The notes beneath the pieces were generated by a model. It saw only the letters and a list, made by a program, of their open reading frames with translations, ran no database searches and had not been told where the DNA came from. 64,000 bases of DNA from Channallabes apus (taxonomy: Eukaryota > Chordata > Actinopteri > Siluriformes > Clariidae), in contig CM060115.1 of the NCBI GenBank assembly GCA_030522415.1, positions 8,715,579-8,779,578 of the forward strand, read 5' to 3'. Positions 1 to 64,000 of this stretch are shown piece after piece. The position numbers were made by a program, and so were the translations under genes. Numbering within the stretch: the first letter of the stretch is position 1; every line of letters begins with the position of its first letter.

Positions 1-112
1 AAAGGCACCAGAACACGTAGTGCACCACAACCTGGTGTGTACAGGCCCCATCAAGCATCAAGCAAAAAAAAATGGCTTCCAAACTCCCCAGACCTCCACC
101 TGATCAGAAATG
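1..112 (+). mobile_element. Tc1-like transposon remnant, internally deleted
   Basis: The first 50 bases match the middle of a common fish Tc1-like transposase gene (region reading AGTGCACCAC). From about 72 the sequence jumps to its C-terminal coding part (CCAAACTCCCCAGACCTCCA, equivalent to PNSPDLNPI). The element enters from outside the window. A copy with the same kind of deletion lies on the minus strand at 56324..56805. Confidence 0.65.
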
Positions 113-272
113 GAGCGTGGGGTAGCTCAGTGGTTAAGGTCAAAGGTCAAATCCAACAACCACCAAGTTGTTCATGTTGGTCGCTTGAGCAAGACTCTTC
201 ACCCTCAACTGCTCAGATGTATAATGAGATAAAAATGGAAGTCGCTCTGGATAAATACCTAAATGTAAAAGG
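113..272 (+). mobile_element. tRNA-derived SINE
   Basis: Begins with a tRNA-like A box (GGGTAGCTCAGTGGTTAAGG). It continues with the family's body (GCTTGAGCAAGACTCTTCAC, CAGATGTATAATGAGATAA) and ends in the tail AAGTCGCTCTGGATAAATAC. The B box is degraded. It belongs to the same family as the fuller copy at 43604..43778. Confidence 0.75.
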
Positions 273-949
273 GAATATGTGCTAGAAAAACAAGTCTGAT
301 CCACAGAGGCCCCAGCACCCAAATCCTGGTGCACAGAACAGCACACTTCCGAAGGCTCTGCGGAGCCACACCAGGGTCTTTGGGACAAAACCTTGGTGGT
401 TTTATTATTAATGGGGGGCCTGGAACCATTTACTTCCCTGATTCTTCAGTTTGTCTCTCTGGTGGACTCGAATAACCTTTTAAAGGTTTCCACAAACAAC
501 AACTTCAGTTTACTTAAACCATTTCCTTTGTAAAGAACTCTACTTTGTAAAAACTGTCACCATTTACTAGCTGCTATTAAACGATACCTTTTGACCTGTA
601 GGTTTAAAAGCAAGCATGTGGCTCCTCATAGACACACAAAGGAACTCCTTTTTTCAAAACTACTATAAACACTTCCTATCCTGCAATAATGAGTTGAAAG
701 ATGCAAGTGAAAAACACAATAAACAATGACTTGGTAATGAAACAGTGGCCCAAATGGATAAAGTTCACGTCAGGACCATCGTTGTTAAGTCCAAGACAAG
801 GAGAAGCCAAGATCAAGTAAAGACCAAGTATTAAGATTGTCAAAACCAAGTCTAAATAAATATGAAAGTGAATCAAGATTCGAGAAATTCCAATTTTTAT
901 GGCTATGTTTGTACTTACATGTAGGTTTTTGGAATTTGGCAGGTGACTT
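273..949. other. No recognised feature
   Basis: AT-rich sequence without a convincing reading frame or splice-bounded exon. Nothing recognised. Confidence 0.5.
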
Positions 950-1108
950 TACCACGAGTGCCTTACGTGGATCTCATTCAACATCTGGCCAAATTGTCCT
1001 TCCTCAGACGCTCCAAGGATGGTAACTTGGTGGTGCTGAGATTTGAACCCATGCCCTTCTGAAAGGTATGCCAACATCCCAACCACTGTCCTGTCCCTGC
1101 CCCCCACT
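950..1108 (-). mobile_element. Degraded SINE, reverse orientation
   Basis: Same family as 18262..18460. The segments GGTAACTTGGTGGTGCTGAG, TTTGAACCCATGCCCTTCTG and CCCAACCACTG align with its reverse-strand body and tRNA head. Diverged and partial. Confidence 0.55.
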
Positions 1109-1891
1109 TCAGCTACTGTAGTTTCTAGAAATATGAATTGCTTTTTGTTACACCTTGTCAAGACCACGTCCATATTTAGTCCATGTCCAATTTATATCCA
1201 ACGTCCAAGTCTGACATTTTTACGTCCAAGAACATGTGCTGTTTTAGGCACGACCAAGTCCATATACAAAACATCTCAAAACTGGACACAAGTCCACTTT
1301 CTGACTCAAGTCCTACAAGTCTAGAACAGAATGAACAAAACATGGATACTTAACATGGAAGAGGTGAACTTAGGTAATCTAAGCAATGACAGGATGGAGG
1401 TGCAGACAGGCGCTAGAACTGGAATCAAAACACACACATGTTGTTCATCACCTTGGAACCTCCAACATGAAGAGGAAAAACCTTGACAGAAGAACAATCT
1501 TAGATTTCCGACTTTGGTTGGCGGATTTTTAACCTGAGTTGATGCTACTGGGACATCAATATAAAGATACCGTACTGTATATACACAAGCTCAAATATTT
1601 CTTTGGTCTTAACGTTACGGAAATCACACATGGATTTACATTCTTTCTCTCTGTGACGTGACAAAGAGCTTGCTGCGCAAATTAAAACAGAGCGGCGACC
1701 ACTGGGTGTCTTTTTAATAACCGTCACCATAAAACACTGCGTAAGTGACAACTCGGAACATGGAAACAATCGACCAGGACAAAACTATAGAGACGAAGGA
1801 CAGCTTCCCTGCCAATAACACTAATTCCTGCACCCAAGACAGCTCGACTGCCGGCAGGCGGGCGTTAATCTAATCTGTGTGTGAGACTTAC

Positions 1892-2075
1892 TTTCTCCAG
1901 GAAATCCGTTCGGGGACCTGACGAAGGGAGGAAGAAGCAGCGGCGCCGCTGAATCTCAGCTCTTTTCTACGGCAAGCGACATGCATGTGCTTGTACTGTA
2001 CATTCGGTCTCCGTGAAAGCAAATTCGAAATAAGGTTCGGACGGCATCTACAAAGTACGGGTGTGGTCATGCGTG
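1892..2075 (-). promoter_or_regulatory. Possible 5' exon with GC-box promoter, minus strand
   Basis: Read on the minus strand, a GC-box-like CTCCGCCTCC (about 2075-2090) is followed by CpG-containing sequence and then CTGGAGAAA|GTAAGT, a near-perfect splice donor ending the exon at 1892. An ATG frame (MHVACRRKELRF...) runs through the donor, but I recognise no protein in it. The surrounding 1640-2100 is richer in CpG than its neighbourhood. It could be an alternative internal first exon of the mannosidase gene, the start of another gene, or chance. The 5' limit is a guess. Confidence 0.3.
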
Positions 2076-2099
2076 GAGGCGGAGTCACAGTGGAAAAGT

Positions 2100-3986
<1,887 letters not shown>

Positions 3987-4136
3987 TCAAGATAAAATTA
4001 CAACACATCACCATTTTCACAATCCAATACACCATCATTCTAGCCCACAAAACCTTCCCACCACGTTAACATTCTCAACAACCAACAGTGAAATCCCAAC
4101 ATTTCATTATATAGCCAAACGATGCAAAGGTTTGTG

Positions 4137-4935
4137 ACCTCCATCCTCACAAACACTACACTACATACCCAATACACCTCCATCCTCACAAACACTACAT
4201 TCCCAACACACCTCCATCTTCACAAACACTACATTCCCAATACACCTCCATCCTCACAAACACTACATTCCCAATACACCTCCATCCTCACAAACACTAC
4301 ATTCCGAATATACCTCCATCCTCACAAACACTACATTCCCAATAGACCTCCATCCTCACAAACACTACATTCCCAATACACCTCCATCCTCACAAACACT
4401 ACATTCCGAATAGACCTCCATCCTCACAAACACTATATTCCCAACACACCTCCATCTTCACAAACACTACATTCCCAATAGACCTCCATCCTCACAAACA
4501 CTACATTCCCAACACACCTCCATCTTCACAAACACTACATTCCCAATAGACCTCCATCCTCACAAACACTACATTCCCAATACACCTCCATCTTCACAAA
4601 CACTACATTCCCAATACACCTCCATCCTCACAAACACTACATTCCCAACACACCTCCATCCTCACAAACACTACATTCCCAACACACCTCCATCCTCACA
4701 AACACTACATTCCCAACACACCTCCATCCTCACAAACACTACATTCCCAACACACCTCCATCTTCACAAACACTACATTCCCAAAACACCTCAATCCTCA
4801 CAAACACTACATTCCCAACACACCTCCATCTTCACAAACACTACATTCCCAATAGACCTCCATCCTCATGAACACTACATTCCCAACCCACCTCCATCCT
4901 CACAAACACTACATTCTCAACACACATCCATCCTC
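4137..4935. repeat. 34-bp minisatellite, about 23 copies
   Basis: Tandem unit TCCATCCTCACAAACACTAC followed by ATTCCCAACACACC. The 34-base spacing was checked directly at 4621 to 4655. Units vary at a few sites (CCTC/CTTC, AATACAC/AACACAC/AATAGAC). Degenerate copies trail to about 5010. Long open frames here are repeat translations, because 34 is not a multiple of three and all frames cycle. Confidence 0.95.
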
Positions 4936-5010
4936 TCAAAACCCAACATTACATTCTAATCACACCAACATTCTCACAAATGTTATATTCCAAAGCCACC
5001 ACTATCTTCA

Positions 5011-5745
5011 CAAACACTGCCAAGGCATCTCCAATCTGACTGTCCAAGATGAAATCAGGACCAAACAGGCCATAAAATAGCTCTACTGTGGACTTTCCAT
5101 AGCCTTCAATCTAAAGTTCTGTAATTACTGTTTGAACAGCAAAGTTTTTCAGGCTCGAAACTTGCCATAACTCAGATCAGTTTGGAAGATTAAAGCACAT
5201 TAGTGAGTTCAATAGTGAGATAATATCTCACTAAAATGTCCCGCGGGTTAAAGGATACTATCGATCTGTCCAGGCAGCTAATAATAAGCAGAAAGAATAA
5301 TACAGCTTTCATAATAATTTATTATTTCATAGGTGAGGGCAGGAAAAGAAAACGTTGAAACATTTTCCAATTTTTTACTTGGAGAATTACCACATAAAAT
5401 ATATTTTTATAATTTTTTGCTTCCTGTTATCCACTTACTAGACCAGTAGGAATATTTTCAAATAGCTGAATGCCACATTTCCATAAGGCAGTCAGCTGTA
5501 AAGCCCTGTTGCCCCCAAACACCTACCTAAAAGGATCATAAATTGCATAAAGTACACACAAACTGGGGACCCACTGCTCCCATGGGGACCCACTGCTCCC
5601 ATGGGGCCCCAAGCAGTTTGCCTTGAACTAGCCACCTCTTGATGATATAGAGAACAATTTTCTGTGGCACCACATGGGAGCCAACCTTAGGGGTACCTTA
5701 GGGGGTTATATACCTCTACAATTGCAGCTAGGACAAAGCTAGTTA
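5011..5745. other. No gene; short direct duplication
   Basis: AT-rich intron sequence. At about 5566-5609 the 22-mer beginning GGGACCCACTGCTCCCATGG occurs twice in tandem. Nothing else recognised. Confidence 0.5.
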
Positions 5746-5905
5746 GTTTACTGCGTGGCATCTCATTCTAATGGAAGATATACTATATTACCCAGCACGC
5801 GATTCCCAGCCTGTGGCCAAAAACCCAACTATTGGATGCAGTGCCGGTCCCAAGCCCGGGTAAAATGGGAGGGTCGCATCAGGAAGGGCATCCGAAAGAC
5901 CAACA
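5746..5905 (+). mobile_element. LINE-type 3' fragment
   Basis: Contains the widespread fish repeat segment GCAGTGCCGGTCCCAAGCCC, then GGGTAAAATGGGAGGGTCGC and CATCAGGAAGGGCATCCGAA, ending in (AAC)n. The same repeat lies in reverse at 56040..56205. The family name is not certain. Confidence 0.6.
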
Positions 5906-7500
5906 ACAACAACAACAACAACAACCCAACTACCAGTACATGAATACATACTGTATGACATACATTTTGTTCAAGCAAAAACCAACAATGTGTGGTGGGC
6001 CCTAGAACAGCTTCAATGCACACCGACAAATAGAAAGATTGACCACCATTCTTCCAAAAGATATTCCCTCAAACAGTGTTTTTATGATGGTGGTAGAGAG
6101 TTCTATCTAACACGTCACTATAAATTTACCCAAATTGGTTTGATTGGACTGAGCCACTGGTTTCTCCTTTAATTTGGTTCGCATTTCGAATTTCTCAAAG
6201 CTATGCCCCAGTAAGCTGTGTGATATATACGATACGAAGCAGATTTAAGGCAAGTTGAGTTAATTGCCTCAATATGTCACCGTAATTACAATTGCTGGAG
6301 CATGCCAAGGGCTGAGATGAAATTGTGCTTATTGACTCGCAGTGTCTCGCAGGAGGAAGTCAGGAGGGAATTACTATATGAAAATCCAGTTTGGTTGAGT
6401 ATTACACTTATGTACTTATATACTATGGATGTGTGCCCTATGATGGATTGGCACGCTGTCCGGGGTGTACAGTACCACCCCAAGTCTTTTCCCTCGTGGC
6501 TTTCCAGTGTTTGTAATACAATGTTTTACACCTGGGTATTCGCTCAATTCTGCTATTAAGCTGATCACTGGGGTGTTCAAACTGTGAAACTTATTGGTTA
6601 GATATTCTTAGGACAGATTCAGAAACCAAAGCCATTTCACAAGATCATGAGTTTTTTATGAAAAAATTACTTTCCTGTAACTTTCTGGTTAACACAGTGA
6701 TAAAAAAAGAATTAACGGATTTATTGTGGTCGGTCACGCTTCGACACGATTACCGGCCAGCCTCAAACCGGGAGAGTTTTGTGTAAGATGTGTATGAAGC
6801 TCTGTTTATTATGTGCAAAGAGAGCAATACAGTATTTAAGATTTTGGCCAGGTGCCCTGTGCCATGTACATCCTGTACAATAAAAAAACTAAAGTCATAG
6901 AGGGACGTGGAGACAGACAGAACATAGGAAAAACATTATCATTTTATATTTAGACAAAAGAGTCCCAGCGAGCCACATGCATGAATATTTGACTGGACAC
7001 GGGCTATAGGAAGTACTGTACTACCATATAAGGAATGAGGAAGTGCATCAAGGGGGTTGTTGGGAAAAGTTCACATGAAATCTGAAAACCTTACATACAG
7101 TATATTTAGAGAAATTGTTTATTTGAAAATCTGACAGACAAGACGTTTGAGGATCCTCTAGGTTGGAGTCAAGGTCCCTTGTTGTTATTGCTTTTTCAAG
7201 GAAACAGCATACAAAATCATACCATACAGTATTTTATCTGCATGGCTGTTTCTCAAAAAAACAAAAAACTATGGAAAATCTGGCAAACTAAGTTTTATTT
7301 AACAGTGTGAACAGTACAAGCCAAGTGCCTCTGAAGCTGTAGGAGGTGAAACAATAAATATTTACCTCCTACAGCGTGAGAAGCCCTTTTCCTTGATCGG
7401 TTGATGAAGGATGTACATTTTAAGCAAATTTCATTTTCCAGCCACTATTAAATGACGAATAAAACACAACTGCTTGTACTGTTAAGGGAAACCCAAGAGT
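5906..7500. other. Intron sequence, nothing recognised
   Basis: AT-rich, with scattered TACAGTA/TACTGTA motifs (for example near 5949, 6468, 6829, 7014, 7096 and 7224). No exon or named repeat recognised. Confidence 0.45.
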
Positions 7501-7504
7501 CCAT

Positions 7505-7685
7505 AGACGTGGTGCCAATCCATCACCGGGCACACACACATACTACGGAGAATTTGGGAACGCCGGTTAACCTAATCTGCATGTCTTTGGACTGTTGAAG
7601 GAAACCGGAAGACCCAGAAGAAACCCACCAAGCACACAGACCTGCCGCAGGAATCGAACCTGGAACCTGGAGGTGCTGCACATAC
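7505..7685 (-). mobile_element. SINE/LINE-tail repeat, reverse orientation
   Basis: Carries the canonical fish repeat string: GTGCCAATCCATCACCGGGC, CATGTCTTTGGACTGTTGAA, GAAACCCACCAAGCACACAG, and a B-box-like GGAATCGAACCTGG. Same family as 23703..23983, 25195..25365 and 47085..47255. Confidence 0.7.
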
Positions 7686-9717
7686 TTGAAGATTTCGGGA
7701 GATCCAAATGACGCTGAGACGACATTTGAGTACACAGGGACTTGAGATCATGTCTGTATGACTTGAGACTTGAGTCTGTGATCCAAGCTACTGTGAATGC
7801 GTAGTTATGTACAGTAGAAACAATAAATTAATAGAAGAGGAATGTTAAGCTTTTGATTGCCAGCTTGTGAAGATCTAGTAGGTCTAGTCAACAGATTAAA
7901 CATCTCTGCTTATGTAACCTCGGTCGCACAAGAGTGACAACATGCCACATTGTGTGCTTTCGACGCCAAATATTCTACATTTCGTTCATATGAACACGTT
8001 CATTAAAGAAAGTCTCGCGACCGCAAAGTGTTCCCAGTTAGCAGGGGCCGAATAAATGAGACATCATCGTAAATAAAACCATCATGGCTCAAATTATGTG
8101 CTGTTAGCTTGTAATCACTGAGGTATTTCATGGCTTGCGTGTGTGTTGGTACAACAAGGCACAGATGCCACTACCACCATGCCCAGTCCGGGGTTTGGAA
8201 GACAGGCACGATGTTGCATCTGTGCTGTGTACTCATGAGTTAACGAGATTATTAACGAGAGCTGTGGGAAAAACTCAAGCGTTCGAAAAGAAACACTTCT
8301 GCAAATAATATAAAAGCCCAGCAAATGCACAGTGCACATTTTGTTCTCCTCTTCAAATGCAATTAGGAGTAGCTGTTTTAATGACATGTACTGGATTATA
8401 CAATAGAGTTTAGGTTGAAACTGCCAGCGAAACAGTAGTAAGGCATTAACAATGCTACTTTCTTAAGTTTTTTTTTAATTATTATTATCCTGTATAAAAC
8501 TATACCCAGCACATTAAAGAAGCTGTTTTTTCCTTATTACTTACTGTAGGTTTGTTCATACAGTATGTATACTCTAGCACTCAGTTTTGACCCCTACGGT
8601 CTTCAATGAAGGCGTTTTACAGCGTTTTACAAACTGGGACTTTTGATTGTGCAGAATAACAGAACACAGTTATAAGAGGAAAACCTACCTCTATTTCTCT
8701 ATACTGTATAATCCCCTGCTACACTACTGCACTCATCCCAGCGCATTTTACTAGTGCTTAGATACCATAAAGGTTGAATTTCATTCCCAGTACACCAGAT
8801 CTGGCCTCCCAGGAACTCCTTTAATGGCTCAAATAATGTGGACATGGCATGGAGCGAGGTCAGGACAGTACAGGGGATGTGGTAATAACTCCCAGCTGAG
8901 TCTTGGCAAGTTAAACGTTGATTTTCAAGGATCAGGCTTTAAACTCGCTATGGTGGGCTCCGAGCCACGGATCGTCTTTCGTGAACGTACGGCTGTTACG
9001 AGGCTCATCACCGTACTGTGATTGGAATCCTCATGTAAATGTCAATCGGTTTTACATCTTCATTCATGAGACATTTCATCACTAGTCCCAGGTTGACTTG
9101 AACGTCCCTCCAAAAAAAAAAATATATATATATTTTTGAAATATTCTTCATGCATTAATTATTGTATTACCCACAAACATTTCTAATCAGACCATTCTTT
9201 TCTGATGCAAGATCAAGACTAAGAGTGTGAGGTAAAATCAGATTTTTTTTTTTTAGCCAATCAGATCTTTCTCTCTGGTTATTATAGTAATCCACTAAAT
9301 AGCCAATTAAATGTTAAAGAACACTTACTGGGTGTATTCTTTTACTTTAGCATGGACATCCAGTTTATTATTATTTCAGGAAACTTATTATTATTCATTA
9401 TTATACTGCGTGTTATTATTATAAAGCCATGAGTTGTAATTATTTAGAGGTGTTTAATGTGCAACTTTACTCTGCTAACGAGTTACTAGGGGATGAGCGA
9501 AGGAGGGAAAACGTTCGATCTTGTTTCAGATTTAATAAGTCTACATTCATAATGGAAAATAGATGGATTTTGGTTTTTAATTTAGCGAATACATTTTTTT
9601 TTCATGAGTTATTGTTTTGCCTGTGGGTTCTATGAGGTGCAACTGTGTGTTATTTTACTAAGTCTTTTCTCTTTTCAATTTTTTTGGGGAAAATTCCTGG
9701 ATTTTTGGGGGGGGGAT
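7686..9717. other. Intron sequence, nothing recognised
   Basis: AT-rich with short homopolymers. No exon, known repeat body or RNA gene recognised. Several TACAGTA/TACTGTA motifs are present. Confidence 0.45.
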
Positions 9718-10111
9718 TTTCCCCCGATTTAGTCGTATCCAATTCCCACCCCTTACCAGGAGTCTCCCACATTACGGCCGAAGAGTATCGTGATTCCTCC
9801 GCACGCATCGTGGCGCCAGCCAGCATCTTGTTCGAACTGCTCGCTCCTGCACCATCGTGGAGCATAGCGCTATCCGCTCATTCCGCTTATGTGAGCTCAC
9901 AGACACCCGTGATTGGCTGTAGAGCCGTGATTGATGAGAGATTGTTCAAATGCCTTTCATCTCACCCCTCTGAGAGAGCTCGGCCAATCATCTTTTTGCA
10001 TGCCCCCAGGTGCGAGAGGATACAACATCACCCGGGAATCAAACTACTGTAGCAATGTCCAAATGATGGGGGGGGGGGGCGAGCGCTTAACCACTTCACC
10101 ACTCTGGGGCT
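9718..10111 (-). mobile_element. tRNA-derived SINE, reverse orientation
   Basis: Read on the minus strand it starts GCCCCAGAGTGGTGAAGTGG then TTAAGCGCTCG (A box), a G/C homopolymer, and GTTTGATTCCCGGGTGATGT (B box). A roughly 300-bp body follows, containing GGCCGAGCTCTC and CCAATCACGG. It ends in a G-rich/A-rich stretch near 9718. It is a different family from the other SINEs in the window. Confidence 0.65.
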
Positions 10112-11795
10112 TTTCTCTTTTTTTTATATATATACAGTACTGTATATATATAGTGTTATATAGTATAATGAATGCTTGATTGTAAATAACATACTGCATA
10201 TTCAGAGAATAGTGTATATATTATGTATTGAAAATTATTTAATGAAGTGTAATTTATGTAAATAAAGTTTAGTTGCATGAATCTTGGAGGTCACAGAATG
10301 CCCAAAGTTTGAAGACATGGTGTGCTATTGATAGATTTCAGTGTAAACATGGTTGATGAAAGGCTGTAAAAAAGGCTGTCAATTTGTTTATCGGCAAATA
10401 ATGAGGTTGATTATAAACCTAACAAAGGGCATTCAAGGAGATCATAATGTATGGTGACCTCTTCTGCGTGGAGCGTCCTGATGGCATATTTCATCACATA
10501 ATGTAAGTCGATTCACACTAAACTACTGAGAAAACACTTTCACATACTGTATCATGTGGCACAAATGCTCAAATTTAGATTTACTCAACTCGCAGATGCT
10601 CTTTTTTTTGTAGAGCATCTTCCCAGTGAGGTGGGATCACATCCAAGACTTACATGGATAAACCGATGGTTTGGGCCTTCTAGGCCTCTGTGGCTGTTCT
10701 TGAACAGTACAGTATGTTTTTTTGTTGTTTATTTACTTATTTAATATGTGTAAAAACTGAAGCAACCATGAGGTGCGGTGGGTTACACTGTAGTCTCACA
10801 GCACCAGCACTAAATGCTATTATCTAAATTGCTGCTAGGAGTCAACGAGTGTGTGAATATATCTGCACGTTGTGCTGTCATGGCCTGCTGTTTCATGACT
10901 ATCCATTAAATCATATAGATTTTTATTTAGTGCTAATCATTCTCTAATGAGCCAGGGTTTTATAGAAAGGTGCAAAGGAGACGCAACGAGCAACAATATC
11001 GCAATAAAGGCTCTGTAAGCTATTTGTTCTGTACAAAAAAATGAAATAAAAATGATAACAAAGGAGAAAAAGTATAACCTAGTCTATACTTTCAAACTTA
11101 ATATCCTACTTTCTAATTATATGAATAAACACAGTGATATAGTTTATTAATTTATTTAAATTAAAACAATGATCACCATTGGCCTTCATGGTCCCTATTT
11201 TGACTTCAAAGGTTTCTAAATGGATGGATGGATTTGTTTATTTAAACCTTATTCATTGTTAAATAACTACCCAGTATTACGTATATGAATATTTATATAT
11301 TATTGTAAAGAGAGTTGTGGGATTAAATCGTGTATGCAATTTAATCAATCTTTTCTTTTGATTTGATTCAGTTAATTGAATCATTGGGTCACTTTTTTGA
11401 TTGAGAATCGATTGGCACTTTTAGAATTATTTACATTTAATGTTAAATGTATTAAAATTAACATTTTCCTGAAAAAAAAAATTATATCACAGTTCTAGCA
11501 GAAAAAAAAATCACTTTAAATCTGCTCAGAATACTTGTATTTTGCAAGAGTATCACTTCTTCTTTTCTACTGAACTTGTGTATGGAGCAGAAGATCGGCA
11601 GAAAGAAAGAGTATCGCTTTTTATGGGACATGATATTTAACCCACTGAAGTTACACACCATTTCAATACTTTTAAAATGTAATACAGTACCTTAAAGCCT
11701 GTAGTAAATACTGCTGCTTGAGACACATTGGATATTATTGCCATTGAAATGAAGTTGAAAATTGCAACACCCCCCAAAATAGAATTGAATCGAAC
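10112..11795. other. AT-rich intron sequence
   Basis: Long AT tracts and the nested motif TACAGTACTGTA at 10133. A stretch at 11330-11420 with ATTGAATC/GATTCAAT-type motifs may be the edge of an unnamed dispersed repeat. No exon seen. Confidence 0.4.
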
Positions 11796-11799
11796 CAAC

Positions 11800-12135
11800 A
11801 GTCGATATAAACAGTTTATTTATATATCTGGATCATTGACCCTTGCACAAGACACTTTAATAAGTCACTTTTTATGCATATTTGCACAACCACTGCCACT
11901 TTCAAATATTTCTATATTTTGTAATATTTTTTATCATGCCCTTATTTGTACAGTATATTTTAATAGTTACATTTTTTTTCATTAGTATTTCTTTTTATTC
12001 ATATTTATTCCTTACGTACACGTTTTTATTTTATTTCTTAAGGTCACTGGCGGTCGTATAAGCATTTCACTGCATTTTGTACCGTGTATGACTGCGTACT
12101 GTATGTGACAAATAAAATTTGAATCTGAATTTGAA
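11800..12135 (+). mobile_element. LINE 3' tail
   Basis: Matches a common teleost retroelement tail: GATCATTGACCCTTGCACAA, then an AT-rich stretch with TTGTACAGTATATTT, GCATTTCACTGCATTTTGTA and GTGACAAATAAAATTTGAAT. The same tail ends the SINE at 35104..35248. Compared with that copy it has 5 extra bases (CTGTA) at 12098-12102. Confidence 0.65.
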
Positions 12136-13695
12136 CAGTCTAGCTATACAGTACAATACTGGGCTTGTTATAAGGTTTTACTCTTATGGATGAGTGGTAT
12201 ATAGGATTCATTCTTTTTTTTTTTTTTTATATATATATATATATGTACAAAGTGTTAAATTAAGATCGCTGGTGAATACGGCTAAAGCATCATCGTACTG
12301 TATTTCATTTTAAAGCATGCATTGATTTAAATTATGATTACAGTATATGGATGAAAATAAGAATATTGTACTAATCAATAGTGTTAAATCAAGTACATTA
12401 ATCATACTGTACTGTAGCTGTGTATCAACCAACCAATCAAAACCTTTAAATAACCATTTAGGTTGTGTATAACTGTCTAACACAATACACAATTACAGTG
12501 AACATAATCCTTCCCCCCTGCTCACTGTGTTTTTTTTTTCAAGTTTAGCCACTTAATCACTTATCAGTGATTTAAGAGACAAGATGCATAATTAAAGACG
12601 TGTCCACCAGAGCGATTACTTTCAATTACAACCAACTGTCCTCCTCTCTCTCTCTCTCTTGTTCTGTCTCTCTCTCACCACACACCATGTCGGACTGCCA
12701 ACACATACAACTAACAGCAGCTGCATCATCGACTCATTACCCCCATAGCAATGCTAACGCCTTTTTTTTTTTTTTTTTCTGAACTAATTGGATTTGCACA
12801 GATGCACAAAAAAATGCCAGGAACCAAGGAGTGTAAAGTTTCTCTTCTACTCTTACGTAGTTTGTCGTTTAGATTAAATTAAGTAGATCTGTTCATGAAG
12901 CTCTACTGTACCAGTAGTAGGATATATTTTTTAATTGAAGCGTACAAGTCCATCTGTCTGCTCTGTTAAACAAAGAACACTACTCCATAATATCCTACTT
13001 ATTAAATTAAGCGTAGTAGGTCATATTTTGTTGCCATACATTAAGTCAAGGACAGCCATGTTCCATCCAGCCAGCCAGTCGTTTGTATCCCATTACTATA
13101 GAGACAGAACGTCTGAAGAAAGATACTGTAATATCTGCTCATTTTTTACTTTAATAATGTAATTTCATTTCAGCTCGATTTCATCAATCATGATATTTTA
13201 TATATCTAAAAAAACTACTTCAGAGCAGATGTGCAACCTTTCTGGCAAATGCATGAATAATTCATTCCTTGACCACCAAAAGCAATAAATCTGGCTAATA
13301 TGTATCAAGCCTCAGACATAACTTTGAATTCTATGACAGAAGAAGTTGTCAGTCATGTCAGTTCGATCTGATTACCCGCTCTTAAATGTTCTTATTAACA
13401 CAGCCTGAGTCAAAGGACTTTAGGACATTTGCATCTCCAACACATGCTGATAAATTGGCAATCAACTGTGTGTCCTCTCTGCCTTTCTACCTTCCGCCAC
13501 ACACAAGAAATATGTCATATTAATTCTTTTTTACGTCTTATACTGTATAATCTTTCGTAAGTGCGGCTGCAAAAAGGACCCTTTATGAACCTCATAGGAC
13601 TGATGAATTACTTCTCACTAAGAAGCTGAGAAACATATTAATCCTATGGTAGTGTATGCTATGGAATGATGAAAAGTTAAAGAGTAAAAGGCAAA
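12136..13695. other. Intron sequence, simple repeats only
   Basis: Contains (T)n(AT)n at 12215-12244, (TC)n at 12643-12676, a T run at 12762-12779, and the nested motif TACTGTACTGTA at 12405. No exon recognised. Confidence 0.5.
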
Positions 13696-13696
13696 G

Positions 13697-13905
13697 TAGC
13701 GGCACGGTGGCTTAGCGGTTAGCACCGTCGCCTTTCACCCCCACGGTCGGGGTTCAATACCCTCCTCGAGTCTGTAAGCACTGGTTTGCATGTTCTTCAT
13801 ATGCTCTACTGTTTTCCGCTGGGTACTCTGTACTACCTCCTTCTACCACTGTCCAAAGTAAATGCAGGTACTGTAAGGGGAATTAGCTTTCTCAAATTTC
13901 CCGTA
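13697..13905 (+). mobile_element. tRNA-derived SINE
   Basis: A box in GCGGCACGGTGGCTTAGCGG then TTAGCACCGTCGCC. B box in GGTCGGGGTTCAATACCC. The body has TTTGCATGTTCTTCATATGC and CGCTGGGTACTCTG. Typical of the fish SINE class whose consensus has GGTTCGAATCCC and TTTCCTCCGGGTACTCC. Confidence 0.75.
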
Positions 13906-13925
13906 GTGTGTGAATGACAATCGCG

Positions 13926-15059
13926 CATCGAGCTAGCAACCTGACCCCTAAAGTAATTGCCAAAGGAACGACGGATATATCTCCAGGGTGGAAGTATTCA
14001 TCACCCAATGCGCCAGAGGGCAAATGGACATACCAAAGACACAAAAGGGTAAATGAACACTGTAGAACTGATGGGCTATGAAGATGGTGGACAATTCTAT
14101 GGTATTGATGTGATGGACATTTCTGTGGTATGGAGGTGATGGACATTTCTGTAGTATGGAGGTGATGGACATTTATGTAGTAATGGGTGTGAAGGACATT
14201 TCTATGGTATAGAGATGATGGACATTTCTATAGTATGGAGGTGATGGACATTTCTATAGTATGGAGGTGATGGACATTTATGTGGTATGAAGATGATGGA
14301 CATTTCTGTGGTATGGAGATGATGGACATTTCTACAGTATGGAGCTGATGGACATTTATGTGGTATGGAGGTGATGGACATTTATGTGGTAATGGAGGTT
14401 ATGGATATTTCTGTGGTATGGAGATGATGGACATTTCTATAGTATGGAGGTGATGGACATTTCTATAGTACGGAGGTGATTGACATTTCTATAATATGGA
14501 GGTGATGGACATTTCTGTGGTAATGGAGGTGATGGACATTTCTGTGGTATGAAGATGATGGACATTTCTGTGGTATGGAGATGATGGACATTTCTGTGGT
14601 ATGAACCTGGTAAAAAATTCCTTAGATATGGATCTGATAAACATGTTTATGGTTATTTGATGGGCATTTCGGTGGTGCTAAAGGACTTTTCTGTTGCATG
14701 GAGCTTGTGAACATTTATATACAGTACTATGCAGTTAGAAGACATTTCTAAGGTACGGCGCTAGTGGACATTTCTAATTTTGGGGGGATGATGGACATTT
14801 CTGTGGCACGGAGCTGATGTGCATTTGTTAGATATGGATCTAATGAACATTTTATGGTTATATGATGGACATTTCTGTTGGATGGAGCTGATGGACATTT
14901 CTCATCACTGGCCATCACAGCCGTACAGCTGTTTTTTTTTTTTTCTTCTTCTTCTTCTTTTTAAGCCTCAAAGTTACTGAGCTGAAGGATGTCTCTGTAT
15001 CTGTTCTCTGTTATTCACAGAAGCATTAAGTGTCTAAAGCTGGAATGGGGGAAAAAAAA
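13926..15059. repeat. Large tandem duplication, copy 1, with 26-bp minisatellite core
   Basis: Starts CATCGAGCTAGCAACCTGAC, leads through a unique 170-bp segment into a 26-bp minisatellite (GATGGACATTTCTGTGGTAT+GGAGAT), then a unique tail ending CTAAAGCTGGAATGGGGGAA. The whole block recurs immediately downstream. Lead and tail differ from copy 2 at only a few bases, so the duplication is younger than the minisatellite. Confidence 0.9.
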
Positions 15060-16564
15060 CATCGAGCTAGCAACCTGATCCCTAAAGTAATTGCCAAAGG
15101 AACGACGGATATATCTCCAGGGTGGAAGTATTCATCACCCAATGCACCAGAGGGCAAATGGACATACCAAAGACACAAAAGGGTAAATGAACACTGTAGA
15201 ACTGATGGGGTATGAAGATGGTGGACAATTCTATGGTATTGATGTGATGGACATTTCTGTGGTATGGAGGTGATGGACATTTCTGCAATATGGAGGTGAT
15301 GGACATTTATGTAGTAATGGGGGTGAAGGACATTTCTGTGGTATGGAGGTGATGGACATTTATGTAGTAATGGGGGTGAAGGACATTTCTGTGGTATGGA
15401 GGTGATGGACATTTATGTAGTAATGGGGGTGAAGGACATTTCTGTGGTATGGAGGTGATGGACATTTATGTAGTAATGGGGGTGAAGGACATTTCTGTGG
15501 TATGGAGGTGATGGACATTTATGTAGTAATGGGGGTGATGGACATTCCTGTGGTAATGGGGGTGATGGATATTTCTATGGTATAGAGATGATGGACATTT
15601 CTATAGTATGGAGGTGATGGACATTTATGTGGTATGGAGGTGATGGACATTTATGTGGTATGGAGATGATGGACATTTCTATAGTATGGAGGTGATGGAC
15701 ATTTATGTGGTATGGAGGTGATGGACATTTATGTGGTAATGGAGGTTATGGATATTTCTGTGGTATGGAGATGATGGACATTTCTATAGTATGGAGGTGA
15801 TGGACATTTCTATAGTATGGAGGTGATGGACATTTCTATAGTATGGAGGTGACGGACATTTCTATGGTATGGAGATGATGGAAATTTCTGTGGTATGGAG
15901 ATGATGGACATTTCTATGGTATGGAGATGATGGACATTTCTGTGGTATGGAGATGATGGACATTTCTGTGGTATGGAGATGATGGACATTTCTATGGTAT
16001 GGAGATGATGGAAATTTCTGTGGTATGGAGATGATGGAAATTTCTGTGGTATGGAGATGATGGACATTTCTGTGGTATGGAGATGATGGACATTTCTGTG
16101 GTATGGAGATGATGGACATTTCTGTGGTATGGAGATGATGGACATTTCTGTGGTATGGAGATGATGGACATTTCTGTGGTATGAACCTGGTAAAAAATTC
16201 CTTAGATATGGATCTGATAAACATGTTTATGGTTATTTGATGGGCATTTCGGTGGTGCTAAAGGACTTTTCTGTTGCATGGAGCTTGTGAACATTTATAT
16301 ATAGAACTATGCAGTTTGAAGACATTTCTAAGGTACGGCGCTAGTGGACATTTCTAATTTTGGGGGGATGATGGACATTTCTGTGGGATGGAGCTGATGG
16401 ACATTTCTCATCACTGGCCATCACAGCCGTACAGCTGCTTTGTTTTTTTTCTTCTTCTTCTTCTTTTTAAGCCTCAAAGTTACTGAGCTGAAGGATGTCT
16501 CTGTATCTGTTCTCTGTTATTCACAGAAGCATTAAGTGTCTAAAGCTGGAATGGGGAAAAAAAA
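15060..16564. repeat. Large tandem duplication, copy 2, expanded minisatellite core
   Basis: Same lead and tail as 13926..15059, but about 370 bp longer because the 26-bp core has expanded. Its 15900-16180 part is highly homogeneous, and at 15310-15540 a compound unit of about 57 bp (two subunits) repeats. Long minus-strand frames here (SIISIPQKCPSSPYHRN-like) are repeat translations, not genes. Confidence 0.9.
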
Positions 16565-16719
16565 CAGCGCTTTCACTCTACAAATGAAAGAAAAACGAGC
16601 TTAGTTACAGAAACAAAACAACAACAACAACAACAAAGAAACAGATAGTGCTCCTGTAGCAACCATAGCAACTGCCAGCTTCTAAAGGAGAGAGAGAGAC
16701 AGAGAGAGAGAGACAGAGA

Positions 16720-16765
<46 letters not shown>

Positions 16766-17500
16766 GACTGTAAACAGAAGTAGAGAGCTTGGTGTGTAAC
16801 ATATTTAGCAATGTGTTGGTGCCAATATACATACAGTAGAATATGCTTATGTTCATGTTTCCTAACTAGCAAAACATATGCTAAGCATACAGTATACTGT
16901 ATAGTCAAACACTATATTACAGGCAAAACATTCAAAACACACACACACACACACACACATGATTGGAAATGACTGGAATGCAAGCAAGTCAATTTGGCTA
17001 CTACCATTAAGGTAATGCTAACGTGCTAATTCACTCATGTTCAAGCAGTTAGCTACTGTAGCATGCTGGATAGCCTGCACTATTTGCTAAACATGTTGCT
17101 ACACCAGTATAGTTATAATTCCTGGTGATTTCTGTGTTAAAGGTGAGCTGACATGAAATTCTCATATTTTAACATTCCCTCTTAAATGTAATGTATCTAC
17201 TTAAAATATCTATACCCAGGTATATATATATATATAATATATTGTCTATATACTGTACAGTTTTCCCCCTTACTGATTTCTTATTTTTGTGCATGTTTGT
17301 CACACTTTAATGCTTTAGATCATCAAACTAATTCAAATATTAGTCAAAGATAAAACAAGTAAACACATCATGCCATGCCTCCTCTTTTAAAACATAACGG
17401 AACTCTGAACACTTTGAGTTCAATTTCTCTAGCCACATCCGGGCCTGATTACGAACATGCAAAAAAATAAATAATAATAAAAAAAATAAAAAATAGGTAT
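16565..17500. repeat. Simple repeats: (GA)n, (AC)n, (TA)n in intron
   Basis: (GA)n with interruptions at 16687-16761, (AC)n at 16938-16960 and (TA)n at 17220-17235. The rest is unrecognised AT-rich sequence. Confidence 0.85.
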
Positions 17501-17504
17501 AGAA

Positions 17505-18035
17505 CATGTACTTAATTACTATACTTAAGTACATACTTCATGTACCTGCACTTTACCCGGATCATTTTAATAGAGGATTCTTTTACTTCTACTCCATTGT
17601 ATAGTACAGCAAATATTTGTACTTTTGCTGAGCGACAGTACAGATTTGCATGGTGTTGTGTTACTTCATGACGGTGCTGTGTAGTATTTGAAGTGGTCCT
17701 GTGGAAGCAGATGACTATTATGCGTAGTTGCATGGCTTGACTTTCCTTTGAAACGTGTTTAATAACGTAACAGGTGTTTGAAATCAAAAGCAGAGCTGGA
17801 TGCAGGCGGCGAGGAAACCAGCGTGTTTGTGTGAGAGGGAGAAAGAGGGAGATTTTTTATTTATTTATTTTTTACTATGAGAAAGAGTACTGTATTCTAA
17901 GAGTATGCTAATTCAAGCCTCATACTTTTAAGTACACAAGTAAATAAAGGACTTCTACTTTTACTTGAGTTACATTTGCCTTAGGGAATCTCTACTTTTA
18001 CTCAAGCACAGGATTTATTCCGACCTCTGTACACA
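17505..18035. mobile_element. Non-autonomous hAT-like repeat (TACTTAAGTAC type)
   Basis: ATACTTAAGTACATACTTCA near the left end and GACTTCTACTTTTACTTGAG, ATCTCTACTTTTACTCAAGC at the right are hallmarks of a dispersed teleost element. Its inverted ends are rich in ACTTTTACTCAAGTAC. Related pieces lie at 25680..25815 and 52045..52185. I did not resolve termini or a target duplication. Confidence 0.5.
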
Positions 18036-18261
18036 AGTAGCAACAATACAGAATATCTTGAATATCTTCTCTTGGCAGAGGAGCTCATTAATATGCATGA
18101 CATCACATACAAATCCGTCACTTTTTTTTTGGCTTCCACTATCTAATGACTTTGACTGTTGGCCAATAAAGGATCATGTTCGCAACTTGACCAACAGGAA
18201 GCTATGTTTCTTACTGTGGAAACTCTGTGCTAAAAAAAGTCATGTAAGAGATGTTTTCATT

Positions 18262-18460
18262 TACATTTAGGCATTTGGCAGATGCTCTTATCCAGAGCGA
18301 CTTACATTTTTTATCTCATTACACATCTGAGCAGTTTAGGGTTAAGGGCCTTGCTCAAGGGCCCAACAGTGGCAACTTGGTGACTTTGTGGGGTTTGAAC
18401 CTGGGATCTTCCGAACCGTAGTCCAATGCCTTAACCACTGAGCTACCCCTGGCCCATTTC
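18262..18460 (-). mobile_element. tRNA-derived SINE, near complete, reverse orientation
   Basis: The plus strand shows the tail first (TTTGGCAGATGCTCTTATCC, AGAGCGACTTACA), then CTTGCTCAAGGGCCCAACAG and GGTTTGAACCTGGGATCTTC (B box). It ends with CCTTAACCACTGAGCTACCC (A box complement). One of the best-preserved SINE copies here. Confidence 0.85.
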
Positions 18461-18904
18461 GGCTTAAAATGTTCCTTCAACTATGCTAAACCGGCTAGGA
18501 AAAATCTAGCTATCAAAAAATATTCAATAAATAAAAATAAAAAAACAGAAACAAACGGATGATTTATGAAATGAAACGGCAAAAAGAAATTCCTATAGAG
18601 TGTATCAGAAAGTTTTTTTTAAATCCCCCTTGACCATGAAATGGACTCGTTGTTTTGTTTCACCTGTAGAGACTCACCCAACAAAAGCAGAAATAACCAC
18701 AATCATTGTCTACACAGATTTTGTATCCATTGTGTATATACAGTATATACAGAGCCACATGTTCGTTTATTTCCCCTTAAAATTATCAGGGAGATATGAA
18801 TGATTATACAGAACGACACACACAGCTTTTGCAGCTTTTCCAGAGTGGCCATTATTATAGCAAGAAATACGATGTGGTATCAAAAGTTCCAAGACTAGTT
18901 TTAT

Positions 18905-19194
18905 AACACAGTCACACCAACCTTCATAAGTCGGTGTGCCAAAAGACATCGTCCTGTGTACATGTACATTGGGAGCTGTGCAACTGGTGCTATTCTGGCC
19001 ACGTGCTATTTCGTCAAGAAGTTCTGTGCAAATCGGTCACAGAGATGTTTTGGCAAGGTTACGGCGATGCTTCGAGTCGTTCCAGGTGTTTTGAGTGGCA
19101 TGCACGCTTCGAGAGCGGAAGAACATCAATGAAAGACGACGGGTTTTCGGAAAGACCTTTAACGAGCTCAAACCTCAAAGCTTGTCCATGGTGA
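18905..19194 (+). pseudogene. Mariner transposase fragment, N-terminal part
   Basis: The frame from 18934 reads YGDASSRSRCFEWHARFESG followed by RTSMKDDGFSERPLTSSN. This matches the mariner N-terminal region between the DNA-binding helices and the catalytic core (family pattern YG..ALSRS.VFEWH.RF..GR....D..R.GRP.TS). Upstream the frame is degraded, and after 19194 the homology stops. No DDE core, no matching right terminus: a dead fragment. Confidence 0.75.
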
Positions 19195-20999
19195 TCATCG
19201 GAGAACTTCCGCACCCACTCTATTCGCCAGGTAATGATGAAGTAATATTAATAATAATAAGTAATAAAGTACATAATTGTAAACAAAGCTAAAAATTCTT
19301 ATAAACACTAGTGGAATAAACCCTGGTGCTGGGGGAGTCCCCTGTCCTGCTTAGCGTAGTGTTTTCTCAGCACCAGCACCTTATTAAACTAATCAACTAA
19401 TTAAGAGCCTTTTCTGAATTGAAGTGGGTGTGACAGAGCACTTAAACACTTAAATGTGCAAGACAGGGGAGTCCTCCAGGACCAGAGTTGAGAACCGCAG
19501 GAATAAACAAAGTGAGACTGAATCTGAAGATTAATTTCATGCTAAGCAGCATGGCATGTGATCTAAATTCGCTACCATTTCTCGTGAATAAAATGTCTTT
19601 TTTTTTTCCCTTGTCTCCTTCGTAGCTGAACACAGGGGGGGGTTGTTGTGCTCTTACTCCATCAACTGTACGACGCTAACCAAAAACGATCACAGGAACA
19701 GAGCAGACGCGAGGCACGGGTGAGAAACACAGTCTGACACCATGGCTCGAAAATACTAATCAGCACCGTGATCTCCTGCAACGAACACTGCCAATTTACA
19801 CACACATATATACACGCACACAGACACCTGGGACTTTGAGCTTGTGACTCAGTGTGTGTTTGTAGCTGTGGCATTTTACACTGCAGTCACACAGCCAGCT
19901 TAAGGTCATTGAGGAATGCACAGAGAGAGAGAGAGAGAGAGAGAAATCCGAACAAAGCCTGGGTCCTAAACAGTAAATATTGCTTGTAACATTTTTTCAC
20001 CACGCAGTCATCAAAATCACATTTTCTCTGTAGCTAAATCTCTAACGGCGCTCTAGGAAGTGTGTAATGGAAAATTATTCCTGTGTGATGGAAACTTTTA
20101 TATATATCTGATATCGCCTGTGAAAGTGAAATCAAATCAAAATATAAGCGGAAAACAACGGGAAAGAATATCTGATATCGTCTCCATTGCTTTTGAATAG
20201 ACTTATTAATGCTCTAAACTAAAATTATTCTATTCGAATACTTCACGCGCACAAAAACACACAGGAGCGTCTACCTGGGAGGGAATGCTACAGCACGGTA
20301 CTCACTAAAATGAATCCTCACAACTGCTCTGAATTACAGAATAACGCTAATATGATTTGAAAAAAAATATATTCTGCTCTGCCGAGCGACAGTACTTGGT
20401 CTCTCCTCTGCTTACTTTTCGAAGGGGGGGGGGAAAAACATCACCAGGAGAGCCAGACTTTTTCGTAAATGCGCCCTCCGAATGCAGGGGTACAGCCGTA
20501 CTCTTGACAGGGGCCGAGCCGTACTTGGCCCCTGAACAGCAGAGCGGCTTGGCTGCCTGCATACTGAATGGCGCAACATCAGAATAAAGAGACTTCTCAC
20601 ACAGCTGTGTAAGGAACAAATTCTGATGCAATATATGCGACTTGGGAATGCTCACTTCACCCCGGAATGCGCACCAGATAGGAATACTGATCTACTAGGC
20701 TCAGCTGTCCCTCCCCGAAACAATTATACTGTCATAATGCGCGATATTCATGCTTCAATATTCATGCTACAATAATAATTCCGCTGTAAAAGCAATCCCA
20801 TGTTCATAACAATTATACTGGTACAGCAAGTACAGTCTTTGTAGTACTTGTAAAAGCAGTAGGTTGTGTAAAGGGATTGCACTAGTAAAACATCATAACA
20901 AATTACACAATAATACTGTAATAAAAATATATTATTCAAAGCGGTAGCACTTTTATAACTGTCATACTGATGCAAACTGTTAACGCAATCACTCCATTT
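19195..20999. other. Intron sequence, largely unrecognised
   Basis: (GA)n at 19921-19944. The 20380-20600 stretch is GC-rich compared with its flanks, with a small inverted repeat (GGGGCC..GGCCCC, 20511-20535). It could be part of an unnamed mobile element, but I could not define ends. No exon recognised. Confidence 0.4.
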
Positions 21000-22935
21000 C
21001 AATCCTATACACTAATGTTACAGTACTCACAATAATCAACACTATAAAAGTAATCAAACTATTCCATACTGTTACAGTGCTCACTAATTTATTTCTGTTA
21101 CAATAACCAGACTATTCCATACTGTTACAGTAATTATACTAATGACTGCTGTAACACTACTCATTAATCACATTAATAGTAATACTAATAGTCCTCACAA
21201 TATTTCATACAATACCAATAATCACACTAATACATACTGTTACAGTACTCACACCAATTAATACTGTTAAAATAATCACACTATTCCATACTGTTACAGT
21301 AAGTACACTAATCCCTACTGTTATAGTCCTCACACTAAATATAATCTTAAAATAATCACACTATTCCATAATGTTACAGCAATAACAGTAATCCCTACTG
21401 TTACTCTATTGTTACAGTACTCACAATAACCTGTAATGGTACAGTACTCACAATAATTAATAATAGTAAAATAATTATACTATTCCATACTGTTACAGCA
21501 GTTACACTAATTCCTACTGCTACATTAATCATACAAATCAATTTTGTTACCGTTATCACACTAAATGCATACAGTTACAGTACTTACATTAATAAATACT
21601 GTTACAGTAATCACACTAACAAATACTGTTACAGTACTCACAGTGATAAATACTGATACAGTACTCACAGTGATAAATACTGTTACAGTATATACAGAAT
21701 TTAATAATGTTACAGTAATCACACTAACAAATACTGTTACAGTATTCACAGTAATAAATAATGTTACAGTACGTACAGTATTAAATATGTTACAGTACTC
21801 ACAGTAATAAATAATGTTACAGTACTCACAGTGATAAATATGGTCACAGTACTCACAGTAATAAATATGTTACAGTACGTACAGTATTAAATATGTTACA
21901 GTACTCACAGTAATAAATAATGTTACAGTACGTACAGTATTAAATATGTTACAGTACTCACAGTAATAAATAATGTTACTGTAATCACACTAACAAATAC
22001 TGTTACAGTATTCACAGTAATAAATAATGTTACAGTACGTACAGTATTAAATATGTTACTGTAATCACACTAACAAATACTGTTACAGTACTCACAGTAA
22101 TAAATATGTTACAGTACGTACAGTATTAAATATGTTACAGTACGTACAGTAATAAATATGTTACAGTACTCACAGTAATAAATATGTTACAGTACTCACA
22201 GTAATAAATATGTTACAGTACGTACAGTATTAAATACTGTTACAGTACTCACAGTAATAAATAATGTTACAGTACGTACAGTATTAAATACTGTTACAGT
22301 ATTCACAGTAATAAATAATGTTACAGTACGTACAGTATTAAATATGGTCACAGTACTCACAGTAATAAATAATGTTACTGTAATCACACTAACAAATACT
22401 GTTACAGTACTCACAGTAATAAATAATGTTACAGTACGTACAGTATTAAATACTGTTACAGTACTCACAGTAATAAATAATGTTACAGTACGTACAGTAT
22501 TAAATATGTTACAGTACTCACAGTAATAAATACTGTTACAGTACGTACAGTATTAAATATGTTACAGTACTCACAGTAATAAATACTGTTACAGTACTCA
22601 CAGTAATAAATACTGTCACATTACACACAGTAGTAACTATTGTTACAGTACTCACACTAACAAATACTGATACAGTACTCACAGTAATAAATACTGTTAC
22701 GGTACTCACAGTAATAAATACTGTTACGGTATTCACAGTAATAAATAATGTTACAGTACTCACAGTAATAAATACTGTTACATTACGTACAGTATTAAAT
22801 ATGTTACAGTACTCACAGTAATAAATACTGTTACACTACTCACTATAATAAATACAGTCACAGTATTTCACACAGCAGATATTGCTACAGTAATCACACA
22901 TATACAGTAGATACTGCTACAGTAATCACACTGTT
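21000..22935. repeat. 26/27-bp minisatellite built on GTTACAGTACTCACAGTAAT
   Basis: Tandem array with two main unit types: GTTACAGTACTCACAGTAAT+AAATACT (27) and GTTACAGTACGTACAGTATT+AAATAT (26). It is degenerate at 21000-21560 and regular from 21560 to 22830. Each unit carries one or two copies of the ACAGTA core, which is over-represented in the whole window. Long frames in both directions (TVTVFITVS-like) are repeat translations. Confidence 0.95.
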
Positions 22936-23700
22936 CCATACTGTGAGGGAAATCATCCCAAACAAAATCTGTTGCACTAGAACTGCTATAACAATCACAC
23001 CAAGCATGCCGTCATTCAAAGGTAACCATAATGATCCTTTCTGATATAATAACTACTGTACCTTAACACTTACAGTTCTATTAATCATACCTATCCATAC
23101 ACTTATCCAAATAAATAACCATTATAGCAACTGTTATCCTGTTGAGACAGAGTCCTAGCAGATGTCATTCATCTCACCAGTTGTTAACAGTGTGTTATAC
23201 TGTAGGAGGAAAACCACTAAACTGAAGTTCTGCACTCAAGGACTTGACTTATATCAATCACAGTGTTCTATACTGTTACAGCAATCATACTTGTCCATGA
23301 TCTCAACATCAACAAGCAACATCTGATGCACCTAACCTTCAGAGGCACACATTCATATTCATCAGCTTTAATACGCAAGAAAATTGTAATGAGCTATTCA
23401 AGCACTTGATTAGGGTTGGTGTTACCGTAGTGGTGTGCTGTTAATTATGATGAAGATGAACGTCTGTGCATGATTTACTTTTCTTTTTTTCCCCCAAACG
23501 TTTATCAAATGTTCTATTTATAGAAAAGAAACTATATCTTACACATGCAGTATACCAGACATATACATATAGTAGAGTAACTTGCATTTGTCAAAAGTCG
23601 TCAATTATTATTTATAAACATTATTTCATCAGTCTCTTTCGGATTGTCATAATCTCAGAAGAGCAAAACCTGTCATATATCCCAAACCAACAATTAATAA
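22936..23700. other. Intron sequence, nothing recognised
   Basis: AT-rich, trailing off from the satellite. No exon or named repeat. Confidence 0.5.
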
Positions 23701-23702
23701 TT

Positions 23703-23983
23703 CATTTATTCGTTTTCTATACCGCTTACCCTGTACAGTAACCACCAGGGTCACAGAAAGCCTGCAGCCTATCCCAGGAAACTTCGACACGGATAGGGTG
23801 CCAATCCATCACAGGGCACACATGCACACACTCATTATGGGTCATTTGGGAGCTTGTCTTCATAGTGTAGGAGGCAACCCACCAAGGACGGTGAGAACAT
23901 GCAAACTCCATGCACACCGACCCAAGGTGGGAATCGAACCCTCACCCCTGGAGGTGTGAAGCCACTATGTCGCCTCACTACAA
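23703..23983 (-). mobile_element. Full-length SINE/LINE-tail repeat, reverse orientation
   Basis: On the plus strand: TTATTCGTTTTCTATACCGC, GCCTGCAGCCTATCCCAGGA, GTGCCAATCCATCACAGGGC, GAGAACATGCAAACTCCATG, then GGGAATCGAACCCTCACCCC (B box) and AAGCCACTATGTCGCC (A box). This copy contains both the tRNA-derived head and the tail. Confidence 0.8.
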
Positions 23984-24145
23984 TGATTATTTAACAATAT
24001 TAAGCCCTGTCAGTAGAGGTTAATATCCCCAAGGTTCTGAACAAATACCTTTCTACAGACCACTTCATACAGTACCATTTGTAAAATTGTAATTACATAT
24101 TTACTACAAATAATAATAATAATAATAATAAATTTTTATATACAG

Positions 24146-24178
<33 letters not shown>

Positions 24179-25194
24179 TGTGCCAAACAAAAAAATAAAC
24201 ACATTAAGAAAATTTAAATACTGTAGTGTTAATCATGATGAATATATAAGTATATTAGTATAACCAAAGTATATTATAATAAGTAATTAATTATACTATT
24301 ATGATATTATTATTGCTATAAATTATATATGTATATATGTAATATAAATGTATACATATACAAGTTTTTCTTTTCCTTAAATGAACATTATATATACTGT
24401 ATACAGTATATATACAGTATATATTAAGGTTTACTGTATATAATAAAATTTTTCTGTTTAATTTTGCAAATTCGTGCCAATATACTACACCATGTTTTTC
24501 CGGTTTCGACCATCTCGCTAATGTACAGTATCCTTTTCTTGTGTTGCCTTATTGTTGGATGATTATTGCCCTTACTGTGTCTGCACACGGCCTCTCCAAT
24601 GATTTGTTTTCTGCAGCCTGTTTCAACTAAGCCTTACTGTTGAGCCTGGGAAGTTCTGGATCTCAGTGTCTAGTCTTCATTTCATCCTCGAATAACCTGC
24701 ATAATGAACCATGATAGAATCGAGCTCTCCACTCTACTTTGTGACCTCACATATTGAGCAGGAACGCTAAAACTGGCTTGTTTTAAATGGAACTGTAAGT
24801 TTAGCAAAGTAGAAACAAATCTGTAGCCAAACACCAATCTACAGGTATTTAATTGGTTTAATTGGAGTCCATCTATTGATGAGGAGATACCTCCGGGGTT
24901 TTGAAGTTCACTTTTAAGTCTGTTCAATTTGGAAGGTATATTCTTTCTTTACATACAGTAGGGGCATTTTGATCCACAAATAAGGACTGTTCCAATCAAC
25001 TGGATGACAGCTGAACTTTAACAAAACCAATGGATGTACTGTATAATAGAGCATGAACATCCAACAATTGTCACTCAAAGGAACATATTTGAGCAAGTTT
25101 GAGCATATAGTATTTACAAATGTATGTAGAAATTGTCTTTTATACAATTTATAGATGGCAAAGTGTTTGCAGTTAACTTTAGTCAAGCAATTGG
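23984..25194. other. AT-rich intron sequence with microsatellites
   Basis: (TAA)n at 24110-24132, (AT)n then (AG)n at 24148-24178, and a dense cluster of TACAGTA/TACTGTA between 24145 and 24440. No exon seen. Confidence 0.5.
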
Positions 25195-25365
25195 GAAATG
25201 CCAATTAGCCTAATCTACATGTCTTTGGACTGTGGGAGGCAACCGGAGAACCCAGAGAACAAGCAAACTCCATGCACACAGAGAAGGGAGTTGAGCCTGG
25301 ATGGGATTCGAACACGGATCGCAGAGGTGCAAGGCGACACTGCTAACCACTACACCAACTCCACT
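25195..25365 (-). mobile_element. Partial SINE, reverse orientation
   Basis: CTAATCTACATGTCTTTGGA, CTCCATGCACACAGAG, GGATGGGATTCGAACACGGA (B box) and GGCGACACTGCTAACCACTA (A box). Same family as 23703..23983, but lacking the tail. Confidence 0.75.
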
Positions 25366-26927
25366 ACTTCTCACAACAAATACCTGTACTTTCTCCTATC
25401 TATCTTTGTGCACAGTGTTAAGTGGCATGCACTATTGGAAGTTGTAACAGTGCCACCTGCTGATTATTATGGATAACTGCATGGTATATTGCACAATCGT
25501 AATTAATTTGCCTTCCCTCCGAGAAAGGATTAATCATGTAGCAGGTGGTTGAAACCAGAAGTAGAAATGGTTGCAGACAATAATTAAAACAGCATGAGAA
25601 AGGAAGGAAGCAGAGAGAGAAAAAGAGAGAGAGAGAGATAGTTTTACCACAACTTAAATGATACTGAGAGCTAATAGAAGCTCAGTAATTTTGATATTTT
25701 AAATCTGAAGTTTATGCAGTATATGAAGAACTTCTACTTTTACTTAAGACTTATTTTACCCAGGGTATATCTGCTTTTACTCACGTACATGATTTTTGCG
25801 CTTTGCCCACTTCTGCTGCCAGGTGATATAAGGCATAGCCTTAGTGTCGGCCAATTGATTCGTTTTTGGAGGCTTTAATTTGCTTTGGATTATAGTGGTC
25901 TGGCAGACGACTCTGTTAAGATCTTGAACTGTTAGAGAAACTATTTGATGTGGCGCTCGCTCTACAATCTAAGGATCATCCTCGAGCTATGAAGCTTTTG
26001 TGCAACTTAGATGAAAACTGTACCAAAAGACTTCAAGAGTTCAAGATGAAATACAAAATAGCTTGGTAAGAAAAATCTAACTATGAATAAATAAGTGGCA
26101 GACATATTGGTTCTTTTCTCTAAAAAAGCTAAAATGTATATGGACAATATGCACAATATATAGAGTACTGTACTGTACGTGAATATGGACTGAGTCCGGT
26201 GTCTTATAATTGGTTTGTCAATACTTTAAAACTAATCGGATGAAGCAAATCTGGCACTAAATTGAATTCAACTGGAGGAGACACTGTGAGGAAGAGATGG
26301 ATGATTGGCATCTCTTTTGCCCAAAGCTCAATAGAATCCCATTTTGTGTGTATGACAGGCAGTCATGAGAGCTGTGCTTTATGTCTCCTGTCTTCAGCTC
26401 TCTCCTCGCTTCCCTTCTGACCTCCTCCTCCTCTTCCCTCTTCTCTTCCTCCCTTTTCTCATCTCCCGGCACCACCTATTCAAAATCTGCAGCTTTTCAA
26501 ATCAATACTAGAGAGAGAAAGATGGCGGGTGCTGATGCTGCAGGACCTCCATCACAGCTCTGCCACATTAATCTAATTACTCTGCTCAGTGTGTGTGTTT
26601 GAGAAAGAGTGAGCGAGAGCGGGAGAGAGGTTGATAGAGGAAGTGAAACTGAGAGTTTCGGTTTGGTTTGTGATTGGTTGTAGTTGTTTCCACTCGCCTT
26701 CTCCGTTTTAACGAATCACCAGGTCATTATACTGAGATTCCTTGAATTTTTGCATGTTGGTTTTGTTACTTCAGATAGCTTTGTATTTGTATGAAGCTAC
26801 CTCGCTATGCTTGTGTCTGAACTCGTGTGTGCTAATTCTCCGCTGTCAGGACTGTTAGTGGTAAGTGTGTGAAAGTCACGCCTGTAAAACCTACATGTGG
26901 CTTTCGAATAACGCGCCCCCTATAGAG
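25366..26927. other. Intron sequence with a diverged hAT-like repeat end
   Basis: 25730-25815 (ACTTCTACTTTTACTTAAGA, GCTTTTACTCACGTACATGA) matches the right end of the element at 17505..18035. A pyrimidine-rich CCTCCTC tract lies at 26395-26465, and the nested motif TACTGTACTGTA is at 26166. No exon recognised. Confidence 0.45.
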
Positions 26928-26930
26928 TAA

Positions 26931-27570
26931 GGCCTTGTTCACACGGGCGTTAAAATCGACCGTTTTTCTTCCGTTCGTAGCGTCCGGTGACCGCGGATGA
27001 AGCGCAGAGGGTTTTCTACACATACTGTAGGAGTCAATGACGGTGTTCATTCGGGCTTTGGTGACGTGCGTTTGTCCAGCTGCGCGTTTATACGGTGTTA
27101 AAAAAACGTTGCATGCAGCTTTTTCTTGCCGTTCAAATCCCAACGAACGCAAGGAAACTGCGTCTAGTTCGTTTTCTCCGCGTCCATTTTACGCTTAGGA
27201 GGACCGGATATATCCCATCATCCTATATGCTATACAGAGGGAAATGCGGAAAAAAGGCAAAAATAAAATGCTTAAAAAATAAAACTTCCGCGGAAATGTT
27301 CGCATTTCTTCATAAACCACAAAAAACTTCCTTTAATCCAACGTTGTGCAGTCAGACAAGGGCTTTCATATCCAGTTCCCGACACACTGCCCCCACAGGT
27401 TAAACACACAAACTACAATTTGGGCTGCAGGCTGTCGTTAGACAGAGACAAACGAAAGCCAGTGTAGAAGTCAATCGAGCGGCACTACAACACGCAACGT
27501 AAACGTACAGTATAGGACGTTCAGAGCGCGTTCGTTTATCCAAAAATTTAACGCCCGTGTGAACAAGGCC
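26931..27570. mobile_element. 640-bp Harbinger-like MITE with TAA target duplication
   Basis: Perfect terminal inverted repeats of 24 bp beginning GGCCTTGTTCACACGGGCGT at both ends. The element is flanked by TAA on each side (26928-26930 and 27571-27573). Three-base TWA duplications and GG-starting ends are typical of PIF/Harbinger elements. It has no transposase frame, so it would be mobilised in trans. CpG-rich inside. A rearranged older copy lies reversed at 33714..34075. Confidence 0.85.
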
Positions 27571-27852
27571 TAAAAGCATCAGTTTGAGCGCAGTCTGAGC
27601 AGAGCCACGCATTGTTTTTTTCTTTTTCGCATGCATTTTAACAATTTTGCTCACTAACTGTGTGCACAGAGACGCCAAGACACTTAAGTGTACAACATAA
27701 CTGATGCACCCATATACAGTTTATAACTGAACAGATTGCACTTAACTACCGGATGGAAATACACCAAATCACTCTTACAGACATTCACACGTGAGCATGC
27801 ATGCTCGGGGGCTTGTCATTATAAAATGGCTTATCAAAAAATATCTTATATA

Positions 27853-28393
27853 TAGGTATTCCTCGACTTACGAACGATTTACGGTCCTTTCCAGGAGCAT
27901 GTTCATAAGTCTGATTTGTTCTTAAGTACAACGGAATGAGTCTTATACGCCTTTGACACGAATATACAGTACAACGTGAAGCATAGCGACCCACTTGAGT
28001 AAACCTGTCCCTTTCCCCACACTGCCACCATGTGGTCAAAAAGGAAAATGATCTCACACATCAAATGTAAGTGTTGTCTCTGCTCGCGAGGACGCCATTT
28101 TGTCTCAGAGCTGATGCATTAAAACTAGTGACGAAGAATCATTTCTCCCACACCCCCCCACGCACACACAAATACAATATGCTGGACAGTGGACATTTCA
28201 GACATTCACTTACACACTGTATACATATTGCATGTAACTGTACATATTGGTATCTGGTCCACTGCAGTGTGTTTTTTTTTTCTTCTTACAATAAACATGA
28301 GCTACTTCCGTGATCGAACCAGAAGTAGAACCGCAGTTCGTTCGTATCTGTGGAAATACATAACTCGAATGTTCGTAAGTCTGGGACTACCTG
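27853..28393. mobile_element. 541-bp TA-flanked MITE of Tc1/mariner type
   Basis: Imperfect terminal inverted repeats: left TAGGTATTCCTCGACTTACG, right (reverse complement) CAGGTAGTCCCAGACTTACG, with TA on both sides (27851-27852 and 28394-28395). No transposase frame. Its outermost bases are CAG/CTG at the better-preserved end, the terminus expected to leave TACAGTA or TACTGTA on excision. Confidence 0.75.
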
Positions 28394-28965
28394 TATTTGT
28401 TTTCCCCATGACTTTACCAAGTCTGAATCCTTGATTTTGTGATTTTTCAAGGATTTTCAAACCTGTTATAAACAGGATGCTTTAAGAGTAATTAAGAATA
28501 AAAATAATTTTGATTTGGAAATACCTCAAGACCCGGTGTTACCGTTTTAACAAACCTTAATAACCCGTGAACGATTCTGGCAATCTTAGAATAGAATACT
28601 GTACGAATAGCACCTCATACTCCGGATCAGCTGGATTAATCCCTTTTTTTATTCGTGTAGCACTTTGCACAAGAAGCAGCTTTACAAAAATTAGAATTTA
28701 GATTTAGATCTTTAATAAGCAAGCAAAATGATAAAAAGAAAGGAAAAAAAAAACTCTTTGAGAAAACATGAGGAACAAGGGAAATGGCAACCGATCCACT
28801 TCTGGCGGAGGATTATAAGTTATTACAGGGTTTCACATGTAATACTTCCTTCAGTAAGGGTGGATTAGCAAGACGTGAGCCAGCAAGTTTAAATTGCCTT
28901 TTCGGAATGCATTTTGTGTGCGTGTTTCCTTCTATGTAGTCCAGAGCGATGTAGATCCCCATTTA
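28394..28965. other. Intron sequence, nothing recognised
   Basis: AT-rich, no exon or known repeat seen. Confidence 0.5.
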
Positions 28966-28967
28966 TC

Positions 28968-29155
28968 CGACCATTCATCCATTTTCTGTACCGCTAATCC
29001 TGCCGATGCCAGGGAACTCCAGGCACAAGGCAAGGATCCAACCCATCAGGGCATACACACACACACACACTCCCCAATTAAACATGTTTATGGACTAATA
29101 AACAGATCCCCCTCCTCGTGCCATAAAGTCTCCTGGGATACGCTAACACCTGTGT
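28968..29155 (-). mobile_element. Degraded SINE/LINE-tail repeat
   Basis: ATTCATCCATTTTCTGTACC and CTAATCCTGCCGATGCCAGG match the tail; CAACCCATCAGGGCATACAC follows. The tRNA-like end is missing. Confidence 0.55.
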
Positions 29156-29447
29156 GCTAGTTAGTAAAAATGCTAGCTGTTGATGCTAACAATAATGTTA
29201 TGGTGAATTTTGGCGGTAAAGTTGTAGAATTTCAACTATTCCATAATTTATTTCATGTTGATAATCTTGATTTTAAGGTCACGAGCTAAGTCGACTCATG
29301 GACAGTCCAGTTGTCGCGCGTCCAGCCCATTAAGGCATCATTAACTGCCACTTTACGCTATCAGTCTCTCGTGTTACGAGGCGAAGATGAGGACAGATAG
29401 CCAAAGAAAGACTGGCTCAGTTCTCCTTCCATCTAACTATCTCTCTA

Positions 29448-29486
<39 letters not shown>

Positions 29487-30107
29487 ATTCCACCTGATGC
29501 CTCCTGTCTTCTGAAGTCGGCCATTATTATAGGATTAGCGTGTGCCCTGGCTATGTCCTTTTCAAGCCTTGCTCTCTCTTTCTCTCGTTCCTGAAAAGCC
29601 CAGAGACAAAAGCAAGGCTGTTAGTAGCTGCACCAGACAGCCTTTTGGTGAGTGTTTGATTTGGAACGAATCCCGTTGATCAAACACTTGCTAAAGGAAA
29701 CGGTCGATCCGAGCGGCGTTCGGATTGCTGGCCGCGCTCTGAGGAAACACTCAGACAGCGCTGGGGCGGATTAGGGCCGAAGAGCGACGTGCTGATAAGC
29801 CTTCCGGAGCCTCAGCTCGGTTTAGCTCAACAATGGCTTTTATTTCTTTATCTGTTTATTTGGATACCTACCTATTAGAGCAGACGCTAATGAGCGCTCG
29901 CTTAACCTGAGCCCATACAAAACGACAGTATTCACTTCATTTAGAGGAAAAAAGGCTCTGAGCACGATCCTGTAATACTTGTGATGTGTTTCTGTGCTCT
30001 GTGGTGAGTTGGTTGGTTTACTGAGAGTGTGGAAAAAATAAATGCATATCACAAATCATTGTACAGCACATAAACTGCATACGAAGCGTGTATTGGCGTG
30101 TTCTTAC
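29156..30107. other. Intron sequence flanking the exon
   Basis: (TC)n at 29451-29482. The 29490-29830 stretch is less repetitive and moderately GC-rich, with no coding signature. Directly next to the donor of exon 30108..30223. Confidence 0.45.
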
Positions 30108-30223
30108 CAAGTCCAGGTCCAGGCTGGTGTGTATCCACTCTTTAGCCTCTTTATAATCCTCTGTTAAACCCATGATGTACAGTGTATCCAGAGAATCCAC
30201 AATGGTGGCCCCCCGTAGACCCC
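30108..30223 (-). CDS. MAN1C1: Internal exon of Golgi alpha-1,2-mannosidase (MAN1C1-like)
   Basis: Seen: read on the minus strand, an acceptor (TTGGCAG) precedes 116 nt, and a GTAAGAA donor follows. The first two bases complete a codon begun in the previous exon; 38 full codons follow, including [15 protein letters not shown] and [14 protein letters not shown]. Family knowledge: GATxxDxLDTLY is a hallmark of glycoside hydrolase family 47 class I mannosidases, type II Golgi membrane proteins that trim alpha-1,2-linked mannose from high-mannose N-glycans in a calcium-dependent reaction. The GGL-x-GAT start and DSLDTLY fit MAN1C1 better than MAN1A1 or MAN1A2, where I recall DALDTL. The exon is only about 38 residues of a protein of roughly 630. 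The next exon is at 3873..3953 and joins in phase 0. Paralogue assignment is from memory of the family; family assignment is secure. Confidence 0.9.
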
Positions 30224-30250
30224 CTGCCAACACACACACACACACACAAT
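30224..30250 (-). promoter_or_regulatory. Splice acceptor preceded by a (TG)n tract
   Basis: On the minus strand the intron ends in (TG)n then TTGGCAG, with the alternating tract (plus strand 30231-30248) in place of a usual polypyrimidine tract. Repeat length could affect use of this exon. Confidence 0.7.
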
Positions 30251-31055
30251 TGTATTAATTTACCTTGCAGCATGATTTTAAGTACACAATAAACAATAAT
30301 CCAGTACTAGTGGTGGTGGTGAATAAAGTTGAGATTTCAAAGTAGGCTCCCCAACCTAAACCTCAAATGCAATCCACTTCTCTAATTAACGTGAATCGCG
30401 CAGCTTTAGCACCATCACAGGGATCTTAATCCGCACTTAAGTGCCAATAAAGAATCAAAATAAAAGCGGCATGCTGAAATGAGCGCGTGAGCGGGTCCCC
30501 TCTTTCCTTTAAGAAGCACTTCATTTAGCGTTATTAAATCCTTTTTTCAACTTTAATGAGACATGTACAGAGCTTTTTTTTTTTTTTTTTTTACGTAATA
30601 TGCCAAAACCTCAAATGAGTACATGGTGAAAAGGGGAGGGAGAGAAGTGTTCCTGCTGTATTTGGGTGAAAAAATATGCAGCACCGTCTTCCTGCGCGCC
30701 CACAACAGCAACAGTGCGGTTATTGCGTTAGGGAGAATAAATTGGCCGCCGTGGTAAAAGCTAATGAAAAGAATATCATTAAGTGAGATGGAAGACCTCG
30801 CAAAAGCATGAAAAATCTGAAACACAAATGTAATAGATGGGACAACAGGGAGAGGAGTGCACTCAGACGCTTTGCTTGTTTCGCGTTCGGTCCACAACGT
30901 TGAATGTAACTATAAATCGACAAAACTTTTTAATTAGTTAAAAAAAAAAAAAGCAAACATGCTGTTATAAGAGCACTACAGGATGCGTCACGGCGCCTCA
31001 TGACTGATTCATTTCCCACAACAGGTTGTTTAAGATGTTGGATGACTTACTGTAT
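30251..31055. other. Non-repetitive upstream intron sequence, possible conserved non-coding element
   Basis: About 30360-30860 is largely free of recognisable repeats, apart from a T run at 30574-30592. It has mixed composition with homeodomain-like TAAT cores (for example GTGGTAAAAGCTAATGAAAA near 30751) and no coding frame. Conservation cannot be tested here. Confidence 0.3.
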
Positions 31056-31059
31056 CAGA

Positions 31060-31175
31060 AGGTTCCAGGTTCAAACCCCAGCACTATCCTACCAAGTCGC
31101 CTCTGTTGGGTTGAACAAGTCACTTAACCCTCAACTGCTCGGATGTAAAATTAATCTGCCAAATGCTTATATTTT
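31060..31175 (+). mobile_element. Partial SINE
   Basis: B box region GGTTCCAGGTTCAAACCCCA, then CACTTAACCCTCAACTGCTC and CTGCCAAATGCTTAT. Same family as 43604..43778. Confidence 0.65.
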
Positions 31176-31539
31176 CAATTCTATCATTATTTACTTTTAC
31201 TTCAAATTGAATACATGTACGTTTTTGTTTTCTTTTATCTTGCAATATTGGATTGCACATGAACCATAATCCATTCTTCTGCAGTCAAGCACATTTTTTG
31301 TTTTTATGAACTTCTTGTTAAATATGGATATCTGCCATATCACGAGTTAACATTCGCTGGATAGCTTCACCCAACGAATGAATGGGTAAGAAAAGGAAAG
31401 AACAAACGAAAGACTGTAAATGAATGAATGAAAAGTGCAAGTAATAACATTTAGTCAATTATACTGAATCTAAAGTTGCTTTATTAAACAGAGGATGCTT
31501 ATTTCATAGAAAATAAAAAAAGGCTGACAAGAAGGTAAA

Positions 31540-31770
31540 GTTTTGAATATATTGCAGATGGAATATATTGGTTTATTGAAATATATTGGAGAAAATATTA
31601 GACTCTGTGTAGACTGGGATATTGGACGATATTGGAGCGTAAACTGGATATTGCTATACTGCAATATATTGGAGGCAATATTTGAAACGGTGTGTATTGG
31701 TAAATTGAAAAATGCTGAAAACAGCACTGGACACTTTTTATATTGGTATACCTGGCTATATTGGAGAATC
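31540..31770. repeat. Degenerate ATATTGGA tandem repeat
   Basis: The core ATATTGGA (or TATTGGT) recurs about every 15-35 bases over this stretch, making open frames on both strands. No gene. Confidence 0.6.
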
Positions 31771-31879
31771 AGATCTGTCTCTTGTGCTGCAGCATCCACC
31801 TTCTCCTATTCTTAACACAGCCTTTTTATCCACAAAACTTATCACTGCCATGCATTTCATTTATCTATCGCAAATCTCT

Positions 31880-32000
31880 CAAGTGGACCAGGAGGTCCCC
31901 GTTTGGAGCCCCAACACTGCCGGGTTGCCACTGATGGACCCTTGAGGAAGGTCCTTCACCCCAAGGGCTCAGATGCAATCAGTGGTCGAGCTGGCAACCT
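31880..32000 (+). mobile_element. Degraded SINE body
   Basis: CCAACACTGCCGGGTTGCCA and ACCCTTGAGGAAGGTCCTTC match the family body; GAGCTGGCAACCTGACCCTG follows. Confidence 0.45.
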
Positions 32001-32018
32001 GACCCTGTATATAACAGG

Positions 32019-32130
32019 ATCCATCCATCCATCCATCAATCAATCCATCCATCTATCCATCCATCCATCCATCCACCCATCCATCCATCCATCCATCCAT
32101 CCATCAATCAATCCATCCATACATCCATCC
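32019..32130. repeat. (ATCC)n microsatellite
   Basis: CCATCCATCC with a few ATCA and ACCC interruptions. Confidence 0.95.
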
Positions 32131-32531
32131 AAATCTCCCAATGTTTCTCTTTGTTTCTTATTATCAGTATAGGTTGTCCCTTTGTCTTCTTTTTGTTATG
32201 TTAGCTCAAAATCTTAACTCAAGTTTCCCTTTAGGTAAAAACTAGGGGAACAATCCAGTCACAATATCTGCATCTGTGTGTATGTTTAGTAATCTAAATA
32301 TCCGTATATGCATTAGGGACATGGCCTACACTGGACAATACTGGATGAAACCTACAACAACAACATCATCATATGTTCAAAGGCAGTGCGTGGACATCAG
32401 TTCATCATATCTGCACACGCGTTGTGAAAATACCGTTCCATAAGCAAAGGCATTAACACAGCGCTGGTCCCCTCTTTGGTGCGGTGACTTAATGCCACAT
32501 GATATGATGTACACTCTATTTTTCTACTTCA

Positions 32532-32850
32532 GGGTAAGAAGGGAAGCCCATGAAGAGATGCATCCATCATGCATAGTGGTCACTGTACAAGCCTCTGGAG
32601 GCCGTGTCACAGTATGATCTGGGGTTGCTTTTCTTGGTCAGGTCTAGGCTCAGCAACATTACATGGCAACAAAATGAAGTCAGCTGATGACCTGAATGTA
32701 CGGAATGACCAGGTTATCAAATGCATTGAGTTTTTCTTCCCTCATGGCACCGCAATATTCCAGGACTACAATTGTGAAAGAGTGGTTCGTGGGCGTGAGG
32801 AATCATTTCACACAAGAATCGGTCACCATATTGTGCTCCATGATTAAAGT
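32532..32850 (+). pseudogene. Tc1-like transposase fragment
   Basis: Contains CCATCATGCATAGTGGTCAC, AAGCCTCTGGAGGCCGTGTC and ATCTGGGGTTGCTTTTCTTG, which read as the family's VxASGGxVxxWGCFSW motif in the catalytic core. Then comes a broken C-terminal portion with TTCCAGGACTACAATTGTG (equivalent to FQQDNxxxH, here degraded). Frameshifted and without termini. Same family as 48735..49390 and 61850..62330. Confidence 0.75.
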
Positions 32851-33326
32851 ATAGAAGTACAAAAGCTAATAATGAAGTATGTATGTATGTCTGTATGTAT
32901 GTATTGCTTATTTGGAATAAATATATTGCAGACAATGAAGTTTATTAGCAAAATAATTATGCTGAAGACTGTATAAAGTCACTGTAGCATTCAGGTTACA
33001 AGGTATCTGGAACTGTGGTTTTTCTTTATATTCCTTATTAAACATTTGCTGTAGGGCTGCAACTAACGTTTATTTTGATAATCGATTAGTTGGGCGATAA
33101 TTTTTTTCGATTATTCGATTAATCGGATAAAACTGAATGCTTTAATTTTATGTTTTGCTTAACTATATAAAACCATAAATCAGGGTATTATTTATGTACA
33201 GTATAAAAGTAAACTTAAAAAAATGCAATAGCCACATATAGAGTTTAATGATCTTTAATTTTGACATTTAAACCTTATTTTATGTAAATCAACATTTTTG
33301 TTTTTAACAAAAATTGCAGACGGCAA

Positions 33327-33330
<4 letters not shown>

Positions 33331-33383
<53 letters not shown>
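33331..33383. repeat. (AT)n microsatellite
   Basis: Perfect AT dinucleotide run inside the hAT element; a second run is at 33565-33604. Confidence 0.97.
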
Positions 33384-33386
<3 letters not shown>

Positions 33387-33563
33387 TTAAAAAATACACT
33401 GACATATTCAGTTAAGAATGACCTCAATTTTAAATTCTCTTAAATTAATTCAACTTAATAAGAAGAAGAATAGACTTCTACATCTATCTTCTACATCTGT
33501 TTATACATTATTTCGATTATTTTATCCTTTTTTTGTTGTCTCAATAATAATAATTTAAAAAAA

Positions 33564-33606
<43 letters not shown>

Positions 33607-33713
33607 TCATTTTGCTACACTAGACATTAATCTTATTGTTTTAAACATTCGTGTAACACGGCGACATAGGGAGAGAGAAAACCCAGCTACTGGATTCACT
33701 CTCTTTAGTTTGC

Positions 33714-34075
33714 CCTTTTTCCGCATTTCCCTGTGTACAGCGTGTAGAATCATGGCACATATCCAGTCCTCCGAAGCATAAAATTAACGCGAAGAAATCG
33801 AACTAGAAGTGTTTTCCTTGCGTTCGTTGGGATTTGAACGGCAAGAAAAAGCTGCATGCAGCGTTTTTTTTCTTTTTACGCCGTATAACCGCGCAGCCGG
33901 ACAAACGCACGTCACCAAAGCCCGTGTGAACTCTCACTGACTCCTTTTTTTTTAGTCGAGGCCAATTCCTCCCCGTCGCTAGGGGCTCCCACATGTGTAG
34001 AAAACCCTCGGCGCTTCATCCGCGCTCACCGGACACTACGAACGACAGAAAACCGCTCGATTTTAACGCCCGATA
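33714..34075. mobile_element. Older reversed copy of the Harbinger-like MITE, nested in the hAT
   Basis: Reverse complement of the 26940-27260 part of the MITE at 26931..27570. Shared strings include TTGCGTTCGTTGGGATTTGA, ACGGCAAGAAAAAGCTGCAT, GCACGTCACCAAAGCCCG and CGATTTTAACGCCCG. It is truncated at one end, diverged, and interrupted at about 33945-33992 by an insertion (AGTCGAGGCCAATTCCTCCC). Confidence 0.8.
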
Positions 34076-34659
34076 AGGTGTTTAATATACAGTGGGAGCC
34101 ACGTCAAACAGCCGCCTGGAGCATGACTGCTCCGTGGCAGTTCCATGAAGGCTTCGTGCATGGAATGTGATCCCCCGCGATGACGCAGTTAACGATGCCC
34201 CGCCCCATAAACGCCCCCATGCGCTTTCTAAAAAGATGGTTGCAATGCCGTATAATTCCGCCAGATGGAGCATTGACTGGCACAGTTAACTGCAGTGTCC
34301 AGGAAGCCCAATACCGTATCTTTAATATACAGACAGTTCTTGTATTGTCAACATAGTTTCATAAATAGATGAAAAAACAACAACAACAAACCGATTAATA
34401 AAACAGATTTGTTAAATCACTCAATACACAGCCCATGATGATTATGCTATTTATTATTTAATAATGAATTAATAAAATTAGTTAGTGAAATATTTTTAAG
34501 ACATCCTGAAATGATCCTTAAAGACACGGTAGCGGCTGTAATTTGTCTATACCGATCATTGTAGGTACGGAATAAAAGCGCGGGCTGTGTACAGTATTTT
34601 ATATTACTGTGTATTTTACCTAGTTCCATTTAATATACTGATAGATAATATTTTGCTGC

Positions 34660-35075
34660 AAAGTAAAGCTCAAAATGTAACGTCTGCTTGGGTTTGTTTT
34701 CGTTATATTTTTGATGATGTTTTCGCTGATTTTTTCACTGATAGTCTACAAGTGGCATAAGAGGCAATTAATGCCGCATGCAACCTGGAATAAATATCTG
34801 CCCATATGGATCAGTATTTCTTTAGTCATTTAATCATGCATAATGCTCCCCCGTCAAAAGATCTGATGGGGCATTAATCACTTATCACAACTGTGAATGG
34901 ATGCGGCAGCAGACACATTAAATCCCCATAAACACTTGGAGACAATAGTAAAAAAGTTCCAGAGGGTTAGCGCCTGTTATACTAATGTATTTTTACTGAT
35001 TTTTTTTTTTTACTGCTTATATTTCGTTGGTTTTTACGCAATTTCATGTGTGTGTGCGCACGAGAGAGAGAGAGG
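34660..35075. repeat. Internal duplication of the hAT, copy A
   Basis: Shares with 35246..35735, in the same order, CTCAAAATGTAACGTCTGCT, TTTGTTTTCGTTATATTTTT, GATCAGTATTTCTTTAGTCA, GATCTGATGGGGCATTAATC and ATTAAATCCCCATAAACACT. Ends in a (GT)n/(GA)n tract. Confidence 0.85.
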
Positions 35076-35103
35076 ATACTCTGACAAGATCAAGCTCCGT
35101 GTG

Positions 35104-35248
35104 GCTCCCGTGGCGCAATCGGTTAGCGCGTGACACTTATAAAGCAGTCCAGGTGAAGCAATGCCGAGTTCGAGCCTCACCTAAAGCACCCAAAGCATTT
35201 TACTGCATATCGCGCTGTGTATGTGACAAATAAAATTTGAATTTGAAA
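35104..35248 (+). mobile_element. SINE with a tRNA-Ile(UAU)-like head
   Basis: GGCTCCCGTGGCGCAATCGG then TTAGCGCGTGACACTTATAA matches the 5' half of vertebrate intron-containing tRNA-Ile(UAU), with TAT at the anticodon position and intron-like sequence after it. GAGTTCGAGCCTCACC matches the T arm, but about 8 bases between the anticodon arm and T arm are missing. A LINE tail (GTGACAAATAAAATTTGAAT) follows at once. It is therefore a retroposed, non-functional tRNA-derived unit rather than a tRNA gene. Confidence 0.7.
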
Positions 35249-35735
35249 GTAAAGCTTAAAATGTAACTTCTGCTTTGGTTTGTTTTCGTTATATTTTTGA
35301 TGTTTTCGCTGAAAGTCAAATTGGCATAACAAATTGATTAATGGCGCATAATATCTGGAACAAATATCTGTCCATACGGATCAGTGTGTCTTTAGTCATT
35401 TAACCAGCATAATGTCCCACATTAAAGATCTGATGGGGCATCAATCACTTATCACAACGGTGTATAGATGCAGCAGCAGAGACAGATTTAATCCCCATAA
35501 ACATTCACACTTGAAAACAAAACTAACAGAAGTAAACAGTTCTAGAGTGTTAGTGCCTGTTATCACAGGACAGGAATCACCTACAGGATACTACTGTATT
35601 TTACTGCTCATATTTTTTTACCCTAGTTTCATTTGGTTTTATGCGATTTCATGTATTATTTGTGTGTGTCTGTGTGTGTACAGTGTGTGTGTGTGTGTGT
35701 GTGTGTGAGTGCGAGAGACAGCGTGAGAGCGCGTG
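35246..35735. repeat. Internal duplication of the hAT, copy B
   Basis: Second copy of 34660..35075, starting exactly where the SINE tail ends. Divergence between the copies is moderate, and its (GT)n tract (35681-35708) has expanded. Confidence 0.85.
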
Positions 35736-36280
35736 CGCGAGAGAGGGCTTTCATGCTGATTTATCCAAGGTTACTAAAACCTGGCTTACTACCTATAAAA
35801 AATATTTCAATTTAACTCATGGGTCTCAATCACAGATGACACGACAAATTATATACTCTGAAACGTTCATTTGAACATTTAAAAATATATACAAAAACAC
35901 GAATACTAATGTTATCATGGTGTAAATTATTAACATTAGGTTAGGTCCTGCCCTTAATTAATTCATATTATAATTACTTTTACATAGTATAGTTACTGGA
36001 CTGACATGACCAAAAACTAGCTATTTCATTTAGCCTTTCTAAAATCAACCCATCTATCATTTATAATCAGAAAACATAAAACATATGATCTGTTCAACAG
36101 CCCATCTGTTTTAATTTAGTTTGTATTTTTTATTATTCATAAGACAACCTTTCAGTTTTGTAAATATTTTAGTTATAGTGTGATAAGTCTTACTTTAGGT
36201 TAAACATTTTTGAGAATTTTACCATCCAGCTTAGATAAATGTTATGTCATTGATTGATAAAATCTGGACTAAGGATATTT

Positions 36281-36283
<3 letters not shown>

Positions 36284-36339
<56 letters not shown>
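36284..36339. repeat. (AT)n microsatellite
   Basis: Perfect AT run inside the hAT element, followed by a T run. Confidence 0.97.
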
Positions 36340-36346
<7 letters not shown>

Positions 36347-36349
36347 TCC

Positions 36350-36530
36350 CCCCTGAGGGATTGCCACCTTATTGTGGTCTGGGGGTTTGCGTGCCTCAAC
36401 ACAATTCAGCAAATACAATACTGTTACTATACAGTAAGGTCAGGTAAAAACAGTGCTCGAACATGATGCCCCCCTCCCCCCACCCCGTGTTGTCTGGTCT
36501 AGAACAGCCCTGCCTCTGACCGTCTTTTGT
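36350..36530 (+). mobile_element. LINE 5' fragment nested in the hAT
   Basis: TGAGGGATTGCCACCTTATT, GTGGTCTGGGGGTTTGCGTG and CCGTGTTGTCTGGTCTAGAA resemble the conserved 5' start of a fish LINE (CCACCTTATNGTGGTGGAGG). Short and without coding sequence. Family not certain. Confidence 0.4.
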
Positions 36531-37499
36531 CTTGTAAATGAGTATTCTCACTCACCTTCCAATCCCCCCAGCGCACACACTCTGTTTGTACTGTAAACTG
36601 TACTGTAACTGTGTTTGCTAGGGCACTTGGTTATACACAGTACTTTAATGTATGGAACACTTACTTAACTTACTGGTTTGGTTTAAACATTTTACCTTAT
36701 TCAGCAAAATAAATTCATTATTAACGTATTGAAGTATTTTAGTTAAGGACAAAAACTGTGCTTGTGTTTAGAACTGCTGAACAGCCGAAAACACACACAC
36801 ACCCATCCCCCCGCCAAAAACACACACACAGAGAGCAATTAACACCATGTCATACTCAGGAGCGGAAGGTGAGAAACCGCAATGGAGAATACCAAGTTTG
36901 TCGTTGCTCTTTTGGAGTTCTTAAAACCCAAAACATTTATTTATACTGAGAAAAAATTATTATGGGTCACAATCACAAACACAAATACATATAATCAAGT
37001 GTTTAACTGGTTTCATTTGTTTCTATGATCAATAATTATTATTATTATTATTTTCAGCCCAACTCTGACTATTTAAAACAAAGTTGTGTCCCATTTTTTG
37101 CCCATTGAAGTTGTTGGTTCAACTAAACAATTTTTAAATACCCAAACAATCCCCCAAAATTAAAACACGCAAAACATGACTTTAACAATTCAATTTATTC
37201 TTCCAAAACTAGTCAAAGTTAAAACAGTAATTTATATAAAACAGATGAATACATGTTGTCTTTTTGCTTAAAGTTCATTAAACTACCCGGATACACCAGC
37301 TGCTTATAAGTCTCTATCTATAGTCCTTTTACATTAAAATATTAATTTTTCAAATATCAAAACTATTAAACATGGAACAGTTGAAGTCTTTGTTTCCCCC
37401 AAAGTACTGTATCAGACATTTTGCAGTTCTATGTTCAGAATATACAGTAGACCTGATCAAACATCATTCTAAAGCTGTCGGACTGTGACGTCATCCCTC

Positions 37500-37598
37500 C
37501 TACAGCTCCCTCAACAGCTTGTTCAGGCTCCTCCAGTCCTGTAGCTCCAAAAGTCCAGCCGTCAGCCGTCTGACCCCCCAATCCTCCACAGCGGAGCT
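37500..37598 (-). CDS. Possible terminal coding exon inside the hAT, product unknown
   Basis: On the minus strand a TTTAAGCAG acceptor is followed by 32 open codons and a TAG stop. The peptide starts SSAVEDWGVRRLTAGLLELQ and ends RSLNKLLREL: amphipathic, helix-prone and leucine-rich. An AATAAA-type signal lies about 300 bases downstream (TTTATT at about 37193-37198 on the plus strand), so this could be a complete last exon. I do not recognise the product. Joining directly to the exon ending at 38668 gives an in-frame stop and no ATG, so a middle exon would be needed, or the transcript is non-coding. Confidence 0.35.
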   Translation of the reverse strand, partial: SSAVEDWGVRRLTAGLLELQDWRSLNKLLREL

Positions 37599-37761
37599 CT
37601 GCTTAAAGACAACAGGAGAATTTAGTCAGGACAAAGACAAATAAACTTCACAGAACATATAGTTCTAATAAAAATAAAATATATTAATAAACCTATTTAC
37701 CACAGAGTGTGTAAAGTACTGCTTTGGGGATTCTGTAATGTAAATAAACTGCCTGTGCTAA

Positions 37762-37934
37762 TGTTAACCAGTGAACAGTGTTAGTGTTAACCAGTGAACA
37801 GTGTTAGTGTTAACCAGTGAACAGTGTTAGTGTTAACCAGTGAACAGTGTTAGTGTTAACCAGTGAACAGTGTTAGTGTTAACCAGTGAACAGTGTTAGT
37901 GTTAACCAGTGAACAGTGTTAGTGTTAACCAGTG
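37762..37934. repeat. 23-bp minisatellite, 7.5 near-perfect copies
   Basis: Unit GTTAACCAGTGAACAGTGTT+AGT repeated without spacers and almost without variation. It lies between the two putative exons in the hAT. The homogeneity implies recent expansion. Confidence 0.95.
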
Positions 37935-38667
37935 ACTGTCTGTATTATCGTCTGCATTAAATTAACCGGGAATTTACTTAATGCGCTTCTCATACAAATA
38001 AGTTAAGCGATATAACACTCGTATATGAGCATTAGTTCATCCCTGAAGCCAAACTATAACTTACTGAAGCCCCTCACACACACACACACACACACCTCCC
38101 CCCTCCTCCTCCTCCACTGATAAACACTTCTGTGTTGTTATTCAGCTCGTTAACTAAGCGCTCGCGCTACCGCGGAAAGTGTATAAAATATAAACCGGGT
38201 TATGAGCGTTACTAGCTCCTGTACAGCTCCCCTCAGTCTGTGTCCCTCATCAACTGCATCACATTATATTACAGTCACAGAAATAACCTGCAGATTAACT
38301 CTTAACCAGAGAATAAATAAGCGCTGAATTGATCCAGACAACACGCGGTGAGATTCTCTCAGTATTTACAGAGAACACAAACACTCTTCATCGGGTAGTG
38401 CAGCTCTTGTAATAGGGACATTAATAGTATTGTCGAAGCTTGAGCATGTTTTTGAGTTAAAGTGGAGTGACATTGTGAGTGTGTGACACTGACAGTAAGC
38501 TGTAATATTAACTCCACACTTGGTAAACAGAACATTAAGTTCTCTAAAGTCACATCTGACCGCTGCTGCTGCTGCCAGTGATATTTAAAACAGCCAATAA
38601 AAAACTAAACTGGGAAATAAACTGTAAACTACCCCAAACACATTTTATAAAATAAAACATCACTTAC

Positions 38668-38790
38668 CACGAATAGTCCGTTAAGCCGCCATCTTCATCT
38701 CTGTAGTTTGGCAGCGTCAGTTCGGCGGGGGTGGAGGCGGGTTGTTAAAATCACGTGATTGCAACTCAGCGCAGCTGGCTTGTTTTAATG
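38668..38790 (-). promoter_or_regulatory. YY1/GC-box promoter and first exon inside the hAT
   Basis: On the minus strand: TCACGTGAT (E-box-like), CCCGCCTCCACCCCCGCC (GC boxes, about 38725-38742), then AAGATGGCGGC at 38685-38695, the canonical YY1 site found just downstream of many TATA-less start sites. CGTG|GTAAGTG, a consensus donor, follows at 38668. The ATGs in the YY1 site run into TAA after five codons, so this exon is probably untranslated. The layout is that of a housekeeping-type promoter, placed about 400 bp inside the transposon's right terminus. Confidence 0.5.
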
Positions 38791-39201
38791 TGTTCTTGAG
38801 AACGAAGCGCCATCTAGTGGTGGCACCAGGTAAATGAATAAATAGGGCTTGAATGGGCGTGTTTACTGTGAAATCTTGACACGCCTTTCAGCCAGAAAAA
38901 GGAGGGGGGATTACGGCGTGCAAAGGCCATTCACACGCCATTCACACTTCAGCCACACTGTCGCGGCTATTTGGTGTGGCTCCCACTGTAAATTGCTCCC
39001 ATACATTGGAGGACTTGGGGCGCGCGCTTTTTCCTGCGAACGCTTCTGTAACCTCCATTGCGCGAGCGACTGTGTATTTGTGCCTCTTGTGGTCGCGCGC
39101 CTCAGTAACGTGAGCAGCCCAACTAATCGATAACGGCATTCGTTGACAACGAATTTCATTATCGATTATTATCGATTAGTTGTTGCAGCCCTAATTTGCT
39201 G

Positions 39202-40185
39202 TTTTTTTTTCTCATTTCGATAATAAAACATTTTAAGTCCTGCTATCTACAGTATAAAGACTAACAATTGAGGTAGGAAACAGTCCTAGTGTATAACCAT
39301 CCATCCATTTCTCAGGAGACTTAGAGTAGCTTGCTGGTATTTGAACTTACAATCTTCCAGGCACTAGAAGATAACCATAGGAGCTCAAGTATAATAAGAA
39401 TGAAACACTGCACCGTTTTACAAGACCCTACATCTACATGCTCCTGCCTTGTGGTGCAATTTTTGTGCTTTACTCCGGGTTTTCAAGCAAACTGCGGTTA
39501 GAGGGGTCAGATCACAGCAGTGCACCTGGATGATTATGGCAAATGAAAGAGGAAGTAAGAAAGTCTGTAATATTAACACGAACATGAAGCAGCAGTGGGC
39601 TGACTACAGGGGATCAGTACAATGTGTTCCGGGATAAAAGATAAAACTACTTTTGATCGTCTTTTTGTCTAGATCTGCTGTCTCTTGGTTTCTCTATGTC
39701 CCTTATTGTAGTTATCTTTAGTTTCTTTCTCTCCTTCTGATCTTTTCCGTCATTTTGTACCATCTCACATCGATTACACGAGACGATCCGCTTTATGATG
39801 CTTTCATTCCTCGCGTTATTTGAAGGCCTCGTATAAGAAACATACACTTGATTATTATTACAGGTAATAAATGTTGGATAATGAGATCTGCATCTTGGTC
39901 TTTCTTTTAATTTAAGCCAATAGCACATCATTTGTCATGAAGGTTTCCATGGTCTTAAGTGATGTTGAACCTTAAAGCATGGTATTAGAGAGGTGGTATG
40001 GTTCCTGTAGCTTGTAAGACAACTGGGCGCTTGAGCAAAAGCAGGATTCTGGACTTTACCTTGTCATCTTATAATCTGCTGTGCCCTTGAGGAAGGCCCT
40101 AAGTTGCTTTAGATAAAGATCAAACAGGAACACGTAGGCATGGCCTGGTCACAACCATGATGAAGGGTTGTTGAAAGCTTCAAGG
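39202..40185. other. Intron sequence, nothing firm
   Basis: A short piece at 39340-39370 (TTTGAACTTACAATCTTCCA) may be SINE-derived. No exon recognised. Confidence 0.4.
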
Positions 40186-40189
40186 TGCT

Positions 40190-40310
40190 GATCAGCAGCT
40201 TGTGAATTCATGGTTAGGTCCTTCAGCAAGATGCTTAACCCTCAGCTCCCTTGTATCCAGTCTCAGTTGTAAGTCACTTTAGAAAAATCATCAGCCGAAT
40301 GAGTACTGGA
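40190..40310 (+). mobile_element. Partial SINE 3' part
   Basis: TTCAGCAAGATGCTTAACCC and GTAAGTCACTTTAGAAAAAT followed by CATCAGCCGAATGA match the body and tail of the tRNA-SINE family. Confidence 0.55.
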
Positions 40311-41090
40311 TCTCAAACACTGACCCAATTTGCCCCAGACCGGATCAATCCTAATCAGGTTTGAATGGTCAGGTGAGAGTGTAGGTCAGGAGTCAGTGTC
40401 CATGCCGATCCCAGACCATTTTCTCACAGCTCTTTAAATTATAAATGATAAAACTCACATTGGCAGTGACACCGAAACCTTCAATTTTGTACATGCAGAT
40501 AGCCTTCTCTGAACATTACCCACACCGGGGACTAAAAAAAGACAGATTAGCATTTGCATTTTTTATGCTTTGTGAGCAAAGAGAGGTGATTTGCAATTAA
40601 AATGATGGGGGTAGAGGAGAAGGAGTGAAAATAAAAAGACAGTTAACGTAGCTTGTTTCTGTTGCAGGTATGCTGTGCTTTGGAGCGTGCCTGATAGAAA
40701 TCAAAGCAGACCTGCTCGTGATGGATGGACTGGGAGAAATGAAGAAGCAGATCAATCCATCAGCTGCCACTCCCAGGTTTTTGGATCATTCTTATTCCTT
40801 ATAGTCATTGCGTACTCACACAGGACCCCTAACTCATGCCTCAACACTGGCTCAGACCTCTAAACTCCAGTCCCGAACACCAGCTTAGGCTCCAAACACA
40901 GGCAGACAATTCAGATGGAACATCCTGACTCTAGTCCACATTGTGTTCAGCTTGTGCAAATGTTGAATCGCCCCAAGAGAATTGAGAATCCCAATTCATG
41001 GTACTATAAAAAGAGTTAGTTGAGGTTTAGACTAACACAGACCTCTAATAGCGGGCTACCAAATTATATCAGCAAATATCAGCCCCAAAT
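40311..41090. other. Intron sequence, nothing recognised
   Basis: Mixed composition; no exon, RNA gene or known repeat identified. Confidence 0.5.
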
Positions 41091-41104
41091 TACAGTATGT
41101 ACAG

Positions 41105-42080
41105 GCCAATACAGAGCCCTAAATACAGGCCCAAACACACACTCAGACCTCACATACCGACCCGAACACATACAATCAACCAAATAAAGACCCAAACACA
41201 CACTCTGGCCCCAAATAAAGACCCAAACACACACTCTGGCCCCAAATAAAGGCCCAAACACACACTCTGGCCCCAAATAAAGACTCAAACACACACTCTG
41301 GCCCCAAATAAAGACTCAAACACACACTCTGGCCCCAAATAAAGACCCAAACACACACTCTGGCCCCAAATAAAGACTCAAACACACACTCTGGCCCCAA
41401 ATAAAGACTCAAACACACACGCTGGCCCCAAATAAAGACCCAAACACACACTCTGGCCCCAAATACAGGCCCAAATACACACTCAGGCATTAAATACAGA
41501 CCCAAATACACACAGGTCCCAAATAAAGACCCAAACACACACTCTGGCCCCAAATAAAGACCCAAACACACACTCTGGCCCCAAATAAAGACCCAAACAC
41601 ACACTCTGGCCCCAAATAAAGACTCAAACACACACTCTGGCCCCAAATAAAGACCCAAACACACACTCTGGCCCCAAATAAAGACTCAAACACACACTCT
41701 GGCCCCAAATAAAGACCCAAACACACACTCTGGCCCCAAATAAAGACCCAAACACACACTCTGGCCCCAAATAAAGACCCAAACACACACTCTGGCCCCA
41801 AATAAAGACCCAAACACACACTCTGGCCCCAAATACAGGCCCAAACACACACTCAGGCATTAAATACAGACCCAAATACACACAGGTCCCAAATAAAGAC
41901 CCAAACACACACTCTGGCCCCAAATACAGACCCAAACACACACTCTGGCCCCAAATAAAGACCCAAACACACACTCTGGCCCCAAATACAGACCCAAACA
42001 CACACTCTGGCATTAAATACAGACCCAAACACACACTCTGGCCCCAAATAAAGACCCAAACACCCATCCAGTCCCTAGAT
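41105..42080. repeat. 31-bp minisatellite, block 1
   Basis: Unit CAAACACACACTCTGGCCCC+AAATAAAGACC, about 30 copies, with higher-order variants (AAATACAGGCC, CAGGCATTAAATACAG). Degenerate copies run to about 42290. All long minus-strand frames here (VCVWVFIWGQS-like) are repeat translations; 31 is not a multiple of 3, so frames are shared across phases. Related to block 2 at 44748..45835. Confidence 0.95.
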
Positions 42081-42299
42081 ACAGGCCTACTGTATGCACA
42101 TCCAAACACTCTCTCAGGTTGCGGTCACAGGCCCAAACACATAATCTGACCTTAATACAGACCATAACACACATTTAGTCCTCTAACAAAGGCCCACACA
42201 AACCCAAAGAAACACTCTCTTAGATCCCTAAAACAGGTGCAGCCCAAATGAACATCCGGACCGGTCACAGATAATACACCCAAATACAGAGTTAGGATA

Positions 42300-43345
42300 A
42301 GAACCTACTGTCTATTTTTAATTGTAAATACTGTATGTGCGTGGGAAAATGAAATGCTTGTTAAAGTAGTTTGCACGAGTTGTGGTGTGCCAACTCGATT
42401 AGCAATAGCCAACTGCGAATCACCCACTCAGGAACAACTTGAAGTTAAGCAGCTGGCACTGTGGCATCAACTGGGATTGAGCAAATGATCAGCATACTGG
42501 TGCTTCCCTAATCATCAAAAAGGGAAGAGAGGCTTCAACGAGAAAAAAAATCACAATGGAGAGAACAATTTAAACGTCACTAAGGGACAAGAGCTGCACG
42601 CGTGATTTCCATTCGAGAGTTGGATGTAGTGCCGTACTGCATCTAATGCCAGGTGTGTTCCAATTATACACTTGATGAACATTTCAATCAGTAGTTTTCA
42701 GTACAGACACTTTAGTCAAGTGTTCCAAATGGTTGGTTAATAAGTTGCTTGGCCACGTTAGAACATGCAAAATCTCCAAGATCAAAATAGCGTAAAATAA
42801 ACGTAAAAAATATGAGTTTAAGAAATAAAAGTTTAATTTCACTAATAGGAAGTGGATCTTTCTTTTATCGTACACGGCACAATTCAAGGAAAGATGCTAT
42901 TGACATCCACAGTAATGTGCCCCGTATCCAGAATTAGGAGTGACACCTGATCGAAGGTGTGAGTGTGTTTGTGCGTATAGCTGATAATGACATACGGAAC
43001 CGGGAGTTCATGAATCAGGGCTGCCGACACGACTCTACAGCTCGGGCGCTTTTCATTAGGAGGCATGAATGTAGATCATTGGTGTTATGCCATTCCATCA
43101 GACCCTCGCTCACACTTACTCGTGTACACACACAGTCATCCTGACCATTAATTCAAGGGTAACATCTTAGTCAGGCTGTGTCCATGCCGAATAAAAACAT
43201 GATGTTCGTTATGGTGTTTGCTTCGTTCAATGCTGCTAGAATTCATTTGTATCACAGCTACAGCCTGTCCTTTAGTTATAGCTTAGCGTATTTGTGGTTG
43301 CCCTGGTAACCAGTTGTGACACATTCTGACATGTTTCTTTCTAAT
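42300..43345. other. Intron sequence, nothing recognised
   Basis: No exon or known repeat. TACTGTA motifs at about 42329 and, just upstream of this stretch, 42090. Confidence 0.45.
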
Positions 43346-43351
43346 TTTCCA

Positions 43352-43602
43352 ATTTCGGGTGAGTCAAAAATTTTCCGCACACAGGTTATATTAAAACTTC
43401 TGTTCTGTCTTATAGTATCATTGCTTCCGGTTCAAGGCTTCCTGTCTCCCCAGTCACTGCTGTGCAGGTGTGAATGTGTTAAATCAGTTCATTTGTATCC
43501 GCGGTCCGAGCAAAAATGGATGCCCCACTTGTGATGTGCACGAAAGAAGAGCAGCGTACAGTGAGATGTTTTTTGCTATTTGTGGCTCGCACCTCAGGGT
43601 CA
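43352..43602 (+). pseudogene. Mariner transposon 5' end with transposase start
   Basis: GGGTGAGTCAAAAATTTTCC near the left resembles a mariner terminal repeat. At 43519 a frame opens MDAPLVMCTKEEQRTVRCFL, matching the typical mariner N-terminus (xxxPLVVCTKEEQRxVIRFL). Homology stops at the SINE inserted at about 43603; no C-terminal half follows. Confidence 0.75.
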
Positions 43603-43603
43603 G

Positions 43604-43778
43604 GGGTAGCACGGTGGTTAAGGCATTGGACTACAGTTTAGAAGATCCCAGGTTCAAATCCCATGACCACACTGTTGGGCCCTTGAGCAAGGCCCTCAAT
43701 TTCTCAGATGTATAATGAGATAACAATGTAAGTCGCTCTGGATAAGGGCGTCTGCCAAATGCCTAAATGTAATGTAAG
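43604..43778 (+). mobile_element. tRNA-derived SINE, complete
   Basis: A box GGGTAGCACGGTGGTTAAGG, B box CCAGGTTCAAATCCCATGAC, body TTGGGCCCTTGAGCAAGGCC, tail AAGTCGCTCTGGATAAGGGC then GTCTGCCAAATGCC. Best full copy of the family here; it sits within or beside the mariner remnant. Confidence 0.9.
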
Positions 43779-44474
43779 CCTAAAACATTTGTTAATCAGG
43801 GAATATGAAAGCTTGAATTCAAAAGCAAGGAGATTATATTAAAAAAAATGATGTAATTGTCTTTTCTAAAAGTTAATGAAAAATATATTCTACAGGCAAA
43901 GTGTGGATAATATTTGACTCACACTTGACTCGAGACCCAATCATATTGTAACTTTTTTATGCAGCTTTACATCACCTACAGTATATATGCTTACATGAAG
44001 CCGCATCCTACCGGAGATTAAATGATTAAAACTGCAGATCGGATCCCTATTTCTAACGCTGTCAAAAGCCAGGCGTTACTAACCAGCTTGACAAATTGAC
44101 CCGCAAAACATCAAACTCCCTCTAATCAGGCTCGACACTGATCCCGTGGCCTTAATTACTGTGACACTTTCTCACATGGGGTTTTAATTGAACAGAGCAG
44201 AAAGCCACTGGTGACCCGAGCGAACCCTGTTCTCTCAGATTAAAGTGACAGCATCCAACCCAACACTGACAGGGCATTACAACAGCAACGGAGGATAAAA
44301 ATAACATTGAAAGGAACAAACAAAACTCAAGAGAAAAGATGAGGCGTTGGGTATCAGAGGGTTTACTTTCGGGGCTTTGAGAAGTTGTAAAATGAGACAA
44401 AAGAGGATCGGGAGAACTAGTACTGTAGGTTGATAGAGCAAGAAATGGCTAATTGGCTAAATACGGAAGTTGCA
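43779..44474. other. Non-repetitive intron sequence
   Basis: About 44040-44390 is moderately GC-rich and free of recognisable repeats. It may be a conserved non-coding element, but no coding frame or splice-bounded exon is evident. Confidence 0.3.
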
Positions 44475-46304
44475 TTAAAGGTCCTGTTTATTACTAGTTC
44501 TTTACCTAGTTATCACAGGTCTCGGAGTTCCCCAACGCATGGGTGGTAACGCTCCAGCTGAAATACCTCTCAGATAGTGCCTTTTCTATACCTCAAACTA
44601 CCACTATTTCACCCCCCCTCCTGAATGCTCCATTTCAGTGTCTATGTAAATGAGCTACTGCCTAGCCACGCCCTTCCAGAGAACAGCATAGCAATGAACT
44701 AGCTAAGGGGGAGGGGATATTTTTATATTTATATCTATAGTATAGACTCAAACACACATTCATCCCCAAATACAAACCCAAACACACACTCACACCCCAA
44801 ATACTGACCTAAATACACACTCACAACCCAAATACAAACTCAAACACACACTCAGAACCCAAATACAGACCCAAACACACACTCAGAACCCAAATACAGA
44901 CCCAAACACACACTCAGAACCCAAATACAAATCCAAATACACACTCAGAACCCAAATACACACTCAGAACCCAAACACACACTCACACCCCAAATACAGA
45001 CCTAAATACACACTCAGAACCCAAATACAAACTCAAACACACACTCAGAACCCAAATACAAACCCAAATACACACACAGAACCCAAATCCAAATCCAAGC
45101 ACACACTCAGAACCCAAATCCAAACCCAAATACACACTCAGAACCCAAACACACACTCAGAACCCAAATCCAAACCCAAATACACACTCAGAACCCAAAT
45201 ACACACTCAGAACCCAAATCCAAACTCAAACACACACTCACACCCCAAATACAAACTCAAATACACACTCACACCCCAAATACAGACCCAAATACACACA
45301 CAGAACCCAAATCCAAATCCAAACACACACTCAGAACCCAAATCCAAACCCAAATACACACTCAGAACCCAAACACACACTCAGAACCCAAATCCAAACT
45401 CAAACACACACTCACACCCCAAATACAAACTCAAATACACACTCACACCCCAAATACAAACCCAAATACACACTCAGAACCCAAATCCAAACACACACTC
45501 AGAACCCAAATCCAAACACACACTCAGAACCCAAACCCACACTCAGAACCTAAATACAGACCCAAATACACACTCAGAACCCAAATATAGACCCAAATAC
45601 ACACTCACACCCCAAATACACACTCAGAACCCAAACACACACTCAGAACCCAAATACAAACCTAAACACACACTCAGAATCCAAATACAGACCCAAATAT
45701 AAACCCAAACACACACTTTGAACCCCGATAGAAACCCAAATACACACTCAGGCCCCAAATATAAACTCAAATAAACACCCAAACCCAAAATACAGACCCC
45801 TAACACAAACCTAAACAGACACATATTGCCAACATACAGGTCAGGTCTATGTCTGAGCACATACTCAAGCCCCTAATACAGGCTCAGGCACCCTCTCAGA
45901 GCCCTAACACAGACCCTAACACTCTCGCATGTACCTATAACAGGCCCAAAAACAGAACTATGCTATACACCCAAACCAACATACAGAACCGTCTAATATA
46001 GGCTACGCCAATGACCAACTGCGGAGCCACGTCCTTCCAGAGAACAGCAGAGGTGAGCAACAAGCCAGGGGGGTGTGTGTGTGAGGGGGGGGGGGTATTC
46101 TTATATAAGGTCACATTAGGGAGGAAAATCTAATTGTCTTATTTAAACCCTGACAAATACAAAAAAATTGATCAAAACACAGGCTTTTGTTAGTTTGTTA
46201 GTTTGTTTGTTTGTTTGTTTGTTTGTACATGCATACTGGAGACCCATCAAAATGTTTAAATATGACAAAAAAAAAAGGTTTTTTCCACAATAGGACCTCT
46301 TTAA
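44475..46304. mobile_element. TTAA-flanked MITE (piggyBac-like), expanded by an internal minisatellite
   Basis: Starts TTAAAGGTCCTGTTTATTAC and ends TAGGACCTCTTTAA. TTAA flanks and similar inverted ends suit a piggyBac-type non-autonomous element. Element body CACGCCCTTCCAGAGAACAG appears twice, at about 44668 and 46029, on either side of the 31-bp minisatellite block 2. This suggests duplication or repeat growth within the element. No transposase. Confidence 0.6.
44748..45835. repeat. 31-bp minisatellite, block 2
   Basis: Unit CAGAACCCAAATACAAACCC+AAATACACACT with half-unit length variants. It shares the CCCAAATACAGACCCAAACA backbone with block 1, three kilobases away. Confidence 0.95.
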
Positions 46305-47084
46305 GTATGATATAAACCACATGGCTGCATGCAGTTACAGGAAAATAATCAATGACACAATGGTCACACAACAGCCTAGTGTGAAGTGTTAGAGTTATTA
46401 ATTATCCTGTTTCCTAGTTAATTTTAGCGTATCCTACTCATACCACAGCAATTTATCTGTGATTCCATGTAATTCAGGACCAAACTAAAATTCTTTGAAA
46501 CATTTATAGTTACTGCTGTGGAACATTCATCAAACAAGTTCCACTTTACTGTTCCTTCACTGTCTCTACTTTCATTCTTCTCTACCGAAGACAATAAGAT
46601 GACAGACAGCTCATGTGACCTGCTGTACAGTCAGAACTACTATCAGAGCTGCAGATATAAAAAATTCATCAACACCTTCTGACCAATCAGATTCGAGGGT
46701 TTAACACCACTGATGTTTTTAAATCAGATGTGTGGAATATTTGATGAGTGTTTCATCATCCTCTCAGTCATACTGGTGAGTCATATTCTTGCATTTTTTT
46801 TTATTATTAAAAAGAACAGTTTTTTTTTTTTTTTGTTATATTGAAACTGGGAAATGCAATGCATTTCTTAGGACTGAACATTTTTGCTGGTAAACAACAG
46901 CTGGGCCGAGGAGAAAATCTATTTTGGATGATTTTATTTTCTCTTTTCATGGAGAGAGAAAAAAAAGTAGAGCTCTAGAGACAGTTGAAATATTTACATC
47001 TTGCATCTGGAGAATTCAAAGCTATATCCACTAGGGGGCGAGACGGGGCCAAGGCATAGCACACAAATGAAGAAATTATTCATT
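46305..47084. other. Intron sequence, nothing recognised
   Basis: AT-rich; T runs at 46794-46802 and 46821-46834. No exon seen. Confidence 0.5.
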
Positions 47085-47255
47085 CATTCATTCATCTTCT
47101 ATACCGCTTAATCCTGTGTTCAGGGTCGCGGGGGACCTGGAGCCTATCCCAGGAGACTTCGGGCACTAGGCGGGGTACACCCTGGACAGGGTGCCAATCC
47201 ATCGCAGGGCACACACACATACACACACTCACACACCCAATCACACACTACGGGC
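47085..47255 (-). mobile_element. SINE/LINE-tail repeat, tail portion
   Basis: CTTCTATACCGCTTAATCCT, CAGGGTCGCGGGGGACCTGG, AGCCTATCCCAGGAGACTTC and CAGGGTGCCAATCCATCGCA: close to the common teleost consensus. The tRNA-like head is absent. Confidence 0.8.
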
Positions 47256-47479
47256 ATATTATATATTATAGAATTATATATTATATTTTAAATTAAAAGG
47301 ATTACATTTAGTAATAAAGTTTGAAATTCCTATAAATATTCCAGGTTATTAATAAGTAATTGCAATTACTTAATTGCAGAGAATTTGACATTTCGTATTA
47401 GCCCGTAGTTTGGAAATGGCTAACTTAGGATATTGTTTTCCACATGTAGTTACAGTTTCCCTTTGGGCTTAATAAAGTC

Positions 47480-47590
47480 CCCTGCCTGTCTATTTTCTTC
47501 TTATTTCAGCTCCTCCCATTAGGGGTCGCCACAGCAGGCCATCCAATCAGCATATCTGATTTTTGGCGGAGAGACTGACAGAGCACACAA
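47480..47590 (+). mobile_element. Small LINE-derived fragment
   Basis: CTCCCATTAGGGGTCGCCAC and AGCAGGCCATCCAATC match a widespread fish retroelement segment (CCCGTTAGGGGTCGCCACAG). Nothing else of the element remains. Confidence 0.5.
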
Positions 47591-48734
47591 GTCTTCTGCA
47601 TCTACTGACTTGAAAAATCTATTGTGAAACACTAACATTTTGCATCATGCTAGAACGAAGCACTCAAACTTAGCCATCTAACAATGTTCCGTCAAGCTGA
47701 TTAATGTTGATTGATTTCATGCCAACTGTTCTGCAAAGTCCAGCTGCTGTAACATGCCATAGGGATTCCTAGCTGTGGTAATGATGGGCAAGCCTGGTTA
47801 GGTTCTCTTCAAAACATCTCTCATGGTATTGGTTCTTCTTGTGGGTCAAGTCTGTTCCTGATGTTGTGTCACTTGACGGTCGATTCACATTAAACAGTTG
47901 TTAGTTTTTAAAGCACCGTTCTGTATTATAAATGGTATGTGATATAAATGCGATGCTTTTTAGTAGGTTAAAGAAAATGACAAGGGTTTGATCTTCTATA
48001 AGAATTTACTTAAGTATTCAATTTCAGTTTCTTTTGACATTGTTTTGGTTTATTCTTACTTACTGTAGAGAAAGGTTTTACAAATTATGATAAGAGCTAT
48101 AATAAAAATATACTTTATATTTATATAGCAAGTTGCAGCACATCTGCAAAGATTTAAAACCTGTCCGTTATACTACAGTATATGCTAATGTAGGTTGTCA
48201 GAGTGCTAGGCTGATGTGGTATAGGCTAACGCTAGCTGGTTTTATATGGTTTAATATAATGCATGCTAACGTGAGTTTAAATGAAGTCACTGAAGGTAAT
48301 TTTAAGAACCTACAGAACTTTGTACAACAGAGTTGATCCAAAATCTTTAAATCCGAGATAAAGTAACAGATAAATAAAATAATTTCCAAGGATTCAATCA
48401 GTTCAGATTTAATCAATTAACAATTTATTGTAATAAATTCAAGCAACCCAACTTCAGGAAGGTTAGTGTTAGCAGTGTTATTTATTATTTTTTTTTTAAT
48501 ATTTAGATGTTTTTCGCCTTTGTTTCTTAATAAGAGAAAATCTATTATGTTCAGTAGGTTTTTAATTAAAACATGAGAAACAAATAATTTACAATTCACA
48601 GTTTGGGTTGTATTTTAGTACCTTAAAATCAGATTGATTACAAGTTTGTACTGTAAAGGTTATTGCACAAAGAATTTTTTGCAATAACTTTACACTGTAT
48701 TTACACTGCCTGCAATAAAAAGGTCACTTTATTT
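47591..48734. other. AT-rich intron sequence
   Basis: No exon or known repeat; TACAGTA/TACTGTA at about 48061, 48174 and 48623. Confidence 0.5.
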
Positions 48735-48946
48735 CAGAAAAGTTCAAATATTGGCCTGCATCAAGCGAAGAAAACAACTAAGGACGTACAAAATTACTGG
48801 AATCGAGTAAAGAAATGTGCAAAACATTATTAAAAACCTGTTGAATATAACGATCAGAGATCACTTAAACTCTTGGTGAAGTCGCATTGTAAAAAACAAA
48901 ACACTCTACACTAGGAATCAGAACTATGTTTAATAGTGAAAGTACA

Positions 48947-48980
<34 letters not shown>

Positions 48981-49390
48981 ACGTGATGATTATGTGGCCA
49001 GAAGAAAACCACTGAGACTCAGCAGAGAAAAGGCTTCGGTTTGCTAGGGATTTTAATGGAAAAAGGTCATGTGATCTATCTGAGTGATGGCCGTGTCAGG
49101 GTGAGAAGGGATGTGCATGAAGAGATTCACCCATCATGCATAGTGCCCAGTGTACAAGCCTCTGGAGGCAGTGTTATGATCTGGGGTTGCTTCATTTAGT
49201 CAGGTCTTAAGAGCAAAAAATGAAGTCAGGTGACGACCTGAATGACCAGATTATCACATCAATAGAATTTTTAATTTTTTTTATTCAGGCATTTGCTTAT
49301 TCCAGGACACAAATTGTAAAAGAGTGGTTCTGAGAGCTTGAGGAAACATTTTCACATGCAAACAATGTGTGAAATCCCACCGTGTACTGT
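48735..49390 (+). pseudogene. Tc1-like transposase pseudogene with (AC)n insertion
   Basis: 48750-48900 holds the N-terminal half (CGATCAGAGATCACTTAAAC is shared, reversed, with 61850..62330). An (AC)n run follows at 48951-48979. Then 49060-49330 is catalytic-core sequence (GATGGCCGTGTCAGGGTGAG, CTCTGGAGGCAGTGTTATGA, TCTGGGGTTGCTTC). Many stops and indels; no intact frame. Confidence 0.75.
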
Positions 49391-50340
49391 AGTCAAAGCG
49401 AAAGAGAGATGAAAATATGACATCTCCTGGCCATAATTAAATATTACCAGAAATTGTATTGTTGCTTTCATGAATTCAGATTGCATTATTCTGTAGTACC
49501 ACTTTAAAATTGTACTCGAGGACCCTAAAGGGACATGAGGGGGAAAAAATCTAAGGGGGGGGGGGGGGAAACGGGACCATGTGACTACTCAGATAATCAG
49601 TATTCTACTGAGTAACGTGTAACTGTAGTCCAAGTATTCTCCTTCCCCGTATGCTTCTTCTTCCTTCATCATCAGCATTTAGGTGCATTACTGACACTCA
49701 CTGGACTGGATCGGTAACGCGCCCCTTCCCGGTCATGGATCAAGTTTCTCATTACTGCCACCTGCTGAACTAAATTGGTAACACTGAGAGTTAAGTTTAG
49801 CGAGATCTCGAAAATTGTTTGCGCAAAACTTGACTTGGGTCCCCCAAATTTCTCCCCCAAACTTTTTTCCATCCATGTCCTGTTTTTTTTTATCCTTCAT
49901 CAGTTTTTCCATGTCCCTTTAGGGTGTCCGTAATAATTGTCTGCTATACCTTACAGGCTGGTGTTTTACAATCCCAAAATCATGATATACATGACAGCCA
50001 TCTCGCACTCATGTGTTACATGTAGCTCAATTAAACTGTTTTTTAATGCAACAAAAAGGTCCATATTGGACCATCTTTCCTGGTGGTAGAAATGCGTGTG
50101 GGTTCATCATTAAAGCACAAGGGACGAACTGAGCAGACAAAGCAAATGGAGTCCTGTGCCATTCTTTCTGTGTTTTTTTTTTCCCCCCTAGCACTCCCAG
50201 CCTGATCTGAGCCCAATCAAAGAGGAAGAGAGTCATGGTGAGAGACAGCAGGAGGCCACTGATTGCTGAGCTTCTCTCCGGTGTTACGATAATGACACAT
50301 GCTAGTCCGGAAAGCAGTGAGCTTATGAAAGCTCCGTGAT
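49391..50340. other. Intron sequence, nothing firm
   Basis: G run at 49556-49568. 49660-49870 is moderately GC-rich with no exon signature. 50080-50340 is non-repetitive. Confidence 0.4.
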
Positions 50341-50415
50341 TTAATGGTTTATGTGTCAGGTGCAAAAGAGAGAGAGAGAGATAGAGAGAGAGAGAAGAGA
50401 CAGAGCTGCAAATGC

Positions 50416-50485
50416 GGCCTGTTGTTAATGAAGATGTCGCATTGCATTCAGTACCACAGCAGCGACATCTTCATTACAGCAAGCC
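50416..50485. ncRNA. Strong hairpin, possible structured RNA
   Basis: A perfect 15-bp inverted repeat, TAATGAAGATGTCGC at 50426-50440 and its exact complement at 50462-50476, encloses a 21-base loop. Pairing continues outward (TGTTG with CAGCA, GGC with GCC) with a one-base bulge and one mismatch, giving about 23 paired positions. The size and shape would suit a pre-microRNA or a cis structure on either strand. No known family recognised. Confidence 0.3.
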
Positions 50486-51520
50486 AAAATTTGCCACATT
50501 GCACCCTTAGAAAAACATGCACCCTCTCTCTCGCTCTCTCTCCTGAACACGCTTGCCTAAATGAGGGTGCGGAGCTGTCTCTGGCAGCCACTCAGCGTAA
50601 TTAGTGTTTTGATGCGGTGCGTTTTACTCTAGTGCATATTGCTTTTAATTGCTCCCTTCCTCTCCATCTTTAAGCACCCTCATGCTATTCTGATTCTAAT
50701 CCACGTTAATGTCAAGCCCAGAGACAGCCACACGCACACACACACACACACACTAACCACAACAGTCTGCACTTATGGAAATGTCCCTTAATGAGCATGT
50801 GGCTTTCAAAGCCGATCGCTGGAGTGTTAATCGACTAAAAAGAGAACACTGTGTGGCGCAGTCTCTCTCACACACACGTATACGTATACGCTCTCTCGCA
50901 CACCTGGGCTGCTGGCGATAAGACCGCGTCTACCCGTAATCAGTCAAGACTCGACGAGCCTCGGTTGGCCGAGCCGGCCCGAAAACAAACTTATTACCAA
51001 GATGGCCTCTTCCAACACCACAGCTGCTTCTGTCACGGCAACATCGTGATTATACATCAACGTTATTAACCTGAGTGGTATAGGATCTCAAAAGTTTTCC
51101 CACAGGTGGCGGGGAAAAAAAAGGCATATACAGTATATACAGCGATTAATACAATCAAATTAAATTAACAGCAATTCACTATTTTTTTTTTCATTATAAT
51201 TAAATAAGCATTAGAAAAGATTAGTCTTTTTTTCCATTTGGTTCGAATGTGTTTGTGTGTTTTTTAACCTCCTGAGAATACATTCTGTTCACAAAGCTCT
51301 GCCGCAGGATCCGAAGTGGCTGGTGTATAAAATGACTGGCAGGAACAAACAATCATTCTGGACCGGATGTCATTTATTCAAACGGGATTTCTCAATGCTT
51401 ACACCTTAACTGAGGACACACACATATAACACATGTGTATAAGCACGAGTGTATCTGAGCACATGCACTCACATTCTGTACTTTACATATCTGTATATAA
51501 CTGGAGCAGTTTTATTAGAC
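50486..51520. other. Intron sequence with short simple repeats
   Basis: (CT)n near 50523-50541, (CA)n at 50729-50752. 50550-50720 is non-repetitive. No exon seen. Confidence 0.4.
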
Positions 51521-51995
51521 GGTACGAGGCGCGGTCATAAAATGCGTATCATCGAATCAAAAACGGTAAACGTTTGCCCGAATTATGCCCCTGGAAATGA
51601 GTACATTCATGAATATTTCTTCTTGATTAAATAACTTGAGGTATGCGGTAGTTCCGCGCGATGCCGCTAGAGGGCGCATGGGAAAAAACATAATTAAAGT
51701 TCGCCTTCTTCACGACGACGCGCCAGCCTATTCATATTACGAAATGGTGAAACTTGCGGACAACTTGGGGTACAAAATTCTGCCTCATCCCCTGTACTCC
51801 CTCGACCTGGCACCTAGTGACTGATTCCTCTTCCATCATTTGAAGGAACCATTTGATGACGACGAGGCGGAACCCAAAAAGAAGGCTTCTTAAAAGACCC
51901 TCTCCAACGGATCATCCGCCATTTGGAGAAGTGTGTCGCCATAGATGGACGATACGTAGAGAAGGACTATTATGCGTAAATGACTTTCTTTCAAG
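51521..51995 (+). pseudogene. Internally deleted mariner with transposase C-terminal part
   Basis: A terminus-like TACGAGGCGCGGTCATAAAA begins the element. From about 51677 the frame reads IIKVRLLHDDAPAYSYYEMV and GYKILPHPLYSLDLAPSD, the mariner core (LLHDNARPH...LPHPPYSPDLAPSD) including two catalytic-region aspartates. A TGA follows LAPSD, then FLFHHLKEPF and more stops. The N-terminal half is missing. Confidence 0.8.
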
Positions 51996-52044
51996 AGGTG
52001 AAGTGAGATTTCCTCTTTAACTATGAAAAGGCACATGAGCTACT

Positions 52045-52185
52045 ATAATACAACCCCTGTACTTTTGAGGGTACTATACTTTTCCTCAAGTATATAAGTA
52101 AATGGAGGACTTCTACTTTTACTTTTACCCTAGGAAATCTCTACTTTTCCTCAAGTACAGGATTTGTGTACTTTGCCCAACTCTA
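52045..52185. mobile_element. End of a TACTTAAGTAC-type hAT-like repeat
   Basis: GACTTCTACTTTTACTTTTA, AATCTCTACTTTTCCTCAAG, TACAGGATTTGTGTACTTTG: same right end as 17505..18035. Confidence 0.55.
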
Positions 52186-53560
52186 AGCAATAAAAAAAAA
52201 TCAAGCACTGCAGATTAAAGGAAAGACTCGTTCTTTTAATCTTTTTGAGTTGTTTTGTGTTGTATTACTAAAGAATTCATCAACCTGTTATGCTGAAGTA
52301 TTAAAGCATAAGATGTAAAGTAATCTTTGGATATTTGTTCACGCGTCACCCCCTAACAAATAGAGTCCTCGGTTTGATCCAATTATGTCAAACACATCCA
52401 AGCTAATTACAGAACGGGTCTCGCAAACCCAAACCATTTTAACCCTGGGGGCCCTAAAGACCATGCAGCACTCTCTTATTAATTGATCTATAAGCATTGA
52501 CCTGCTCCACAAACAATTGCATCAAAGAAAATTGCATGTTTCCATGGTTACTAATGCACAGGCTTGAATAATATAATTATTTTTTTTTTAATCCCAGAGG
52601 GGCCCCTCGGATACCGGTCCAGTCAGGTAATAGATATTAGCCGATTATATCAGCTCGGAGACGTGACGGAAGCCTAGCATTTCCACCGAAGCATATTAAA
52701 ATGGAAATCCGCACAAAGGGCGTCCTTATCGCAGCCATGATTAGCAGCCCTTCCACTTAATTAGCCTTTGATGTAAGAGCACCATGAAGAGTCACCTTTA
52801 ATTTCACACCAAATTATATCAGCCTAATAAAACAGGCAACGATGGATTTAGAGTTTGCGACGAATGGATTGAACGGCGCTGTATTATATTTTCATTACTC
52901 GCCCCTCACTTCCTTTTTCCTCATTCCAAAAGCCACCAGCATTGATATCTTTCCCTGAAAAGCATAAGCCAGGGTCTAGTGTAAAAACCATTTCTTATGC
53001 ATGTCCTATGCACTCACGTTCTAATATTCTGCTACATTTAGCAGACTGACTGATGTTTCCAACAGACGTTGACCCCGCTATTCAAGCGTGCTCCAGCTAG
53101 ACGGCCCACGCACCCTGGGTTGGCTTAGATACTGTAGGTACTGACAAGCCAAAGGCCAGGATGTTCCCCTTGGTAATGCGAACACTGTCATCAGAGGATT
53201 AACCGGATAGTCAATGACGACAAATGACTGCTTCAATTCATATCACCACGATCTGACCTCAAACCGACAGCCTTGGGCCTTGTGCGTCATCTGATGATGC
53301 ATCTACAACGACGCAGGATTATGAAGAGACATTAGGGAAAGTGATTGAGCTAAAAGCTGCATCCGAAGGGCTTAAAGGTTAGTGGGAGAGATTACAGTCT
53401 CCTGAAATATAACCGCAGAGGCGACGCTCTCTCCCACAATCCATTATAGTTTCAATAGTAACAGTTTATTAACGAATGGATCTTGCAAACAAGCAGATAC
53501 CAATAACAATGAAATATGTTAATTAAGAATGTTTATAGTATAGATTATTTGGAGTGCTTC
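52186..53560. other. Non-repetitive stretch, candidate conserved non-coding element
   Basis: About 52600-53440 lacks recognisable repeats and has balanced composition. It contains clustered homeodomain-type cores (CTTCCACTTAATTAGCCTTT, ACACCAAATTATATCAGCCT) without any coding frame. Such blocks in large vertebrate introns are often enhancers; here that is inference only. Confidence 0.35.
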
Positions 53561-53569
53561 TGTGGGAAT

Positions 53570-53885
53570 TCATTCATTCTGTAGAGCTCAGGCACTGATG
53601 TTGGCTTGCGATCTCCATTCCAGTTCGTCCCAAAGGTGCTTAATGGGGTTGAGGTCGAGGTCAGTGCAGGTCAGTAAAGTTCATCCACTCGGAACTCATC
53701 AAACCATGTCTTTATAGTACTTGCTTTGTGCACTGGGGCGTAGTCATGTTGGAATAGAAAAGGGTCTTCGCCAAACTGTTGCCACAATGTTGGAGGTATA
53801 CAGCAGTATAGCATTGTCCAAGATGTCTTGGTATGCTGAAGCATTAAGATTCCCCATCACTGGGGATAAGGGATTCAATAATTCA
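53570..53885 (-). pseudogene. Tc1-like transposase fragment, reverse orientation
   Basis: On the minus strand it reads GNLNASAYQDILDNA and then degraded sequence equivalent to the family's FLFQHDxxPxHKA. The plus strand shows AGGTGCTTAATGGGGTTGAG and TTGTGCACTGGGGCGTAGTC, characteristic of this widespread fish Tc1 subfamily. Stops and indels present; ends missing. Confidence 0.75.
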
Positions 53886-53939
53886 ATAAAGATCAGAATT
53901 CAATAATTAACAGGTTTGGGTAAATACTTTAGTCCATAT

Positions 53940-54090
53940 AGTGTAGATAGATACAATAGGTAGGTAAGTAATGTAGGTACGTAGGTAGATGGATGGATGG
54001 ATGGATGGATGGATGGATAGATATGGATATTATTGTCATTGCATAATAAAGGTACTCCGGCACAAAATCATCTACCAGAAGTGCAGTTTA

Positions 54091-54159
<69 letters not shown>
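53940..54159. repeat. (GATG)n and (AT)n microsatellites
   Basis: GATG repeats at 53989-54016 and a long perfect AT run at 54099-54159. Confidence 0.95.
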
Positions 54160-54162
<3 letters not shown>

Positions 54163-54400
54163 TAGTAAATACAGTGTATACAGTATATAATGTATATATT
54201 TACTGTATGCATATTGCATTACTTTCAGTACAGCTCTCATACTGTATATTTATAGATAATAATAGAGGGATTATTATACTTGTCCTAACGTAAGTTATTA
54301 TACAGTATGACCTACAGTAGCTAGCTTCATGGTCGTTCCACAGTGTTAAACTACGACTTTTAAACTACGATCAAAAGATCAATTCTACAATGTTTTGCTC

Positions 54401-54677
54401 TTAAAGGTCCCTTTTTTTTTCAACAATTTAAACAGTTTCTCTCCTCAGCCGATTTCAAAGTCGATGTAAATGAGTCACGGCTGAGAACACCACAGCTGAG
54501 CACCAAGCCGTAGCAGGGTTTTTACCTTATACAGTACGAGGTCACAGTAAGGGGGGGGAATCTAATTGGCTTTGTGTCCTTTACTGTAGGTTTACTACTG
54601 GTTGCCCAATAGTTTTACTCATGACATCCCACTAGTGTAATAACTAACTGCATATATATCAACATATGTGACTTTAA
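54401..54677. mobile_element. TTAA-flanked MITE, second copy
   Basis: Starts TTAAAGGTCCC; the body CCACAGCTGAGCACCAAGCC matches the element at 57010..57359. The right end is less clear (ACTTTAA at 54671-54677). Relative to the other copies it carries an extra TACAGTA-containing insertion in the GAGGTCAC region (about 54533). Confidence 0.5.
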
Positions 54678-56035
54678 AATAGATCAAATGTTCTTGCTAA
54701 AAATTACACACATTTTCATCACTAATGAGAGAAAAAGCAGGGGTATATATATATATATTTACTAGAGTCAGAATGTGTGAGATCTTTGTCAGTCTTTTAT
54801 CCAAATATGGGTAAATCAACTACTCAACTAAATAAAGCTCGTAGCAGCACACCAACTCACCAACTGGTCCAGGAAACACAAGTCGAGACAAATGTCTGGA
54901 ACTAAATCAAACAATAGAAAAGGTTTCCTGATAGAAGGAACAACCATGTGCACTGATAATGCTTCATCGCTTTACTTCTCTTTTGCTGCTCAACCTCGTT
55001 CCAACATCGCCAACATTAGCTATCCCTCCTGCTGCTGTACAGTACAGTACATCGGCAACACTTATAACATAAACATACACTGTTAACACCGTACATGACG
55101 TCCAGTTTTAAAAAAAAATAATAAAAATTACCAAAAAAATACAATAAGTAAGGTTTTCCAGGTAATTTATCCTTTATTTATTTCAATACATGGTCATGTA
55201 AGGTCCATCTTTTCATTCTGTTAATCCTGAAAACAGGATTGTGTACTGAATCCATGTCCTTGGCATCGTTTCAGAATATAGGACACTTTAGAATGTTGAG
55301 TTTCTCCAAGCGAACACAAAAACAGACACAAATCTGCCTATTTGCATGTTAACAGTTACCATAAAAAGCAACCCAAATCCCTTATAATCCCCTGGCCTTG
55401 TCAGGTTTACGGGCCTGTTTTATTATTCTGGCTGTCTGACAGTCTTAAGTCTACAGACTTATTTCCATGTGCTGCCTTTAATCTTTAAGGTCAGCTCAAA
55501 AAAAAAGAAAATTAAAAAGGCCACTGTTGTATGTATTTCTGAACTGTGAGCAGGTAACGAGGTGCCTGCACTCGAGGCTGCTCTGAGAGAGCGACAAATG
55601 TAGTGCGTCATTGAAACCTTACAGAAAGTGATGCTGACAGGCACTATGCTCCCTCACTGCCTAAGTGCACACTTTAAATTCTGCACTCACTGCCAGTGCG
55701 TTTCACACACAATAGCAGATGCAGTCGCCCGCAAAGAGCCGCAATAAAGCCCGGGGCCCCCAGAGCACATGGTGGTGTGAATCCGAGATCCGCCGCCCCT
55801 GTGTGCTGTTTGGTGGTAAACAGGACGCATTTTGGATCTCGAGAAAGCCTCCGGTAGAGCAGACATCGCTGAGGCCTGTACAGTATGTAAACCTGCATCA
55901 GCACAGTCACCTCCTGTACCTCTCCACCCACCGGCAAATATTACAGAGAACTGCAATGACTGAGTTCTCTGGCAGTTTATAAAACAATGGCTGGTTTTTC
56001 GGTAGAACTCTCAGTTGAATATATTGTACAGTATG
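54678..56035. other. Intron sequence, GC-richer patch without recognised gene
   Basis: 55550-55960 is GC-richer than its surroundings, but neither strand yields a protein I recognise. The nested motif TACAGTACAGTA is at 55038. No named repeat. Confidence 0.4.
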
Positions 56036-56039
56036 TACA

Positions 56040-56205
56040 GAATCTCTGTACAGGTTTTACAGCGGACGCCCTTCATGACACAACCCTGCCATTTTATCCA
56101 GGCTTGGGACCAGCGCTGGATCCAGTGTCTGGTGTTTGGCCACTGGGTGGGAATCAAACCCAGGCCTTCCACACGGCAGGCGAGAAACCTACCACTGACC
56201 CCCCT
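56040..56205 (-). mobile_element. LINE-type 3' fragment, reverse orientation
   Basis: CCATTTTATCCAGGCTTGGG, ACCAGCGCTGGATCCAGTG and GTGGGAATCAAACCCAGGCC are the reverse of the repeat at 5746..5905, here extended by a further segment. Confidence 0.6.
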
Positions 56206-56323
56206 ATGCCCCATCTTTTGTTGCTTTTACTACACTCATGCTAATTTCCATTTTGGTGCAGATACATAAATCAAAGGGCTATAACATTACAAATACAGTA
56301 TTAACATTAAAACAACATAGATT

Positions 56324-56805
56324 TTGGGTTCCCCTTGTTCCATCTGGGCGTTTCTGTCCCCTCACTGGGTGTCTCCGCAAGAACTCTGGGCTGTGCTGTG
56401 GTGTTTCATACCAGGACTATGGGAGCAAATCCTTTGGGTGCAATGGATTGTGGGGTAGGTCCTTCATGGATTGGACTTGTTTGACCAGCTTATCCCATGC
56501 ATTCTTCATCGGATTAGAGTTTGCATTGGGCTCTTTCCCTGCTTGGCCATGTGAGCGGGAGACTGTGGTTCACTGGGTGTTCTGGTGCCTTTCTTTCATG
56601 GCCATCATTTACTGTACTTTTCTATAGATTTTTGCTGCATTGGTTTTTCTGTGGAACCGGACTGGACCTTCTGGCCTCTGGTCCCCGTGGCCATGGGTGA
56701 GCCTTGGGTGCTCATGATCCTGGCACCATTTTACAGGTGTATTGTTGGTCAATCAATATTCTTTACCCATCAGTGATCATATGGCTGATCAGTGTATATA
56801 TCTAT
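56324..56805 (-). mobile_element. Non-autonomous Tc1-like element, internally deleted
   Basis: On the minus strand it begins CACTGATCAGCCATATGATC, the terminus of a well-known fish Tc1-like family. It runs through CATGAGCACCCAAGGCTCAC and GGCACCAGAACACCCAGTGA, then jumps to C-terminal coding (GGATAAGCTGGTCAAACAAG, CACCACAGCACAGCCCAGAG). The catalytic middle is missing. A poly-A-like run (56822-56838 on the plus strand) lies next to it. Same deletion class as 1..112. Confidence 0.75.
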
Positions 56806-57009
56806 TTTATCCTATCATTCTAAAAAAAAAAAAAAAAATAGTGCTACAGTTGTTGTTTTTTGTGTTCTTGGATTGAACGCTTCAGTTTTTGATTTATTAT
56901 ACGAATCATATTAGTGATCTGCCAGAAAATGTGTAAATTGCAACTGTGATTTTCAGTAGAAGCATCCAAGTTTATAAACTATATCGCAGATACTGGCCAA
57001 GAGCTTCAG

Positions 57010-57359
57010 TTAAAGGGTACCTACAGTAGGATACCAAATTCACTTTTTAGTCATTTTATAGTCATATTCAGATGTATATGTCCTAATAGAAGATTTTCCC
57101 CCTATTGTGACCTCATAAAAAAGGCCACCCCGGCCACCCCTATCTTGTTGCTCAGCTGTGCTGTTCTCTGGTGGTCCATGGCTCAGCAGTAGATCATATA
57201 CTCTACACAGTAGACATTGAATTTCTGCATTTGGAAGAACAAAAGCATTACCTGTGGTTTAAGTCAGCTGGAGCATTAAAAAACATACTTCTTGGGAGCT
57301 CTGTGTTAGACTTGTTTTAACTAAGAGAAATATGTGGAAGTGAAATATGGGACCTTTAA
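57010..57359. mobile_element. 350-bp TTAA-flanked MITE, best copy
   Basis: TTAA at 57010-57013 and 57356-57359. Ends AGGGTACC and (reverse complement) AGGTCCC. Reverse-orientation body ACCAGAGAACAGCACAGCTG and GAGCAACAAGATAGGGGTGG. Non-coding; piggyBac-like by target choice. Confidence 0.65.
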
Positions 57360-58211
57360 TTTTTACATCTGATATCAGAATGGGGGGAAAAAAATCTCAC
57401 CTCAGTGTCTTTGATCATGGTATGTTACGGTCTGATGAGTTGGTTGTGCAAAAAAAAAAAAGGAGGGGGCAAAAGCACCTAGAAGAATTCAAGCGAGCGG
57501 TGGATATGCAGGTAGAAATGTCTTGTTGATGAGAGAGGGGATTGGCCAAAGTGGTTCGAGCTGACAGGAAGTCTACAGTATCTCGACTCGCATTTTCACT
57601 CTTCACAACTGTGGTGAGCAGAAAATCCCGTCAGAATGAACAACAGCTAAAAGCTTGAAGCAGATGGGCTACGACAGCAGAAGGCCACACCAAGTTCACT
57701 CCCGTCAGCCAAGAAACTGGAATCTGAAGATACAGTGGGCTCGAGCTGACAGAAACTAAGCGACTTGAAGTTTCTCAGAAGTCATGTAAGTAAGTGAAAC
57801 ACTGAAACTGCTGATTCTTAGGGACATAAAACCACAGAGCAGAAGGATAGAATTACCCTACCCCGCAAAGTAAAACTCATCTTATCCCAGTAGGCCTTTT
57901 CTTTTTGCAGAATGTCTTGACTGGTGGTCAGGAGCCATAATCCTACGTAGCTGTGAGAAAGATCAAAATGTGGTAGGGTGATCTCTGACCCAGTTAAACT
58001 GCAGACTAAGCAAACTTTTCTCCTTCTCTTTTACCACCCACCCATCATCCAGTCTCTACTGTTATTAAAGGTTGCATTCACTGTCACTGTTCAGTTTCCA
58101 AAAGACTCCCAGTAGAGCAGTAAAGGAGATGAATATAGGAGAGGAGGATGATGCCTGTCTAACTCGGAATGACGGATGAGGTAACAACCTCAAGCAGAGG
58201 TCACAGTGGAC

Positions 58212-58301
<90 letters not shown>

Positions 58302-58570
58302 CAGCCACAGTTCCTTAACGTTTTTCTTTCATCTCATACTCACTTTATGGCACCCAAGTGGCATGGTGCTCTTCTGGCATTATGTCTGACTTGTAAAGTG
58401 GATGAAGTTTTAATTGGATGTAATAAATTTTTTTAGAATGAGTAAAAAGTAACTAAGCATTAAAAATCGGTAATAAATTCCATATTTCTAATACAGATTT
58501 ACAGTATTGAACCAAATTGTACATGTACTTTATGACATAGGAAGATGAAAGCAGATATTTAACATAGGTG
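57360..58570. other. Intron sequence with a long (AT)n run
   Basis: (AT)n at 58215-58299. The rest is unrecognised, mildly purine-rich at 57480-57850. No exon identified. Confidence 0.5.
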
Positions 58571-58573
58571 GCA

Positions 58574-58780
58574 TCAACCAGTTTCCTCAAACGGCTGGGG
58601 AAGGAATGCAAAGTGTTCCGATGGAAGTCGGTTGGGAAATTTGACGAGAACCTCCTGAATCCATGCCTCCAAATCCTGTCGTGTGTGAAGCTTCATCCTG
58701 TAAACCTCCTCCTTTGTGTAGCCCCTCAGGAAAAAAATCACATAACGGGAGATCTGGACTTCATGGAGGCCATTCGTTAA
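58574..58780 (-). pseudogene. Mariner-like transposase C-terminal fragment, reverse orientation
   Basis: The minus-strand frame reads EVQISRYVIFFLRGYTKEEV then YRMKLHTRQDLEAWIQEVL. This matches the C-terminal part after the last catalytic residue in IS630/Tc1/mariner-type transposases (family pattern D..LWGYLK..VY......DLE.RI). Open over about 70 codons but isolated: no upstream core and no termini. Confidence 0.6.
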
Positions 58781-58799
58781 GAGTAAGAGCAAGTATTAC

Positions 58800-59500
58800 C
58801 CAGTTCATTTTCAGCCACCATGTATAGTACAGTACAGTATATCCGCTTTAAATAATTACCCAAAGCTGATACATATAAATTTGGCCCCAATACATATAAA
58901 CGATATACAGTATGTGAATTTGAAAAACCTTATTTTAGAAGCTTTACACATCCACCTTTTTGAGCAAAACATTCTATATAACTTTGCTAGACTTCTTGCT
59001 TCATTTGAGAAAAAAAAAACCCCTGCAAAAATGGATTTATCTCATTTTGCCATCAAAGTATTAACATGCATTACGTGTTTAACATTCTTGTTTTGCTGTT
59101 GCACTTTCAGTCAAACCTTTACTGCCACATAGAAGCGTAAAATAAAACGGACAGCAGACCTACAGTAACATGTAACGTCATACAGTAGCACTTTTTACAG
59201 CCAAAAGTAAACATCGACTAAATGTTCACGTTTCCAACATACAGTAAGTGAATACTTAAAACTTAATGAATGCTTACTCACTTCCTCCCTCACTGCTGAA
59301 TTCAAAACAGGGCTAAAGGTCACAGCAGCTGATTTTATTGGCGTGCCTCGTGCTGTCTAATTGAGTCTCTGGGGCGATAATGGAAAAAGGAAGACTGGAG
59401 GATCCTGAGAGAGCGGATGCGCAAAAAGGGCAACAGTGATAAGATAGACACTGCAGAAAATTACAGAATGAGACGATTGCAAGACGATTTAGTTTCACTC
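58800..59500. other. AT-rich intron sequence
   Basis: Several TACAGTA motifs, including the nested TACAGTACAGTA at 58828. No exon or named repeat. Confidence 0.5.
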
Positions 59501-59504
59501 GCTC

Positions 59505-61060
59505 ACTCGTCCTTCACTTGTTCACACATTCCCCTTTTCTTTAATTCTCTCACTTCCTTAAAAGCTCTCTCATTGTCTAGTTCACTACCACAGTACCTAA
59601 TTCACTCCCTCGTTATCTTACTCACTTCCTTATTATCCCATTTGCTTTTTTGTTAACTCACTCACTCCCTTAGCAATTTACCTTATTATCTCACTCTATT
59701 ATCTCATTCACTCAATCATCTCGTTGTTCCATCAGTTTCTCGCTCGCTGCCTCACTATGTTATTCATTATTTTTATGCATTCACTCTCTAATTATTAATT
59801 AACTCATTCATTTCCTCATTTTCTGAATAATGCAACATTATTTTACTCGCTCCTTCATTATCTCATTTTTTTACTCACTCCTTCTATTTCTCCTTATTTT
59901 ACTCACTCGTTCACTCGTTATCTGGTTATTATACAGTACTCACTTTTCATTATCTCACTCACTTCCTCATTATCTATCTCACTATCTCACCCACCCTCGT
60001 CTTCCCTTATTAACCCAATAACCTAATTTCTTCATTATCTTACCCTCTACTTTATTATCCTGCGCATTAACGTATCTTACACTCTCACTTTGTTCTATTG
60101 ACTCCTTCATTATCTCATATTATCTCGTTTCCTACCTCATCAGCTCACTCGGCCCACTCCATCGCTCCCTTATTATCTCCCTCACCCTACTTATCTTGTT
60201 TACTCTCACAAGTTTTCTCATTCATTTATTATCTCATTATTTTGCTCAGTCCTTCATTATCTCACTCACTTCCTCATTATCTAGCTCGGTATCTCAAGCA
60301 CCCCCTCATTCCCTCATTATTTTTATCTCAATGAATCCGCAAACCACATTTCTTTATTCTTTATATTATCTCACTCTATAGTATACTATATAATGTGGCT
60401 CATTACCTTATCGTACCTACTCATTAACTCTCCCATTATGCTTATGATGGCTACAAGGCTCATCTCCATCTTTATCTCACTTACTCTGACTACTCATTCC
60501 CCTCACTCATTATCTTGCATCATCTCATTATATTACTAATTTTTTCATTATCTCATATCCATTGGCACTCACCACTTCATCAACACCACCGACCCCCTAC
60601 CTTGATCACTTGTCCATTATCTCACTCATTTTCTCACTCAATACCCCCTCCTTGTCTTGACGCCTTCATTACCTAGCTCACTAATTCATTATCTCAATAC
60701 AAACCACATTCTCTCAATCACTCGTTCATCTGCCTGCCTGCAAATCAACCCTTTACTATCTCACTCACTTCTTGATCTGACTCACCTCTTCATTATCTCA
60801 TTTACCTCCTCGCGATCTCACTTCCTTTCTCATTATTTCCTTTACTTCCTAATTACTCACTTTCTTCCTGATTATAAAACACTCCCTCCTTCACGAATTC
60901 ACAACCTCCCTATTATTATCTTAAGGTTCACATTATCTCACTTACTCCCTCATTAGCTCACAATCCTTTACTCTTCCTTTCTCTTACTCACACAACTGCT
61001 GACTCATTAACTGTCACTCCCTGTGTCCTTTTCCGTTCCTCTTTAATTCCTGTGCTCGCT
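59505..61060. repeat. 1.5-kb degenerate CTCATTATCTCACTCAC-type repeat, G-poor
   Basis: Short units such as TCATTATCTCACTCACTTCC recur at irregular spacing. The plus strand has very few G residues for 1.5 kb, so it is strongly strand-asymmetric. The long frames here are rich in S, H, L and I because of the repeat and are not genes. Confidence 0.85.
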
Positions 61061-61845
61061 TCTTCATTAAAACCGAAATATTAACTTCCTCATCGTTTTA
61101 TTTACTTGGTTTTGCTACATTTGCTTTTTCTCCCTATCCAATGGGATTGGGACAGGGCCCAGGCAGTTGCAGTGCACCATATTGTGTTAGGTACGAAACC
61201 TGCCATGGGCCGCATGATGTGTGTATACAGTATGTGTGTGAGCTTGTGTCTACAGTATACAGTATGAATGCGTGTTGGCTCTAGCACACGTATCCTGCCT
61301 CTCCATCACTTTCACATTAAAGCCTGAACAGTGTGTGTATGTGTGGACGGCCCTAATATATGTGTTTAAAGCTTCCAAATGGAGATTGTCCATTAGTAGA
61401 AAAAAGGCACTGCAGTACTAAAAAAAAAAAAAAAAAGCCAACCCCTTTAAAACTTTGTACTTTGCTTTTGTATTCACAGACATGAAAGCGAACTCTTCAA
61501 ACCTGCAGGCGTGTGGGAGATGCTTTCAGGTTGGTTGAGAGGTTTTGAAATTTCAATATGGCTCTCAGCCTCGGTGTTTCACACAGCATGGAGCGATACG
61601 CACCTCGGAGACACGCTCATTTATTCCCAGTAGATGGACCGAGCTACTGTACAGTAGATGCGGCCGCAGGATGCAGAGCTCCGTAGGTTGCGTTTCACTG
61701 GATTTATTCTTGGCACTCGAGTGACGTAACACAAATGTATCCAAAAAAAAAAAATAAAGTCTTTAGTGTTCATTGTTTCTTCATGAACCTAGAACCACTC
61801 TCTTTTACGATTTGAGTCCTGTAATATTGCCGTGCCTAATAGAAA
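61061..61845. other. Intron sequence, nothing recognised
   Basis: A cluster of TACAGTA/TACTGTA at 61226-61265 and 61645-61656 (TACTGTACAGTA). A runs at 61420-61435. No exon seen. Confidence 0.5.
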
Positions 61846-61849
61846 AACT

Positions 61850-62330
61850 CCATAGATGTGATAACCTGGTCATTCAATACATTCAGTTTGTCAGCTGACT
61901 TCATTTTATTGCAACAGTGTCTAGACCTGAGCAACTTAAGCAACCCCAGATTATAACACTGTCTCCAGGGACTTGTACAGTGGACACTATGCATGAAGGG
62001 TTAATCGCTTCATGTGCGTTCATTCTTACCCTGACACGCCCATCGCTCTGGTAAACGCTCATTCTGGACTCATTTCACCACTTGACCTTTTTCCAATAAT
62101 GTCTAATCTTTATTCTCCTTAGCAAACCTAAGCTTTTTCTCTTATTAGTCTCACTAACAAGTGGTTTTCTTAAAGCCACACAGCTGGTTAGTCTCCATCC
62201 TGTGAGTTCATCACATTGTGTGTGTGGAAATGTTCTTACTTTCACTATTGAACACAGCACTGATTTCTGTTATTTTTTATGATGCAACTTCACCAAACGT
62301 TTAAGTGATCTCTGATCACTGAACCCTGTC
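61850..62330 (-). pseudogene. Tc1-like transposase pseudogene, reverse orientation
   Basis: The minus-strand frame at 62075-62260 reads LTGWRLTSCVALRKPLVSET and RRIKIRHYWKKVKW, matching the Tc1 segment before the first catalytic aspartate (SxRVARRKPxLSxxNxxxR...WxxVxW). Below 62075 the core continues, frameshifted (AAGCAACCCCAGATTATAAC on the plus strand, equivalent to WGCL). Same family as 32532..32850 and 48735..49390; this is the longest open copy. Confidence 0.8.
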
Positions 62331-64000
62331 GTTAACTATATTAGGTTAGTAAAAACCAAAATGCAACTTTCACCACCAGTATAAAGTATATTATATTTTC
62401 TCTAATGCTTGTGGTTCTGAAATATCTACAATCCAAGCTGTTTCGCTAATTATTCCCAGGCACGACGTGATCGTTACGACTGTAGCTGAGCTAGGATCAT
62501 TATTTCCATCTTAATCTAACATAATTATCAGAAAGACGATAAGGGGAAACGCGGTGTCAATAAGAGCATCGTGTAATTAACAGATTTTGCAAGTCAGTAT
62601 CGCATCTGTATCTATAAGGGCGTGAGTTCAAATCCCTGGTGCGGCTCAGCTCTTAAACTGCTGAGCTCTGCAGGAAAACCTTAGCTTCACCTTTAAGTCT
62701 CTTTGAATAAAGCCATCCGAGTAAGAAAAATGCATATAAATGTGAATAAGCAAGAGGAGGTGAAGAAAAAGATAAAAAAAACAACTTCTTTTCTGCGCAC
62801 GACAACAGAAATTACAGTCGATCCGGAATCAGCTATAACCTGTCATTTTTACCTTTACGATTTCCAAGGTGAAAGAAACCTGGCCTGCTGAATAAGCAAG
62901 CTGTATCTAATGCAACAAACCTCGATTATTTACTTATTTATTTATTTGAACACGCATTACACTGTGCGAATTACATTAACATATTCTGCCTTGTGTTCCG
63001 ACTTGTATTCGCATCAGTGGTGGAAAGATTTGACTTTCAAATCACACCAGTGGAGAAGCAGACAAATTTTTTTTTTTTTTTTATTCTTCTCAAGAACACA
63101 GAACAAGAGATGAAACCAGACAGCTGAAGACTGATTTTACAGACTGTAAGGAGTCAAAGACTTCAGCTTCGGCAATGATGCTGATTTGGGCTATCAGTGA
63201 TTAATCATTAATCAATTAATTGGAATTAATTTAACCAACTAAAGGATTATCAACTGATAATATTTGTTTTGCATGCTATTTCTCTGTTGTTCACATATTT
63301 ATTACATTATGCACCATAAGAGGGCGCACTTCCAGTTCAGACAGTACAGTATATAGAATTGGATATTGTATTTTAAAATGAGGACAAAGAGGTGAACAAC
63401 CTTATTATTCTTTAAAAAAAATAATTAAATTCTGTTTCTTTACATTTTTTTTACCTTTATTAAATTGTCTCATATAGCAAATTTTTGGGATTGTGCCACT
63501 AAGGCAACTCTAATTTAAACAAGAAAAATCCTAGAAGGAAGGCACAGAAAGGATTTTATCTGAAGAAAAAAAAGACCCTAACATATTGTATGTCAGTGAA
63601 CGAGGTGGCTTGTTTCAATTTTTTTAAGGAAAGCGTTAATAGTTCGGTGTGAATTGCTGATAATAATACCTTATAATCACGCCCACTTCAATCCTATTGG
63701 CTTACAACACCATGGCTTGTCAGGAGTGGAACATTTCAGCTGCTGTGGGTTATTCACCTTCATGTACAGTACAGTAAGCTTCGTGTGTTGAGCCCTCTGA
63801 GGTGCTTTTCAGCTCAACACAGAAGTAAAGAGTGCTTATGTAAGTTTCAGTCAGCACAGCACTGGCACTCGCTGCATGTTTTTTGTTAGTTTTTTGCGAC
63901 TCTTGCTTGTGATCCGCACTTAATATTTTTTTTGAAAAGACTAAATTTTGAGAATTTGCCAGAACATGTAAAACCACTCCAGGAAAAAAGACCTCCATCT
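62331..64000. other. Intron sequence with a SINE remnant
   Basis: 62600-62655 (GTGAGTTCAAATCCCTGGTG) resembles a SINE B box. T run at 63067-63082. The nested motif TACAGTACAGTA is at 63765. No exon recognised up to the window end. Confidence 0.45.

Follow-up and report, generated by a model that had tools for sequence, protein, structure and literature searches.

An excess of TACAGTA and TACTGTA in the Channallabes apus genome, and its probable origin in excisions of Tc1-like transposons

Introduction

The footprints that the Sleeping Beauty transposon leaves in mouse tumours have TACAGTA and TACTGTA as their consensus, and more than 300,000 endogenous sites of the same kind in the mouse are treated as background (PMC4378557; this and the other cited papers are drawn on through excerpts of their text). 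ZB, an active zebrafish transposon of the Tc1/mariner group, targets ATATATAT, which is the published consensus for both SB and ZB, and left footprints of 0–3 bp when measured in human cells (PMC7913693). Passer, a pogo-type transposon of fish, likewise targets TA and leaves footprints of 0–4 bp (PMC9976928), and Tc1/mariner elements form the largest repeat class in the channel catfish (PMC5953449). A literature search, with subscription journals and preprints outside its scope, returned experimental footprints and no natural genome-wide archive recognised as such.

Results

The window, by which we mean the whole stretch of DNA analysed, comprises 64,000 nt of the forward strand of Channallabes apus (GCA_030522415.1, CM060115.1:8,715,579-8,779,578). 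By exact count it contains 176 occurrences of TACAGTA or TACTGTA, and outside a satellite at 21.0–22.9 kb there are 115 (64 TACAGTA and 51 TACTGTA), about nine times the 12.7 predicted from base composition. The observation in an earlier note on this DNA, which put the figures at about 110 and 13 and described both orientations as occurring throughout, is confirmed; after masking, the two orientations are about equally frequent, at 60 and 50. Masking removed six tandem arrays and 14 simple repeats and kept 56,096 bp, in which 110 sites (1.96 per kb) were counted against 9.0, 12.9 and 18.5 expected under Markov models of order 1, 2 and 3 (Poisson tail against the order-3 model, 1.7e-47). Simple repeats aside, this word pair has the highest z-score of any 7-mer at all three orders. 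Among the 32 TA-NNN-TA classes of the masked window, CAG/CTG, at 8.5 times the second-order expectation, is the sole strong enrichment; the runner-up in the window, TACTATA/TATAGTA, reaches 2.67. Observed and modelled counts of shorter words were 44 and 53.9 for TACATA, 34 and 37.4 for TAAGTA, and 88 and 93.3 for TACTA. A palindromic TAC-N-GTA binding motif with a free centre is rejected, in that the centre is A or T (TACAGTA/TACTGTA) in 110 cases and C or G (TACCGTA/TACGGTA) in 3, with 2.6 of the latter expected.

The sites are unevenly spread along the window (chi-square p = 0.017), and 18 pairs lie within 25 bp of each other versus 9.7 in simulation (maximum 18 in 60 runs), an excess that may point to hot spots or to duplication nearby. 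Same-orientation pairs at a distance of 5, of the kind listed in Table 1, recur at 55038, 63765, 12405 and 26166.

A genome sample of twenty 10-kb stretches from contigs 1–20 (200 kb, unmasked, one stretch sharing the window's contig) holds 145 sites, 3.52 times the order-2 expectation. The comparison of central triplets that the earlier note had proposed therefore has the same outcome in both data sets: CAG/CTG exceeds every other TA-NNN-TA triplet. In the unmasked sample, words from tandem repeats make up most of the top 20 over-represented 7-mers, and the two words are not among these. Across the 1.16-Gb assembly there are 489,770 + 489,833 = 979,603 sites, or 0.84 per kb with satellite copies and transposon ends included, a genome average that the window exceeds; the reversed word occurs 130,018 + 130,514 = 260,532 times.

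The sequence immediately around the sites carries a target signature. A score for A-Y-R before and Y-R-T after the word, devised after inspecting the window flanks, was 3.75 at 85 isolated window sites versus 2.66 at 353 other TA-NNN-TA words (p = 4e-11); applied unchanged to the 200-kb sample, it was 3.52 at 145 sites versus 2.72 at 971 others (p = 3.7e-11). In two data sets, then, the sites show the palindromic AT flank preference of Tc1-like insertion. Window flanks match ATATATAT at 2.69 versus 1.98 of 6 positions (p = 5e-7). The target preference of Passer, AAGTACTT, is rejected, the match being 1.82 versus 1.64 of 6 (p = 0.09), and the preference accordingly fits Tc1-like elements better than pogo-type Passer. 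Around the window sites, no conserved sequence was found beyond about 4 bp.

For the comparison with close relatives that the earlier note had proposed, copies of dispersed repeats within the same genome were used instead, and in both orientations these show a 5-bp insertion at a TA that is mostly empty. Mostly 5-bp gaps were found at 8 of the 11 informative CAG/CTG sites versus 7 of 91 control TA-NNN-TA words (Fisher p = 4e-6), where 5-bp gaps were counted without demanding that an exact TA be left and two of the eight sites share one sampled stretch (L012). Within the sequence searched, a usable copy was absent for 219 of the 238 window and sample sites. In the repeat at 12097 (Table 1), about 2% of thousands of copies are filled, nearly always with this word; among 100 listed of the 115 filled copies, the triplet is CAG in 46, CTG in 47 and another in 7, such that CAG and CTG are equally frequent at a single TA. 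One query that retrieved 40 copies of this repeat contained the footprint, and these therefore over-represent filled ones. Aligned copies differ in their left flanks and, judged by eye, both the filled and the empty form are found on more than one background. Another TA within this repeat, the second examined, is empty in 5,414 copies and TA-NNN-TA in 40, with 18 CAG, 10 CTG and 12 others (11 of them AAG).

The copies of 13869 shown read GTTAGG, whereas an emptied site would read GTAAGG; that of 6468 has an extra length difference on its right (alignment scores 66 vs 65); and at 23734 the length difference is 7 bp, not 5. Three of the 11 informative sites are substitution-like, as are 14333, where the neighbouring units (Table 1) imply substitution, and probably 35592; the sites that arose by substitution include 11949 and, in a sampled stretch, L008:5105. 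At one of 20 fetched pairs of element ends (L069), an additional CAGTA stands at a neighbouring TA. Taken with the triplet excess and the flanks, the 5-bp differences among repeat copies support the main proposal of the earlier note, that most of these 7-mers are excision scars.

Table 1. Positions of the sites and other features discussed, in window coordinates.
Position	Strand	Feature	Remarks
1..64000	.	115 TACAGTA/TACTGTA outside the 21.0–22.9 kb satellite	Probably mostly excision footprints; about 9–18 of the 110 masked sites by chance
6468..6474	+	Site at dispersed-repeat TA; other window copy with plain TA	Weak support
8702..8708	-	5-bp gap in place of site in two sampled relatives; 3-bp difference in third	
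10133..10144	.	TACAGTACTGTA: overlapping site pair, opposite orientations, within (TA)n tract	
11949..11955	+	Counter-example	Sampled copies TACAGTT or TACTGAG, no gap
12097..12103	-	Footprint inside dispersed repeat	TA empty in 5,366 copies genome-wide, TA-NNN-TA in 115
13869..13875	-	5-bp gap in place of site, nine sampled copies	
14333..14339	+	Counter-example: TACAGTA, unit of normal 26-bp length	Neighbour units TATAGTA or TGTGGTA
14720..14726	+	Footprint within 26-bp tandem array	Sole 31-bp interval among 54 ACATTT-to-ACATTT intervals
20880..22930	.	27-bp satellite with 7-mer in unit; left out of counts	
24395..24438	.	Four-site cluster, TA-rich DNA	
27851..28395	.	Resident 545-bp sequence between TAs	Inverted ends: one CAGGTAGTCC, other TAGGTATTCC
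27965..27971	+	5-bp gap in place of site, one weakly aligned sampled relative	
32554..32844	+	Decayed Tc1-like transposase fragment	Protein match, Scleropages formosus
35592..35598	-	Probable counter-example	Diverged copy near 34979 = TAATGTA, same-length core
58828..58839	+	TACAGTACAGTA: same-orientation pair, distance 5	
61645..61656	.	TACTGTACAGTA: overlapping site pair, opposite orientations	

The genome also harbours elements of the expected type. Tc1-type transposases are abundant (of 38,815 first-look candidates 150 were scored, and an open frame of 344 codons recurs in many), and one resident CAG-ended Tc1-like family consists of 1,649-bp elements that are about 99% alike, the copy in L022 having a 344-codon open frame. 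The fetched members have ends that read TA-CAGTATCTCACAAAAGTGAG (TA-CAGTATC), and the family is a candidate source of the scars. An exact pattern for a footprint at one nested Tc1 insertion site matched 0 places, so that no site was seen with both element and scar. Within the window, the transposase fragment at 32554 aligns over 55% of the query, at 68% identity, with a protein whose name is Tc1-like transposase DDE domain-containing; a search with Tc1 termini gave one convincing terminus type and one weak one (5 errors); and the only Rfam matches are two UnaL2 LINE tails. Pfam returned nothing above cut-off for ten window ORFs and three Tc1 fragments, the PDB search with the Tc1 fragment found no match, and scans of viral contigs and of genome contigs for fish repeats found none.

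Discussion

A roughly nine-fold excess of one word pair, together with 5-bp insertions at a TA shared among repeat copies, makes it likely that most of these words are scars, and we hold it very probable that most of the 115 non-satellite sites are excision footprints of Tc1-like transposons ending in CAG...CTG. Such an element would insert at a TA and duplicate it; its transposase would later cut three bases inside the element ends; and end-joining that retained one 3-base overhang would leave the site a net 5 bp longer, as TA-CAG-TA or TA-CTG-TA. The agent would presumably be a Tc1-like transposase, and a common origin appears probable for most of the single-copy sites. Nevertheless, some sites are substitutions, and some copies have been multiplied inside repeats.

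The archive would be short-lived, since a word of 7 bp is soon lost to decay, and the events are probably recent on the scale of neutral 7-mer decay. Words with one mismatch number 241 in the window versus 164–177 expected (an excess of 64–77), and the flanks put the share of decayed sites at 0.19, with an interval (−0.09 to 0.45) so wide that age estimates are loose.

Several other origins could produce an excess of the same word. Since a TA followed by a CAGTA terminus reads TACAGTA, the 7-mers might be the surviving ends of inserted elements, and the fetched Tc1 family does terminate in this way; however, none of 112 window sites resembles its end (three of the 115 were set aside with somewhat broader satellite limits), and in the sample 1 of 143 does so weakly. 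The whole genome has 362 exact matches to its 22-base end against 979,603 sites, and sequence is unconserved beyond about 4 bp. For this one family the reading is rejected, no window site having a continuing terminal repeat, and as a general account it is very improbable. Copying of footprint-bearing repeats, by which a few original events would have been multiplied, is favoured by the filled–filled repeat families (L006, L016, L019 and L029), the 27-bp satellite and the AAG subgroup at the second TA. As the main source it is quite improbable: the window sites share no flanks, the best score between any two separated by over 80 bp being 26, along 67 bp and among TA-rich sites, such that amplification of one flank is rejected; nearly all sites lack a usable copy in the searched sequence; and the dispersed repeat carries CAG and CTG equally, on several backgrounds.

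That selection keeps TACAGTA as a binding or microRNA site seems scarcely credible, even though it is tabulated in a published source as the seed of fru-miR-101b-3p, TACTGTA would pair with this Takifugu miR-101b isomiR seed, and the excess of one-change words is below that of intact words. Selection would not predict that repeats carry 5-bp insertions at TAs, nor that these are CAG as often as CTG; moreover, both orientations are present, and no gene was recognised in the window (ten ORFs, Pfam). Pogo/Tigger-type elements with CAG ends, finally, are rather unlikely to be responsible: the resident 545-bp sequence has a CAG end, and by eye its ends resemble the Tigger-like ends in the excerpts of PMC4678618, but Passer favours AAGTACTT (PMC9976928, in excerpt), from which other pogo families may differ, and the flanks match the Tc1-type target rather than that of Passer.

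If excision by Tc1-like elements is indeed the source, the consequences reach beyond this locus, although we would give only about an even chance to the full set: some 0.7 million natural scars at about 0.5–2.7% of TAs where countable, and excision as a major source of small insertions, a per-TA clock and a sower of miR-101-type seeds. The 0.7 million is the assembly count minus that of the reversed word, with satellite copies and element ends still included. Excision would then rank among the main sources of small insertions, at steady state adding about 1 scar per 80 substitutions in the window and about 1 per 230 genome-wide, and it would specifically give rise to insertions of 5 bp that shift reading frames. 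Scars per TA in any repeat family would serve as a clock for transposase activity, and excision would scatter miR-101-type seed sites. DNA transposons are usually tallied by their remaining copies; if the words are scars, departed copies become countable too, per TA, repeat family and orientation, from one assembly, so that one could directly measure how often excision took place in the past of a vertebrate genome, how the rate fell once silencing set in, and which products germline end-joining chose.

Among described systems, the channel catfish likewise has a Tc1-rich genome; the single use of 'transposon footprints' in the excerpted text of PMC5953449 appears to mean that Tc1 sequences are present, and neither TACAGTA nor 'excision' occurs in the part of that text searched. 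Passer shares the TA target with the sites described here, which do not follow its AAGTACTT preference (PMC9976928). Sleeping Beauty leaves the identical two words, but from an experimental transposon, and the mouse background in the same excerpts would amount to about 0.11 per kb if the genome is taken as 2.7 Gb, compared with 0.84 genome-wide and 1.96 in the masked window here (PMC4378557). ZB has the same palindromic AT target, ATATATAT, as the flanks of these sites, and whereas its footprints range from 0 to 3 bp, solely the 3-base form is in excess in the window (PMC7913693).

Results

Across the window, the words TACAGTA and TACTGTA total 176. The earlier note had counted about 110 of them outside the satellite, where chance predicts about 13, and this excess is confirmed: 115 words (64 TACAGTA and 51 TACTGTA) lie outside 21,000–22,900, against 12.7 predicted from base composition. 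Masking of tandem arrays (six) and simple repeats (14) left 56,096 bp with 110 words, where first-, second- and third-order Markov models predict 9.0, 12.9 and 18.5, and simple repeats alone rank alongside these words by z-score among the window's 7-mers. Among 32 TA-NNN-TA classes, CAG/CTG reaches 8.52 times the model and the next class 2.67 times. An A or T is required at the centre of the word (110 occurrences in the window, versus 3 with C or G), and footprint forms of other lengths show no excess there: TACATA occurs 44 times (53.9 expected), TAAGTA 34 (37.4) and TACTA 88 (93.3).

The excess extends through the assembly (1.16 Gb in 93 contigs, with the window at G000:C12:8715579-8779578), which contains 979,603 words versus 260,532 copies of the reversed word. 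In a 200-kb unmasked sample, composed of twenty 10-kb stretches from one fixed coordinate on contigs 1–20 (one on the window's own contig), the word occurred 145 times, a 3.52-fold enrichment over a second-order model that is the largest among the 32 classes; TACAGTA falls outside this sample's first 20 over-represented 7-mers, with tandem-repeat words ranking above it. The window is richer in words than the genome average (1.96 per kb, masked, versus 0.84).

The bases adjoining the word are A, Y, R on its left and Y, R, T on its right, and nothing is common to the flanks of window sites past about 4 bases. A score devised post hoc from these flanks averaged 3.75 at 85 isolated sites and 2.66 at 353 other TA-NNN-TA (p = 4e-11). 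Because it had been chosen after seeing the window, we carried it over without adjustment to the 200-kb sample, where it gave 3.52 at 145 sites versus 2.72 at 971 others (p = 3.7e-11).

Tandem and dispersed features of the window
Feature	Position	Unit (bp)	Strand	Ends
Minisatellite array	4137-4940	34		
Minisatellite array	14077-16183	26		
UnaL2 LINE 3' element	18265-18318		-	
Inverted-end sequence, 545 bp	27851-28395			close to the terminus CAGGTAGTCCCCGACTTACGAAC
Minisatellite array	37755-37935	23		
Minisatellite array	41116-42063	31		
UnaL2 LINE 3' element	43715-43768		+	
Minisatellite array	44749-45807	31		

Five minisatellite arrays of 0.2–2.1 kb each thus lie within one 64-kb stretch. A 27-bp satellite (20880-22930) has TACTGT-TACAGTA in its unit, and the same 7-mer occurs in runs with steps of about 25 bp at G000:C1:247718-247869, 248296-248352 and 251614-251841. 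The inverted-end sequence is a possible CAG-ended non-autonomous element.

Discussion

The earlier proposal that these words are scars of Tc1-type excision is supported by the triplet class, the flanks, 5-bp gaps and filled and empty copies of one repeat. Substitution would also create such words, and in the 26-bp array both routes are represented: the unit bearing site 14720 measures 31 bp, the sole such interval among 54, whereas site 14333, within a unit of the usual 26 bp, has the appearance of a substitution. We queried 238 CAG/CTG sites outside tandem repeats against the window and the sample, to which loci retrieved through site 12097 and through Tc1 hits were added, counting a 5-bp gap without demanding that an exact TA remain. 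Nineteen had a usable copy, of which 8 showed mostly 5-bp gaps, 3 mostly substitutions, and the rest the same word or other gaps; for other triplets (169 of 1,232 sites with a copy), gaps prevailed at 7 sites and substitutions at 84 (Fisher p = 4e-6). With site 12097 removed, gaps predominated at 7 of 10 informative CAG/CTG sites.

Site 12097 is part of a dispersed repeat. Its own copy as query, which biases towards filled copies, returned 40 matches including itself (27 CAG, 2 CTG, 10 exactly 5 bp shorter and 1 shorter by 7 bp); an unbiased exact-pattern count over the genome found 5,366 empty copies and 115 with TA-NNN-TA (2.1%). Because empty copies are the majority, the empty form is likely ancestral. 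One captured footprint later multiplied by copying could not have yielded the two orientations equally often, as they are here, with 46 CAG and 47 CTG among the matches listed (100 of 115); six of the seven other triplets there are one change from CAG or CTG. The repeat's next TA has 5,414 empty copies and 40 filled (18 CAG, 10 CTG, 11 AAG, 1 GTG), the AAG group of which may be a derived subfamily, and at least two copies (C4:35672341-35672375 and C12:7538879-7538913) carry a footprint at both TAs.

Tc1-type transposases are abundant in the assembly (150 scored of 38,815 first-look candidates), and a Tc1 fragment in the window has its sole named relative in Scleropages formosus. Together with the two UnaL2 LINE tails, this fragment makes a teleost the likely source of the DNA. 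One family, fetched in five copies (L021–L025) of about 1,649 bp, some 99% alike and carrying inverted repeats roughly 244 bp long, includes a 344-codon open frame (L022). Its ends read TA-CAGTATCTCAC (in L023 and L024, one of the two ends is CAGTCTCTCAC), so that intact ends spell TACAGTA too. Such ends do not account for the words in the window: none of 112 window sites resembles that end, and all 22 of its bases are matched exactly at 362 places genome-wide. All 20 end pairs chosen from the first 100 of these places (L055–L094) share one flanking sequence, small differences aside, and therefore apparently spread inside a larger multi-copy repeat, of which the element seems a passenger; L022 has a different flank. 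An exact-pattern search of the assembly found no scar at this common flank site; one pair (L069) carries an additional CAGTA at an adjacent TA.

Seven site pairs in the window overlap at distance 5, two with opposite orientation, versus a mean of 3.5 in simulations with target preference; reinsertion into an existing scar would yield such pairs. Pairs within 25 bp number 18 versus 9.7 simulated, so there is some extra clustering. Words one change away number 241 (164–177 expected), an excess of 64–77 compared with about 100 for intact words, and, given the scatter, no more can be said than that most of the readable scars are young relative to the time a 7-mer takes to decay. Were a steady state assumed, the ~100 excess words in 56 kb would translate arithmetically into about one scar for every 80 substitutions; for the excess across the genome, the figure would be about one per 230.

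The seed TACAGTA, to which TACTGTA is complementary, is tabulated for a Takifugu miR-101b isomiR in PMC4469249. Scars within 3' untranslated regions would make seed matches of this type.

The mouse genome is 2.7 Gb in size. Over that length, the more than 300,000 such sites given for mouse in a Sleeping Beauty paper (PMC4378557) amount to about 0.11 per kb, versus 0.84 per kb here. Window sites match the target consensus of the pogo-type transposon Passer, AAGTACTT (PMC9976928), no better than other TAs do (p = 0.09); the published Tc1-type consensus ATATATAT (PMC7913693, PMC3271037) they match better than other TAs do (p = 5e-7).
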